A DNA stretch of 64,000 bases from Moniliella sp. 'wahieum'. Its lineage: Eukaryota; Basidiomycota; Moniliellomycetes; Moniliellales; Moniliellaceae. The translations under genes and the position numbers were made by a program. The notes beneath the pieces are model-generated. The model ran no database searches. It worked only from the letters and a program-made list of their open reading frames with translations, and was not told where the DNA came from. The number at the start of each line of letters is the position of its first letter. The first letter of the stretch is position 1. The DNA is taken from contig RSEE01000022.1 of assembly GCA_003971905.1 (NCBI GenBank), positions 708,226 through 772,225 on the forward strand, written 5' to 3'. Below are positions 1 through 64,000 of the stretch, piece after piece.

Positions 1-214
1 ATCGAGGGGTACGCTTCCACCACCAGCACTTCCCTCTCCCTCTCAGCTTCCACTTCTCGCCACCACCTCACCATTTTCCCTTCCATTCGTTTCATCCACG
101 CTCCCAGTCTACCTCTTCATCCCGCTTCATCTCTGTCTTCGATATACCCTCTGCATCCCCCCTCCCAGTCGTCCGTGCGCCCGCTACACCACGGCATTTC
201 ATCCATTTGCCTTC

Positions 215-1072
215 ATGACCGTCGCTCTACCTCATCCGGTTATGCCCTCTCGTCCCTCTGCAATGGCCAATTCTCCCCTCATCACCCGTGTTCTCGTGCT
301 GCGCGACTTTCACGTCGAGCTCAAAACTCACGACATCGTCGCTATCTTCCATCCCTGGGAAGATGACCATGGCGGCTTCAAGATCAAATGGTTCGACGAT
401 TCCTGCGTCTACGTTATCTTTGCTGACCCTGCAACCAGTACGTTTGCTTAACCCTCCCCTCCCTCCCTTCCCCTTCCCTCCCTTCCCTCCCCTCCTCCCC
501 TCTTCCTCACCACCCCCATCCCATATTCATACTGCATAATGCTCACGCTGTCCTCACGCGGTACTAGCCAAGCGGGATATCTTACCCGTCTCCTCCACCC
601 GCACCCAGGATTCAAGAATGCTCCCGGAAAGAAGGCCCTGATACGGCCTTATTATGGTGCCAATCTGGACGCCATCCTCGCAGCGGTCCAAAACCGATCG
701 CCGAGCCGGATGCGGGGCGTGCATGTTCGCAAGAGCAGCTCGGCCAACTCCTTGACATCTATCCCTGAACACCCTGAGCTTGTTGCACCGGGGCTTCTAC
801 CGAAAGGTTTGCACAACCACATTGTCTCTCCGAGCGTCGTTGCGTCGACAAGGTCGCCTGTGTTGCCCAACTCCGTCGCTCCGACATCCCAAGGTGGCCG
901 GATGACAGGCCTGCCCGCCAAACCTTCCCATTCTACCATACCGGCGGGCACTCCGGTTCCCAGCAACAACTCTCACCGATCCAGGCACAGTGTCGCCTCG
1001 GCTGCAAGTCGCAATGTGCCCCTGTCCCGCTGGGCACAGACGCGCAGGACTCGGACAAGAAGACGATGGTGA
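215..1072 (+). CDS. R3HCC1-like protein (C-terminal RRM-like segment), frameshifted
   Basis: Role unknown; the animal relatives (R3H and coiled-coil domain-containing protein 1 family) are poorly characterised RNA-binding-type proteins. The recognisable block comes early: ITRVLVLRDFHVELKTHD followed by FKIKWFDDSCVYVIFADP, matching the family pattern of a short strand, 'F..E.KT.D', then 'KWVDDTHALGVF'. No R3H domain is visible, so this is either a short form or lacks an upstream exon. The first exon ends at 437; an intron (GTACGT donor) runs 438-567; exon 2 resumes as TKRGYLTRLLHPHPGFK only if one G is added to the GGG at about 575. The rest is a basic, Ser-rich tail. Start 215 gives the longest reading; ATG 263 has a better context (G at -3, G at +4) and may be the real start. 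Confidence 0.6.
438..567 (+). other. spliceosomal intron in the R3HCC1-like gene
   Basis: GTACGT donor and a pyrimidine-rich body ending in TAG. Removing it joins ATT-type codons to the KRGYL exon with the codon split after its first base. Confidence 0.6.
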
Positions 1073-1528
1073 CTAGCCCGCCTGCGTTGTCGGCGTCTTG
1101 ATGGCTGTCGTTGATTGTTGGCCATTGTTCTACCCATTTTGTACACACTCCCCACCCACTCTAGGCCCATTGCGATTGCGGTAGTAGCAGTAGATAGGAA
1201 CATCTGGGAAAGCCACGTTCCCCCCAGCTAGCATGGCAGATGGGGCATACGAGGGCTGCTTGGCTTGTCCATCTCCTCAGGCTTGACTTGGGTTTGATGG
1301 CCGAGCATCGTATGTTTTGTGCGCAGCTAATAAAAGCTAGGCCGGTGTCACACGCCAGACAGCGGAATGGGCGGAACGGGGCCGAGAAGAACACGCTGGA
1401 TTTTTCAAAGTGCCCGTCAGAACAACTTTTCTTTTTTTTCCTTCACCCAGCCTCCTTGGACTCGTCTTCCTGCTACTCCTTTTTGTGCACCTCCTTCTCC
1501 TCCTCTTCGTCCCCTTCTTTTCGTAAGC

Positions 1529-3402
1529 ATGGCCGACTCTGAGATGCACAACCAGGCGTTTGCTGCCGCGCGCCAGGCGACCTGCCTGCTCTTCATGCTG
1601 CGCTCGCCGCGTCCAACGCTCCTGCGCTCACCACCACCGACCAGGGCCAGACGCTGCTTCAGGCTGCCTCCAGCGCCGGCCAGGCCGACATCGTGCGCGA
1701 TCTCTTGGCTCGTGGTATGTTGCCAACGTCTTGTTTCGGCTGCCGCCCCCGTCTCTCTTCCACTGACACAGCCCATTTCGTCAGGTGCCGATCCGGCGCA
1801 GGTTGACCTCGAGCAGGTCCGTGCTCACCCGGCTGTTGCGGCTGTGCTCACCCACTTTTCCGCCGAGCCTGAGAACCCGCCCCCACCTGCTCTTCCCGTT
1901 CCCCTGCACCTCATATGGTGGTTCCTGGGCCTGGATACTTCTACCCCCCTCCTCCGGGCCAAGTTCCGCCCGAGTTCCCGCCCGCGTTTGTTGGGCCGGA
2001 CGGCATGATGTTGCCTCCTCCGCCGATGATGCCGCATGCCATGCGGCCTCCACCTGCTGGTGCGCCGCCGGAATGGGTTCGCTTCCTCCTCCGAGGTGGC
2101 ACGGACTATCCCCTGCCGCTTCTTCCCGCAATGCCGGTATGGCGATCAGTGCTATTCTTCCACCGCCCACCATGGCCAACGTCCCACCGCCCGAGGGAGA
2201 AGAAGGTGTGCCAATGTTCTACCCGCTCCCGGCTTTGCGTATCCCTTCCCGCCCGCTCCGGGCCAGATGTACATGCCACCTGTGATGGGGTACGGGGCAC
2301 CGCCGCCGCCGCCGCCACCCCACGCACCGGGCCCGCAAGTGGCTGTGCCCGCTGCCCACCCAGGCTGCGCCCGTCATGCACTCTGTGCCGTTCCTCCTCG
2401 CCCCTCCGACAGGGGAGAGTGCTGCCGTACCAGAGCCTTTGGCCCCTGGCACCCTGCCTCAGGCACTGACGCAGCCCCGGCTGTGCCACAAGCCGCCGCT
2501 GCGGCCCCGACAGCGGTCAAGCGGATGCAGCGCCGTTTGAGCCTTCGCTGCCGCGAATGGGTGCGCCGATGCACCTGCCTCTCGAGGGCCGTCCCTACCG
2601 GAAACTTCGTGGCACGGGCCGTCCTACGAAGCGCTCCGGACCCATGCCTCCCTGCCGCTACTTCCCTCATGGCATCTGCAACAAGGGCGACGATTGCGCC
2701 TTCCCTCACATCCTGCCCGATGGAACGGATGTATCGGGCCGCTCGGGTGCTGGTCCGCACGGCGGCCCACCCAGCGCATCCGCGCAGGAAGGGCGATCGG
2801 CGTCTGACGCGCCCAAGACGGACGACGAACCCCGTTCGACTCGCCCGGCCTCCGGCACCGTACTCGCAAGCCCGCGAAATTGGCTCCTCAACCTTCCCTC
2901 TCTTCCGCTGACTTCCCTGCCCTCGCCGGTGCATGAACCCCTGCCACCCCGCCCGCGGAAGAGAGACGAAGGAGCCCAAGAAGAATTTCTCTGACATTGT
3001 CTCTGCTTCTGCCGAAAAGGCCGAGGCTGAGAAGCCCGAGCCCAAGGAGCCCAAGGAATCTCAGGAGCCAAGAAGCCCCAGCTTGATGCCAAGACGGAGA
3101 CTAAATCTGAAACCAAGACCCCGAAGGAGTCTCAGCCCGAGCAGACAAACAAGACGGGCCTCCCGCTCGGCGCCAGTGAGTCCCAGACACCGACCACTGC
3201 CCAACCCTCGAAACGGGAGCAGCAGCAGTCTCAGCCTGCCTCTGCTGATACGCCTGCCCCGACGACCAAGGTGGAGACCGAGGATGAGTTCACCTTGGTC
3301 AAGGCGCGTAACACCAAGCGGGGATCCTATGGCTCGTGGGGACGTTCCCGCCCCGGCCGCACGTTCCAGAAAAACGGCAAACCGGCTGCAATGGCTGCTT
3401 GA
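1529..3402 (+). CDS. Ankyrin-type and twin CCCH zinc-finger protein, several frameshifts
   Basis: Probably an mRNA-binding regulator. ATG 1529 has A at -3 and G at +4. Exon 1 encodes an ankyrin-like helix pair (DQGQTLLQAASSAGQADIV, then LLARGADPAQVD across the intron 1715-1784). A Pro/Met-rich linker follows. A first CCCH finger lies near 2115-2165: CRFFPQCRYGDQC then a His reached after one frame correction (C-x5-C-x5-C-x3-H). A second finger lies at about 2650-2710: CRYFPHGICNKGDDCAFPH (C-x7-C-x5-C-x3-H). The tail is Glu/Lys/Pro-rich and ends TFQKNGKPAAMAA. Frame losses are evident at CAG(G)GCGACC near 1577, at a C run near 1908, and later. Plant ankyrin-TZF proteins carry the same two spacings in the opposite order. 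The function is inferred from domains only. Confidence 0.8.
1715..1784 (+). other. 70-nt intron in the ankyrin/CCCH gene
   Basis: GTATGT donor and CAG acceptor. Splicing restores the ankyrin-like LLARGADPAQVD sequence with a Gly codon split across the junction. Confidence 0.85.
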
Positions 3403-4140
3403 ACGGTGTCACCCCATCAGCCCTACCCATTCCACGACCCTTTCCTCAGCTTTGGCCCTTTGCTCTTTGGGACAGCTTTTGGGTTTTAGCTCTTGACTCT
3501 TTGAGGTATGCCGTTTGGATCTTGATTCAAGGCTCGTGGTTTACTCCCTTCCCCGCCTTTTCGGCCCTTCAGCGGTGTGTGTTGAGAGGCGCGAAACCTT
3601 GGGTTTCTTCTATGCCTGCACCCCTCTTGCCATGAGCTGGAGGTGGCCTCTATGGTTTCCCCGTTGCCTGCGCAGGTCTTGCGAACCTCGTATCTGCCCC
3701 CTCTCCCCCCACCTCCACCATCTTATCTCGAGCTGGCTCAGCGACGCGAGTGGGACTGGCTCGCTCTATGCTTTGCTCATTTCGTTTGCCCACTCTCCCC
3801 CCGCCTCTCCCTCGCGTCTATGTCTTTGTGCAATGTAATCTTGCCTCCTCCCCGTTCCCTATGCCGCTATCCCTTTCCCCTCCCCTTACCCCCCCCCCCC
3901 CCCCCCCGCCCCCCTTTTCCTTTTCCCTTTGCCTTTTCCCCTTGCCCTTTCCCGTACCCCTCCTGCCCCCATCCAGCATCGCCCCATTTATCTGCTCCCC
4001 ACCCTGCATGTGGGCTGCCTAAAATGATGCTCATCTGCAGTGCGCATTTCCTCATCAAAATTGCCCATCATCTTATGATGGCCGGTAGAATATATCTTTG
4101 CTTCAGGATTCGCGATTAAGCTTTAAGGTATACCCACGTC
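3403..4140. other. Noncoding, pyrimidine-rich 3' flank with a poly-C run
   Basis: No supported gene. It holds C/T-rich low-complexity sequence and a run of about 19 C (3889-3907), then one G and more C. Confidence 0.7.
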
Positions 4141-4680
4141 CGCAACGAACCTGCTGGAGGAAGAGGGATGGGTCAAGACGCGGGCGGAACGCGCGCTGCG
4201 CACCGACTACCGCGTGATGGGGCCTGGAGCAATCGGAGGATCAGGAATGGAGGTGGACCACACATGCTGTTGCGCGACACGGGATCACAAGAGGCGCAGA
4301 GCGCGTACCGGAGAGTGGTGCATGAGAGCACCGCGACGCCTTTGGAACGCCGCCGGGAGAAGGAGCTGCATCGGCTGCTGGAACAAGCAGAATGCGACAA
4401 GAACGCCAAATGTCAGAGACACACTCAAGAGCAGTTTTCCCCCTTGGTTTTGACGACACGAGGATACTACGGCACCAAGACAGCGGGCAAGATGTTTGCG
4501 CATTGGAAGGAGTTGGCTACTCTCAATGGAAATGGTTCCTCGCTCGGATGTCTACCACGTTCATCCGTGTCCACACGCGCTACCTTGGGTACGGACCGGA
4601 TGGCGATAGCGCCAGAGGGTCCTGATATCCTGGCGATCCCCCCCTGGTTCCTTAACATTGGTGGTGCTACCAAGTAACTC
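4141..4680 (+). pseudogene. Reverse-transcriptase C-terminal remnant (retroelement)
   Basis: A decayed or frameshifted piece of a polyprotein. The pattern ERRREKELHRLLEQAE.. EQFSPLVLTTRGYYGTK.. then, one frame over, YSQWKWFLARMSTTFI matches the C-terminal region downstream of the polymerase core in a group of retroelement reverse transcriptases. There the order is 'EKE K Y', a 'FTPFVVSTDGLLG'-like block, then a 'W..... V..RMSIAIVRATH'-like block. No catalytic YxDD box is present, so only the 3' end of the element survives here. The reading continues to about 4677. It lies at the edge of the repeat-rich block. The assignment to retroelements is fairly safe; the exact class is not. Confidence 0.6.
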
Positions 4681-4740
4681 ACGCAAAATGAATGGTTCGG
4701 TTTATAGGCGTAGCGTTTCCCTGTCCCAGCCTTAAGCTCT

Positions 4741-5440
4741 GTCAATGGTATGGATGAAGAATAGAGGCGGCTGCAGGTGTGGCAAGGCTGCACATGTACC
4801 AGCTTGGGCGGTAGTAAAACGCGCCTGAACCCTTCTCGGGGTTCAGGGACGGGAAGTGGCACAGCGGAGGACAAACAGTGCCCGAGTTGGAGCTGTAGGC
4901 TGAAACTGGAGTTTGCTTATGGGGATCCACGCGGAGGGACTAAACTTGGTTTCGGCCTGGCATGAGGAGGGCAAAGCGATTTGGTTGGCTGAGAAGCTGA
5001 GAGCGGGATACGGGAGCTGGAGGGCGAGGTCGAAGAGAGGGGGGAGCAACTAAGATGAAGAGAAGCTGTACCTGTACTGGGCTGATCACACAATTGGCGA
5101 GGACCGGAGAGGAAGACCCCAAAATGGACCGTGGGGGAACCCTACCAACCATGACTTTTACAGACAGGGACTAAAATGGAAGCAAAGCAATAGACGAAGA
5201 ACGGGAGGCAGGGAAGAAGAGGGTGAGAAGGTTGCCAGGAGGACAGCCTAGAAAGAGTGAAAGTAAACAGGCACGCGAGGCGACTATAATTTGGCAACTA
5301 TACTGACACAGTTCGTCAGATGATACCATTGTGGCCACCAACGGTTCTGCTTGGGCAACACAGGGCACCTATATTGTCACGCCGATCCGTAGAACTGGCG
5401 GTCGTGTTGGTGTTTGCGCTGACCACCGCGAGCTCGGATC
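4741..5440 (+). repeat. Dispersed repeat family, copy 1
   Basis: It opens with GCTGCAGGTGTGGCAAGGCT, then GGGACGGGAAG, a TGGACCGTGG-type block, and GACAGGGACTAAAA followed by AAAGAACGGG-like sequence. The same order recurs at 5632-6430 and 10030-10740. No coding potential is seen. Confidence 0.75.
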
Positions 5441-5631
5441 AGGTCCGATCTGACCCATGACCAACCTGGGAACTGGGTTAGAAAGGTGATGTCACGGGCC
5501 GGGCCCCGCCAGGGGACACGCCCGGGGTTTGGGGGTTCGATCCCTTAGGCGACGGTAGGTCGACTCACGGCAGTTTCGGGCTTGGGCTGGTTGGTGAATC
5601 CGAGCGGAGCTAGGGACGAGGTGAGGTCTTT

Positions 5632-6430
5632 GGTGAGGCAGCTGCAGGTGTGGCAAGGCTGCGTCTGCACCGGCTTGGGCCGTAGTAACATGACTGAAGC
5701 TTCCGGGACTTAGGGACGGGAAGAAGCAGAGGTGGACAAACATTGCCTCAACTGACACTGGATAGAGGCTAGAAATCGACGCGGCCGAATGAGGGCTGGC
5801 GCGACGGTGGACTGACGGATTGCTGGAGGACGAGAGGTTGGAGGAGGAGTCGCGACCTAACAAGGAGGAGACTGTCTGTACTGGATCAATTGGCTAGAAA
5901 ACGGGCAGGAGTCGGACAGGATAGACGGGAAAGGACGAGGGGGATGACGAGAGGATGGCGAGAGGATGACGAAAGAATGACGATAATGGCAGGTGGGGAA
6001 AAGGATCCCCATGAACCACAGGTGTACAGGCAAGATCAAAAGGGAGACGGATGCAAGAGGGCGTGCAGAAAGGAAGACACGTCAAAAGCGGGGTTGATCC
6101 CCGCAGGCGCGACCGAGAAAGGAAAAGGAAACGGCAACGGGGCGACAGACGTCGCAACGGCACTGGAAGCTCGGCGGCCTTTTATTTAGGCCACCCCACT
6201 TAGTTGGACTTGGGCGGGGAGCGACTGTTGTTGCGCGGATGCACGCGGCCCTTCGGACCACGGTATCTAATTTAACCAACCATCATCACACATGGTTGTT
6301 GGCCTGGGGAACATGCTCTACTGGACATGTGCGGAGCAGGCGGGCCTTAGCTTGGATCGGACGGCATCTCGGGTTCTCAGCAGCCCGTGACCAAGCCAGG
6401 GTGACTCTGATGCCCCCGCCATTCGTCTAA
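5632..6430 (+). repeat. Dispersed repeat family, copy 2
   Basis: The same GCTGCAGGTGTGGCAAGGCT opening lies at about 5640, with GGGACGGGAAG near 5712, GGATCAATTGGC near 5881 and a GCGACAGACGTCGCAACG motif near 6141. It then extends into AATTTAACCAACCATCATCA and GCGGAGCAGGCGGGCCTTAG, which match 18.1-18.3 kb. Confidence 0.75.
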
Positions 6431-9400
6431 AGCATGAGAGCAAAGAAAATCATACCCAAAATCCTTTCCTTGAAGTTTCTGCCTGCGCTCGAATATCCTC
6501 TTGACAATCATAGTGGCACTGGACCCACTCATTGTTATGACCATTGAGGGAAAAAATGTCTTCCTGCTAAGTGCTCTGTGGCACTTGTCGTTCATTTGTC
6601 GTCATTCAGTAAACCGATGGCACTCCTTCTCCCAGAATTCCACAAACTTGTAGCTATCCATTTGTTTATCACCTCTGGAATGCAGTCCTGACTTCCTTCG
6701 TCACCGAGTCCTAAATGTGGTCTACCTCCTTGCTCTCACCATCTGCCATTGCTCCTATGGTCCAAAACCTACTACTACTGACCGATGCTGGGCGAGCCTG
6801 TGAACGCGTATCGATATACCCTCATTAATCCCCCAGACCCGCGCGGCATACGCTGGGTACGTTGGCCGGCGATCAGGAGAGCCGGGTTCTCTTTCAAGGC
6901 CCTCAAAGGTGAGCATTTGCAATGGTTGGCGGGCCAACAGAGAGCCTCCTAATTTGTTTCCGTTTCCTAATAGCCTTAGTCTGAACAACAGCAACCGCTG
7001 TGCAGTGACATTTTCAGTGCCATCACTGTCTCTTTTTCCGATCATAAGTACGTCGCTACCCCGTTGTCGCCCAGCAGGTCATCTGACTTTTTTCACTCAT
7101 CGCCCCGCAAGCTATCTAATGGGTTGGACGAGTGGATGAGAGAATTTCTAGGGCATTGCGGACACGCATCTTCCGTAAGATAACCCTGAAATTTGTACCG
7201 CCTGGCGTGCGACCCGTGCACAACTCACCCACATCTCCGTCAATCGTAGTAACCTGGGAAAATAACAGACGAGGAGGATGCACGGGACAACGAAGGCACT
7301 GCAGTCAACCTCTTTGACACAGCGGGCACAGATGGCGAGGACGACGACCGCACAGACGACACTTGAGACTAAAGAGTGATTTGGCGCCTACACATTCCAA
7401 AGACCTCTCAATGGCAAGCCCCAAGTTCATTTGACCCATCGCAATGCAAAAAGTACCCTCGAAGACGATTGCACTGCATTCGATGGTGCTAGAATGAGTA
7501 GTAGTATAAAATGTAATACCAATAGTAACCCAGGGAGAGCGAGCATAGGAGGATCAGATTCGTCAGATACGTCGCCCAGGGGCACATCATAACGTTTCTG
7601 ACGTTCAAGGGGGTGACGTCGGCGACATAACTGACCTGCAGGGGATGACATCGAGGACATCTCTGACGTTCAGGGTGGTGACATAGACGACGTCACTGAC
7701 CTGCAGCGGCTCACAGAATTGCCTCACCCACGGCAAATTACTCCTCTGACATTTTGAAGGTATTTTATATGAAAAACATAAATGATGTCTTTGGTGATCC
7801 GCTGTGTTTATCATGGAGTGGGGAAAATGTACGCCCATGGATAAGCCGTACACTAGTTTACTATACATCCCCCGGTTGGTATGGCGGGAACTTTGGCATG
7901 ATTGAAGAGGATGTATATGCCTTGCGAAGAGGAGCATGATTGCTCGGACGAAGGCGGGCCGGGGAACTTGATTTAGTGTAACGCTCTGTTCGCTTCCGCT
8001 TTTCTCTCTCAGCTCTAGAATGTTATCAGCCGCTAAGGTTTTTGGCGTTGCTTGCTAAAGCGAAACTGTGGAGCTTTCAGTCAAAAAGTCTTCAGTTCCA
8101 GCGGGAAAAGGCGAACAGGCCAGGGGCGTTTGTCATCGCAGGAGGGATACGTATGGAAAGCAATTATACCCGGCGAGTATGGGACCATAACAATACTTCC
8201 CGAGGTCATTGGAGTGTGCGCCTTTGGGATTGCAAGAAACAATATTACTAACAACCGGGCGGTTCAGCGCGGATTCGATCGGGCGGGAAATATTTTCTCT
8301 TCTTGGATGATGTGCCGTTTATCTTTTCGCCTGCCAGTTCGATTCACTCGGCTGAGGCTCACGGAGCCATATCTCTGCTTACCTTCCCTATTGACGTTGG
8401 CTTAGCCGATCGCTGCCAATCCCCCGGATACGTCACGCGCACTGCCAGTGCGGCCAATTTCTTGATCCCGACGATAGCTCAACTTTGCAATGAGGGTATC
8501 ATTGTTTCTCCTCTAACCTTGCATGAAGGGACCAAAAGGGAGCCCGCCCTACGCTCCGCGGTTACGCTGGTTGCATGCGCCCAGTGGTACTTCTGCAGCG
8601 ATGATCTGGTTCTTCTTCTTCTTCTGCTGAAGAGGGAGTATTACCCTTAGGATGTATGCAACGCAAGTTTCACTCAGCTGCACTATTCTGATTGGATGGC
8701 CACTAGGCCAGAAGGATATGCTCCGGTGCGAAGAGAACGTGCTCGCAAACAGTCGCCGCTTGTTGGGTTCTGCAGAGACTTGTTTGGAAAGACAAACGCT
8801 CCAATGTAGTGTTCGTACACAGCAATTCACACAACTGAATGTCGACATGGCATATGAGGTTACTTAATAGAAGCTCAAATATTGCGACAAGCTAGTACCT
8901 GTGCAACAGAATAGCGTCAGTTTCAGCAGAGCACACCCTTGCCGCAGGCTCTGCATACAACGGCATGTATGTACAAGCATATACAATTGCCTCGCGTCTT
9001 TACTTGACGAGGCCGTTATGCATAGGTTAATTGGGCTTTGCAACAAATTAACCCGTAAGCCTGGTTAAGTTACTCGCGAAACACACCATCATCCTAACTG
9101 CTCACTTGCTCGTTTCGAACCCTCTATCATACACTCAGTTGCCCTTCCCTTCATTGCCTTGCGCATCTCATACTTCTAGTTCTACGTTTGCAGCCATCAA
9201 GTGATTTTGATGTTTTTAAATCACGTAACGACCCCCGGGTCAACTGCTTGACTTGCATTCCATGCCCCATGGCTCCCATGTCGTAACGTGCTATTATGCC
9301 AGAATTGAAATATACCGTCCTGTCCCGTTTTGCTATTTAGCACCCGGAATGAGCTGCTTGGATTGGTTAAACAGGCTGAACCGGACAAATTGCCAAGTGT

Positions 9401-10029
9401 CAGGCCGAACTCCAGTTCTTTTTTCCCTTTGGTTATTACAACTTGAGGATGTCGTCCCAACAAGACAATAATATTTTTGTTTGGGCACTTAAAAAAAGTA
9501 ACCAACTCAATGGAGATTCTTCACCATTGATACTTTTCCGGTTTCCCACTTGGTACCTTCAGTTCAGAGATGGATGGCGGTCGTCAGAGGGTTCTGAACT
9601 GCCAACAATCCACCTATTTTCCTACCGGGGAGTGGCCGAGTCAAGCAGCATGGGTCAGTGTAGGCGCCGCGTCTGTTTTGGTCCCAGCCTTGCTCTGTAT
9701 ATGTGATGTGACTACACTATAAGGATGTGGAGGCAAGTGTTTGCTGTTTGCTACTCGCACTGATACTAACTCTCAGTGATATGAGCACGTTGAGTTCAAG
9801 GATTGTTTCTCTTGTGGCAGAATATTACATTATCAAAGCCTCTGTATCTTCTTCAGTCATTCACTGCGAAATGGTTCATTTCGTTGTATATACCGGTATT
9901 TGATTGTATTCAAGCAGCATCGAATGACTTGGGCCATCAGTTCTTTTTTTCTCTACCCTCTTTGTTCTTCTGCGCGACATCTATATTTGGAGCCCTTTCC
10001 ATCGTATTTGCTCCCGGCTATGTAAACCA
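6431..10029. other. Gene-poor stretch, no supportable gene
   Basis: Lower-GC sequence with only short open frames, none with recognisable domains. The one structured item is an imperfect two-unit tandem repeat at 7597-7710. It is probably old repeat sequence. Confidence 0.6.
7597..7710 (+). repeat. Imperfect tandem repeat, about 65-bp period
   Basis: TCTGACGTTCAAGGGGGTGA...CTGACCTGCAGGGG at 7597 is followed 65 bp later by TCTGACGTTCAGGGTGGTGA...CTGACCTGCAGCGG. A further partial unit lies just upstream. Confidence 0.7.
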
Positions 10030-10740
10030 TCGCTTGGGCGGCGGTAGCGTGTCTGAAGCTTTCTTGCTCAGGGACGGGAAGGAGCAGCGGAGGGCCTATG
10101 CTGTTGGACTGAGGGTGGATTGGGAATGGGGGCGGCGGGGCTGTACGCAGGATCGCACCCGGTTGAACTGGGCTGGACTTGGGCTGGAAGCTGAGAAACT
10201 GTGAGCTGAATGTTGCGCGGATGAATTGCGTGCTACACTGGTGGCATGAGGCCAGTGGTACTGCAGCAGTAGTGTTCTTATTTTATTCTTCTTCTTCTTC
10301 CTTCCTGCGAATGGAAGCATAGCTCTCTTGGGAGTTAGTATGCAGTGAATGTTATGACTTTGCCACCACCATCCCCGCAGTTAGCTGCACAATACTGACG
10401 ACGGGTGCTGGAGGAGCAACCATGAGGAGTTGCCTGTAGTGGGTTGATCAATTGGCATGGAGAACAGGGGGAGACGCCAATGGACCGTGGTGGAAAGCCA
10501 CGAACCATTGCTGACAGGGACTAAAAGGAAAACAAGGCAACAGAGAAAGAACGGGGAACAGGGGAAAATAGGCAGACAGCTGCCGCACGGGGGCAACCTA
10601 GAAAGGTAAGGTAAACAGGCGTGGGGCGACTAGTGTCGCAACGACAATGGAGACAGGAGGAACCATGAAACTGGGGTTCCCAATTCACTGCGACTATATT
10701 GTCGCTCGGATACGTAGACTGGTAATCACCCCAGTGGCGG
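10030..10740 (+). repeat. Dispersed repeat family, copy 3
   Basis: It shares CAGGGACGGGAAGGAGCAG, GACAGGGACTAAAAGGAAAA, AAAGAACGGGGAACAGGG and GCGACTAGTGTCGCAACG with copies 1 and 2, in the same order and orientation. The GCTGCAGGTGTGG opening is missing. Confidence 0.7.
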
Positions 10741-10973
10741 TCGAGCCAGCCGCGATGGAACTGAATTGAATCTGAGGGCGCGCACTATTATTGTGGAGGG
10801 ACGGCCCTCAGTTGAGATCGGATCAGTTAGAATCTGACTCAATGACCACAATCTAAGACGGGGTTAGGAAGGCGAAGGGCACACGTAGGCTCTGTCGGGC
10901 TTTTGCAAGCCCGTCTTCGCCCGTGACAATCGAGAATACGCCAGAGGCCATGCATCAGCCAGCCACAGGCTCT

Positions 10974-11547
10974 TCATGAGATTGGAGCACTCACTGTAGG
11001 ACATTGAAGGACGACCAGGTCAGGATGCTTGGAGACGACGATGTGGTCAATGTACCCTCCACGGTCTGTCCACTCTGGCGGGTGCAGAAATGGCACAATA
11101 GGCGTGTCCGTGGGAGAGCGCGTGGAGTCCGCGGGTAGATCGGGGGGGGGGGGGGGGGGGGCAGCTCGCCCAGTCCGCCACACCTCGGCAATGACCTCTT
11201 TGGTGTCGTACCGAATCCGTCAAGAATTGAATCAAATCTTTGACGTGAACCGGGCAGTGAATTTAGGTAGCGGCATCCGCGAAGGGGAGGCCTTTCGTTC
11301 GCATGAGGCACACCGCTGTGAAAGCAAACTCTATAGTGCCTCCTTGTTGGCCGCAACGTCGACGAATAAAAGCGCACGTGAGTTCTGAAGCAGAGCGTTC
11401 GTCAACTGCGTGGACCTGGTGCGCGAGTGCAGTCGTGGGCGTGCCCTCCGGGGCAAGCTGATGGGAAACAGCACCTGGGTGGATAACTTCGGGTACAGGG
11501 TGACCCTGCAGGGCGACCCTGTTGAGCGGGCGCAGCATTGGCGGCAT
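10974..11547 (-). other. Possible minus-strand gene fragment containing a 20-G tract
   Basis: Unrecognised. Three overlapping minus frames each look partly coding, for example KGLPFADAATYLNSLPG-like sequence, then EVWRTGRAAPPPPPPDLP, then WTDRGGYIDHIVVSKHPD up to the stop at 10974. The Pro run corresponds to the 20-G tract at 11142-11161, where a length error would change frame. It could be a real gene broken by indels, or chance. No function is assigned. Confidence 0.3.
11142..11161 (+). repeat. Poly-G tract (20 G)
   Basis: Uninterrupted run of 20 G in a TCG...GCAGC context. Confidence 0.95.
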
Positions 11548-12814
11548 CCATTAGAGACACGGCTTCGGTTCGCGCGTTAGGACAGGTTGCCGAAGGGTGG
11601 AGGCTAGGTTATATCGAAACCAGAGGACTCCACCTCTCTATCTACGAGTTGAGCCCGCGAACAATCATTAAGGCGGCCCCCGCAGCAGCTCTTGGACCCC
11701 CTTCAACGGATCCTCATGAACCATACTTACGCATTTACCACTACGCTATCGAGCCGCGATAGGAGCAGCTGTAGGATCACAGAGTCTCCGCTGCGAAAGC
11801 ACAAACCAAAAGGGTAGAAGGCGAACAAGGCAGACATCTCCTCCACTATTACTATAGGTTGCATGCTGGACTAGTATATCAACGCCTCTGGCGTTCCAGT
11901 GCTCGACTATATACCCAACAGAGAGAGTTTTGTCCTCGTCGCTGGTGGTTCATACACCTGCTTCACAGTTTGATGCGGCATTCCTATTGAGACTCTTCAT
12001 CCTCGTTGGTAGCGTCCAAAACAGATGCGTGGGACGGGCGAATGGTCCGCGTAATGGGCCTATGCCGTCTCGCGCCCTCCCAGCGGTATGCTGACGGGGC
12101 AGCACCCACAGCAGCCCGGCGGTGTTAAGCTATCACTTGAGCCAGTGTGTCGGCTTAGAGCTGCTCTGTGCTCGCTTGTCCCAGGCGCAATAAATCGAGG
12201 TTTCCGTGGCCCTTTGGAGGGATTTTCAATGCGTACTTCACCAGGACATGCTTGAGATGCGCAACGTGCCGAATAGTACCGATTCAAACCAAGATTTGGT
12301 GGTTGATGCTGATGGCTTTTGAAGGTAACATATCCTGTCAGGCAATGCATGCGCGGCTAGCCACGAGCAACCATTGAATCGCCAAATGCTTTGCGGAGGG
12401 GGCGTACTGGGCGTTCTTTTGGCCCGGATATCAGCCAAGTATTGGGCGATCAGATTCGGCGCACCGGGGGGGCGAGGGAATTGCACCCTCTTGTTTCCTT
12501 GCCATTGAGGTAAGGCGAAACCAGAAGTCAAGCAGTGTTGGATTACTTCTTTGCGCAAAAGGACGTGTGAATAATGTCACGGCTGGTGGGGTTGTGTCTG
12601 TTTAACACGATTTTGGAAACGGGAGACTCTCTCCAAGACATCAATAGTGATGCCCTGGTATCAAGCTGGTCCCTCATCTGTTGTGTCTTGGCCCTTGCGT
12701 GCCCGGTGGATTCTTGAGGTGACTGATGTAGATGGGACCCAAGCGTAGCGGGGGGGCTCTTTGGACAGCACACACATCGATGATACCTGGGAGTCCGGAT
12801 GGCGCTTGAGGGTG
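11548..12814. other. Noncoding stretch, nothing supported
   Basis: Only short frames without domains. Possibly repeat-derived. Confidence 0.5.
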
Positions 12815-13015
12815 ATGCAATCGCACTGGTGGTGGTGGTGGTGGTGGTCTCATCCAACCAGAGCAACACCTCCAGAGGAACAGCAAGCAGCGAGTCGCCA
12901 CCGGGGGCTCAGCTGCGGAACAAGGAAAAACAGGAGAGAAAACAACAGAACTCCCAGGCCTGAGGAGGAACTGAAGGGACACATTAGCCAAAGCACGAGC
13001 CACCCGATGGCTCAA
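12815..13015 (+). repeat. Repeat pair member A (inverted copy near 31.9 kb)
   Basis: GCACTGGTGGTGGTGGTGGT, then CCAACCAG, GCGAGTCGCCACC, GCGGAACAAGGAAAAA, ACAGGAGAG, CCTGAG...GAACTGAAGGGACA, CCAAAGCACGAGCCACCCGA. The same blocks in the same order occur in reverse complement at 31785-31985. The shared coding-like RNKEK and PKHEPP peptides suggest an old retroelement gene. Confidence 0.8.
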
Positions 13016-13442
13016 CATGAACTGTCTGTCCGTTTACCTATTTCTCCCCATGCCAGGCAGTATGCGGGTCTTGTTTTGCAGGGCTGTGCGCTCGCTGAGC
13101 GTCCACCCGGAGCCCGAAGGCTGAGATTACCGTACGGTTACCAGTGACCGGTGAACAGTTAACGTTAAACGTACTTTAACATGCTTCGTGCGAGCGACCC
13201 TGCCTCGCACGGGCTTCAGCCGCCTCGCGTCGCAGGGCAGCACAGCATGCTCTCCAGCACCATGCTTCTGTTTTGGGGGTGATGCAGGATGCAGGATGAT
13301 CGATGATCGCTGAAACAGCGGCCCCAGGCCTCAATTTGATGTGTACAGTCAATTCACGCTCCACAAATCTCAGCTCGATCGATCCCTGGGAATCCGACCC
13401 CTGGTGGAGAAGCGACCACACAGCTGCATCCCTTTTAGGCGA

Positions 13443-14294
13443 ACTGCATGCCCCCGCCCACCACCTTTCCTGCCATCATCTTTCTCTTGAACCAGTACTG
13501 CCACTCTACAATGCCTCCCTCCCGCACCGTCAGGACGTCCCAGGCATCTCGCACCAACAACACCGCTCGCCGCCGAGGGGCACACGACGTATCAACCCTG
13601 AGCCGGAGCCCGTGGTGGAGACTGTCGAAGGCGACGAACCGTCCCCTGAAGAACCACCTGGTGGCACCAGTGGGCTCAACAGCGATTCCGACGGCGACTC
13701 CGACGGCGGAGAGGGAAAAGAGGATACGGACCGAGAGTTACGTTGTAGTCCCCCCCCCCTGGTTCCCGTGTTGGTTCGTGAAATGATTATGCGGGGTCAA
13801 TTAAACCAGCAGACGACGACGATGTGAACAACGAAGAAGTTGCGCTGGATCTTGACGCTGACACCTTGTTCCCCCGCACAATGGACGCTGACGAAGAGAA
13901 CTCCGTTAACCAGGACGAATTTGCTAGCATTCCCTCTCCGATCTGGCCCTTTCGCCGGGGAATTGGATCCATAGTTCATCGATCCGCTCGTTACAAGGGC
14001 AACATGGATCACTCAGCGAGGGAATTCTATGCGATATATCAAGACTCTTCGGGTGCTCTTTTTTGTCAAACAATGCGAAGCAGGAATCGTTGGCTAGGGG
14101 CTTTACCATGTCTCCAACCCACACGCCGGTATTTCGAACGCTTGCTGGAGCACAAAAAGGTCAGGACCATCACAGCTCTCGCCGCACACTCCAGGATTAC
14201 TTTGTGCTATACTGACTCGCCACTGACAGAAATGGTACAAATGGCTCGCGGTATGGGTTTGTCTGCATCCCTAGAGCAGGATCGGCAACAATAA
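13443..14294 (+). CDS. Unrecognised acidic-N-terminus protein, possibly retroelement-derived
   Basis: Not recognised. Reading starts near 13511 (MPPSRTVRTSQASRTNNTAR), moves one frame into INPEPEPVVETVEGDEPSPE and a Asp/Ser/Gly-rich stretch (SDSDGDSDGGEGK), then into EEVALDLDADTLFPRTMDAD, NSVNQDEFASIPSPIWPF and FYAIYQDSSGALFCQTMRSR, ending at the TAA at 14292. An acidic disordered N-terminus followed by a short folded-looking part would fit a gag-like or ORF1-like protein, and the 12.8-kb repeat copy lies just upstream. That link is inference; no catalytic motif is visible. Confidence 0.35.
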
Positions 14295-15435
14295 GGATTT
14301 AGGCTTGGTTTTCCGTCCGCGAGCGGCTTGTTCCCCGCGAGGCCTGGAAGAGTTCACTTTTGACGGACAACTCCTGGCCCATATCGGTGGTGTGACAAAA
14401 AGTTTGTCCAAATTCTGTTGACGGTGTTCCTGAAGCCGACTTGCATGGTCGACCCTGCGTCGTCGCAATTTCGATTTGGCGGTACGTTTTATGTGCTTAC
14501 ACTGGTCATGACCTTGCTACCCCCTAACCTAACCCATTGCTTTGGAGAAGGTGGTCACAGGAGAGATGGTGGATGTGGGGTCCTGGGTGCTGAGGGGGCA
14601 TCAAGTTTGAAGCGCAACGTTTAAGGCAGCGATGGCGGAAGTTGATGTGTGGCCGCAGGCCAGCCAATGGACACCCTAACCCACCCCAAAATGCATTTGA
14701 TCGAACTTAGGATTAAACAAGTGCGAATTGCTTGGATATATACCCTTGGCGCAAACACGAGGTTAAGCTAAGTACTTCTATTATAGCGAGATTTGGATAC
14801 TGGCCAAACGAGGTACAGATTATGGCCGTGCTTTTAAACCATTTTTTCCGGGAACTTGGTTTATCCCATACCCACCCCGCAGCCGTGATTGAAACGGCAA
14901 CCCAGCAAGACCACACCTTGGTCGTAATATATGGAAGGAAGCTGTCCAAACGAAAGCGGAAGAACCGGCCAAGCAGAAAAGGAATTGATAACCTCAGTCC
15001 CTGCGCTCCAGGCTCAAGCTAGCGCCACTCTTTTTGTGGAGCAGTGGCGTGTATAAAGCCTGGGTGGCGAGAGCGAGAGACGGACGCCGATTTGCCAAGA
15101 CAACAAAACGTGGGGCCGCGTGTGGTTGAGACAACGTCGATCATGCGGCAACGCACGGCGGCAGCCATCGCTGCTTTCTCCATTTCATTTCCGCTGGCTG
15201 TGCGGGGCACTGCCTGGGGCGGCTGAAATGTTGCAAGCCCCGCAGGGGGCCACTGTCTCCGTCGCCGGGTGGCCCGCGGACGATTCCACATGCCACGCCC
15301 GGTGGCCAACCCTAACCGCCGCTCCCCGAGCGCTGAGCTAAGCGCAGCCGGAGCTGAGCAGCGCAGCCACCCCGCCCGGCTGCCGCGGCCACCACCACCT
15401 GTGCCGAACTGCTTCCCCTGCGCGCCTCGGCGACG
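14295..15435. other. Intergenic sequence upstream of the Ssh4-like gene
   Basis: No gene supported. It presumably holds the promoter of the gene starting at 15436; no clear element is seen. Confidence 0.5.
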
Positions 15436-17649
15436 ATGTCCGCCACCCGTCGCGTGTCGTCGCGCTGGGCGCACCTAGTGCGCTCCGCTTCATGCATGCC
15501 AGCCCTGCTCTCCTTCGCCCTTGTTCTCGCTGCCGCGCCCGCACCCGCCGCCGCCGCCCCTGTCCCGATGGTTGAAGACCCCGGCGAGACGCTGATCATT
15601 GTGCTCCCGTTGCTGATCCTGCTGGCAACGATGATGTGTGTATTGGTGCTCTTTGCGATCCTAGTCCTTATATTGCGTCGCAACGCCCGCATTGCCCTTT
15701 CGGATCTTCGCATGCCTGCCGACATTTTGCGCGATGAGGACGAGGCCGGTCCGCGCGCACTGCAGGAGAGGCAAGAGGCTTATCTTTCCTCCCTCGACGA
15801 CGCTTCGCGCCGTGGCTTCTTGCGTAGCCAAGCCTGGGCTCGCACTCATCCGATTGGCAGCGTTCCTACCGACATTACGCTCGGCCAGCTGCTGAGCATC
15901 CAAGAAAAGGGCGTAGCCGCCTGGTCTTTTGAGCCCGACTACGAGGCCAACCCACCTCTGTACGTCGAGGGTCGTACAGAAATCACATTTCTATCCGATG
16001 GAGATGGTCTTGCTCCTCAAGAAGGCGGTGCCGTGTGTGTACAGAGCAACCTGCCAATCCCGAAGCTCAACGAAGTGTACTACTTTGAGGTCAAGATGTT
16101 CAACAAGCCCGATTCAACCAACGTTGCCATTGGGCTGACGACCAAGCCGTACCCGAGCTTCCGTTTGCCTGGTAAGCGACCTACTCTCCTTCGCAACAGT
16201 AAAGACACTAACTTGACTTTTGTATGCAAAGGCCTGCTCAAGTACTCGATTGGCTACTATAGTCTAGATGGCACCAAGTGTCACAACCAGCCTTGGTCTG
16301 AGGAGCCATACAGTGTTCCTTACCGACAGGGGGATGTAATCGGTCTTGGCTATCGTCCTCGGCTGGGAGTGTCTTTTTTACCCGCAACGGCAAGCGTTTG
16401 AAGATGCGTTTGTGGGACTTAATCGACACAACTTCTTCCCCACTGTCGCCGCTGATGGGCCAGCTGAGGTGCATGTCAATCTGGGACAAGCCGGGTTCGT
16501 CTTTATCGAAGCAAATGTGAAAAAGTGGGGTTTGGCTCCCATGGTGGGTAACTTGCCTCCTCCTCCGGCCTACGGCGTGGACGGAGGTAGTGTCCTCATC
16601 CAAACCGCCGATGATGCTGAGGCTAGCAGAACAGCTGGACCGGCAGATGCGGAACTGCTACAGTCTCTCCCGCCTCCTCCCCCCATTTCACCTTTACTTG
16701 GCGCTGTGGAGGCGCTTCATGCCCCGTTGGAGGGAACCGCCCACCTTTTGCGCCCAGGAGTTAGCCAGGCTGGACCCAGTCGGGTTCCGATGCTGGACGA
16801 GGCGGAAGGGGGTGACGACAGTATGTCTATCTCCTCGGATCCGTCTTACTATGCTTTACCCACGCCACGGGAACATGGCATGGACATTTCTCTCCACTCG
16901 CTTTTGCCTCCCTCGGGCCCAAGTGACGGAGAGCAACGTACTCCACCCCCACCACCGCATGGTGTTACAAGTCATACCACCACCCATGCCGCGCCGAGAG
17001 ATTACTTCTCCCGTCCAACTTCACCGCCACCCTATTCTCCTTTTGCCAATGACCGCCGTCCTCCGTCTGGATGGGGCTCTCTCTTGAGTTGGATACGTCC
17101 AAGGACCGGAGGAAGCGAGGAGGCACCTTTAACTGGGGCTGGTTCCCTCCGCTTCCCTGCTGATCGTGCACAAATTATGCATCCTTCTGGGTCCGACACT
17201 AGCGGCGCGGGCCAAGTCAGCACTGCGTCTCGGGTGCCCCCACGGTCGCACACCTTGGCTGCGGCCTTGGTCAACTCACTCGAGCAGAGCGGACTATTTG
17301 TCCCCCTCCACCAGGCTCCGCACCTACAGCCCATCGCCCTCGCGTTGAGCCCCCACCACTGTGCCCCACGGGTACCCGCCCACCTGGTCCCAGCCCAGCC
17401 ACTCGACGACCTTCATCCATTGCGGTGTCCTCTCCTGCTTCGGTAACCTCACCTCACCCACCCCCGCTTGAAGAAAGGGCCGAATCCAATCATGGTCTAG
17501 GGTCTGATTCGGACTCGAGCAACCTTCTCGCACAGCAGGAGGAGGGGACGCAATCATCTCACATGGACCCACCACCTTCCTCTTCCAGCGACCTCACACC
17601 TACAATCTTGGTTCATGCGCCGTCGTCCGGGCCGTTGGGCTCGCCCTAG
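15436..17649 (+). CDS. Ssh4/Ear1-type SPRY membrane adaptor, frameshifted
   Basis: A likely endosomal/vacuolar adaptor that recruits the Rsp5 ubiquitin ligase to membrane proteins. The N-terminus has a signal-like hydrophobic stretch, then one strong transmembrane helix (about residues 50-76, LIIVLPLLILLATMMC onwards). The SPRY/B30.2 domain spans about residues 165-340: WSFEPDYEANPPLYVEGRTE, YYFEVKMFNKPDSTNVAIGL, LKYSIGYYSLDGTKCHNQ, GDVIGLGYRPR, then FFTRNGKR after correction. Two PY motifs (LPPPPAYG near 16560 and SPPPYSP near 17030) fit Rsp5 WW-domain binding. The tail is Ser/Pro-rich. Two bases are missing, one in the GGG near 16367 and one in the TTT near 16397; a third shift lies near 17330. 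Stop TAG is at 17647. Confidence 0.87.
16172..16231 (+). other. 60-nt intron within the SPRY domain
   Basis: GTAAGC donor, ACTAACTTGAC branch region and AAAG acceptor. Splicing joins FRLPG to LLKYSIGYY. The length is a multiple of three with no stop, so retention would stay in frame. Confidence 0.8.
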
Positions 17650-19281
17650 CAACCCCATCTGGTCTGATCGAACTTTCTTTCGTACTTTGCCCTGTCCCGT
17701 TTTCCTTGGTTGTGTTGCATGCACGGACTTCTCTATTGGTTTACGTGGTTGTGACGTAGCTCTGAAAGTTCTGTGGCTCACTCGTGACAGTCATGGGTCA
17801 TGCACGAATCGATGTAGTTGATTCAAGTTGGAGACGACTAACAGGTGTTGTGAATAAGTGTGTATAGAGTACTACTAGTAGGATCTCAATCGTTAAAGGT
17901 TGAGGGTTTCTCAGAAGTCCGCACTTAGGTTCGATGTCGGTAGCAAAAATCTGCTGTTTCGTTCATAGCCTGAGCATCACCGTAAGTTTCCGATCGACTC
18001 TGCAAGTGGCCTGGCGAACTGATGGATCCTCAAAAAAGGACACAAGAAGGCATCAGGCAGAGAACAGAAGCAAAGGGAAGGGAGAGCGAGAGACACAGGA
18101 TGCAGAATTGGAAATTGGAGCGAGCTTAGTCATTCGGTGACACCACACCTACTAATTTAACTAACCGTCATCACGCTTGGTTGGCCTGCAGAGCACAGCA
18201 CAGTTCTACTGTTCGCCATGTGCAGAGCAGGCGGGCCTTCGCTTGGATCGGACCATCTCGTGTCCACCGCAGCCCGTAACACAGGGAGGACGGGCAAGTA
18301 AACATACGAGGCAAACGAAGGCCAGGGTGTGAAGAACTCTCTGCGTGCGTGCGAGGCTCTGTCGCTGAATCGAGGGCAATGACGGGAAGAATGAAGTCGG
18401 TATAAGTGACCAGTGGAGAGACTGCATCGCCACCACACGTCTGGTACCAGCATTGACAGTATTAGTACCCTGGCCGAAAAACAAATGGAAGCCCGGCTAA
18501 GCCTTCTCCGGCCTCAATGGTTGGATCGTCTGTGGGCTACCTCATCGATGCATATGCCGATTTATCGTAGTGAATGAGAAGTGGCGGAAGCCTGGGCAAA
18601 GCCAGCACCCACACCTTTCGATATTGAGAGGGATGCGTTGAGTGGGCCAAAACTGGTCCCAATTGCAAGAAGTGCTGCATTTGGGAGGTCATTGTCAAGT
18701 CAAGTGGGAAGCGGATGGTTGGTGGTAGCAGTATAGTCGTTTCCACCTGCAATTCAAAAACAGGGGCTCTGCGAGGTGCGAATATATAGCCGAGCCAGAG
18801 AAGAGGCGCCCGCTGACCCTCTCACAGCACAGGCGGAGTGGGGATATATAAATATCCATTCCGAGGATGCCCAGCTGCGGCGCAAGACCAGTGGTGCAGC
18901 TGGAAAGTTGCCTGTCTCAGGCTCAGCGCTAAGGGACGATCGGTAGGGCAGGTAATGTGCAGACCCATGAAGTGCATGAAGCGAAGCTCGACCGTCGCGG
19001 GTTTTGTTGTCCCGGACGTGAATATATGAATCTCTTCTCGATTAGTCTTGAGAGAGGCCTGGGAGTTTTTGCCGACTTCCCATCCGTATACTCCTCGGTC
19101 ACATCTCAATCACTCCCTGCTCCCATAGTACCTATGTCAACCAACCTCTCTAAGCCAAGCTTTCACTGCGATACACGCAATCGACTGTGATTTCGCCGCC
19201 ATTCAACGGTGTCATTTATTGGCGGGAACGTATATAGATTGGTTGTAACCGTAAATTTAGAGCCTTCAGGTGTTGTGACAG
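17650..19281. other. Intergenic sequence with partial copy of the dispersed repeat
   Basis: No gene supported. At about 18145-18300, AATTTAACTAACCGTCATCA, TGCAGAGCAGGCGGGCCTTC and CGCTTGGATCGGAC match the 3' part of the repeat at 6265-6400. Confidence 0.6.
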
Positions 19282-19380
19282 TTCGGGTTAGCTCAGATGG
19301 GAGAGCGTGAGATTGAAGTCTTCTTCATAACAGATCCTTCGGATTCCTCAAGGTCCCCGGTTCGATCCCGGGACACGACA
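19282..19380 (+). tRNA. tRNA-Phe (GAA) with intron
   Basis: D arm GCTC...GAGC, anticodon loop TT-GAA-G, an intron of about 27 nt after position 37, AGGTC variable loop, and a perfect T arm (CCCGG TTCGATC CCGGG, sharing the C at 61). A run of seven T follows at 19382-19388 (Pol III terminator). The acceptor stem has two mismatches and the anticodon stem one, which may reflect the indel and base errors seen across the window. Intron position and terminator make a real gene likely. Confidence 0.8.
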
Positions 19381-19572
19381 CTTTTTTTCACTTTTTGCCA
19401 TTCCCAACGCAAATGACCAAAAATCGCCTTTCAATCTTTTTCAAGTCTTCAATGGAAACGGCAGGTGGGTGAGAAGCTCAACAAACAAAGCATTTATCGT
19501 GTCGCTGGTAATGTTGGCGGATGATTTTACAAATGCAATGGGTCCACAAACACAGGTTAGTTGGGAAAAAAA

Positions 19573-19662
19573 TGCTTCCAAGGGGAATCGAACCCTGTCA
19601 CATCGACGTCGTTTAGGCACGGGGCCAGTCTGGCAACGTGTATACCACTAACCCATGAAAGC
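19573..19662 (-). tRNA. tRNA, probably Gly (GCC) with intron
   Basis: On the minus strand, the acceptor stem GCTTTCA pairs with TGGAAGC, followed by discriminator A. The D arm resembles fungal tRNA-Gly (GGGTTAGTGGTA), and TT-GCC-A gives a GCC anticodon. About 20 extra bases fit an intron after position 37. The T loop GGGTTCGATTCCC is present, and seven T follow immediately on the minus strand. The T and anticodon stems pair imperfectly, so the isotype is tentative. Confidence 0.6.
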
Positions 19663-20029
19663 GCTGTATCGTTCGCTGCGGAGTTGTTTAATTTAACCCT
19701 AGAGGTGGTGGTTGTCTTGTTTCTTCGTATGTGAAAGCTAAACTATGGCCTGTATTGGAATAGCGAACAGGAAACATTAGGAAGAGGTCTAGAGTGATTG
19801 TTGGGTACAAGAAGCCATCCTGACACAACCACGTCCGCCGTGCCACTCTTTCATCGACGTTCACCTGGTTCTCTATCGTGCCGAGGGCCAGAGAATGGAC
19901 ATTTACCCCACCTGCAATTATGGCCAAAAGGGTTGCACCGATTGCCCGAGCTTCTGTGGCAATTCTTTTCGCAAGCTCGTCGAAGCTCTCAGCCTCGGCC
20001 ACGCCAACGACCAGCCCAGCGCCGCCCGG

Positions 20030-22373
20030 ATGATGCGGATCGTGAGTGCCCGCGCACTTGCGCTGCCCCTCGCGTGTCCCTCTGCGCGCCAGCGAGTGCC
20101 CGAAGACTCCATGTGTACCCTGCATGTCTGAACCGGCGATGCGCCCTAGGCCCATGGGCAACGCCTGCCGCGGAAAGCCAGCTCGACCTCGGTACCGTCG
20201 CCGCTACTGTGGTGGCCTCCCTCGCACGGGAAGACTGACTGTTGCGTCTGCCGTTCCTTCTGATGCGATACCCTCACACGATGGGTTTCGGTGCCTACCC
20301 ATCGACAGGGGCCTCGTCGAGAACCTGGTTCGGCAACTTACTGCCCGCAATGCCCTTCGTCTCGATACCAACAATAGCACTGAACCGTTGAAGCCCTCCT
20401 CCGTGCAGCGTGCTGCCTACCGACACTTTTTTACCGAGCGTGAATCGTTCAGGCATCGCAAGAGCCTTCCTTGGGCGTCTCTGTTCCGCCGCGAACCTGG
20501 CTTTCTCTCCCCATGCTCCGGGCACGTCGACCCTGATTGGGGGCGAAAACCGGCGGGGGCAAAACACTTGCGTATTTGCTTCCCTTGCTGCAACGATTGT
20601 TGGCAACGCCGATTGATTCTGAGAAGAGTACGGAGGTGCTCCAAACGGGCGATCGGGGGATGGAGATGGAGAGGAAGAGGAAGGTGAAGAGGAATGGACC
20701 GAGGAAGAAATGGCCTCGTTTGACCCTACGTCCGGCGAAGAGGACATGGGGATCTTGTCGGGTGGTCGGATGAGGAAGTGGAAGACTTGGAAGCGTTTAT
20801 GAAGGCCAAGGCCAAGGCCCAGTTCATTCCCAAAGCCAGCGATGTCAGGGGGGGATTCGAATCCGATTCGGAGGCTGCGATGCGCGAACGAGAGGCGGTC
20901 GCATTGAAAGAGGAGTTAAATGCGTGGAATCCCAAGACCAAGAAAGAGCCTGACTTTGTTGTTTTGCCGCGGAGCGTCATCCTTGCCCCGACGCATGAAC
21001 TGGCGCGGCAAATCGAGGCCAACGTCAAATCCTTAGCACGGAAGGTGCCGCTCCGTACTCTCTGTACCAGCCGAGCCAAGTGGATCGAAACGCTGAGGAA
21101 GGACGTGCGAAAGATGAAGGAGGGAAATGGGGCGAGGTGCGGCCAGTGGATGTGCTGGTCAGCACCCCGGCCGGCTACTGGACTTGGTCACTTCGCCAAC
21201 CGAGAGCCGAGAAGTTCAAGGCACTCCATGAAAAGCATACCCGCTCCCTCGATGTGCTGGCAGCCGAGCAACTTGAGAAGCAGTACGAAAAGGCACGAAA
21301 GAATCAACTTATCTCCCTTGATGGAGTAAAGGCATTTGTGTGTGATGAGGCGGACACGTTGTGGGACGTGTACCACTACGAGAGCACACGTCAACTTGTC
21401 CGGATGGTGTACGATGACCGTATTCAAGCCTGGCGAGAAGGGGGGGACTTTCTACCCCTCGCTCCGGCCGATGTCATTCATGTTACGGCATCGGTCACAC
21501 CGCCTTTAAGAAACAGCTGACCAACCGGTTCCCAGCGACGGTCAATGTGTTGTCCAACTTCCTTCACCAGCTGCCCTCCACGGTGCGGGTTAAGTATGTT
21601 CCTACCCTACCCACCTTCAACGATGCGTTTGTCAACCAAGTGGCGGAGGCACTCGATTCCGATCCTACTGGCCGGTCCAAAGTCCTGGTCGTAACAGAAA
21701 AACGCGAGTCGGTCCAGTGGGCGGCCAAAGTGCTCGACCGGGTCAAGATTCCGTATGTAACCTAAATTGCCCTTGGTGTGATTCGAGCCAAACTAACGTT
21801 CGAGTGCAGGAACTGTTCTTTGGTGAGCGAGTCGCGCGAATACAGTATCACCAGCAACGAGGATATGGCCGGGTTTGTTCTCGATCCGCGGCGGATGACG
21901 CTGGATGGCGAAACAGGTTCCGACGCGGGTGCTATGAAACGGAAATCTTCTCCCCTGCTCCCAAAAGAAGAAGAAGGAAGAACCTCGTGTTCTCATCACC
22001 ACTTCTCACCTAACTCGAGGCATTGACTTTTCGCCTTTGGTGACCCACGTGATTGTGCCCGACTCGAAGCCCAAGGCATTGGCCAAAATTGTGCCGACCA
22101 TGTCGGAGCGACATGTGACGGACACGATGGAGCTCTTGCACCGTGCTGGCCGGGTGGGACGGGCGGGTGAGGGCCACATTGGTGTTGCTGGACAAGGTGG
22201 ATGTTGAGACTGGCCAACCGTTGATCAGCAAGCAAGATCGCGCCCGTGGTACCTCCTCGGTCCGGTTCCAGAAAGGTACGTACTATCCGGCCGACCAAGC
22301 TGAGCGATTGGGAGAAAAAGGTGCACCGGCCTCAAAAAGACTGGACAAGCTACAAGAGACGAAAGTGATGTGA
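20030..22373 (+). CDS. Mrh4-like DEAD-box RNA helicase, frameshifted
   Basis: An ATP-dependent RNA helicase, likely mitochondrial (Mrh4 group, large-subunit ribosome assembly). The proposed start MMRIVSARALALPLACPS is basic and lacks acidic residues, like a presequence. Motifs in order: Q-like region near 20390 (LKPSSVQ), motif I GAKTGGGKT near 20540, an acidic insert of about 90 residues (EEEEGEEEW...WSDEEVEDLEAF), motif Ia PTHELARQ near 20991, STPAG near 21160, motif II VCDEADTLWD near 21340, motif III-like HVTASVTP near 21478, LVVTEKRES, then LITTSHLTRGIDFSPLV near 21995 and motif VI HRAGRVGRAGE near 22139. It ends LDKLQETKVM. Frame changes occur near 20560, 20760 (GGG, one G lost), 21130, 21515, 21990 and 22165. 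The start could also lie further upstream at 19895. Confidence 0.87.
21757..21809 (+). other. 53-nt intron in the helicase gene
   Basis: GTAACC donor, CTAAC branch site 17 nt before the CAG acceptor. It contains an in-frame stop. It splits the helicase C-terminal RecA-like domain after KIPY. Confidence 0.7.
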
Positions 22374-22654
22374 ACGCATTGCATCGGGTTGGTTCTTCCC
22401 TCCGTACTTGCTTGCATACACACGCACACACACTTGTTATGTACACTACTTCAACACCACATTGGACCATCTATATCTTGTTTTGGCAGGCTCCACGGAG
22501 CCCATGCTGGTGTTAGAGTAGAAGGAGGGAAAGTATAAACAGTATGGGTACACTATAATAAAACAAGAGTCCGTAGTCCTTACAGTAAGAGGTTGTAAGT
22601 CTTGGTCCGAGAAGTCGGGAGCTAGGACCTTGGAGGGGGGGTGGATCAGGATGA

Positions 22655-23320
22655 TCAGTTACTGCATGGGGGCTCGAAACCCCGAGCCGACAGGGGAGGG
22701 AGGAGGCAACGTGCGTCCAGATGCGGAGGCTTCCATTCGCTGGGTGCATCTGGCCACCATGGGTCCAGCCAGGCGGAAATTGAGTCGGCCAGCCCGGCCA
22801 TTGGCTGCCCACCCGAGGAGGGCGTGTGATGGACTTGATTGCGGGCGAGTGCGGGGGGTGGAGAGGAGAGGATGCGTTTCTTGAGGGGGGAGACGCGGAC
22901 GCGGAGCCGGTGCGCTGTGAAAGGAGCCGACGGAGGAGGCAGAAGAGACTGTTGTAGTGGGAGAGGAGGCCGATGAGGCCTCGGAAGCAGAGGGAGTGGG
23001 GGGGGGTCGCAAGCCATCGGTGGAAGGTGGACGAGACGCGGCGGACTCAGAGCCCGAAAGGCAGCAGGCGGCTGGGGCGGTTTGCGGCTGAGCTCAGTCC
23101 AGCCCATTGCAGGGGGGGAGGAGAGGTGATGTTCGTGCTGGGTGCCACTGCACAGAAAGCCACGGCGCTCGCAGGAAAAGCAGCGGTAGGTGGTGGATGC
23201 GCCTCGGCTGGAGTACACTGGATGGGCCCGAGGTGGGTTATTGTCGACCGTGGGGGCGAGGGGCAGGTCGCAGGGGGCGTGTTGGCGCAGCAAGGAGGCG
23301 GTCTGGTGTGTGCGCTGCAT
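22655..23320 (-). CDS. Doubtful minus-strand gene, disordered product
   Basis: Not recognised. The end reads GLADSISAWLDPWWPDAPSE..LSARGFEPPCSN, plausible for a C-terminus. Upstream a neighbouring frame gives a Ser/Ala-rich low-complexity run (PSASEASSASSPTTTVSSAS), typical of disordered fungal proteins. The two would join by one base change near 22900-23000. It may begin further upstream, near 23657. No domain or splice site decides it, and GC-rich sequence can give such frames by chance. Confidence 0.3.
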   Translation of the reverse strand: MQRTHQTASLLRQHAPCDLPLAPTVDNNPPRAHPVYSSRGASTTYRCFSCERRGFLCSGTQHEHHLSSPPAMGWTELSRKPPQPPAAFRALSPPRLVHLPPMACDPPPLPLLPRPHRPPLPLQQSLLPPPSAPFTAHRLRVRVSPLKKRILSSPPPALARNQVHHTPSSGGQPMAGLADSISAWLDPWWPDAPSEWKPPHLDARCLLPPLSARGFEPPCSN

Positions 23321-23699
23321 GATGCCAGCGCTCGGGCGGTGGTGGTTGGGAGGCAGAAGTGGCTAGGGGCCTACGAGCAGTACAGATGAATGGCGGACGG
23401 AAGCGGGGATGAGAGGGCCCAAGGGCGCGGCAGCGAGAGGTGCGATATGGTCTGGATAACCCACAGCTGACAGATCACGGTGATCGGACGGGTGAGGGTG
23501 TGGCGGTCGCTTCGGCTTCGTGGGCGCTGCGCAGCACGGGGAGCAGTGTACGCTCGGAAAGGCGCGATGGGGAACCGGCAATGGCCAGTGGCCAGCTGAG
23601 TGTGGCGGGGGCGGGGGCGTGCAACCGGCACGCGGTGACTACGGGACTTGCGGGCAAGTGTCGCTCTTGGCCGGACGGAGGTGTCGAGGCCGGAGAGGG

Positions 23700-26600
23700 G
23701 CAGGGGTGCGCTGCGGATGGATGACTGGCTCATCGATCATCGATCATGTGTATTGCCGACGGGCGGGCCAGCGCTAAAAGGAAATCTTCCGGAGCTGGGT
23801 TTTGGTGGTTCAGCTTCGGCGCTGAGCCGCCCAGGTGAGCGCTGAGAAGTTCAACGCATTCAGCAGGCTGCGTTCGCTCTCGCTCTACTCCGCTGCCAGC
23901 CCGGTGAATTCACCGGTGCCCCGTGGTTCGGAGCAGCGGGGAGCGCGGGAGAGCAGGGGAGAGCGGCCCCTCCGACTCGGTGGAATCTGGGATGTGACGC
24001 TGACGCCCAGGCCAAGATTACGATTCTGGCCACTGGCCAGCCACTTGGAGCTTGGCTAGCCACTAGCAGCTGGCTTTTTATGCACCGACAACGGCTCAAC
24101 GGGTCGTCAATCGCCGATGCCCGAATTAATGACCGATGACGGTCATCGTCATCCGACATCCAGTCATCGAGTCATCAGGCTTCAAGCAACAAGCTTCAAG
24201 TCTTCGGTTTTCAGCAAGCAATCTGTCACGATTGCACGGTAATCGAGAACCGATCTAGGCCTAATCATTCATCAACGACCCTTGATTGCATCAGTCAGCT
24301 ACCCAGCACCGAGCGACCAACAGCAACCGGCCTCCCCCACAGGTGTGTGTTCCAATTTCGGTCGCCATCCCCTCCGACATGGCACGCGGAGCCCCGTGGC
24401 GCGTGGCGGGGCCTGGCTGGCCCCAGTTTGGCCGTCTGCGTGACCTTGTGTGGCCAGGCCTTGCGCACGGCCCAGGCACACACACACGGCTCAGGAGGGT
24501 AACCGGTAAGCTGTAAGAAAGCTTTGATATGCCAGGTGTCAGATGTCAGAAACCAGCCTGAGGCCTGGGCCTGATGGTTCCCTTTGGGGCCGCGCACACG
24601 ACGCTCAAAACGCCAAGCGCTCTCAGGGTATAGTCAGTACAGTCACTAGTCACTAGTCAGTACTCAGTACGCTCACTGCTCCAGTCTGCTCCAGTACTTC
24701 TCTGGTGGTGTGGGGGAACTCCGTGGACTTGCTTCGAGTTGCTACGTGCTCTTTTACTTCCCTACAAACAACGGGATGCAATGGTGCCCCAGATCTGAGC
24801 GATGATCGTTGATCGATGATTCATTATCTCTATGCTCGATGGTCAACAAAATCTCAGTGTCAGCTGCATCTCGCGTATCATAATGATAACTCAGTCCTCA
24901 GGCGCCTCATCAGCCTGCCTCACAAGCCCCCAGACCCCAGGCCTCAGGGGGGACTCCAGGGGTACTCAGGCTTGAGGACGGACTCAGTTATAAAGCTTTG
25001 ACAAGTCGTTGTGTCACATGTAATAGCTAGCAACCCGCGCCGGTGATCGGGACAACAGGTCACTTCGGCCCGCTTGCGGCCTCCCGCTTCCGTATCGATA
25101 TCTTCCGGGTTGTATAATAAGAAGTAACATGTAAGCCAACTGACCTGCCCACCCCCGGCAGTCCCATCAGAGATCCCACCCTTCTCAGATCCCCCCCTTC
25201 TCAGACTCATATCTCACCGGTCACCGCGCTAAGCCCGTCGGGCCATTTCACCTTCGCTAGCTCAGAAGGGGGCCAGACCTTATTAGACCTTAGACCTTAG
25301 GATGGCCACGTGTAACTCATCAGTATATGCTTCAGTACAGTAAAGTATGCCAGGAAACCCCTATCACATATCACATGGGACGCCGTTTTCTATACTGAGT
25401 TTTGGTCGCTACTATACTGCGCATCGTACCATGCATACCGCGTAACACACAACGGGCTGTTAGTTGGTGGGCATTTTGGTGACGGACCCATACAGCGCAA
25501 GAATGCGGCACAGCTGAGCGCTGGTATGTGCATGAGCACCCTCCAGACCGTCGCTACGCGTTACGTGTTACGCGTTACGTCCGTCGCCACAAAAGATGGG
25601 AACAGAGCGGGTCTGGAGTACGCGTTCTCCGTCTGTGGTCCGCAAGTATTTTGATTACCGGTATAGTGTTCCCGGGACACACCCGCACTGCCCTGCCCCT
25701 CCTTCTGTCATGCATCATGGGCGGGCGGCGACCTGGAACCCCATCCCGGGTGTAGGGGTACTTTCCCCTGAAGGAGAGGGTCCCCCTCACGGTTTACCGA
25801 GCTTGAAGCTTGAATGCTATTGGCGGATCCGAACGAACAGAGCCTAGAGACGAGAGGTGACCGGTGAGGCGTCACGATTGGGGCGTCGGCTGGGGTGGCA
25901 AGGCAAAGTAAGGCTGTACGTGTTAAGGAGGGAGAGAAGAAGATGGAGACGATAACAGAGTGGGTACGTGGGCTGGCCAAGTGACCATATGGTCTGTACG
26001 AGATCACCATAATCAGACAGTGTATATGCACCGGAACGAGCAGGGCTATAGCCCGCATGTAGACGCAGAATCTTGAACGGTTTTGGCTAGGAGGTCGGCC
26101 CATACCAAGACTGAAGGTGGGATAGGCCCTGTCCTGTCCCCGAACAACTCAACTATTGTAGGATGGTAGCGAGATCCGTACAGAGGAGATCGTAAACTAG
26201 ACGGAGATCGACGATACTAGTAAGGATGCCGAGACGAAAGGATTCAGGAAGATTCAGAGGTGGTTGCGGAAGCAGGTCGGTGGGACTGCGGGTGAACTGG
26301 GTAGTAACGCGGGTATTGCCTGGTGGGTCAAAAGGATGTATAGTATTCGCAAGGAGTTGTTGGTACAAAATGACCCGCTCTAGGGGGAAGAATATAGAAC
26401 AAAAGGCGTACAGTATACCGATATGGGACCGTTAAGGCACCCAGATACAATGTTGAAGGAAGAGGAAGGAACAAAGGCGAATGATTAATGACTGTCAACA
26501 AGAGCACAAACCAAATAGGGAAAGGTCTGGGAAATTAAAGATCCCCACGTTCAGAGTTGGGACAGCAACTTACTAGTAAAACACGAAAAAGGCCCAAAAT

Positions 26601-27595
26601 ATAATGGGCAGGTTCTCCGCCCCTTCCCGCAGCAGCAACGTCAAAAGCACCAGGGGAGAACCTCACAAAATGAGAACGAGACACTCGGATCAGGTCGATC
26701 AAGAAACAGACATAATACACTGACATCTCGATTCGGCAGCTCAACGTTGAGCTGATTTGCTTTGAAGACCAAAGACGAAATACTTGAAGTAGGATAAAAT
26801 CACAGTTGAGTTGTTGGGACTTGAAGCCCAACACTCGCATAGACCTCCTCAGCCGTACGGAAGGGCCTCGATCTTGGTCGCACAGATCATAGGAAACATG
26901 CTCCAATTAGGCTCAACGGAGTAGATGAGTCGTTTAAATAGAGGCGAGCCACAGACTGTAGTGACCCATACTACCTTCCCTCCTCTCCTTCTTGGCTGTT
27001 CCTGCTACTATTTATATAGTATAGTTGGTGTGTGGGCGATTTGGCCACAAGCCAGCAAGCAAGCGGCAGCGCCCGAGGCAGAGAGAAAGAAGGATATAGG
27101 GTGTAGTACGAATCACTGATGTGACGATCCGTGTTCATCTGTCGCCATTTACACGTGTGCGCCAATACATCAACTTCATCAACACAGGCGAATGGAAGAA
27201 CAATCACATCGGGCACCCTTCTGATTCAGACGTACTACTACTAAATATACTGCTACCACTGATGTATAATCCCACGTTGATCCAATTTGTGCAACAACGG
27301 CCGCGCCTAGACCGAAGCCACCGGCATGTCCCCAATTACATCAGAGGCAGGGGGCGAAACAGACACGGTTGAGGACTGTGGGACTCAGGTACCAACTGGC
27401 TATATACGGACTGGATGAAGAGTGGATAGATAGAATGCATGGAGAGTGCAAGATGGTTGCTGGCATATGGCTGTAGATTGGATCAATACCCAGGATACTC
27501 GATGGGCCACGATGCACGCGGCTCGACGATGAATAGATCAATCGTCATCGCGTCATCTCAGCCGTCCTTCAACTCCTTTTTCTTCAAGTTCTTCT
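23700..27595. other. Long noncoding stretch
   Basis: No gene supported. It contains short runs of ATGATCGATCATCG-like palindromes, TTACGCGTTACG repeats near 25560, and ACTAGTCACTAGTCAGTAC near 24640. GC falls towards 25-27 kb. Confidence 0.5.
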
Positions 27596-27990
27596 CTTCT
27601 GCTTCTGCTTCTGCTTCTGCTTCTGCTTCTGCTTCTGCTTCTGCTGCTTCTGCTTCTGCTTCTGCTTCTGCTTCTGCTTCTGCTTCTGCTTCTGCTTCTG
27701 CTTCTGCTTCTGCTTCTGCTTCTGCTTCTGCTTCTGCTTCTGCTTCTGCTTCTGCTTCTGCTTGCTTCTGCTTCTTCTGCTTCTGCTTCTGCTTCTGCTT
27801 CTGCTTCTGCTTCTGCTTCTGCTTCTGCTTCTGCTTCTGCTTCTGCTTTGCTTCTGCTTTGCTTCTGCTTCTGCTTCTGCTTCTGCTTCTGCTTCTGCTT
27901 CTGCTTCTGCTTCTGCTTCTGCTTTGCTTCTGCTTCTGCTTCTGCTTCTGCTTCTGCTTCTGCTTCTGCTTCTGCTTCTGCTTCTGCTTT
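27596..27990 (+). repeat. (TTCTGC)n hexanucleotide array, about 395 bp
   Basis: About 65 near-perfect TTCTGC units, broken by single-base or triplet slips near 27641, 27760, 27847, 27860 and 27923. All six frames stay open across it (Ser-Ala, Cys-Phe, Leu-Leu and the complements), so the long open frames here are artefacts. Confidence 0.97.
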
Positions 27991-28001
27991 TTCTCGTCTC
28001 G

Positions 28002-28032
28002 CATGGTACCTTGTTTCGCATGGTACCTTGCA
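28002..28032 (+). repeat. Short tandem duplication beside the hexamer array
   Basis: TCGCATGGTACCTTG occurs twice in direct succession with one or two spacer bases. Confidence 0.85.
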
Positions 28033-28178
28033 CCCTTAACCCGTAAAGTACTTCTACTGTGACAGTTCCGTGACTTGCCAGTGACTAGTGTGGTTCTCCT
28101 CCACACTCACGTCCACACCAATCTCTACCACCTTGTCCTCACCTACTTCCCTCCTCACCTCCTCACCTCCTCACCTCC

Positions 28179-30671
28179 TCACCTCCTTCCCTCCTCACCT
28201 GCACCCGCCATCGGACCAAAATAGGAGCCCAACAAGCCCAACCCCACCTCGATCCCTGACGAGGACAACCACGGAGCCCACTCGGCCCAACTGTCGCCTA
28301 CGCCTACCGCTACCCCATCCGGGGAAGCCAAAGTAGACGTGGCAGAAGCAGAAGTGGAAGCATCCCAACCCGTTGGTGGAGCCAGCATGTCCAACGGGAA
28401 CAGGAGCGGGGCCAGTCCTGCCTCGTCCGGTCCCTCCTCTGGCCCTTCGTCCGGCACGGCCGAGAACAAGTTGGCGGGGTCCAACGCTGCCTCGTCCGAC
28501 CCGGACCACAAGCGGTCCAGCTCCAACAGTGGGTCAGGCAAGCCGATCGGTATCCCACTGGCGGCGGTAGTACTGCCGGCAGTAGTACTGGCCACGGTAC
28601 TTGCGTCGGTGGGAGTCGGGATTGTCGACCTGGCGGTCCGCGTGGTGGGATGGTGGTCGTCATGGCTCCCGCTCGAAGGAGTCTCGACGGTCCAATTCAA
28701 CGTCCCATTCAACGTCGAACCCAGAGCCGGGAGGATGGGACTGAGAGGAGGGGGCGCCTGTGTTGCGTCCCCCCGCCCGGGGGTGGGACGAACGAGAGGG
28801 AAGGAAGAGGTGGGGCTGGTGGGGTAGGTGGGATATGTGCGGTAGGGTGAGAAGCGGAAGCGGACGCGCGTTGGGCCCGGCGGACGAGGGAGCGCAGCGC
28901 GTCCACCAATCCATCCTTCGATCCTGGCGGCCGGGAGAATGTGAAGCGCATGAATCAAGGTGGAAGCAATGGTGGGTAAGTGAACAACGGTAGAGGAGGA
29001 GGGGGGTTCCGTCGTGTGTTCCCTCTCCACGGGCGGACGGAGCATGGCACGGACAAAGTGACTCGAATGGTCTTGCAACGACGTCATCTCCTTTCCACGC
29101 CTGCCGTCGTAGTGCCCATGGGCGCTTCGGTACGTTCAAGAGCCATCATTCGCACCACATACAGGACGAACGCAGCCATAATGCGTACAAATGGGGGTAC
29201 ATATCGGGGTCGGTTTTGGGGCTTGATCAGGACTTGGGCAAGGTGGGCCATGCGTTGCGCGCTCAGTTGAACCTCGGCATCCACTTTGGCCAACGCCACC
29301 GACCCTTGAGAAGCGGGGTAGCATGAAACGTGACCCACAGCAGCAAAACGATCCATTGGCACTCGACCAGAAAATTGATCTTTTCGTCCAAGCGCAGCAC
29401 TAGGTCATCCGTCATGGCCAGACCCGCCGGGTCGGGTGGTGGAGCAGAATGTTCGTCGCCTCCTTCCGGTCCAGGCGCGCGACCAAGTCGAGATCAACCT
29501 CCATCTTGATCGGAAGGGCACGTGCTTCGTCCACGAGGGCCAGTGCGGTGGTCACATCCAACTTACCCCCTCGCGCCGCTGGCGACAAGGCCTGCGACAA
29601 ATCGACCGACCATCTCCCCCAGCATGAGCCACGGTCGACTTCGTTCGCCCAAATTAGCCCAGCCAACGACCATCCCACCTGTTCGTCCGCTATGCGAAAC
29701 ATGACGCCCGTCGATGCGCTCCGCAGCGCATCAAACACCCACAACGTCCAAAACAACACCGCCCGTCGTTCCGTCTCGAGGGGCGAGAAGGACTTGTGAG
29801 GCAAGCTAGGCTCATTGAGGTGATGGTACAGAGCGAATTCGACAGGGAAGCACTTATCCCGAGGATGGAGGTGGAGGGGCGAGCGAACATAGTGGGCATA
29901 CGCTCCCTTGCCATGCTGCTTCCTCCGCCCACGCACGATCCAGGATGAAAATAGCTTCGACCGCATCCGTCTCCCTCCTCGAGCACAGTGGAGTCGGTCG
30001 CCAGGGCATGCGCACGCTATGTAAGCGTTCGGACCAGGGTTTGAGGTGGGGCGAGACAGAGGCCCTGGGCGGCGACTGCAAGAATCAAGATTGGCTGTAG
30101 GGGCGCCGGATCGACCGGATCGACGCTGTCTCGCTCCGGAGGGGAGGGGGGCGGAGGGCGCATGGCAAGGTGGTAGCGTGCATAAAGTACGATTGGGGCA
30201 TGCTCAGGGGTACACACGTGCCACCGCGCCAAAGTACTGGTCAATGCACGCGTCGAGCACGGGACGTGTCAGGCCCGGCACGCCGCACAGGCTGGCACAA
30301 CCTGGAGAGGAAGGGGGGAGCTGTGGTTCCTCGGACGGAGTAGGATCAGCGAGGGGGAGGGCGTGACGAGTTCTTGCTGGAGCAGGGCCATGATGCGTTT
30401 GCCGCGCTTGTGGCGCCCTTGGGCAGCGGCGGGCAGGGTGGCACGGGGCGGGGGGGAGGAGGCGGAGGCGGAGGGGGTATGGGCGGCGGCTGGCGGGGCG
30501 CGGACGGGTGGGGAGGGCGGCGGCGGCGGCGGGGCTGGCGCTGGGGGACGGCAGGGGATGCCGAGCGAGTGGCAGAACTGGCAGCTGGGCGGGGGCGGTG
30601 GGGGTGGTGCTGCTGGCGGGCAGGCACGCACTTGACTTTGCGTCGCGGCAGGCAACACAGACGGTGCGCAT
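28179..30671 (-). CDS. Zn(2)Cys(6) fungal transcription factor, frameshifted
   Basis: A DNA-binding transcriptional regulator of the fungal binuclear-cluster class. The N-terminus has CVACRDAK then, after adding one G near 30643, VKCVPA, giving C-x2-C-x6-C; a Pro-rich loop of about 12 residues precedes SCQFCHSLGIPC (C-x2-C-x6-C). The middle-homology region is seen as VLDACIDQYFGAVARVYP, FALYHHLNEPSLPHKSFSPL, ETERRAVLFWTLWVFDALRS, and VARIMAAFVLYVVR-like helices near 29150. The C-terminus (about 28200-28700) is rich in acidic and hydrophobic residues (LLELDRLWSGSDEAALD, PDEGPEEGPDEAG), suggesting an activation domain. Start is set at the Met just before the first Cys; an upstream in-frame extension to 30941 is possible. 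At least four frame changes are needed. Target genes are unknown. Confidence 0.82.
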
Positions 30672-31784
30672 GGCGGAGCACGCGCAGGGCAACGCGAGAG
30701 CCAGCGAGGATGGTCGATGGGGGCGCAGCCGAACAGCGTGGTGGCGGGCCGCATCCAAGCGCGCTGCAATCGAGCGCGCGCACCAGCCGCCCGCGGGGTA
30801 GGCCTTAGGCTTATGGTGCCCGCAGCAATGCGTGGCGCGGGGTGCGCCGCAGCTCCGACGGCCTGACAGCTGCGGCGCACCCCGCCCACGGCGCCCCCCC
30901 GGCACAGCGCCACCCTCGCTCGTTCGCGGCGTTTCGTTCAAATTTCATGCCCCCAGGGCCACAGGGGCAACCCTAGCACCCCCACACATCGCCGCCAGCC
31001 AGCGCCCCAAGCAAAAAAACTATATAACACAGCCCTTGCAGCACGCGCACCGGTAAGGCTACCCCAGTCCGAGCACGCTCCTGTTGGGACGAGCCGTCAA
31101 TGACGTTCCTTTCTCTTGGCCAAGCCTTCTACGCGCTCACCTCGCCTTCCTCCCCCCGCCCCCAGGTTGGTCTAACCGACAACGCCGCCTCCTTCTGGGA
31201 GTAGATGAGCTGCCTGCTGCCCAACAAGGCGTGAGCATTGGGTCAGCCAAATTAAATCCGACAGTTCTGGTGGACAGCCCAAACACCAGAGAGCGATCCC
31301 CAGTCCTACGTGTCTGTGCGCCAATCGTCGCCTCTTGCCCAGGTGAATCGGTTGCCACCGCGTGGTCTCACCCAATTGTCAATATTTCCTTTGCGACGAT
31401 AGATATAGTCGTCCCGTGCTGGGGTTTATCTTTCCTTTCTATGGTTGCCCGTGCGGCAACGCCCTGTTCTCCCTGCATGTCCCATCAGTTCTTCCTCTAT
31501 TGTGTTGTTTCCCTATCTATAAGCAATGGTTCGTAGTTTTCCTCCACGGTCCATTGGCGTCCTCCTCTCTGTTCTCGCCAATTGATCAACCCAGTACATA
31601 GATGACTTCTCTCTCTTATCAGGTTTTGCTCCTCCGCTCCTCGACCTCGCCTCCAGCATGGTATCCCGCTTTTAGCTTCTCAGCCAGCCAAGTCGCATGT
31701 GCCCCCCTCGCGCCACGTCGAAACCAATGTTACCTGATGGTTATGAGCCAGAAGTGGTCGTAGTCTGTGGGCATTCGATAACAT

Positions 31785-31985
31785 GCTCTTGTTGAGCCTC
31801 GGGTGGCTCGTGCTTTGGCCAATGTCCCTTCAGCTCCTCCCAGGCCTGAGTTCCGTGTTTTCGCTCTCCTGTTTTTTCCTTGTTCCGCATCTTACCCCCT
31901 GGTGGCGACTCGCTCCTTGATTCCTCTGTAGGCGTTGCTGGTTGGCTTAGACCACCACCACCACCAGTGCGATGCATCATGCATC
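31785..31985 (-). repeat. Repeat pair member B (inverted copy of 12.8 kb)
   Basis: On the minus strand it reads GCACTGGTGGTGGTGGTGGT, CCAACCAGCAACGCC, GCGAGTCGCCACCAGGGGG, GCGGAACAAGGAAAAAACAG, GAGCTGAAGGGACATTGGCC, AAGCACGAGCCACCCGAGGC. It has a short open frame with MRNKEKTGER and ELKGHWPKHEPPEAQQEH; copy A has the same peptide core with indels. Confidence 0.8.
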
Positions 31986-32217
31986 AGTCTCATCAGCTCC
32001 CCTGCCCAGCGTTTCCCTAGACTTAGTAACTGCCACCATTTACTCTGAACTATTAGCCCGACTGTTGATGAATAGCTCGCCAATCGAGCTCAAGCAAGAG
32101 CTTCAAGCTTCGCTTGAAGAGTCACTCTTCCGTGCGCTATACCAGGCTATACCCATGCCCCTGCCATAGCAGGCTATATAGCGTGCGAGCCGAATAGGGA
32201 CTGTAGCCAAGCTCAAG

Positions 32218-32290
32218 TGACTAGTGACTAGCTAGTGACTAGTGACTAGTGACTGTGACTCTTTAATGACTAGTTGACTAGTGACAAGGT
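32218..32290 (+). repeat. CTAGTGA tandem array
   Basis: Successive ACTAGTGACTAG units with small slips. Related arrays lie at 33500-33560 and, shorter, near 24640. Confidence 0.85.
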
Positions 32291-33499
32291 GGCAAGCTAG
32301 TGACATGCTAGTGACACACACGCACGTGCCATCATGCGTTCCAGTCACGGTCACATATGCGGGGGTGAAATTGAATATTGAATATTGACGATCGATGTAG
32401 AAGACACGGATGACACCAATGAACATTGGCTGACTATGCACGAAAGGGCTTCTTCCGTGTATAACGAGGGCGAACGCCGTGAAAGGAGAGGGAAAATGAT
32501 GGATGACGCTCAGTTGAGCGATGAGCCTCATCGCTGAGCCTCGATGCTCGCATGCCACACATGCATGTCACATGCCACACCAACGCCAAGGCGTGGCGCT
32601 GTCTTTCTTTTTCTCTCTTTTGCGAATGGTAAGAACGAAGTAGTGGTGCAGTGACCAGGTGAACCCCAATGTTGAGTTCAACTTGAACGCTCACCTACTC
32701 AACAAGGCAACTGCCTGCGAATGCGGTACAGTAGTAACTAGTAACAACTTTTTGAGGCAACAGCTCCGTACGACAAGGGCCATGTGACTAGTGCCAGGTG
32801 CCACCACGCGCCACGGGCCCACTTCGACGTTCGACGATCAAGTTGATCGAGGATCGAGGATCGATATCGAGGATCCCCGCATGCCGCGGCCGAGCCACAC
32901 TTGCTTGTGCCTCCCGGCCCGCATCGGGTAAATGCAAGGAATTGCGCTGAAAACAGGAAGCTGGGCGAGGCAAGACACCGCCGACATCCGACCCCGCTCG
33001 GTTGTTGCAACATCATGCATCATGCATCATTGATCGACCATCTGCATCAGTACATGAGTATACTGAGACTCAGTTGAGTACCCTGCTCGTTCGATTCCAT
33101 CCTTCACTGCCTTCATCCACTTCATCGACGTGAACGTTGAACGTTGAACTTCAACCTGGGCTCTCTGCCCGTCCATCTGGGAAGAGAGAAGACAGGGCAG
33201 ATTGGTCGCATCATGCATCATGCGTCACGCGTCATGCGAATGCCCTGTGCATGTGATTTCGAACCCCTCTCTCCTCCATCGCCCCTTCCCCCCACTGCCA
33301 CCGGCCACACGCCTGTGCAGCTGTGCCATCGCTACTGTTTCCGATTATCGAGTACCCGCAGAAGCACCACCGCCACCCCTGCCCCTCCCCCCCGCACATG
33401 CCAGCCCGCGTTTCACTTTTGCAACCGCCTGTGTGTGCTCGCGGGGACTAGCTCTACTAGGGCAATGCGAACGACTAGTTGCTACAGAACAAGTCACTA

Positions 33500-33560
33500 G
33501 TGGTGCGACTAGATGACTAGTGACCAGTGACTAGTGACTAGCTTGACTAGTAGTGATGGT
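33500..33560 (+). repeat. CTAGTGA tandem array, second site
   Basis: GACTAGTGACCAGTGACTAG and following units, ending in GTGACTAGTGACGAGG. Confidence 0.85.
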
Positions 33561-33901
33561 GACTAGTGACGAGGAAGTGACGCGGTGACGCGGCACGTGC
33601 CTGCGTGCCCAGCACACGCCGATCGCTGTTTCCTTGGTTTTTTTCTTCGTTGGTTCAGACCTTTTCAACGCTGAAGGGCTAGAGGCCTGCGGGGCTGAGG
33701 GGATGAAAGGGCTGAGGCGCTGAGGAGTTGACGATCGTTCCGGCTGAACTGAGTATTGAGTTCAATACTCATACTCACTAGTATAGTACTGTGTGGACGG
33801 AGGACACAGTGCAGCACTTGAACCCCCCACCTCGCACCTTGCACCTCGCACCCTTTCTTCCGACTACCATCTTGCTTTGCACGAGCCACCAACTCGCTGC
33901 C

Positions 33902-35021
33902 ATGACGGCCGTCGCAGCTCCATCTGGTCGAACACTTCTACCACACCAGCCGCCAACCGCCACAACCACAACACAACACAACCACAACCACACCACAACC
34001 ACAACACACACAACCACACCCAACCACCCACAACCACAACCACAACCACACCAACCACAACCGCAGACACCCCCCTCGAACCGCGCCGCCGCCCCCTCTC
34101 CTGCACCCAGCAAGCCCGTTCCCAAGGCGCACCTCCCCCCCTCCCTCGCCCTCTGCTTTACAAGGTGGAGGAAAGGCCTCTTGTCGCTCCTGGCCAACGG
34201 ATACGACGAACCAAGCGATCTAGCACCCAAGTTCATGCTGCGCTGATGAAAGCCCAAGCGGATACCGATTGGTTGGCGCACGTGTGCACGGTGTGTGCGC
34301 AACCAGTGTCTGCAACGCGAGAATTGTACTGTTCGACGGAATGTCGAGGTGCGGATGCAGGAAGTTTACAGGTGCCTCCTTCGGTGTGCAATTTCCTGTT
34401 TGCGCGTCGGAGTTCGGGCTCGGTTCGGTCCAGCTCGGCACGGTCTTTCTTCGCGTGCTCTACTGGCGACCGGCGCAATTCTGCTTGGACCGAACGCACG
34501 GACGAGTGGGAGGACCGCGCTACGCCGTCCACTGTTCCCGTTCCCGTTGCCGTCGTTCCAACAGGAGTACGGTGGATGCCTGCCAGCCTCCATCTACCTG
34601 CGGCGCTGATGGATCGTCGCTCCCCGCGTGCTATGGGGCCGTTCAAGGCACCCTCCCACCTCCTGTCATCATGGACCAGACGGCGTTGCCTACCTTTATC
34701 CACCGCTTCCCGTCGTATTGCAGACCAACAGGAGGGATGGACGCCCCGAGTACAGGGGAAGGACACTCTGCGCTTCCTTTTGCTTTGTTGCCATTTTGCA
34801 CGACGGCCGTACTGCAACAACCTACCTTCGGAACCTCTGGTCCTGAAGCTCAGCACGACCCGCCTTCCTACCCCCACGTTCGTAGCGTGCCATGCTCCAG
34901 TCACAGCTCCTTCGTAGGTGGTGCGATAACGCATGTACTACCACTGTCGGACGGGAACCGTCGGGTACTTTTTTGTTTTTTCTTCTTTTTTTTTGCCTCT
35001 CGTCGTCGTACCATTCATTGA
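33902..35021 (+). CDS. Ecl1-like small zinc-binding protein, frameshifted
   Basis: Possibly of the fungal Ecl1/life-span regulatory family, which affects chronological lifespan and stress response. The marker is HVCTVCAQPVSATRELYCST-type sequence near 34285-34345: C-x2-C, 13 residues, C-x3-C, as in 'C.VCG....YCS..C'. Upstream is a Thr/His/Asn/Gln tract from an (ACAACC)-rich repeat (33955-34070), then a basic stretch (SKPVPKAHLPP). Frames change near 34230 and near 34420-34500. The C-terminal part is Ser/Pro-rich with no domain. Start ATG 33902 is chosen because it opens the frame holding the repeat; ATG 34246, just before the zinc motif, would give the short protein usual for this family. The zinc motif is clear; the family name is less so. 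Confidence 0.6.
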
Positions 35022-36887
35022 ACATCACTCTTTCCTTCCTTTCTACTGCCCTTCCTCTCGCTTTCGTTCCTGCATCCACGCTCTGCTCTGGCAGCCGCAA
35101 CCCATTTTCGTTCGCATCGTCGCATCGTCACATCGTCTGTCGTATCATCGCATTTCCCCTTCCCCCTCTCGCCTTTCCTATGTCCTATGTCCTCTTTTCC
35201 TTTTCCCCTTCCCTTATCCCTCGACACCATCGATTCTCTTGCAAACTACTCTCCTACCTTCTTTAACCATGGCCGTACTACGCGGTCACACAACCAACCA
35301 ACCCAAAATCCTGGCACATTGCTCTGCGAGCTAGCGTGTGCACCCTACGTCGCCCTGCCCTCTATCTTCCGATTCCCTTCTTTCTTGTCCTCTCTCCAAT
35401 CGCATGAGTACTGGTGAAGCACAGCCTACTAGTAAATCCCACTGGAAGAAAGTCACTGTTCCAATTCTAATTACACCTCCTCGGATTGCCTCGAACGGTC
35501 GATCCAACATCCAGTTTGCCGGCTGTCCCACTGCATGATTGGCCCCACCACACAAAAAGAATTGACTCCATATAGGGACTAGAGTGAGCGAGTGATGTGC
35601 ACGATGCACGTTGCAGGATCCAAATGACTCTGATGCTAGACCGCACAAGCCACCTGCCACCTGGATCGGGGTCCGTGAAGGTTCTTCACTCCATTACTCA
35701 TCAATCATTGACAGACCATGGACGGATGCCCCCCCACGCACACTGATTATCAATAGTCAATCCAATCTCTGATAGTGTCCTTCGTTCGTCGCAGCCAAGC
35801 TGTCCCATTGCACGCTAACATGCAAAAAGATCAAAGACTCACACAGTCAAGGGGAGACGCGCGTTCGTTTCTCACTTCGGGCGACAACGTGACACGGGCA
35901 ATTGAAGGTGGGCTACAACGAGAACGCTAACTAAGGAAACTAAGGATCTCTCAGGCTCCACTGGCATGCCTACTGTCTTCCCTGGGTGCCAAGGGTCTAC
36001 GTCAAGGCCGCAGTCTGCCACTCGATTGGTACGTGACCTCGGGGACTGACCACCAAGACCTGATCATGCTGGCACAGAACGCGGTCCCCAATCCCCAATC
36101 GGACGTGCTATTCTCTCTCCACGCCTGCAAGCTGCAGCGGTCGAGCAGGGGAAGCCCAGTCTTCATTGTTCGTCCCGCGGCAAGGATATCTATATCACTG
36201 ATATCTATATGTTATGCTGTTCCCACCAGTTCTGAGTCTGCAATATAATGATGCTGTTGCAACTTGGTCGATCCTATTTACCCAAGAGGGCTTCATGAAT
36301 CTCTTGCTCCCCTACCCGATGAGATAACCTGAACACGCATCACTGCATCATATGCATCAGGTATGCTGGTTCCCTGAGGAATGCAGACATTCATACTATG
36401 CGCCAATTTGTTTATGCAATGCCATGACATTATTCACATCCGGCTGGAACGAAAGCCGCAGGCAGTTATACTAGAGTAGCACGTAGCAGAAAGTAGCGAA
36501 GTAGTAAGAAGTAAAGAAAACCGTTCTTGCCAAACACGCACAGCCCGTCCGCACCGGACGGGCCCAGTGAGATCGATGAGAATGCCCTCCGAGCCCAACC
36601 AGTCCCAGAAGGATGGGGGTGGGGGTGGGGCGGTAGAACTGTGGTCAGAGAGCCAGCTAGCGGAGAGACGAGGTCGTTGATGTTTTTTGCCTCCCCCCGT
36701 GCTTCAATTGGCTGGCTGCAAGAAACAAGAAAAAGGAATCCAAAGTATTTGATTTGTGGATTTGTGCTGTGCCTCCCTGGACCAGGTCCTGAACAGAGAC
36801 CAGCATGCAAGGCAAGCGCTTCAAGCTTCAAAGGTTGAGTACTGATTACTGACGTTAACCGATGGACGATGGTCCGGCGGTAGGATC
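35022..36887. other. Intergenic stretch, nothing supported
   Basis: Pyrimidine-rich 3' flank to about 35300, then sequence without recognisable frames. Confidence 0.55.
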
Positions 36888-38231
36888 TTACGGCGCTTCG
36901 TCCGCCTTCTCACCCAAGGACGGGACCGGTTGGGCCGGGGTGGTCGCAGTTGCCTTAGGCTGCGACGGGCGAGGTAGCTGCGGCCGACGAACGCCGTCTT
37001 CCCACGCCCAACGCACCCAACACCGTATCCTGCACCACGTCGCCTGTCCAACGCATGGACTAGGCCATCGTGACGTACCGGCCCCGAAGCAGGGGGAGGT
37101 GGGGAGGTAGTAGATTTGTGCGAAAAGCACCGTGTCAAACGTCCCAGTGGGAAGGACCCGAGTCACTGCCTTCGCCATCAGAAGGAGACGTGGGGCTTGG
37201 TTGTCATGCTCATGCTTCGAATGGGATACGAAACCAGGAGCAACGGGGCAGCATGCTGCAGCGACGCTTGTCCTTCTTCCGGTGGTTGGAGGATGCGTGG
37301 GAGTGGTGAGCAAAGCCCAAGCCGGCGGCTGTGATGGTAGCTGACCGATGAGGTCGTTCGGCTCTTTCCTGTTGCTCGACTTCTTTCTTGAGCTGCTTAG
37401 TCTCGCGTTCGAGTTCTTTTTCGTGGAGCTTGGTTTGGCGCTCCTGTTCCAGGCGCGCAGCCTTGGCTCGGTCCTCTTCCCGTTCGAGGGCTAAGGCTTC
37501 GTGGGCATGCGTGTCGGCCACCTCGGTGTGCTTTCGCTCCAACCCGGCTTGGTCGCGCACCAAGGTGCCGTTTCAGATGCACGGCGCGGATGACGCAAGC
37601 GCGCCGCCGCCTTGAGCACATGATCTTGTACAAAGTCCCCCGTGTCCAGGAGGGTGACGCTGCGTTGCGGGTGATGCGGTTCTTTGGACGTGGGACTTTC
37701 GACGCGGTACAGGGGGTTGGCCTGGTAGGTGGATTTGCTGCGCGGGAGCGCATCGGGATTGCCATTGGGGGAGTGGGTCGCATACTCCACATCCACATCG
37801 TTCACCGCCAACACGTCAAAGGGCGTGGCTTGGTCCTCGTCCGGCGAGGTGAAGACGTAGCGTTTGCCATGGGCGTCAGAAGGGTGACGAGCATGATGGG
37901 GCGAGGTGGGTAGGTTGGCTTGGGCCTCGGACGAGGCAGCCGTGGGCTCAGAGGTGACGCTGCTGGGGGACAGGACGCGACGGAGAAAGTTGGGCCGTGT
38001 TCTTCGGATGTGGTGCCGGCAGGGGAAGCGGATTCACCGGCGGATTGGCCCGCAGGGGTGAGGGGTGCTCGTGGGTACCCTCGGGCTCACCAGCAGGCGG
38101 GGCCGACTGGGTGGCAAGCGGAGGGTGAGCGTCGGTGGCGGGCTGGGAGTTGGGGCCGAGGTGGATGGACTTTCGGATGGCGTTGGAGAGGCGGCGGATG
38201 GGCCCCTGGGAGGGCGGGTGGTGTCGGTCAT
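36888..38231 (-). CDS. Unrecognised protein with a charged coiled coil, frameshifted
   Basis: Function unknown. It starts MTDTTRPPRGPSAASPTP (ATG at 38231) with a Ser/Thr/Pro-rich disordered N-terminus. A more conserved-looking middle follows (about 37800-37600): VNDVDVEYATHSPNGNPD, KSTYQANPLYRVESPTSKEP, TLLDTGDFVQDHVLKAAARL. Then comes a long charged coiled coil (about 37560-37350): AGLERKHTEVADTHAHEALA, LEREEDRAKAARLEQERQTK, LKKEVEQQERAERPHRS. The C-terminus is uncertain because frames change near 37580, 37280 and again before 37100; the stop used here is the furthest plausible. The coiled coil implies oligomerisation or a scaffold role; nothing more can be claimed. Confidence 0.55.
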
Positions 38232-40762
38232 TGTGGGTAGGTGGGTTGGAGGGAGAGAAGGGAGAGAGGGGGCGGGGTTTATAGCCGCGTCAAGCGTCAA
38301 GGGCCACCGCGTAGATCGAACGGGCAGGCGGGAGGGTGGATGGGTGATGGGGGCTGCCGTCGATGACGCATGATGTGGTCTGTGCAGTGTGGCAGCCGCC
38401 GGGCAGAGGCCGGCCGGGGATTGCCGGGTCCATCGTCCACGGCGACGTGTTTTGGTATACAGCGGGTGGCATCAGTTATCAACTTGATAGCTCAGCTGAG
38501 CACACACCAATTTGCCAGACGGCGTCATAACATGTCCATGTCGCCACCCTGTGGCCACCTACCGCAACCTAGAAATGGTCCCAACTAGCCCCCAACGTCC
38601 ACTAGTAGATCAGGCGCTTGCCTGGCGTGGCCCTCGGACCTCAGACTGAGATCCAGAACTCGCAGCCGACAGCCAACGCCCAAAGGTCCATAACTGTCTG
38701 CCCACCCTGGCGCCGGCTAAACAGGTCGTTGGATCCACACTGCGCCTGGGCCAGCCTGGAAATCAAGCCACTTTCAAGCCCCGTCCCGCGTTAGCGCGTC
38801 ACCCATCCACCCTCCGGTTTCCCCCTTCCTCCATCGACCACGGGCCACAGCCCATCGCTTCCGCCTCTCCGCCGGATGGCTGCCGCCTGGTACGCGGGAC
38901 GCCCACTCAGTGTACTCAGTAATACTACTCTGAGATCTGAGACGCTGGGGGGCCCGTGTGCGTGGGAGGCGGTCCCTGGGCCGGGCCAGGGGTGCGCGCC
39001 TAGGCCCTAGGCTAGACTGCTGTTGCCGCCACCCGTACCTGTCCGGACTCCGTGGGCTCCGGCAGGTCTGCGGCGCCGTCGCGCACACCATCCCATGTCA
39101 CGGACATGTCACACTCGGCGGTAACTCAGTGGCAGGAGCCGTCTGGTTCCGAGGCGTTGCATCAGGACGCACTGAGGCTCAGTTGGCCTCAGCACCCTCA
39201 GCACCCCAGTCTCCCCTGGCACATGACGTCATGGGCTGGTCGATGGTGTGGGTGGCGGGGGATGATCGATGATGCATGATGCACGATGCATGATGTCGAT
39301 GATGCAGTGGACCAACCGAACTGCATCCTACGACCATGCGTCACGTGCATCAGCATCGAGCACCCTACATAAGGATGAAGCTGATGAAGACGAAGAGGCC
39401 GAGATCAAACGAGGAATAGTAAGATCTAAGATGCCTGAGCAAGAGTATGAAGGAACGATTAATGAGATGGATAAGATGGGATAAGATAAGATGAGATAAG
39501 ATGAAATGAGATGAGATGAGTTGGGAAAACATGAGATAAGATGGAATGAGATGAGATGATCAACGAGATGAGAAGAGATGATGAGAAGGATGAGAGGTAG
39601 CACGGGATGGGATGAAAAAAGGCACGAATGATGGATGAGGCCTGAGGCTACTAGTAACAGGAAGTAAGGATGAAGCAAAAGTGGAATGGAGGAAGGAAAT
39701 GGAGGGAGATGACTGGAAAGAAGGGGACGAGAGGGGAGAGGAGAGGAGGGGGGGGCAAGCCCAAGTCCAAGCCCAAACCAACCCCATCATACCTACCCAC
39801 ACAGCATCACCAAAGGGACCTGTGGGGGGGTAGGATCGACTCGAGGTGGGGAGTCGAAGGATGTTTCTTAGTTCAGCCTGCGAGAGCGACCATCCCATCC
39901 CATCCCATCCCGTCCCATCGCGTTCCGTCGGGTTCCGTCGGTCGGGTCGGGTCGCACGCGACCCACTCACCTACTACCCGAGGCCGAGACCCACGAGGGA
40001 ACTTGTGCTACCAGTGACGCTGGTGGTCGAACCGCTGCACCTGGGTCGCGGACCCGGGCGATCATCGAGCATGTCAACAAAGCTATGCGACAAGGACAAG
40101 GGTACATCCAACCGTCGCTGTCTTCCCCTCCACCTCCCCATCTCCGTTCCCATCTCCGTCACCGTCCTGGTCCCTTGGCCCTCAGCTTCTGCACCCACCA
40201 TGGGAGCAGGCTGAGCGTGCGCTTCAGCTGCCCTCGGCTTCTGCACGTAACTCCATCCGCCTTGCAATCCGTTTGAGCCGCACGCCTTCGCTCGTGGGAC
40301 TCGGCAAGGCATAGCCATAGCCATGGGGATGACCGTGCGTCAAGCGCGCCAAGCGTGGCGCAGAAGGGGGAGACGCCACCCCAGCGGGGCGGACCGCGGG
40401 GCGCGGTCCAGACTCTCCGGGGGGAAGGGCGATGCGGGCTGGGTCGTGGCCGTGGCCGTGGTGGCCGTGGTGGTGGATGGGGTGGTAGGTGTCGATGAGG
40501 AGGAAGTAGATTCGCGCTGGCTCGGGCTGGGCGGGACGTGGTGCCGAGGCGTACGAGGCAGGGCTAAGGGGGCGAACGCGTGGCTGGAACCAAGCGGGTC
40601 GAGCGGGTCGAGCGGGTCCAGTGGGTCGAGTGGTCGAACGGGTCGGGGTGGGAGGTAGACGGGGGGGAAGTAAGTACGCTCGTGGAACTGCGGGACAAGC
40701 GCAGTGGATGGTCAGACGCGGTGCGTGCGCCCAAGCCGGTCAAGCGCGTACTGGCACTAGTG
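38232..40762. other. Intergenic stretch with simple repeats
   Basis: No independent gene supported. It contains ATGATGCATGATGCACGATG near 39265, an imperfect GATGA/GATAA purine array at 39470-39610, and a GGGTCGAGC 9-mer tandem near 40595-40640. The minus strand at 39974-40760 has coding-like stretches (VPLSLSHSFVDMLDDRPGP) that may be the true C-terminus of the kelch/BTB gene. Confidence 0.5.
39470..39610 (+). repeat. Degenerate GATRA pentamer array
   Basis: Purine-rich run of GATAAGATG and GATGAGATG units with slips over about 140 bp. Confidence 0.85.
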
Positions 40763-43700
40763 CTAGCTGCTGCTGCTGGTGGAGCCAGTGGGAAGGGACG
40801 TATCAACCGCCGGAGGAGGGGACGGGGCGCGCGCGCCACCCGTCAGGCGGTACATCGCCAAGTCCTGTACCGATGAGCGGGGGGAAAGCCGTCCCATGAG
40901 CCCGGGCGCCAACCCCGACGCTGACGCTGACGCCGTGCCGGGACTGGTGCCCAAGATGGAGGGCGAGCCGAGCGGGTCGGAAGGCATCCTGCTCTTCACG
41001 GCTTGGGCGTACGAGCCACCCGGGCCCGGGAAGTCTGGGTCCCAACCGCGCTCGTGCTCGTCCACAGTCTGGGGCCGGGGTTCCGCACCTGGGCCGGGAG
41101 CTCGTCCACCCGCCGCTGACACACCCGACGGCGCGAGGGGGGGCACGGACTCGGCCACGGACGAGGACAAGGACTTGGACGCGCCTGCCCCCCCGCCCCA
41201 CCGACCGGGGAGCAAGCTACTGCTCGCTGCGCAGCGGCCGTGCTGGGCGGTAAGAATCCGGTGCCGGTGCCGGTGCTGGTGCTGGCGCGTGAGCAAAGGC
41301 AAAAGGAAGCGAGCTGCGCACCGTTTGTGCGGCCCTTGAAGCGGGGTGGGGTAGTAGGCTGCTACTACTAGTTGGCAAGGTAACCTGTGATGCAGGTTGG
41401 CTAATGCGAGGACCTAAGCGGTCCAAGCCCAAACTTTTTTTCAATTGGATCACCGTCCGGAACGCATGGATCTGTACCGCCCTGGCCTCGGCTAAGGCCG
41501 CAGCGTCAACGATGGCTTGGGCCAGCTGCAGGCGGGTTTGGTTGGGAAGCGCGAGGGTTAGGGATAAGGCGTGGGACTGGGACGACTGGGGTAGAGTAGG
41601 GGCAGGGTCGCGGTCGAAGGAGAACGAGTGGGAGTGCGAGTGCGAGGGTGGGAGCGGGGCCAAGTCGTTGGTCAGTGCGTGGTGCAGAGCGTGGGCGCAC
41701 CAGCGTGCCAAGTCGGGCAGGTGGTAGATGCGAGCCAAGAGGAGCAAAGCGGAGCTGATACGAGGGTGGCGCTGGAGGGGGGGGGTAGCGAGCGTCAAGG
41801 TATAAAAGTAGAGCAACAACGAACGCACTACATCAGGAGGTTCAGGCAAGATGAGTCTGCGCGGGGTGGTGAGACGGACATCCGACTTGCCCAGTCGCAG
41901 TACCATCGCTTCTTCCTCTTGACCTTCCTCGGCGGAGGTACGAACGAGGTGAAGTGCTCGTCCGCGGTAGGTGCGCATCGCGTCCCGAAACCATGGCCAG
42001 CGACGTTCCAATAGCGCACGCCACGTGCCCACCCTCGTCCCGTCTTGGCAGATCACTTCAAAGTCGCCTTGTGCGCCTATACTGCTCGCCAAGCCAGACG
42101 ACCTACCAGCCGACGTTTCCACCCGCCTGGACCGGCGCCTACGGCCGAGGAGGCGGGGAGAGAAGACCCAAATGGACACACGGGCGGGCCTAACGATCCA
42201 CCGCGCGTCGCGCCAGGCGTAGCAGCAGGGGTTGTACGAGTGTCAAAGCGGGTGTAGCGGTGTGTAGCGGGTAGCGGTAGCGGTAGTGCTGTCGGCTGCT
42301 GCTGTGCTACCATCTTGGGCGGTCGAAAGCATCATGTCAATGCCCAGCTCGATGGTCCAGGGTGCGACCTGCGCCAGAGGGGGCTGGTAGATCCCCATGC
42401 TTCCAAGTCCAACGCAGCTAGCTGGTGCATGTTGACCTGACGAGCTTGGTAGTCGGTGGCCAAGTCGCGCGAGCGCAAGCCAAGATCAACATACGATTCT
42501 CCTGACGGTTCAAGAGGGCTTTGTTCCACGATCCGGTACTGAGCAACGTGCCGCGTCCAAGCGGGTCCAGCGCAGCTGACTCAACTGCAGCGCCACAGCG
42601 CATGCGTTTGAGTCGTACTGCCCAAATGGGTGCCGGAAACAAGTAGTAGATGATCACCTACCACGTACCCGGTCGGAAACCGCAAGCCTGGAGGCACAGG
42701 TACCAAACTCTCCCTTTCTCTGTCCCTGTCTCTGCCCTTGTCCCTGTCACCACCTGGGAACGCTGGCTGGGATCCACGACGACCCTGGACCATTCGCGCA
42801 CCGAGGTCTTCAATGGTCAACTGACACAGGTGCCCGGTAGCATCCTGCTCGTATTGGAACAAGAGCAACTCGCGCTGCACGTTGGAGAAGCGCGAGTTGG
42901 AGTAGAGCAGTACGGGCGGCAACCGTTTTTTCGCAGGCGACGAGGTTGAGGTGAGGAGGTGGTGGAAGAGATGGAGGTGAACGAAGAAGAAGAGGAAGAG
43001 GAGGAGGAGGAGGATGAAAAAAGAAGAAGAAGAAGAGAAGGAAGGAGGGAAGGAGAGGAGGAAGGCGGTACGGACGTGTGGGCAAATGGAACACTGAACG
43101 GTAACCGCCGTAGATCGGTCAGGCCCAGGTTCAAATCCTTCTCGCGCGTCACGGTGTCCAAGGTGGGAGTGGTAGATTGAGACCGTTCCAAAGCTTCGAG
43201 CGATTTTTGCAAACCTCGTACCGGCCGAAGCAAAGGAGCTATCCGGGCGCAGCGGCAGGCCATGCGCGACCGAAGACCGGCGTACGTCGGACGCCGCAGC
43301 GGAAGCGGAGGAAAGGGCAGAGGCAGGTAAAGTGGTAGAGCTCAAGGGGGAAAGCGCACCGCTAGCTGTCGAGGTCCGACGACTTGTTGAGGGCAGTGCC
43401 CCGCCCCGCCCCGCGATTGGAGCCAACAAGGCCATTGCGTTGATGAGGCAGGTCCGATCGCGTCGGCGGATTCGGACGTTCGCCACCCACTACGATTTCG
43501 CGTCCTTGGCCATCGAATACGGCCCACGGTACAGGCGCCAACAAAGAGCGGTAGCATCCGAACTTACCCTTGAGTGGGTCGGTGCGCAGCCATCGCGACT
43601 GGCGCAAACTGAACAAGTTGGCTTGCATAATGTACTCGTTCTGTGCGTCTTGGCCGCCAACAACCAACAGGTAGTCGCCCACGACGGCGCTGAGGTGGGC

Positions 43701-44404
43701 GTAGCGCGCCGTAGGCCGCGGCGGGGGCACATCGCTATTGGGAGGGTGATCATAGCTCAAGTCCCACGTTTGGGTGGTCAAGTCGAACGCAATGATTTCA
43801 GACAAGGTTGCCAGTCCATCAGCCGCTGGGGCCGAGGTGCCGTGGGCCAAGGACGTGGCGTGCCCGATCGACCAGTATCGGTTTCACTGGCGCGTGGGGT
43901 GCGCAGCGTGATGTGATGGTCTCGGACGATTCGCGCTCACTTTGGGGCCGGGGACCGAGCGCCATGCCGCCCGAGATGAGCAGACGACCGTCCCAGACGT
44001 TGGCGGCGTGAAAGTAGCGCGGCTGGGGCCAGGCACCAGAGGAAAGGAGAGGATCGTTGGCGATGGCCAACTCGCTGGGCTCGTCTGCCTCGTGGTTGGC
44101 AAGGACGATGGCTGCGTCGGGTCCGGGGCCGAGGAAGGACCAAATGCGAGTGGTGAGGTTGAGCACGTAGAGAGGGCATTGGTTAGTCTGCGGTCGCTGA
44201 GGCGGCCACCAAAGACGTAGAGGCACGCTTCCCCCTTGGAGGAGGTGCCTGGACCCGATTCGACGACAGTGGTGGATGCGCCCTGGGGGGGGAGGGGCAG
44301 CAAATGGTTAGGAGGGCGAGGAAGAAAGACGGGGGAAGGAGGGCGTAAATCAGCGGAGGCGGGATGGTGCCGGTTGTGGTGAGCAGAAAGAAACGAGGAG
44401 GCAT
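40763..44404 (-). CDS. Kelch-repeat and BTB protein (Ral2-like), frameshifted
   Basis: Likely a signalling or ubiquitin-ligase adaptor; S. pombe Ral2 (Ras activation) has the same order of kelch repeats then BTB. Kelch units read ACLYVFGGRLSDRRLTNAL / LYVLNLTTRIWSFLGPGP near 44230-44100, ARYFHAANVWDGRLLISGG-like near 44000, IIAFDLTTQTWDLSYD.. ARYAHLSAVVGDYLLVVGGQ near 43800-43650, then FPTGYVVGDHLLLVSGTH near 42670. A Glu-rich tract and a short helix (LQKSLEALERSQST) sit between. The BTB domain is near 42080-41680: GDFEVICQDGTRVGTWRALL, RLILPEPPDVVRSLLLYFYT, ALLLLARIYHLPDLARWCAH. The C-terminal tail is Ser/Gly/Pro-rich. Start 44404 is tentative, and at least six frame changes are needed. The tail may run past 40763. 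Confidence 0.8.
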
Positions 44405-45319
44405 CAGCGAGGGAGGGGGGCTGGGCGCGGGGCTGGGGCTGGGGGGAAGGAGTGTTGGTGATGGGGCTGGGGCGGATGAGAGGGAGAAGGAGCGAGGGGG
44501 GGCGGGCGGGGGGGAGGCGGATCCGCTGTCGGTGCGGGTGCGAGGAAGGGGCGCATGGGCGGGGGGGGTGGAGGCGGAGAAGGAGGGAGCGGGAGAGGGA
44601 GAGGGAGAGGAAGAGGGAGAGGAGAGGGAGAGGAGAGGAGCGAAGTGGGAGGCAAAAGGACGCACGCCAGCGGGACAGAGAGCAGAAGAGAAGACAAGAG
44701 AACAGAACAGACAGATGACAGAACCGACGACCAACGACGGCTGCCGCTGAAATTCAGCCTGCGCTGCTCGTCGAGGACGCAAAGAAAGACAGAAGCGCCT
44801 GCCAGGGGCTGTTGCGCACCGCACGCTGGCCGACTGCTGCTGCGCCCCCGCCCCGGCCCCCCCGCCGACACGGCTTGTGGCGTTATATATGTGCTGCCCA
44901 TCCCACACACCTCACTCGTCACTCGTCACTCGCAGTGGTAGTAGCACTAGCACGGCCTAACCCCCCCCCACCCCCAAGTGTGATAGTGGATCTCAATCAC
45001 CACCGCCTCCACGTGGCTGCCCGCACGCTGCCCCCCGCTGCCTGCCCCGACAGCCACGCCACATCCTCCGCCTACGTACGCCTTTTCAGATCTGAATCTG
45101 CGATCTGGATCTGAGCCCAGCTGGCCTCCGCCATCCATTGCATCCATCATCCATCATCCATCATCCGCCCATCCGCCATTAGACATCCGCCCCCCTCCGC
45201 CTCCTCTGCTGCCTGGGTGCGCAGGCGGCGCAGACGCACACTTTGCACATCCGGATCCTGCGGCCCCGTCTTGTCTGCATCTGTCCACACCCGCACCCCT
45301 CGCTCGTCAGCACCAGCAC
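44405..45319. other. Intergenic sequence between two minus-strand genes
   Basis: Purine-rich low complexity at 44560-44650 (GGGAGAGGGAGAG units) and ATCCATC units near 45135. It holds the promoter of the kelch/BTB gene; no element is recognised. Confidence 0.5.
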
Positions 45320-48300
45320 TCACTCCGCACTCCGCACTCCCCCGATCCAGCACGCACCAATGCCCAGGTAGACCGGGTGTCGTGGCTTGCCCTCCTTTTC
45401 CGTCAGGTCCCAGCAGCGGTACTTGACGATTGCGCCGATGGGAGGCCATTGACCGCGGGTGCGGGTTTGTGCGTCAAGACCCGATCCGACATTGAATTGT
45501 ACGCCCGACGCCATACGGCAGGTAAGTGCGCCGATCTGGTTCGGGTCTTCATCTGGTCTTCCGTGTCGGAGCGGGGTGTAGCCAACGACAGTGGCTTCGC
45601 CATCGTATGCAGCTTTGACCTTGTACAGTACCCTGTTGGACCTTCCTGGGACGTAATCTGATCCTACTTTGCGCAGCATCGCGCCTTCCCCCCGCGCTTG
45701 AGTATGGCCGCGACGAACGAGGCGAGGTGGGCGGGGGATTGGCATCGGATCTGTTTCAGTGGCACCACCCTCCGTGCCTGGGGCGAGGTGAGCAGCGCAG
45801 TAGATTGCGATTGGGACGAAGTAGCTCGTGCTTCGGGATTCAATGCCCACACCACCTCGTCCGGCGTCAAGGCTGGGCCCAAGCGGTCCGTCATGAGCTC
45901 CCACCGTGCTTCCACCGAAAGCTTACCTGCCCCACTGGGCGAACGCGGGAAACAGTCAAATACCATGTACACACCCCGTCCCAGCGCGCGTGCGACGACC
46001 GGATCTTACCTGACGTCGCATTGAACGTATCCCTGCCACCCCACAGCTCCCCATCCAGCGCCAAGTCGGTCGGTAACTCTGTGTGTGTTACGCAGCATGG
46101 GGGTCAGTACTCAGTCTCCGTGTCAATGCAAGTCAAATTCCAGGTTCCGTGCGACCTGTGAGTGTGTTGACCGTTGACATGTTGACAGATCTTCCTTTTT
46201 TTTCTTTCGATGGGTTGCCGGCGGCGGCAGGCACAGGTACGTACCTTTGGCAAACTCGGGCGGGGACGCTGGGCATGACCTTGGCGGGAAATCAAATACT
46301 CGCCATCCCAATACGCTCGGAACCCATCCAACTGGTGCCACCATCCACAGTTTCATCGTCAGTTCGTCAGTTCGTCAGTTCGTATACTCCATTGATCGGT
46401 TTCTCGGTTTCTTGGTTCGTCCCGTGCCCCCTCTCTCCTCTCCTCTTGTTCTGAAAAGAAAGAAAGAGAGACGCGAAATGACGCGACACGACACGACACG
46501 ACACGATACGAAACGAAACGAAACGAACGAAACCGAGACCGAGAAGGAGAAGGAGACCCAACCACGCAACCAGGGGGGGCGACAACGTACCTTTTCCGAC
46601 ATCCACCAATCTCCGGGACACATCTGCTCAGTCCAGCTAGCTGGTACCATCTTGGCTAACATGAGCGCGGGGGGAGCAAGCTTCCTCCGCTCTCTCGGCT
46701 GCGCCGTCCCTGACCCACCGGCGTCCCGCGCGTCCGAACCACCCCGGCAGACCAAAGTGGAAGTAGAGGTAGAGGTAGAGGTAGGGGTAGGGGTAGGGGT
46801 GGAAGAGGAGAGGGAGGACGAGCAGCGAGCGAGGAGGGCACGGGCACGGACACGTGCATCGGCTGGGACAAAGAGGGGGAAGCAACTGGTTGGCTACTAC
46901 TAGGGTGGGGAGGGAAGCTAGGAGAAGAAGAGCCGGGGAAGGATGCCAACCGGGCTGAGAACCCTGCTGAGACCCCGGCTGAGAAGAAGGATGGTGCATC
47001 AAGATGCTCACATGACCCTTTTCCGAAGCGGGGGGAGGGGGGGCGAGTGTGGGAGGCGGACGAACGTGGCGGGCCGCATTGAGGCGGAACTTGTCGTACG
47101 CCGAACCGAGGAAATGAGTTAGGTGACGACAAGTTCGTTGCCACGTTGGCGTGGCGTGGTGCGCAAACTTGAATTCCGGACAGGTACAGAGCCAAGTCAG
47201 GGCCGTCTTGTGCGTAATGCGGTACGCGTGCGCACCAGGGAATAAAGAGACTGAGGTAGACGCTCCAATGGCCAGATGGGTACGCGGACGCGGGGTCGAG
47301 TCCGTCTCGGAGTCCGCGTCGGCGTCCGCGTCCGCGTCGGTAGCTGACTGGGTCAGAGCGGGACCAGGGTCGGTGCTTTCTTCAGTAAAGGGAGGTACGT
47401 GGGGGACAAAGTGGTAGGAGGAGGGGGACGAAGCGAGTTGGGACCCCGATGGCTGGGACGGAGCCGGGGCAAATGCAGGCGCAGACGCAGACGCAGGCGC
47501 CGAGGAAGAGGGTGCAACTACGTTTCTTGGGTCTTTGGCGGTGGGGTTGGCTGTAAAGTTCGGCTGCGGGTTGGATTGGGTTGTAGGCTGCCTGTTCCGG
47601 ATGGGCGAGGCTGAGAAAGAGGACGAAAATGAGGACGAAGAAGAGGAAGAGGGAGAAGGAGAAGGAGGGGAATAAGGAGAAGGGAAAGGTGAGGAGGAGG
47701 AGCACGCCGCTGGCCCTAGCTCGGACGCACGCGCGCGACGCTCCTCTGTCCCGGATAGCTGGGTCGGGGAGGCGGAGAAAGGGATGGACAAGGGAGGAAG
47801 CACATTGGGTTTTCCCCTCGCAGCGGGGGGAAGAGCAAGCAACTTGGCTTTACCTCTCGCGGCACGGGAGGTGGGGGACGAGGACGAAGCAGAGATCGGT
47901 GCAGTAGCATGAGATAAACGGGACGACCAGGGCGCAGCCGGGTCCACCTTTTCTGCCTCCGCATTACCTGCCGCCCGAGCCGGCTCGCGATTCACGACTG
48001 GGGAATCCGAGGCAGCCGCATGACAGGTGGAGACGGTAGTCGGGGTGACACTCCTGGGCGGGTAAGCTGGGGGTTCCAAGCTGAGGCCGGGGCGCTGAGG
48101 CGATCTACGCGGCGACTCAGGTGACGATCGATGCGGCGGGACGGGAGATGCGGTAGGGGAGAGGGAAGACGGTGGTGGACCAGATAGGGGAGGCTGGTGG
48201 TGGTGATGATGAGGTCCTACTGACCGAATCTGGTTCCCCGTCGCCATACCCACCGCGGTGGCAGGCAACGCATGTGGCTTGTCCGAGCCTGGTACAGGCA

Positions 48301-48751
48301 CGGGACAGGCACGGGGACAGGCACGAATACCGGCCTGGCCATCGGCGTAGCAGGTACAGCACCGGCATTGGCCAAGGGGGAAGGATGGGATCGGAGCCTT
48401 CATACTCTTGCGTTGCATCCGAGTCGGACCCCCTCGTCGGTCCGTCCGCGCTCGGGGACGAGACAGCGGACGAGACAGCGGACGAGACGGGGAACGGGAC
48501 GGGGAACGGGACGGGGGAGGAGACGGGGGACGAGACGGGGAACGCAGCAGCCCAGGGTGTGCGGCGCGGACCAAGCGGGTGGTCCGGGTCGGAAAACTCG
48601 GGGACGGTAGCGTCCGAGTCGGAAAGTTGGGCGGCAAGGTCCTCGGTCCGTAGATCGGGGGGTACAGTAGGGAGGGATGGAGTGAAAGCTGGGACGGGTG
48701 AGGGCGAGGGGACCGTTTACGCTTGCCCAGCGTCGTGGCTGGATCGTGCAT
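45320..48751 (-). CDS. SWIM-finger ATP-dependent DNA ligase, frameshifted
   Basis: A nucleotidyltransferase that should seal nicked nucleic acid through a lysyl-AMP intermediate. The first 500 residues are disordered and Ser/Pro-rich, with an early NLS-like KRKRSPR. A SWIM zinc finger follows near 47250-47120: WLCTCPEFKF...RTCRHL (CxC...CxH). After a frame change the linker gives LAPPALMLAKMVPASWTEQM and CPGDWWMSEK. Motif I is split by an intron: EK|LDGFRAYWDG, with the catalytic Lys intact. Then ISRQGH, PPEFAK|ELPTDLALDGELWGGR, the motif III region VYMVFDCFP near 45970, motif IV EGAMLRK and motif V YKVK near 45790-45740, and an OB-fold ending GALTCRMASGVQFNVGSG..IVKYRCWDLTEKEGKPRHPVYLGI. All key motifs survive. 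Frame losses occur near 47100, 46640, 45980 and 45680. The same SWIM-plus-ligase order is known in protist and bacterial proteins. Confidence 0.9.
46079..46244 (-). other. 166-nt intron, ligase gene
   Basis: GTACGT donor after PPEFAK and CAG acceptor before LPTDLALDGELW. A Glu codon is split as G|AG. Confidence 0.85.
46332..46590 (-). other. 259-nt intron splitting ligase motif I
   Basis: GTACGT donor directly after the catalytic Lys codon AAG and a CAG acceptor before LDG. It carries (ACGAC)n and AAACG repeats at 46480-46535 and CAGTTCGT repeats near 46365. This is long for this window. Confidence 0.85.
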
Positions 48752-50748
48752 TGCGCCCGGGCGGTGGGAGGCCAGAGGTGTGTCCGCCCAAGCGGCGGTT
48801 GATGGGTGGTGGTGGTTAAGTGGGTGGATGGGGGGGATGGATGGATGATGGAATGGATGGATGGATGGATGGATGGATGGAGGAGGAGGCCGTGGATGAA
48901 GGAGGATGTGAGAGGGAGAAAAGATGAATGCATCAGCCTGCCTGCCTGTCTACTTGGCCAGTGGAGGATGATCGATGAAATCACGTGTCGCATGGGCGAG
49001 GGGGATTCTACAAATTACGTCATCACGACCTACGCCACGGCGACGGCTGCCAAGACTCGGCATTACGCATTTGCCACCCGTGTCACTATCACCCCGACAA
49101 CGTCACCCATCGTAAACGAGGAAGTGCTATCGGATGATATTGTTTGTCCCTTCGCAGCCTCCGTTTGCATCTGTTGGGGTGGTAGTGTTAGGCCTCCCTG
49201 CACCCCTCAGTGAATCGGTGACGCTCTTGCTTAGCCGGTCGAAAGAGTTCCGAAAGAGTTCCGCTCGCAGGGCGCGCGCGCCCTGCTCGCTCCATCTCCC
49301 TTCTCTCTCTCCTGCCTTCTTTCCTTCAGATGCTTGTAGACTTGTGGTCACCCCTTTGCCTTCACTCCTGCAATGTCTGAAGGCTGCTTTGGCAGCTCAT
49401 TCATAGGATCTTGAGTGCTCCCAAGTCGACTCTATAGCAGCTTTCGTCTGCTTCGCTCTGTCACATCTACGTATACGCAGCCTTGCCACGCGTGCAGCCG
49501 CCTCGGCTTCACGCCCAAAGGCTTCTCCTCCTCGCTCGGATAGCCCAGGCTCGAAACTACCGTGAGCCGTCTTTCACGTAAGGGACTGTACCCCACCAAC
49601 CTGAGTGAGACCCTGGCAGGGCCCGCCTGCGACAGGGTCGTCGTAATTCACATGGATCGAGCCCGCCACCTCTGGACCATCGATCATCCTTACTCCATCC
49701 TTCCCCAATCCACTTTGTCCTCCCCTCTCTTCTTGTCCTCCCCCCTCTTCTTGTCTTCCTTCCCCCCACCTTATTTTTGTCGCAAAGACCCCAATTGCTT
49801 TCCACATCTCCTCCTTGCTCCACCGCTCCGCGGCAGTCTTGTAGCCAGGTCGACGGCCGTGGGGGCACAAACGTGGGAGTGGATTGAAGGGGCACCGTGT
49901 GCCAGTGTGGTCGTTGGTGCCGCAATGGGGGCATTGGCGGTGAGTACGGGTAGCGGCATTTTAAGTGGGTGGAGGGACGCGTCGACGCGACTCTGCCATA
50001 TGCCCGATAGTCGGCGCAGCCAGCCCCGTCACGTGCAGGTGGGGAGCAGTAGGGTTGCAACTTTTTGGTGGGTCCTGCCATATGGTAATAGAAGATTAGT
50101 CGCTCGTCGCTCGGCACGTGTTATCTAGGCCAGTGTCCCACAGGAGACATGCTCGAGACGCCACCTGTCGGTCGTGGACGCCAAAGTTGGCATGTAGACT
50201 CTGCGCAGATCCCACCCCGTCCCGACTTGGACTTGCGCGCGAGCGCCCTTACATGTTACACCGATGGCATGCGCATAGTCCCTGCTCCCCTCGGCACGGA
50301 TGTGGGCACGGACCATCACCCACCGTATTATACGTGGGACTTGACCTGCACTGCCCTTCAGATCCTTCAGACTGCCTATGTGGTGTCGCCCCATCTCCGC
50401 CAGACCGACTCGCCGCGGAGCGCACAGACAACAGCGCACGGAGCCCCGGAGCAAGTGGCGTTGGGAACCCCAGGCGCGTTTCGGCTGCGGCCCCCTCTCC
50501 CACGCGTCGTTCCTCTCCTCTGGCCCAGCTGGAATTACGCGTTACGCGTTACGTCAACGCAACCCTAGCCATCCTTGGCCTCTTCCCTCGGCAACTGAGC
50601 CTCCGCAGCCCTCGCAGGTAAAACCCGCACCCTGCGCCGCAGCCTTTCCGACCCCGCCCCCGCCCCCGCCCCCGCCCTCGCCAACCCCCTCGCCCCCCCT
50701 CGACGCCCACCGCTCTGCCCAGCCGGGCACGACAGGACCTTTTGTCCG
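48752..50748. other. Divergent intergenic region between ligase and hydrolase genes
   Basis: No gene supported. It has a GGAT tetranucleotide run at 48827-48890 and TTACGCGTTACG near 50535. Overlapping frames on both strands at 49560-50120 have no domain. It must hold both promoters. Confidence 0.5.
48827..48890 (+). repeat. (GGAT)n microsatellite
   Basis: TGGATGGATGGATGGATGGA with interruptions in the first half. Confidence 0.9.
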
Positions 50749-52531
50749 ATGGCCAGCACGTCCTCCGCCTTGTTCGGCGAGCTCGACGCGCCGAGCAAGG
50801 ACGAGTCCCGCAACCAGCTTCTCCCCCCTTCCTTTCGCCCCAGCGCGCCCTCGTCCGGTCTACGTTGGGGCTGGGCTACCACCGCCGTCTGAGCGAGGGC
50901 GAGGGTGTGCGTGTTGCTTCCCCTTCCCACCGGGGCAAACGGCGCGCAATCTATCTGCTGCTGGCGCTGCTGGCCTTCCTTATCTGTCTCGGTGTGGGGT
51001 TAGGCGTGGGCCTTGGGTGGGTCTACGGGACCGGAACCGGAACCGGGACGGGTCTGTAGTGGCCCGTTTCAGCTCCCCCCCTCCCCCGCAAGCCACGTTC
51101 CTTCGCTGGGCGCCCTGCCCCGGTCAGACGCGTGCGACGGTACCGCTGATGCATTCGGACCGGTGGGCCGACCCGGCAGCGGCGCTGCGAGCAATGCTAC
51201 TCTCGGCGTGGTGATTCACATGGGATTGGACGCAACTTTCAAGGAGCGTTTGCTGGGATTGCGCCCATGCTCAATCTGAGTTCTACCGTGCTGGTCGCAC
51301 CCAACTTTTACTTGCCTAGCGATGTGCCGCGGCGGAACGGCCAGCGGCACACGTACTCCAACTGGTACAATGTCTCGGAGACGTTGGCATGGAACAACTT
51401 TACCGATTGGGTTGGTGGGGCCGATGCGGTTGCGCCCACGCCTTCCCAAGCTTCGTCCGAGATGGTCGCAACGGGCAAACAGTGTAGTACGTATGACGTG
51501 CACGATGGCCTGGTTTCCCTCTTGGCCAACACGACGCTCTATCCCAACCTGCGCCACATTATTGTTGCTGGGCACTCGGGTGGCGGAGCCTTGGTCGCAC
51601 GTTACGCCCTCTTCTGCCAATCCACCTGTCGCACCCGCCGGTCACCCTAATGTGACGGTGCGCTATGTACATGCCAACAGTCCCAGCTTCCCCTACTTTA
51701 GCGCCGCCCGTCCCAACCGGACCAGTGACCTGGCCTGCCCGCATCAAAATCAGTGGATGTACGGGTTGGCCATGCCAAACCGGTACGCTGCCCAGCGTCT
51801 GGCGCTTCCGGTACGCGAGTTGTTTCAGTGCGTATGCTCTTGTGGATCTGTGCTGGCGAGCCCCACTGAGTACCGAGGACCGAGTATTGAGGATTGAGTG
51901 CTGAGTACTGACGCACCACTCGCATTCGCACAGACAATACATTGAGCGGGACGTGGTGCAGCTGCAAGGAAACCAAGATACGCGCGCACAATTCCCCATT
52001 GGGGATTACACGTGCGAGGTAGAAGCGCAAGGTGGGGACGATAGGAGGGATCGCAACTACGCCTGGTGACGTACAAGAACCTTCTCGCCGGATCACCAAG
52101 CAACGTGACCACACTCCCCTTTTACTCTAACCTACGGATCGATGTGCCGCCCAGCGCAGCGTTCGACGATGCCGTCCTGCCCAGCACGACCACGTCACCG
52201 TCGACCCTAAGCTCGGGGTCGGGATCGGGGTCGGGATCGGGATCCTCCGCGGCCGCATGTTCAACGGCTACCTCGTTTCAGCTGCCACTCAAAGCCAAGA
52301 CCGTGCCAGCGGGGTGCGTCCTTTCCGCCACCGCTTCTGTCTGGTGGATGGAGTGGGCCATGTGGCGCCGTTGATGTGGAAATCGAGTTGTGGCCAAGCA
52401 GCGTTTGACCCATTCGAGGGTGTGCCGACGACGTGGGACGTTGATTCCCCCGTGGTTGGCCCGCGTTCCATCCGCCGCCGCTATCCTCTTCTTCCCGCTC
52501 TGCCGCTGCCGGAGGCACGGCTGGCGGGTAG
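50749..52531 (+). CDS. Membrane-anchored alpha/beta hydrolase, frameshifted
   Basis: A serine hydrolase of unknown substrate, probably lumenal or extracellular on a type II membrane anchor. Start MASTSSALFGELDAPSKDES (ATG 50749); a cytosolic arm ends SHRGKRRAIY before one transmembrane helix (LLLALLAFLICLGVGLGVGL). The catalytic part has VLVAPNFYLPSDVPRRNG, YSNWYNVSETLAWNN, the nucleophile elbow VAGHSGGGALVARYA (Ser in GHSGGG) near 51572, VTVRYVHANSPSFPYFSAAR, IERDVVQLQGNQDTRA after the intron, and the His region RFCLVDGVGHVAPLMWKSSC near 52340. The exit is Ser/Gly-rich. Successive shifts (near 50855, 51050, 51190, 51265, 51610, 52070, 52330, 52480) are nearly all -1. The stop at 52529 follows the last shift and is tentative. 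It stands alone between minus-strand neighbours. Confidence 0.87.
51838..51933 (+). other. 96-nt intron in the hydrolase gene
   Basis: GTGCGT donor and CAG acceptor. Splicing joins RELFQ to QYIERDVVQLQGN in frame. It carries GAGTACTGAGTA-type short repeats. Confidence 0.85.
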
Positions 52532-53674
52532 TTCCATTCCCATTCCATTCCCATTCCCATTCCCATTCCATTCCGTTCTATCCCGTACCAGCACGCATCT
52601 CGTCCTGACCTGTTCTTTCCTCCTCGCGCGCATCTGTTTTCTTTGGGCTTCCTCGCCTCGGCATCGCGCCATCGTGCCATCGTGTCGTCCCACCTCGTTC
52701 TTACCCTTTTGGACCGCAGCCTCTGGGCCACCAGCGGCCTTGACCGACCTGTACTCGGTTGGTTCACTGGCACTTTGTTCTGTTCCACGAGATATCACGT
52801 GTCCATGTCATCAATCTCCAATCCTCAATCTCCAATCCTCAATCCTCAATCCTCGATCCTCAATCTTCGATCCGGATCCCCACCATTATATGGATTCTTC
52901 CTGAACATGATATTGAACGTCGAACGTCGAACGTCGAACTTGAACGGTGAACCTGTTTACTCCTCATTTGTTTGTATTTTCTCCCTCTCGCCCTCCTGCT
53001 GTCCTGTCAATCTCCAGTCCGTTTTGCTCCTGTTGGCACCTTTTTGCACCTGCTTGCGCTTGCTTTCTCTTCTTTTCTCTTGTCTTCTCTTGTGTCCTCT
53101 TGCTTTGCACGTTACGCGTTCACGCGCCACGGTGATCCCCACCTAGGTTTCCTCTGCTTCCTGCCACTTTCCGAGTGTAGTCTGTGCCTAGACTAGGTGT
53201 TTCCTACTACCTACTATCACAGTATTGTCCAGTCCTTGAGCGGTAGCACGCGGTATAACAGGAGCGGGAAGATCCGGGGGGCATGGGGAGCACAAAACCT
53301 GATGTTAGTCGGTGGTTCTTCGGTACATGGTACGTGGTACGTGGCGCGTGGTACATGGTACGTGGGGTACCTCATGGATGCCCTCAATTATGGGAGAAAA
53401 TGGTATGGACATTCCTGGCACCGTATAATAAACGAAAGGAAGGCTTAAGCGAGCCCAGTACCGTTTCAAGAGGACAGAAGAGTGATCGGGACATGCAAGT
53501 AAACCGCTCGGACTGTAAAACGGTGCGGGTGGGAAAACGCGGTGGCAAGTCCCTTTCTCCATCCTCGCTCGACTCGTTGGGGTAAAAGAGGAACCGAGAC
53601 AGAGGCAGAGACGGAACGGAGACGGAGACAGTGAGGGAGTCCAATGAGGAGACGGAGGTGGGGGGGACAAGGAG
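52532..53674. other. Convergent intergenic region with simple repeats
   Basis: (CCATT)n at 52535-52580, a run of AATCCTC units at 52812-52870, GAACGTCGAACGTCGAACTT near 52915, and TACGTGGTACATGG-type repeats near 53330. No gene. Confidence 0.7.
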
Positions 53675-55689
53675 TCAAACCTCGGCGCGTGCCCTGACCA
53701 TGTCGAAGTAAGTTTTCTTGGTGAGTCGGCGGAAGGCCTTGCCCCAGATCATCATGGGGATACAGAGCAGGATAAAAAGAGGTCCAGCACGGCACATGCG
53801 ATCATCGTGTTCTCCACACCGACGCATCGATCCATGGACCTGGACAGAGGAAATAACATCGTGGGTTAGTCATCTGAGATAGGACCATGGTGCATGGTGC
53901 ATGGTGCATGGCGCTTGGCCCCAGATCGCACAAGCGACAGTGCAACAGCAGGGACATAGGACACTAGGAAAGCGCGACGTACCAACAGCAAATGTGAATC
54001 CGCAAGCCATGCCGTTGTTGATCAATGCAATGCATGCCATACCTACGCGACAGGTTGCGTCCCGGTCAGTCAGTCAGTACCACACATCTCTCACTTGGGG
54101 AGGAACGTAGAACGTAGAAGGTAGAACGTAGAAGGTTCAAGTTGAACAAGACGAAGCCGACGTACCTTCCATCACACAGTCCGGGTAAGCCTCAGCGACG
54201 TACGTCATGGACAAGTCGCCGCAGCAACCGAATCCGAATCCAATGAATCCGAGGGCGACATAGGGTGCGCCCCAGGACCAACCTCTTGCGGTCCCGATAC
54301 CAAACGAGCAGCCGACAAAATAATGAACGCGGTGGGGATCATGAACCAGAGACGGTCTTCAGCTTCGCGGTGGCCCTGGCGGCGCCGCGCGAGCCAAATG
54401 ACAAATTTGTCATTGAGGTACCCGCCATAGATGCAGCCCAGCACGCGCCAATCAGACACGGCACATTCATGATCCCGTCGGCGGCGTCGCCGTAGTTCCA
54501 CGGTTCGTCGGTCTTATCTTCCTCGAGGGTGAGGTAGAAGGAGAGCCACGCGTCCTGCGCGCCCCATTGCAGGCCACTAATAGGATGGCGGGGAAAATGA
54601 GCATGCGACAAGTCAAGCCGAACCGTTTGCAGTACTGCACAAAACCGGTTCCTTTGAGGTTGTGGCAAACGTGATGGCTGAATGGATTGCCAGTACGTTT
54701 TTCTCGGTTCGTGTGCTCGGGAGCCAGAGTGGGGCGCCAACGCACCCGATTCCACCAGCCTCGGAGATACCATGTCCCCCTTGGTATGTTTCTCCTTCCA
54801 GACTGGATTTGGAGCCGGTCTCGTGCTCCAGATGGGCGAGGCGGCCGTGTCCGACACCAGAGCTCGCGCTCGAACATTGTCTCCTCCATGCCAAACAAGA
54901 GAACAAGAATGGTGCCACCGGAAATGATGGTGGCCCACCATCCGATCCGCGCCAGCCAAACGTGTTACTTCGGCAATGAAGCTAGCGATCAAAGGTCCAA
55001 TGTAGGTGCCCACCGAGGTGGCCAGCACATACCACCAGCCCAACGCCGAGCCACGCTGGTGGTCAAACGACACATCGGTCAAGGACAATTGCACGTTGGC
55101 CTCGGCGCATGACTCACTCGCACCAACACAGTTGGTTTCCAAATCGAGTCGCTGGCGTCTCGGTCTTGGCGTACCAGATCGCCCCTGCCAAGCCCGAAAA
55201 CATCGAGAGCAGGTACACGCACTTGCGTCCATACAGCCATGGCACGGGAGCCGTGAAGAAGGTGGCCAGGCCAATGGCGGCAAACAAGACGCCTTAGTAG
55301 GATATCCGAAACGGGTCAGCAGGCCTGCCGAGGGGGAGGAGGAGGGAGGAGGGAGGGGCGGGAGGGGCACATCAGGATATAAAAGAAGAGAGCGCATACG
55401 CATATGGCACGCGACACGTACCAGCTGCGGTGTTGGCGTAGTTATACGAGATGCCTAGCTGGCTCTCCATGCCGGTCTGGCCCGAGCCGGCATCGTTGGA
55501 CGTGGCAGCGGTGAGGCCGGCAATGTAGCAGCACAGGAGACCGTTCCAGAAGCGGCGGGTCCAGTGCCAGGTGAGCGGGTCGTTGGGGGAGTCGGTGGGG
55601 ATGGGGAGGAGGATGAGGTGGCCGTCGTCGAGCAGATCCCACGTGCCGGGAAGCTCCTCCGTGTGCGACGAGGTCATGCGAGCGGCCAA
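53675..55689 (-). CDS. MFS transporter, frameshifted
   Basis: A proton-driven small-molecule transporter in a membrane; substrate unknown. The cytosolic N-terminus (TWDLLDDGHLILLPIPTD, NDPLTWHWTRRFWNG) has the 'DPLNWP.WR' form of fungal DHA1-type drug/organic-compound transporters. The first helices follow (LLCCYIAGLTAATSNDAGSG), then GVLFAAIGLATFF, the A-like loop LYGRKCVYLLSMFSGLAGAI, GWWYVLATSVGTYIGPLIAS, a long loop, MNVPCLIGACW-like, GCIYGGYLNDKFVIWLARR, WFMIPTAFIILSAARLVFG-type, VALGFIGFGFGCCGDLSMTY, GMACIALINNGMACGFTFAV, and IACAVLDLFLILLCIPMMIW. It ends KTYFDMVRARAEV, stop at 53675-53677. Four exons are placed. Frame losses occur near 55170, 54930, 54500, 54250 and 53790. Confidence 0.87.
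53840..53982 (-). other. MFS intron 3 (143 nt)
   Basis: GTACGT donor after FTFAV, CCAG acceptor before a split Gly codon and PWIDAS. Confidence 0.85.
54043..54165 (-). other. MFS intron 2 (123 nt)
   Basis: GTACGT donor after YPDCVMEG's split Gly codon, GTAG acceptor before MACIALINNG. It contains GTAGAACGTAGAAGG repeats. Confidence 0.85.
55293..55421 (-). other. MFS intron 1 (129 nt)
   Basis: GTACGT donor, ACTAAG acceptor. Joins NTAA-G to VLFAAIGL. Confidence 0.8.
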
Positions 55690-57912
55690 GAGGGGGCAGA
55701 GGCACAGGCGTGCGGAGGCGAAGAGGCAGGAGCAGGTGGAGGGAGGGAGGGGGGAGGGAAGGCGGGGGGAAGGGATGGGTGCGAAGGGGCAGGGTTAGGG
55801 GAAGACGGGAAGACGGGACGGAGACAAGGGCGGATGGCGGCGAGGTTGCGTTGAAAAGCAAGCCACAGCAGTGTTTGTGCCCTGGCTGACAGACTGCCTG
55901 GGCGGCTTGCCTCTTCTGCGAGCTCTCCTTGAGGGGCAAACGACGGGGGAGCAGGGGCAGGGCAGGGCCAGGGCCAGGGACCGGACCGCGCAGGACAGGG
56001 CAGGGCAGGGCAGGACAGGGCAGACTGGGGACCTAGTATTCGGCGCTTGGCTCTGCGTTGGCCTTGCTTCGCCAAGCCCCGCCTGGCACGGCGGCAGTGT
56101 GCACACGCCGATAAGGTACAGACGCACCCGTCTCAATTTTTTTCCGCCTTACCCTTCGGCGCGTCAGCGCTCAGAGCGCTCAGAGTACCCGCTGAAACTT
56201 GCAAGCGGGAGGCTTGGTTCGCGGATCATCGATTGGCGGACATCGTCACCGATCCGCCACTTTGTCCTTGCACTGCCCCTGTGCCCGTCGCCCACCCCCT
56301 CTCCCCGGGCACGCATCCGCGCGTACCGCTCCGGCTGAGCCCAGTGGCCACTCGAACCAATAACCGCCCCCACACTTGAGCTTGACTAGTTGACTCCACT
56401 CCAACGCCAACTCCGACCCCGCTGCATCCACGCACAACCCAATCACATGAATCACATCTTGGATCTTGGATCTTGCCCCCCTCTGCTCGGTGCCTCGCAC
56501 GCTCGTCCCCAAACGTTTCTTGCCGCTCGCAGCGCCATTGCACGCGCCACCTCCCATCTCCCAGTTCTGGGCACAGCGTTCGGCTCTGCGATTGGATCGA
56601 TCTCATCGATTATCGATCATCTCCGACGCATGTAGATCGCATTCTCTGTTCGTGCACAGTGCCAGTACTATCACCGCCCCACAATCCTATACGGCAGGCC
56701 TTAGTACGAAGTGATCGTTTGCCATTCTCCGTCCCTTCTCCTTCGACCCTCGGGCATCAATGCATCACGTAGGCTTGGAAGAACAGGCCACGGGGAGCGG
56801 CTGTCACATGTCACCCAGGCGTCAGGCCTCCAGCGTCGGCCACAAAACGGCATGCCATCGACTGTGTGCCCCGCCCCGCCTCTCTCTCTCGAATCGTCGG
56901 AGATATAGGCCAATCGGAACATGCTCATCAGTAGCGTCCTTGCCATCCGCCCGAGCGCGAGCATCGCGCTATATGCGCCCACAGCGCCTGAGCGCCTGAG
57001 GGCTTGAGCGCCTGAGGGCTTGAGCGCCTGAGCCCCACACCTTACTCCATACGCAGTTTGAGTACGCATCCATCATGGCATCCCCCCAGCTGATCCAATG
57101 CCACTGGACGACCTGAGGGAGGAGCGACATGCTCCTTGTTCGTTGGTCGGTTACCCGCCCATCATGTACAACAGAGAGCAGAGAAGCCGCTGCTGGCGGT
57201 GTCTAAACTCGCATCTCGGCGCCTAACGCGGCTGATAAAGCCTAAGGCCCAAGGCCTACCTATGCGCTAAGCGCTCAGAAAGCAGACGTTTCTCTAACGC
57301 CTCTCAAAGCCTGGTCGGGCACTGCGGGGGAGATGCGGGGAAGTGTTCTGCGACGGAGGATGGTGGATGGATGTCACATGTCAGGGTTACGCGGTTACGC
57401 GTTACGCGTTGCGCGTTACGGGCCAACGTGCAGCCCGAGCACAGCAGAGCGATCGGGTGGCCGAAGCTCGTCCCGCCCGTCCGCTGTTGCCCCCGAGCGG
57501 CTACTACCAGTGCCCTACCAGCCACCGCACCACGCATCACGCATCCTGCATCATGCATCACATGTCACACATGTCACGTGAGCGTGCCGAGTGTCCCATG
57601 TCCCATAGCATGCCACATGCCACGTGGGACGCGGCAACCCTAGACCCCAGCATGCGGCGGCTGCGGCACCCCCCAGCGGCACTCCAGTGCTGGTGTGCGC
57701 AGTGCACGCACACTGCCCTCGCGCTACCTTGTCCAACCCTACTTGCCCCCTGCTTCGTCTTGCCTTGCCCGACGGTAAGCACGCGGGTTGGCCGGATCGG
57801 GTTGGGTTTGCCTCACCACATCTCGCGCGCCTGAGAGTCTCTTTGACTAAGGTCCATTGGACGGATTATCAGCACGCACCTCACCACTTGATTTTTCTAC
57901 GTTTCCATCACC
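55690..57912. other. Divergent intergenic region before ribosomal P2
   Basis: No gene supported. It has a GAGCGCCTGAGGGCTT tandem at 56983-57033 and TTACGCGTTACGCGTTGCGC near 57395. It holds promoters for the MFS and P2 genes. Confidence 0.55.
56983..57033 (+). repeat. 16-bp tandem repeat, three units
   Basis: GCGCCTGAGGGCTTGA repeated with one shortened unit. Confidence 0.85.
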
Positions 57913-58432
57913 ATGAAGCACGTCGCCGCTTACCTTCTTCTTGTCTCGGGTGGCAACACCGCCCCGTCCGCTAAGGACGTCACTGCCCTCCTCGCCACTG
58001 TCGGCATTGAGCCCGACACGGAGCGCCTCGACAAGGTCGTTGCTGAATTGGCTGGCAAGGACGTTTCGGAGGTACGTTTTTCCTTTCCTTTTATTTTCTT
58101 TTCTCTTTCTCGCCGCCTTTGTCCTCCAACTCCCATGTGGACCGTTTCTGTCATATGGGCCGGCTAGGACATGGGTTTACCTGTACAAGTTATCGGGCCT
58201 AGCCCCACCCTGCACACACTTGACAAACTAACCCTACCCTATTTGACCGTTCGCAGCTGATTGCCGCTGGCGCTGAGAAGCTCGCTTCCGTGCCTGCTGG
58301 TGGTGCTGTGGCTGCGGCCCCGGCGGCCGGTGGCGCCGCTGCGGCCACCGACGCTCCTGCTGCCGAGGAGAAGAAGAGGAGAAGGAAGAAGAAGAGTCGG
58401 ACGATGACATGGGCTTTGGTCTGTTTGACTAA
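57913..58432 (+). CDS. RPP2: 60S acidic ribosomal protein P2, one frameshift
   Basis: Part of the ribosomal stalk that binds and activates translational GTPases. Exon 1 (57913-58071) reads MKHVAAYLLLVSGGNTAPSA, KDVTALLATVGIEPDTERLD, KVVAELAGKDVSE; exon 2 (from 58257) continues LIAAGAEKLASVPAGGAVAA and an Ala/Gly hinge. The universally conserved end EESDDDMGFGLFD is encoded at 58393-58429 but one frame away: adding one G in the GAAGAAG(G)AGGAG stretch near 58373 restores it and uses the TAA at 58430. As sequenced, the reading would give a basic tail lacking the GTPase-binding acidic motif. Since P2 is almost certainly functional, this is best read as a sequence error. The ATG sits in a strong context (CATCACC before it). 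Confidence 0.97.
58072..58256 (+). other. 185-nt intron in P2
   Basis: GTACGT donor, CAAACTAACCC branch site near 58225, CGCAG acceptor. Splicing gives KDVSE-LIAAGAEK as in other P2 proteins. Confidence 0.95.
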
Positions 58433-59643
58433 ACCTGTTTTTCTCCCGCTTTGTCCCTTGTCCCCTATGACAGGGGGGCGCAGTATACACGATGCATGCA
58501 GAGCCTGACCCGTGCGGCCGCACCCGGTACATATTGCTCTTCCGGATGGGTGTGAGAAGGCATGCCGTGCCGAGGTACTGGGTACCGGTCATGCGCGCCT
58601 GTGTTGCGTAGATGGGGTCATGTTGTGTTGCCTAGGTCCCCGTCCCGAGGACGAGTGTCCAACTGGGCTTGGAGCCGTCCTTGGCGTGGGCCCGAGACGC
58701 AATCGGATCTGTACATGCGCACAGCAAGGTGGGAGGTGGGGCATGCCATTGGCCAGTACATTTTTACCTCTCTTTCTGTTGTAGCTTGGGTGGTACCCCC
58801 GTACCCGGTACCGCTGCAAGGTGAATGCTGCAAGTTGGCAACTGCAAGTTTGACGATAGGTTTGCGCGTAGCTGGGAACCCGGGGGCGCGTACCACGTCC
58901 CTTGGGGAGTGTAAGTAGGAAGGGCAGCCGGTGTGTTGGGATGCAAGGGCACGCGACGTAGTACCAAGTCTGCTCAAGCTCATTCCCACGCTCACCGTCA
59001 ACCTGCTGCTTTGGACTCGGCTCCGTCCCCTCGCCACGTCCTGCTAGCATCGAACGCGGCACGGTGTGGGTGACTCAGAACGTGTGGAAGGGGGTACTAC
59101 TATCGCTATTTATAGCATCCAACAAACTACCTACCAACCAACGAGGCGGCACCGAAGCCCATTTTTCACAAGGGAGAAAAAGGATGACAGCATGTGCAAC
59201 GTGCAATGAGATGGATACAGTCAGACCGCATAGAGGCCGGGGCGAGGGAAGAGAAAAAAGGGGGTAAAAAGGATGCAGGGACAAAAGGTCCGGGGGAACC
59301 AAGCGGGCCAGGAGCAGGTGTATAAGCGAGACGCGGAGGGAAGGGAGTGAGAATGAGGAATGAGGAATGAGGAGGGAGGAGGAGGAGGGGAGGGGGCGAA
59401 GAGAGAGGATAGCGAAGAGTGTGGAGAGGGATTACCATACCGGTGTGGGCGAGGGTTGTGGTGCGAGAGGAGGCGGGGAAGGGTAAGACCCGAGCCAAAA
59501 CGACGAATGTTCAATCCACCAGCTGTGACCAAGCTGAGCACGCCAGGAGCTTGGTTGCTCGCCTCCGCCTGGCAAGCCTTGACAATCGAGCTGAGCGCAC
59601 CAACGTTTCCCGCAGCAGCGGCGAGGAGCGAGCGGGTTATGAG
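58433..59643. other. Intergenic stretch, nothing supported
   Basis: 3' flanks of two convergent genes. Purine-rich GAATGAGGAATGAGG units near 59350. Confidence 0.6.
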
Positions 59644-60699
59644 CTAGGAGCGAGCTAGCTGCCGCCGCGCGCGGCCGACGCTGTACCGCCCCCGTACCGT
59701 CGATCCTTGCAATAGCGAACCCAGGTTGGGACAGTCGACGTTGACTTTGACATTGTTGACTGGGATACTAAATGTGAAGGATAAGACGGCGACCTTAATT
59801 CTGAGGTTGACGAGAAGCGGGATGGTGTTGGCACGCTTGGCCTTGTTGGTCTTGGCAACGTCGGCGGCGGGAGAGTCGTCGTTGCAAGTGGCTGTCAAGC
59901 TGGACAAGCTAGACAGACCAGCGTCCCATCCGCACCCACGTGCAACATCTTGGAACACGACTGCATTCTTCAGTGGCTGGTTAGCCTGTACCAGGTCAGT
60001 TCCAGGCAACGCGATTGTCGTGTTGGCGTTGCTAGCAATCTTGATGTTGTCCTCCTTGGCGGTACCGAGCAAGTTTCTCTCACATTCGCTCGTAGATCGT
60101 GGCATTGATCGTCTTGACTGTCGCGCTGATCGAGTTGGGATTGGCAACGCCCGCGTAGACCGTCGTGTTGAGGAACAGTTTCTGATTCGCAAGCCCCAGT
60201 TGGGGATCGGCGTAGCCCGATACGCCCACATTCGGAGGGCGGGCAAACTGTAGCAGTAGGGAAGTAGAGTAGTAGGGACGGCAGGGGGGGGGGGGAGAGG
60301 TCAGGGGCCAAAGAGGCTAAAAGGCATGAGATGAGGACCCACCGGGGCAGGGTAACGTACCATGACAGCCAGCAGAATGCCCGACACAACACCAATGGCC
60401 AGCAGCACAAAGCAAAAGAGCGAGCCGAGGAGCTTGGCACAGCCATTGCGGTCTGCCAAGCGGGACTTGTCCTGGGCAGTCCAGATGGTGTTGCCGCGGT
60501 ACGCTCGGCCGGTGATCATGCCGTACGAGCTGCCCTTGGCAGAATGGTGCCGGAGCTGTACCTTCCTTCCTTGTCGGTGGGCTTGTCGGTGTAGGCGGGT
60601 AGCCGGCGGGGGTGAGGCTGGGCTCGTCGTAGGCGCCCTGGCATAGTCGTTGGTGGGGTACTGACCGTACGCATGGCCATAGGCAGCGTTGGTAGCCAT
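59644..60699 (-). CDS. LEA_2-like type II membrane protein, frameshifted
   Basis: Role unknown; fungal proteins of this form are single-pass membrane proteins with an extracytosolic LEA_2 beta-sandwich. Start MATNAAYGHAYGQYPTNDYA (ATG 60699), a Tyr/Pro-rich cytosolic arm, RAYRGNTIWTAQDKSRLADR, then a transmembrane helix (LLGSLFCFVLLAIGVVSGIL). After the intron comes the lumenal part: NVGVSGYADPQLGLANQKLF, LNTTVYAGVANPNSISATVK, INATIY, then after a frame change DNIKIASNANTTIALPGTDL, QDVARGCGWDAGLSS, IPLLVNLRIKVAVLSFTFSI, VNVDCPNLGSL. The 'L..T.YA.V.NPN' block, a mid Cys-Gly pair and a final 'V.CP' are typical of LEA_2. Shifts lie near 60590 and 60085. It is convergent with P2. Confidence 0.65.
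60248..60360 (-). other. 113-nt intron in the LEA_2-like gene
   Basis: GTACGT donor directly after LLAVM and a CTACAG acceptor before FARPPNVG. It includes a long C run (G run on +) near 60285. Confidence 0.85.
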
Positions 60700-62306
60700 G
60701 GGGGGCTGTGGAGGGGGGGAAGGTGGTAGAGGGGGGAGCAGGCAGGCCCGAGCGGTGTGGGACCGAGGCGGATGCTCGATGCGCTGAACGGGAGCTGGGG
60801 CTGCAGCGGTGCGAGCGAGGTGCGGGTGCAGAGGGCTGCCCCCGTGCCTGCGGGCCCCACACGCGGCCCAGAGGCGCGGCGGCAGGGGGCGCATATTCGA
60901 TCACTGTCAATCCCACTAAGACTAATGCGCCCGCCGGCCTGCGCGCTACTGCCTGTGCTCACGCCGAGCAACCCGCAGGCAGGGGGGCAGTCCCCGGCTG
61001 CCTGCCCAGATTCTCTACCGCACCCTGCGTCCCCAGCCGCCTTGGCGCCCTGTACATTTCAAACCAGACGCACTGCCCCGCCTGCCTTTCCGCCGTCCTG
61101 CCTCCCCGATCCGCCCAGAGTAGCCTAACCGGCCTAACCTTTAACCCCTCACTCTCTCGCCGCCTGCCTCTCGCTCCGGGGTGCACCACCCCGTCACCCG
61201 CCCACCCACTGGCTCCCTGCGCCTCTGTCGTGAGGCTGACGGAGTGTCGCCCATGCCCGGTACTTCCACCAACATCTTATGCTCCTCTCCCGGGGTTAGG
61301 CTGAGGCCTGAGGATTGAGGCCTCCAGCGCTCACACTTCAACAGCGCTCCGACGTCAGGAGAGGACACAACTGGACAGCTGGACAGAGGGCGCGCTACAG
61401 TGTACTCCCCAGACGGCTTTGCTTGATGCCGTCATGCACATGCACATGCATCATGGTGGTCTCTGGCTCTGAAGAGTGACGATGGAAGATGCGAGTAGGT
61501 GGCGTCGTGCCATATACGTGGATCCCATACCACTGCAGGCCAGCTCCATTCATCATGGAGATAGATCGATGCATAGATGCAAGGAGGCAAGGATGATCCA
61601 TGGTCAATGGCCAATGGTCAATGGTCCAATGATCAATGGTCAATAGATGACATGTGACATGGTCCCGGTCAAGGTCAATGGTCAATAGATGTGATGGTAA
61701 AGGTCAAATGGCCCGTGATATGCACGAGGATGAGAAACAACACTGTACGGCACCCGTACGTCCCTAGGCAGCAGCACGATGCAAGCCAAGAAAGGTCTGG
61801 GAGCAGCGGGGGGGGGGCAGGGTAAGGCAGAAGGGGGTTCAAGCTTCACGTTAGATGGGGCATGATGAGATGAGATCTGAGATCTGAGAGGCGGCGGTAG
61901 CAGGTAAAAGTACAAGATGCGGCACATATACCGGAGGTGGGAAGGCACAAAGACACAAAGCACAAAGGCACAAAAGTGACAAAGGGAAAAGGGGCAGGGG
62001 GGGGGAAGAGGTGGGCGGGGGCAATCATGGACAAGGTGTACAGGAGCAAACCGAGCGGGCAGCCGGGGGACAGAACAAGAGACAGAGGGGGAGAAAGAGA
62101 CAGTATGATCCGCGCGACTACTGGTCAGGCGCAGGATGGGAGAGGGCACAGCCGAGGCAGGAGCCGGTGCCGAAGGCGCGCCCACGAAGGGCGTGGGTAA
62201 TGTGGGTGGGGGCTGTGCAAGGGGTGCGGTGGACGGGGCGGGGGTTGGACGACCCGACTGTACTGGGTGGGTGGATGACGACGGAAAGTGGGTTCTTGGA
62301 AAAAAC
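60700..62306. other. Intergenic stretch; may include the end of the RRM gene
   Basis: No separate gene supported. TGGTCAATGGCCAATGGTCA repeats lie at 61595-61690. The RRM gene's C-terminus probably extends past 62306 (see that entry). Confidence 0.5.
61595..61690 (+). repeat. GGTCAATG short tandem repeats
   Basis: Repeated GGTCAATGG and CAATGGTCAAT units with slips. Confidence 0.8.
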
Positions 62307-63950
62307 TCAGACGAAGACCAGGAGTTTGACCCGTCCGTCGAGCATATGACCATTGAGCGTTTGTCGTGCGTTCGAAGCGGCTGAGACCGAGTCAAACTCA
62401 ACGAAACATACGGGGCCTCCTCCACTCCCGCCTCCTGAACTGGCAGTAGGAGGCAGATTCGAAAAGAGTATCATCTCTTTCTCTCCTTCTCCCGACTTGG
62501 CCGAGGACATTACACGGAATGCCATCGCACGGTACCCAGGTTGCGAAGCAAATAGCGCCCGTGCGCCTCTTCCAATTTCTTCCGCTTGGCTTCCCCGCCT
62601 GCCGCCGCGGAATTGGGCAAGTTGCCTACAAACAATGTTGTCCCAGGGGGATTATGGTCCCCAATCCCCACAGGGCCGGTGGAACGTGGACGAAGGGCGC
62701 TTGGGATTGGGAGACGGGAACTGGACCAGGACCGGTCAGGGGGACACTGGGGTTCACCCCCAGCCCTGCAAACCCGGAATGGGGCAGTGGCAGGCGGGAT
62801 GAAGGGATCCGGACTGGAGGCACCGCGGTGACTGGGACCGGGGTTACGATGGGAGGAGAAAGCGCGTAACGTGCTTGGAGGGGGCAAGCGACCGCCTGAT
62901 ACGGACCATCGCCCCCCCGTCGATAAAGGACAGGGGGGCAGGGGGCCACCCAGCATAGGCCAATCAGGAAGAGGGGGAACATCCCGCATCCACTCTGGTC
63001 CATTCGGAGGCGCAGATGGTACCCATTCTCGCCCCATACTGGTGGTGGTGGTGGACCGCATCGTACGACGCCACCTACGCCTGGGTCAAAGGCCAATCTT
63101 CTTCTGTTTCGTCCCAGTCGGTCGACGAGCCTGGGGTGAAACGCGGTGCACTTTCCAGAGCCGCGCCGATTGACGGTGGCGCATCCGAGGGGAACGATGA
63201 TAATCCCGGGGAGAGACCTGCGCACTGGAACCACCCAGGCCCATGCCAGGACTGAGAGGCAAAGGAGGGGGGGACAGATACCGTTCCTCGTCTTCGTAGC
63301 GTGAAGCAGTGGGGAAAAGGCACGTAGGCCTCGAGGTGGCAAAAGGGTAGGAGGGGCGGAGATGGCGCCGCAGAGGGTGGGGGCCGAAGCGCTTGGTGTG
63401 CGGTTTTTCTTGGCCATCTCCGTCTTGAGCACTGCGCCGCGGTCGGGATCAACTTTGCGTCCATGCAGGCTGTCGCGCGCAGAAAGGGCGTCGGCGCGAG
63501 TGCGAAAGCGGGCAAATCCAATGTCTGCTTGAGCTTGGCTGGTGATTGGACACAGCAGCGTGGGAAGGCGGGGGTGGGGGCTTGAGGGTAGCCGCCTCAA
63601 ACCAGGGGCAAAGAGGAAGAGGTTGTGGAACTCGCGATCGGTCATGTCATCGGGGAATCCAACGATGAAGACGGTGGTGATGTCTTCGGTGGGTAAGACG
63701 GGAGGAGGGAGGCGGCATGGCCTGTTCCGGCACGGCCACGTTCTGGGCTGGGCTCGGGAGGAGTGGGGAGGAGAGGAGGCTGTCGCGCCAGCCCAGCGCT
63801 CGGCGGTGGCGGGAGCGGGAGCGGGGGCGGGGCGGGAGCGGAGCCGGAGTGGGAGCCGCCGGAGCGGGAGCGGGATCGGGAGCGGAAGCGGGTGGGCGGG
63901 AGAGCGGCCGAGATGCTGGCCGACGGAGCAGGACGCATCCTATCGGCCAT
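62307..63950 (-). CDS. Two-RRM protein of the Scw1/Whi3 type, frameshifted
   Basis: An mRNA-binding regulator; relatives act in cell-wall integrity (S. pombe Scw1) and cell size (yeast Whi3). Start MADRMRPAPSASISAALPPT (ATG 63950), then an Arg/Ser stretch (RFRSRSRSRSGG) and Pro-rich linker. RRM1 near 63680-63400: TVFIVGFPDDMTDREFHNLF, then IGFARFRTRADALSARDSLH, GRKVDPDRGAVLKTEMAKKN, closely following the family pattern. A long Pro/Gly-rich linker follows. RRM2 near 62670-62320: NPPGTTLFVGNLP, a basic alpha-1 region, GGPVCFVEFDSVSAASNARQ, TLNGHMLDGRV. Just past the stop at 62307 the sequence gives FSKNPLS, the conserved end of this RRM, so the true C-terminus lies further downstream after one more frame change. 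Other shifts lie near 63590, 63400, 62800 and 62560. Confidence 0.85.
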
Positions 63951-64000
63951 GGTGGCGAGGGCGAGGGCGAGGCGGCGGCGGCGAGGCGGAGGCGGCGGAG
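63951..64000. other. 5' flank of the RRM gene at the window edge
   Basis: GGCGAGGGCGAGG and GGCGGC repeats only. The promoter continues beyond the window. Confidence 0.6.

What the first reader, a model, noticed from the sequence alone, without database searches (positions are those of the whole stretch)
1..64000. Window-wide -1 frameshifts in almost every conserved gene
Domains in the R3HCC1-like, ankyrin/CCCH, Ssh4-like, helicase, Zn2Cys6, Ecl1-like, kelch/BTB, ligase, hydrolase, MFS, P2, LEA_2 and RRM genes jump frame. Where I can locate the break, adding one base to a short homopolymer (mostly G or C) restores the family sequence, and successive frames step in the same direction. Uniform loss across unrelated genes points to unpolished long-read or similar data. 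It means automated gene calls from this contig would be badly fragmented.
Basis: partly seen in the sequence, partly recalled or inferred. Interest (0 to 1): 0.8.

Follow-up and report, generated by a model that had tools for sequence, protein, structure and literature searches.

The report
Base-skipping errors in draft genome
Genes in this stretch look broken because the draft genome sequence drops or adds one or two bases every few hundred letters, most likely uncorrected long-read sequencing errors rather than anything odd in the organism.

Summary
The frame jumps are in the sequence and are very probably sequencing or consensus errors. The window (69.5 Mb assembly) has a second copy on contig C20. 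Over 40.5 kb the two differ by 2201 substitutions and 642 gaps, 449 of them 1-2 bp; single-base losses are 164 per copy. As divergence falls, 1-2 bp gaps keep a floor (fitted 1.3 per 200 columns), while longer gaps shrink. In nine HSP70 copies 219 of 258 private substitutions are at third codon positions, so the proteins are under selection, yet 8 of 9 copies carry frame-breaking indels: 34 in 17.0 kb, 29 losses and 5 gains. HSP70 and GTP_EFTU searches show 26 frame switches with no room for an intron, on 20 contigs, 19 of the -1 type. Homopolymers are enriched but not universal; the G/C excess is slight. Pseudogenes, introns, programmed frameshifting and RNA editing fit worse. No reads were available.

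The parts
   Evidence: ORF 452-1072; window open in one frame on both sides of 575, sister copy differs by a compensating pair and has its own break about 50 nt on
1411..2900 (+). ankyrin/CCCH-type gene read in several frames; break at ~1577
   Evidence: frameshift HMM segments change frame at 1577, 1718, 1996 and 2210 with no gap; weak Ank_4, CCCH and Torus matches below their cut-offs; C20 copy supports a missing base near 1577 (read by eye)
15358..17446 (+).
   Evidence: SPRY matches profile 2-73/121 and stops before the break; C20 is open across both points and has its own break at the place matching ~16753; 4 frame-breaking gaps in the window and 6 in C20 against 18 substitutions in 16060-17412
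20537..22168 (+). DEAD/Helicase_C gene, fragmented; frame jump at ~20750-20760
   Evidence: partial DEAD and Helicase_C matches below cut-off; frame jump in both copies
30355..30806 (-). Zn2Cys6-like finger with a break at ~30643
   Evidence: C20 copy reads the cysteine motif in one frame, the window lacks one base. Motif name recalled, no profile hit; the HMM calls no jump here
58231..58432 (+). last exon of a P2-type acidic ribosomal protein gene, break at ~58373-58380
Evidence: conserved acidic tail in a different frame from the upstream part of the exon; copies on C46 and C35 open through it, copies on C20, C56 and C59 broken elsewhere.
40353..44680 (-). coding-like stretches that change frame without a gap
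   Evidence: frameshift HMM: jumps at 40619, 40770, 41415, 43373, 43872, 44166; genes not identified

Best explanation
The jumps are base-calling or consensus errors in an insufficiently polished long-read assembly. The caller drops (less often adds) one or two bases, more often in short homopolymers. Each such event in an exon puts the rest of the gene in another frame, mostly -1. Shown: the indels, their mostly different places in different copies, a floor that does not vanish at low divergence, their bias to losses and runs, and selection on broken HSP70 copies. Inferred: that single-molecule reads without short-read polishing are the cause, and that separately assembled copies have thinner coverage.
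For: Sister copy on C20: 40,525 aligned columns, 2201 mismatches, 642 gaps of which 328 are 1 bp, 164 per side. Mean 1-2 bp gaps per 200 columns: 1.75 at 2-3 mismatches, 1.64 at 4-6, 1.93 at 7-10, 2.67 at 11-20, 2.39 above 20; gaps of 3 bp or more in the same bins: 0.35, 0.67, 0.79, 1.12, 2.0. The aligner makes no gap on substitution-only random controls, and 219 single-base and 88 two-base gaps remain at the strictest gap cost tried. Nine HSP70 copies: 219 of 258 private substitutions at codon position 3 (for example 43 of 49, 46 of 56, 53 of 60, 11 of 11, 11 of 12), while 8 of 9 carry frame-breaking indels; L009, used as frame reference because it is open, has none. 29 losses and 5 gains in 16,999 bases. 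26 intron-less frame switches in two conserved families on 20 contigs. SPRY gene: 18 substitutions but 10 frame-breaking gaps and no in-frame gap in 1346 columns. P2: of six copies read, 2 open and 4 broken at different places. Frame-breaking gaps also abound in columns the HMM calls noncoding.
Against: No reads or second assembly. Some HSP70 losses recur at the same spot in different copies: a C run near position 1375 in three copies with a fourth four bases on, near 1844 in two, near 1646-1648 in two. Codon-phase tests of window/C20 mismatches reach p<0.05 in only 1 of 10 regions; mismatches in HMM-coding in-phase columns are 73/73/144 by codon position (7808 columns; 4127 out-of-phase columns set aside), a weaker selection signal than in HSP70. 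Frame-breaking gaps are less dense in coding (111 in 11,935 columns) than in noncoding columns (352 in 22,812), so part of them are real differences under selection. Short gaps do rise somewhat with divergence, and the lowest bins are small: 2, 3 and 20 windows, means 1.0, 3.0 and 1.75. Long G/C runs of 14 and more survive in the genome, so runs are not simply collapsed. Some breaks may be real lesions in redundant copies.
Confidence: 0.95

Rival explanations
1. Real pseudogenes: in a highly duplicated genome most copies are decaying and carry true frameshifts.
For: Many HSP70 copies at 83-97% identity; both window stretches queried have further copies; codon-position bias in window coding calls is only about twofold and phase tests are mostly flat.
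Against: Private substitutions in broken HSP70 copies are mostly at third positions, which decaying copies would not show; short indels keep a floor at low divergence; both sister copies of the same gene are broken at different points.
Confidence: 0.04
2. Ordinary introns make the frames jump.
For: The genome appears to have short introns, for example before the last exon of the P2 gene (splice signals recalled); 16 joins in the two family searches have 25-300 nt between pieces.
Against: 26 joins overlap or leave at most 14 nt and still change frame; C20 is open across four of the listed points.
Confidence: 0.01
3. Programmed frameshifting or insertional RNA editing restores the frames in the cell.
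For: Broken HSP70 genes are under selection; most events are -1; a few HSP70 spots recur in different copies and ~20760 jumps in both copies.
Against: Most break sites differ between copies, with intact copies of the same gene elsewhere; the recurrent spots include homopolymer runs; frame-breaking gaps are also dense in noncoding columns. No motif search was made.
Confidence: 0.005

Closest known systems
Indel errors of long-read assemblies that fragment genes (PMC8445201, passages read; PMC8812927 and PMC12007338, start of abstract in the listing)
   Same: Indels dominate the errors and break reading frames; [quoted passage not shown] PMC8812927 names homopolymer-length errors as the commonest residual error.
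   Different: Here many losses are in no run at all (52 and 76 of 164); the error was inferred from gene copies inside one assembly, without reads.
Collapsed-haplotype artefacts (PMC8445201, passages read)
   Same: Nearby allelic variants can add false indels to a consensus.
   Different: Here two or more copies are already assembled apart and each still carries its own indels. Collapse of further copies within one contig was not tested.

Membership tests
indel error of an unpolished long-read assembly | short indels at different places in different copies, other copies intact | tested here: met
   exceptions: ~20760 in both copies, and a few recurrent HSP70 spots
indel error of an unpolished long-read assembly | density does not vanish at low divergence | tested here: met
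   intercept 1.31 per 200 columns, slope 0.097 for windows with up to 15 mismatches; 1.70 and 0.041 for all 209 windows; lowest bins small
indel error of an unpolished long-read assembly | coding and noncoding sequence both hit, no excess of 3n lengths in exons | tested here: met
   111 of 127 gaps in HMM-coding and 352 of 419 in HMM-noncoding columns are not multiples of 3; density lower in coding
indel error of an unpolished long-read assembly | losses outnumber gains; homopolymers enriched | tested here: met
   29 to 5 in HSP70; 43% (window) and 34% (C20) in runs of 3 or more against 17.6% of window bases
indel error of an unpolished long-read assembly | accurate reads disagree with the consensus | not testable with these tools
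   no reads held
pseudogene | substitutions even over codon positions | tested here: not met
   nine HSP70 copies, 219 of 258 at position 3; window regions inconclusive
programmed frameshift | break site shared by homologous copies | tested here: not met
   different places in the SPRY and P2 genes and mostly in HSP70; ~20760 inconclusive

The most novel reading that the evidence does not exclude
The genome truly lacks these bases and the cell puts frames right by pervasive insertional RNA editing or tolerant frameshifting, at different sites in every gene copy.
Probability: 0.005. Interest if true: 0.95.

Novelty: not a real feature. Interest (0 to 1): 0.1.

Why it matters
Gene calls from this assembly will be split, and gene-loss or pseudogene counts inflated. 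Any other finding in this genome that rests on an exact frame, a premature stop or a fused or split protein should be checked against the other copies first. Comparing gene copies within one assembly (selection on substitutions, a floor of short gaps at low divergence) is a usable test when no reads are at hand.

Tried and rejected
Homopolymer run lengths in the window alone do not look truncated and decide nothing. Codon-phase counts of mismatches by alignment column were mostly flat: of 12 regions listed 10 lay inside alignment blocks, and only the SPRY gene gave p<0.05 (p=0.03); I think false mismatches next to indels blur the phase, but did not test it. tRNA and Rfam (gathering threshold) searches found no RNA gene in the window and no tRNA in nine C20 loci, so errors in structural RNA could not be tested. 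The frameshift HMM was self-trained on these loci and misses or miscalls genes. The break counts have no matching count from an accurate eukaryote genome. Of 30 HSP70 loci cut, nine of one type were analysed for indels and two pairs aligned in full; the rest were only compared by BLAST. Of at least eight P2-like places, six were read.

Full report
What was given. The window is G000:C22:708226-772225 in a 69.5 Mb, 223-contig genome.

The jumps are there. Pfam was run on 11 frame stretches (three + frames of 1-9 kb, three + frames of 13-28 kb, three - frames of 28-43 kb, two - frames of 50-64 kb), not on all six frames. Only SPRY (2-73 of 121) passed its cut-off; DEAD, Helicase_C, Torus, RRM_1, DUF3991, Ank_4 and zf_CCCH_4 were weaker, and all but Ank_4 and zf_CCCH_4 cover part of their profile.

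A second copy. Window 46-52 kb matches C20 at 89-92%. Most of 1-53,195 aligns to the reverse strand of C20, with a rearranged stretch at about 5-15 kb; 53,200-61,200 matches the forward strand of C20, so the pair differs by an inversion. Eight blocks give 40,525 aligned columns, 2201 mismatches and 642 gaps: 328 of 1 bp (164 missing in each copy) and 121 of 2 bp. Random control pairs with substitutions only gave no gaps at 3, 6 and 9% change; at the strictest gap cost tried 219 single-base and 88 two-base gaps remain.

The listed sites. In the SPRY gene the window loses a base at about 16,364 and 16,396 while C20 stays open, and C20 loses one further on where the window stays open. At 1577 and 30,643 C20 supports a missing base in the window (read by eye). 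At 58,373 the last exon of a P2-type ribosomal protein gene is broken; of six copies read, those on C46 and C35 are open through the exon, and those in the window and on C20, C56 and C59 are not. At 20,760 both copies jump within about 10 nt. At 575 the window is open. So 5 of 7 are breaks with an intact copy elsewhere, 1 is a real jump of unsettled cause, 1 is not confirmed.

Error, not decay. An HSP70 search of the genome gave 86 matches; 30 loci were cut, many 83-97% identical to one another. Nine copies of one type were aligned. L009, chosen as reference because it is open for 638 codons, has no indel; the other eight have 2 to 12 frame-breaking indels each. Private substitutions are at codon position 3 in 219 of 258 cases over the nine copies. 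The alignment holds 34 frame-breaking indels in 16,999 bases, 2.0 per kb: 29 losses and 5 gains. Of 21 single-base losses 8 are in no run and 13 are C or G. Most lie at different places, but a C run near 1375 is hit in three copies with a fourth four bases on, and spots near 1844 and 1646-1648 in two each. In two pairs aligned with their flanks, short gaps lie both in the gene and outside it.

Floor of short gaps. Over 209 windows of 200 columns of window and C20, 1-2 bp gaps have a fitted intercept of 1.31 (up to 15 mismatches; 1.70 over all windows), about 3 per kb per copy if shared equally, with a shallow slope; gaps of 3 bp or more go from 0 at 0-1 mismatches (5 windows) to 2.0 above 20 (18 windows). 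Frame-breaking gaps make up 111 of 127 in columns called coding in both copies (11,935 columns) and 352 of 419 in noncoding columns (22,812); 96 further gaps at edges were set aside. The lower coding density says that a part of the gaps are real differences.

Genome-wide. Among 86 HSP70 and 70 GTP_EFTU pieces, 26 neighbours (17 and 9) continue the profile in another frame with -31 to +14 nt between them, on 20 contigs; 19 are the -1 type and 7 the other; no neighbour within that distance kept its frame, and 16 joins have 25-300 nt between pieces, so may be introns. Stops inside pieces: 38 in 18 HSP70 pieces and 6 in 6 GTP_EFTU pieces.

Results against. Codon-phase tests on window regions were flat except for the SPRY gene; mismatches in in-phase coding columns are 73/73/144 by codon position; long G/C runs survive. 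The G/C excess is slight: 111 of 164 single-base losses in the window and 95 of 164 in C20, against 58% G+C. Some breaks could be real lesions in redundant copies.

Literature. PMC8445201 (passages read) reports that indels dominate errors of long-read assemblies and break reading frames, with 98% of error-suggesting variants being indels or complex variants. The others cited were seen in a search listing only; a second search gave nothing that I used.

Noticed in passing
window 49117-50100: Dispersed repeat of about 1 kb found, whole or in part, at dozens of places in the genome at roughly 68-98% identity and missing from the matching place on C20 (only the best candidates were scored).
   Followed up: partly
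window 1-61200 against C20:495270-572932: Two copies of the region at roughly 90% identity that differ by an inversion of about 50 kb or more and a rearranged stretch at about 5-15 kb of the window.
   Followed up: partly
window 50700-60700 against C56:187743-197428 and C59:147027-155758: Two further collinear copies at about 69-86% identity, which suggests an old duplication beneath the recent pair.
   Followed up: partly
window 27591-27989: Hexamer array of about 67 copies that leaves long stop-free stretches in several frames at 27430-28106.
   Followed up: no
G000, HSP70 loci L009-L038: 86 HSP70 matches (genes and pieces), several close together on C6, C21 and C83; no other genome was compared.
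   Followed up: partly
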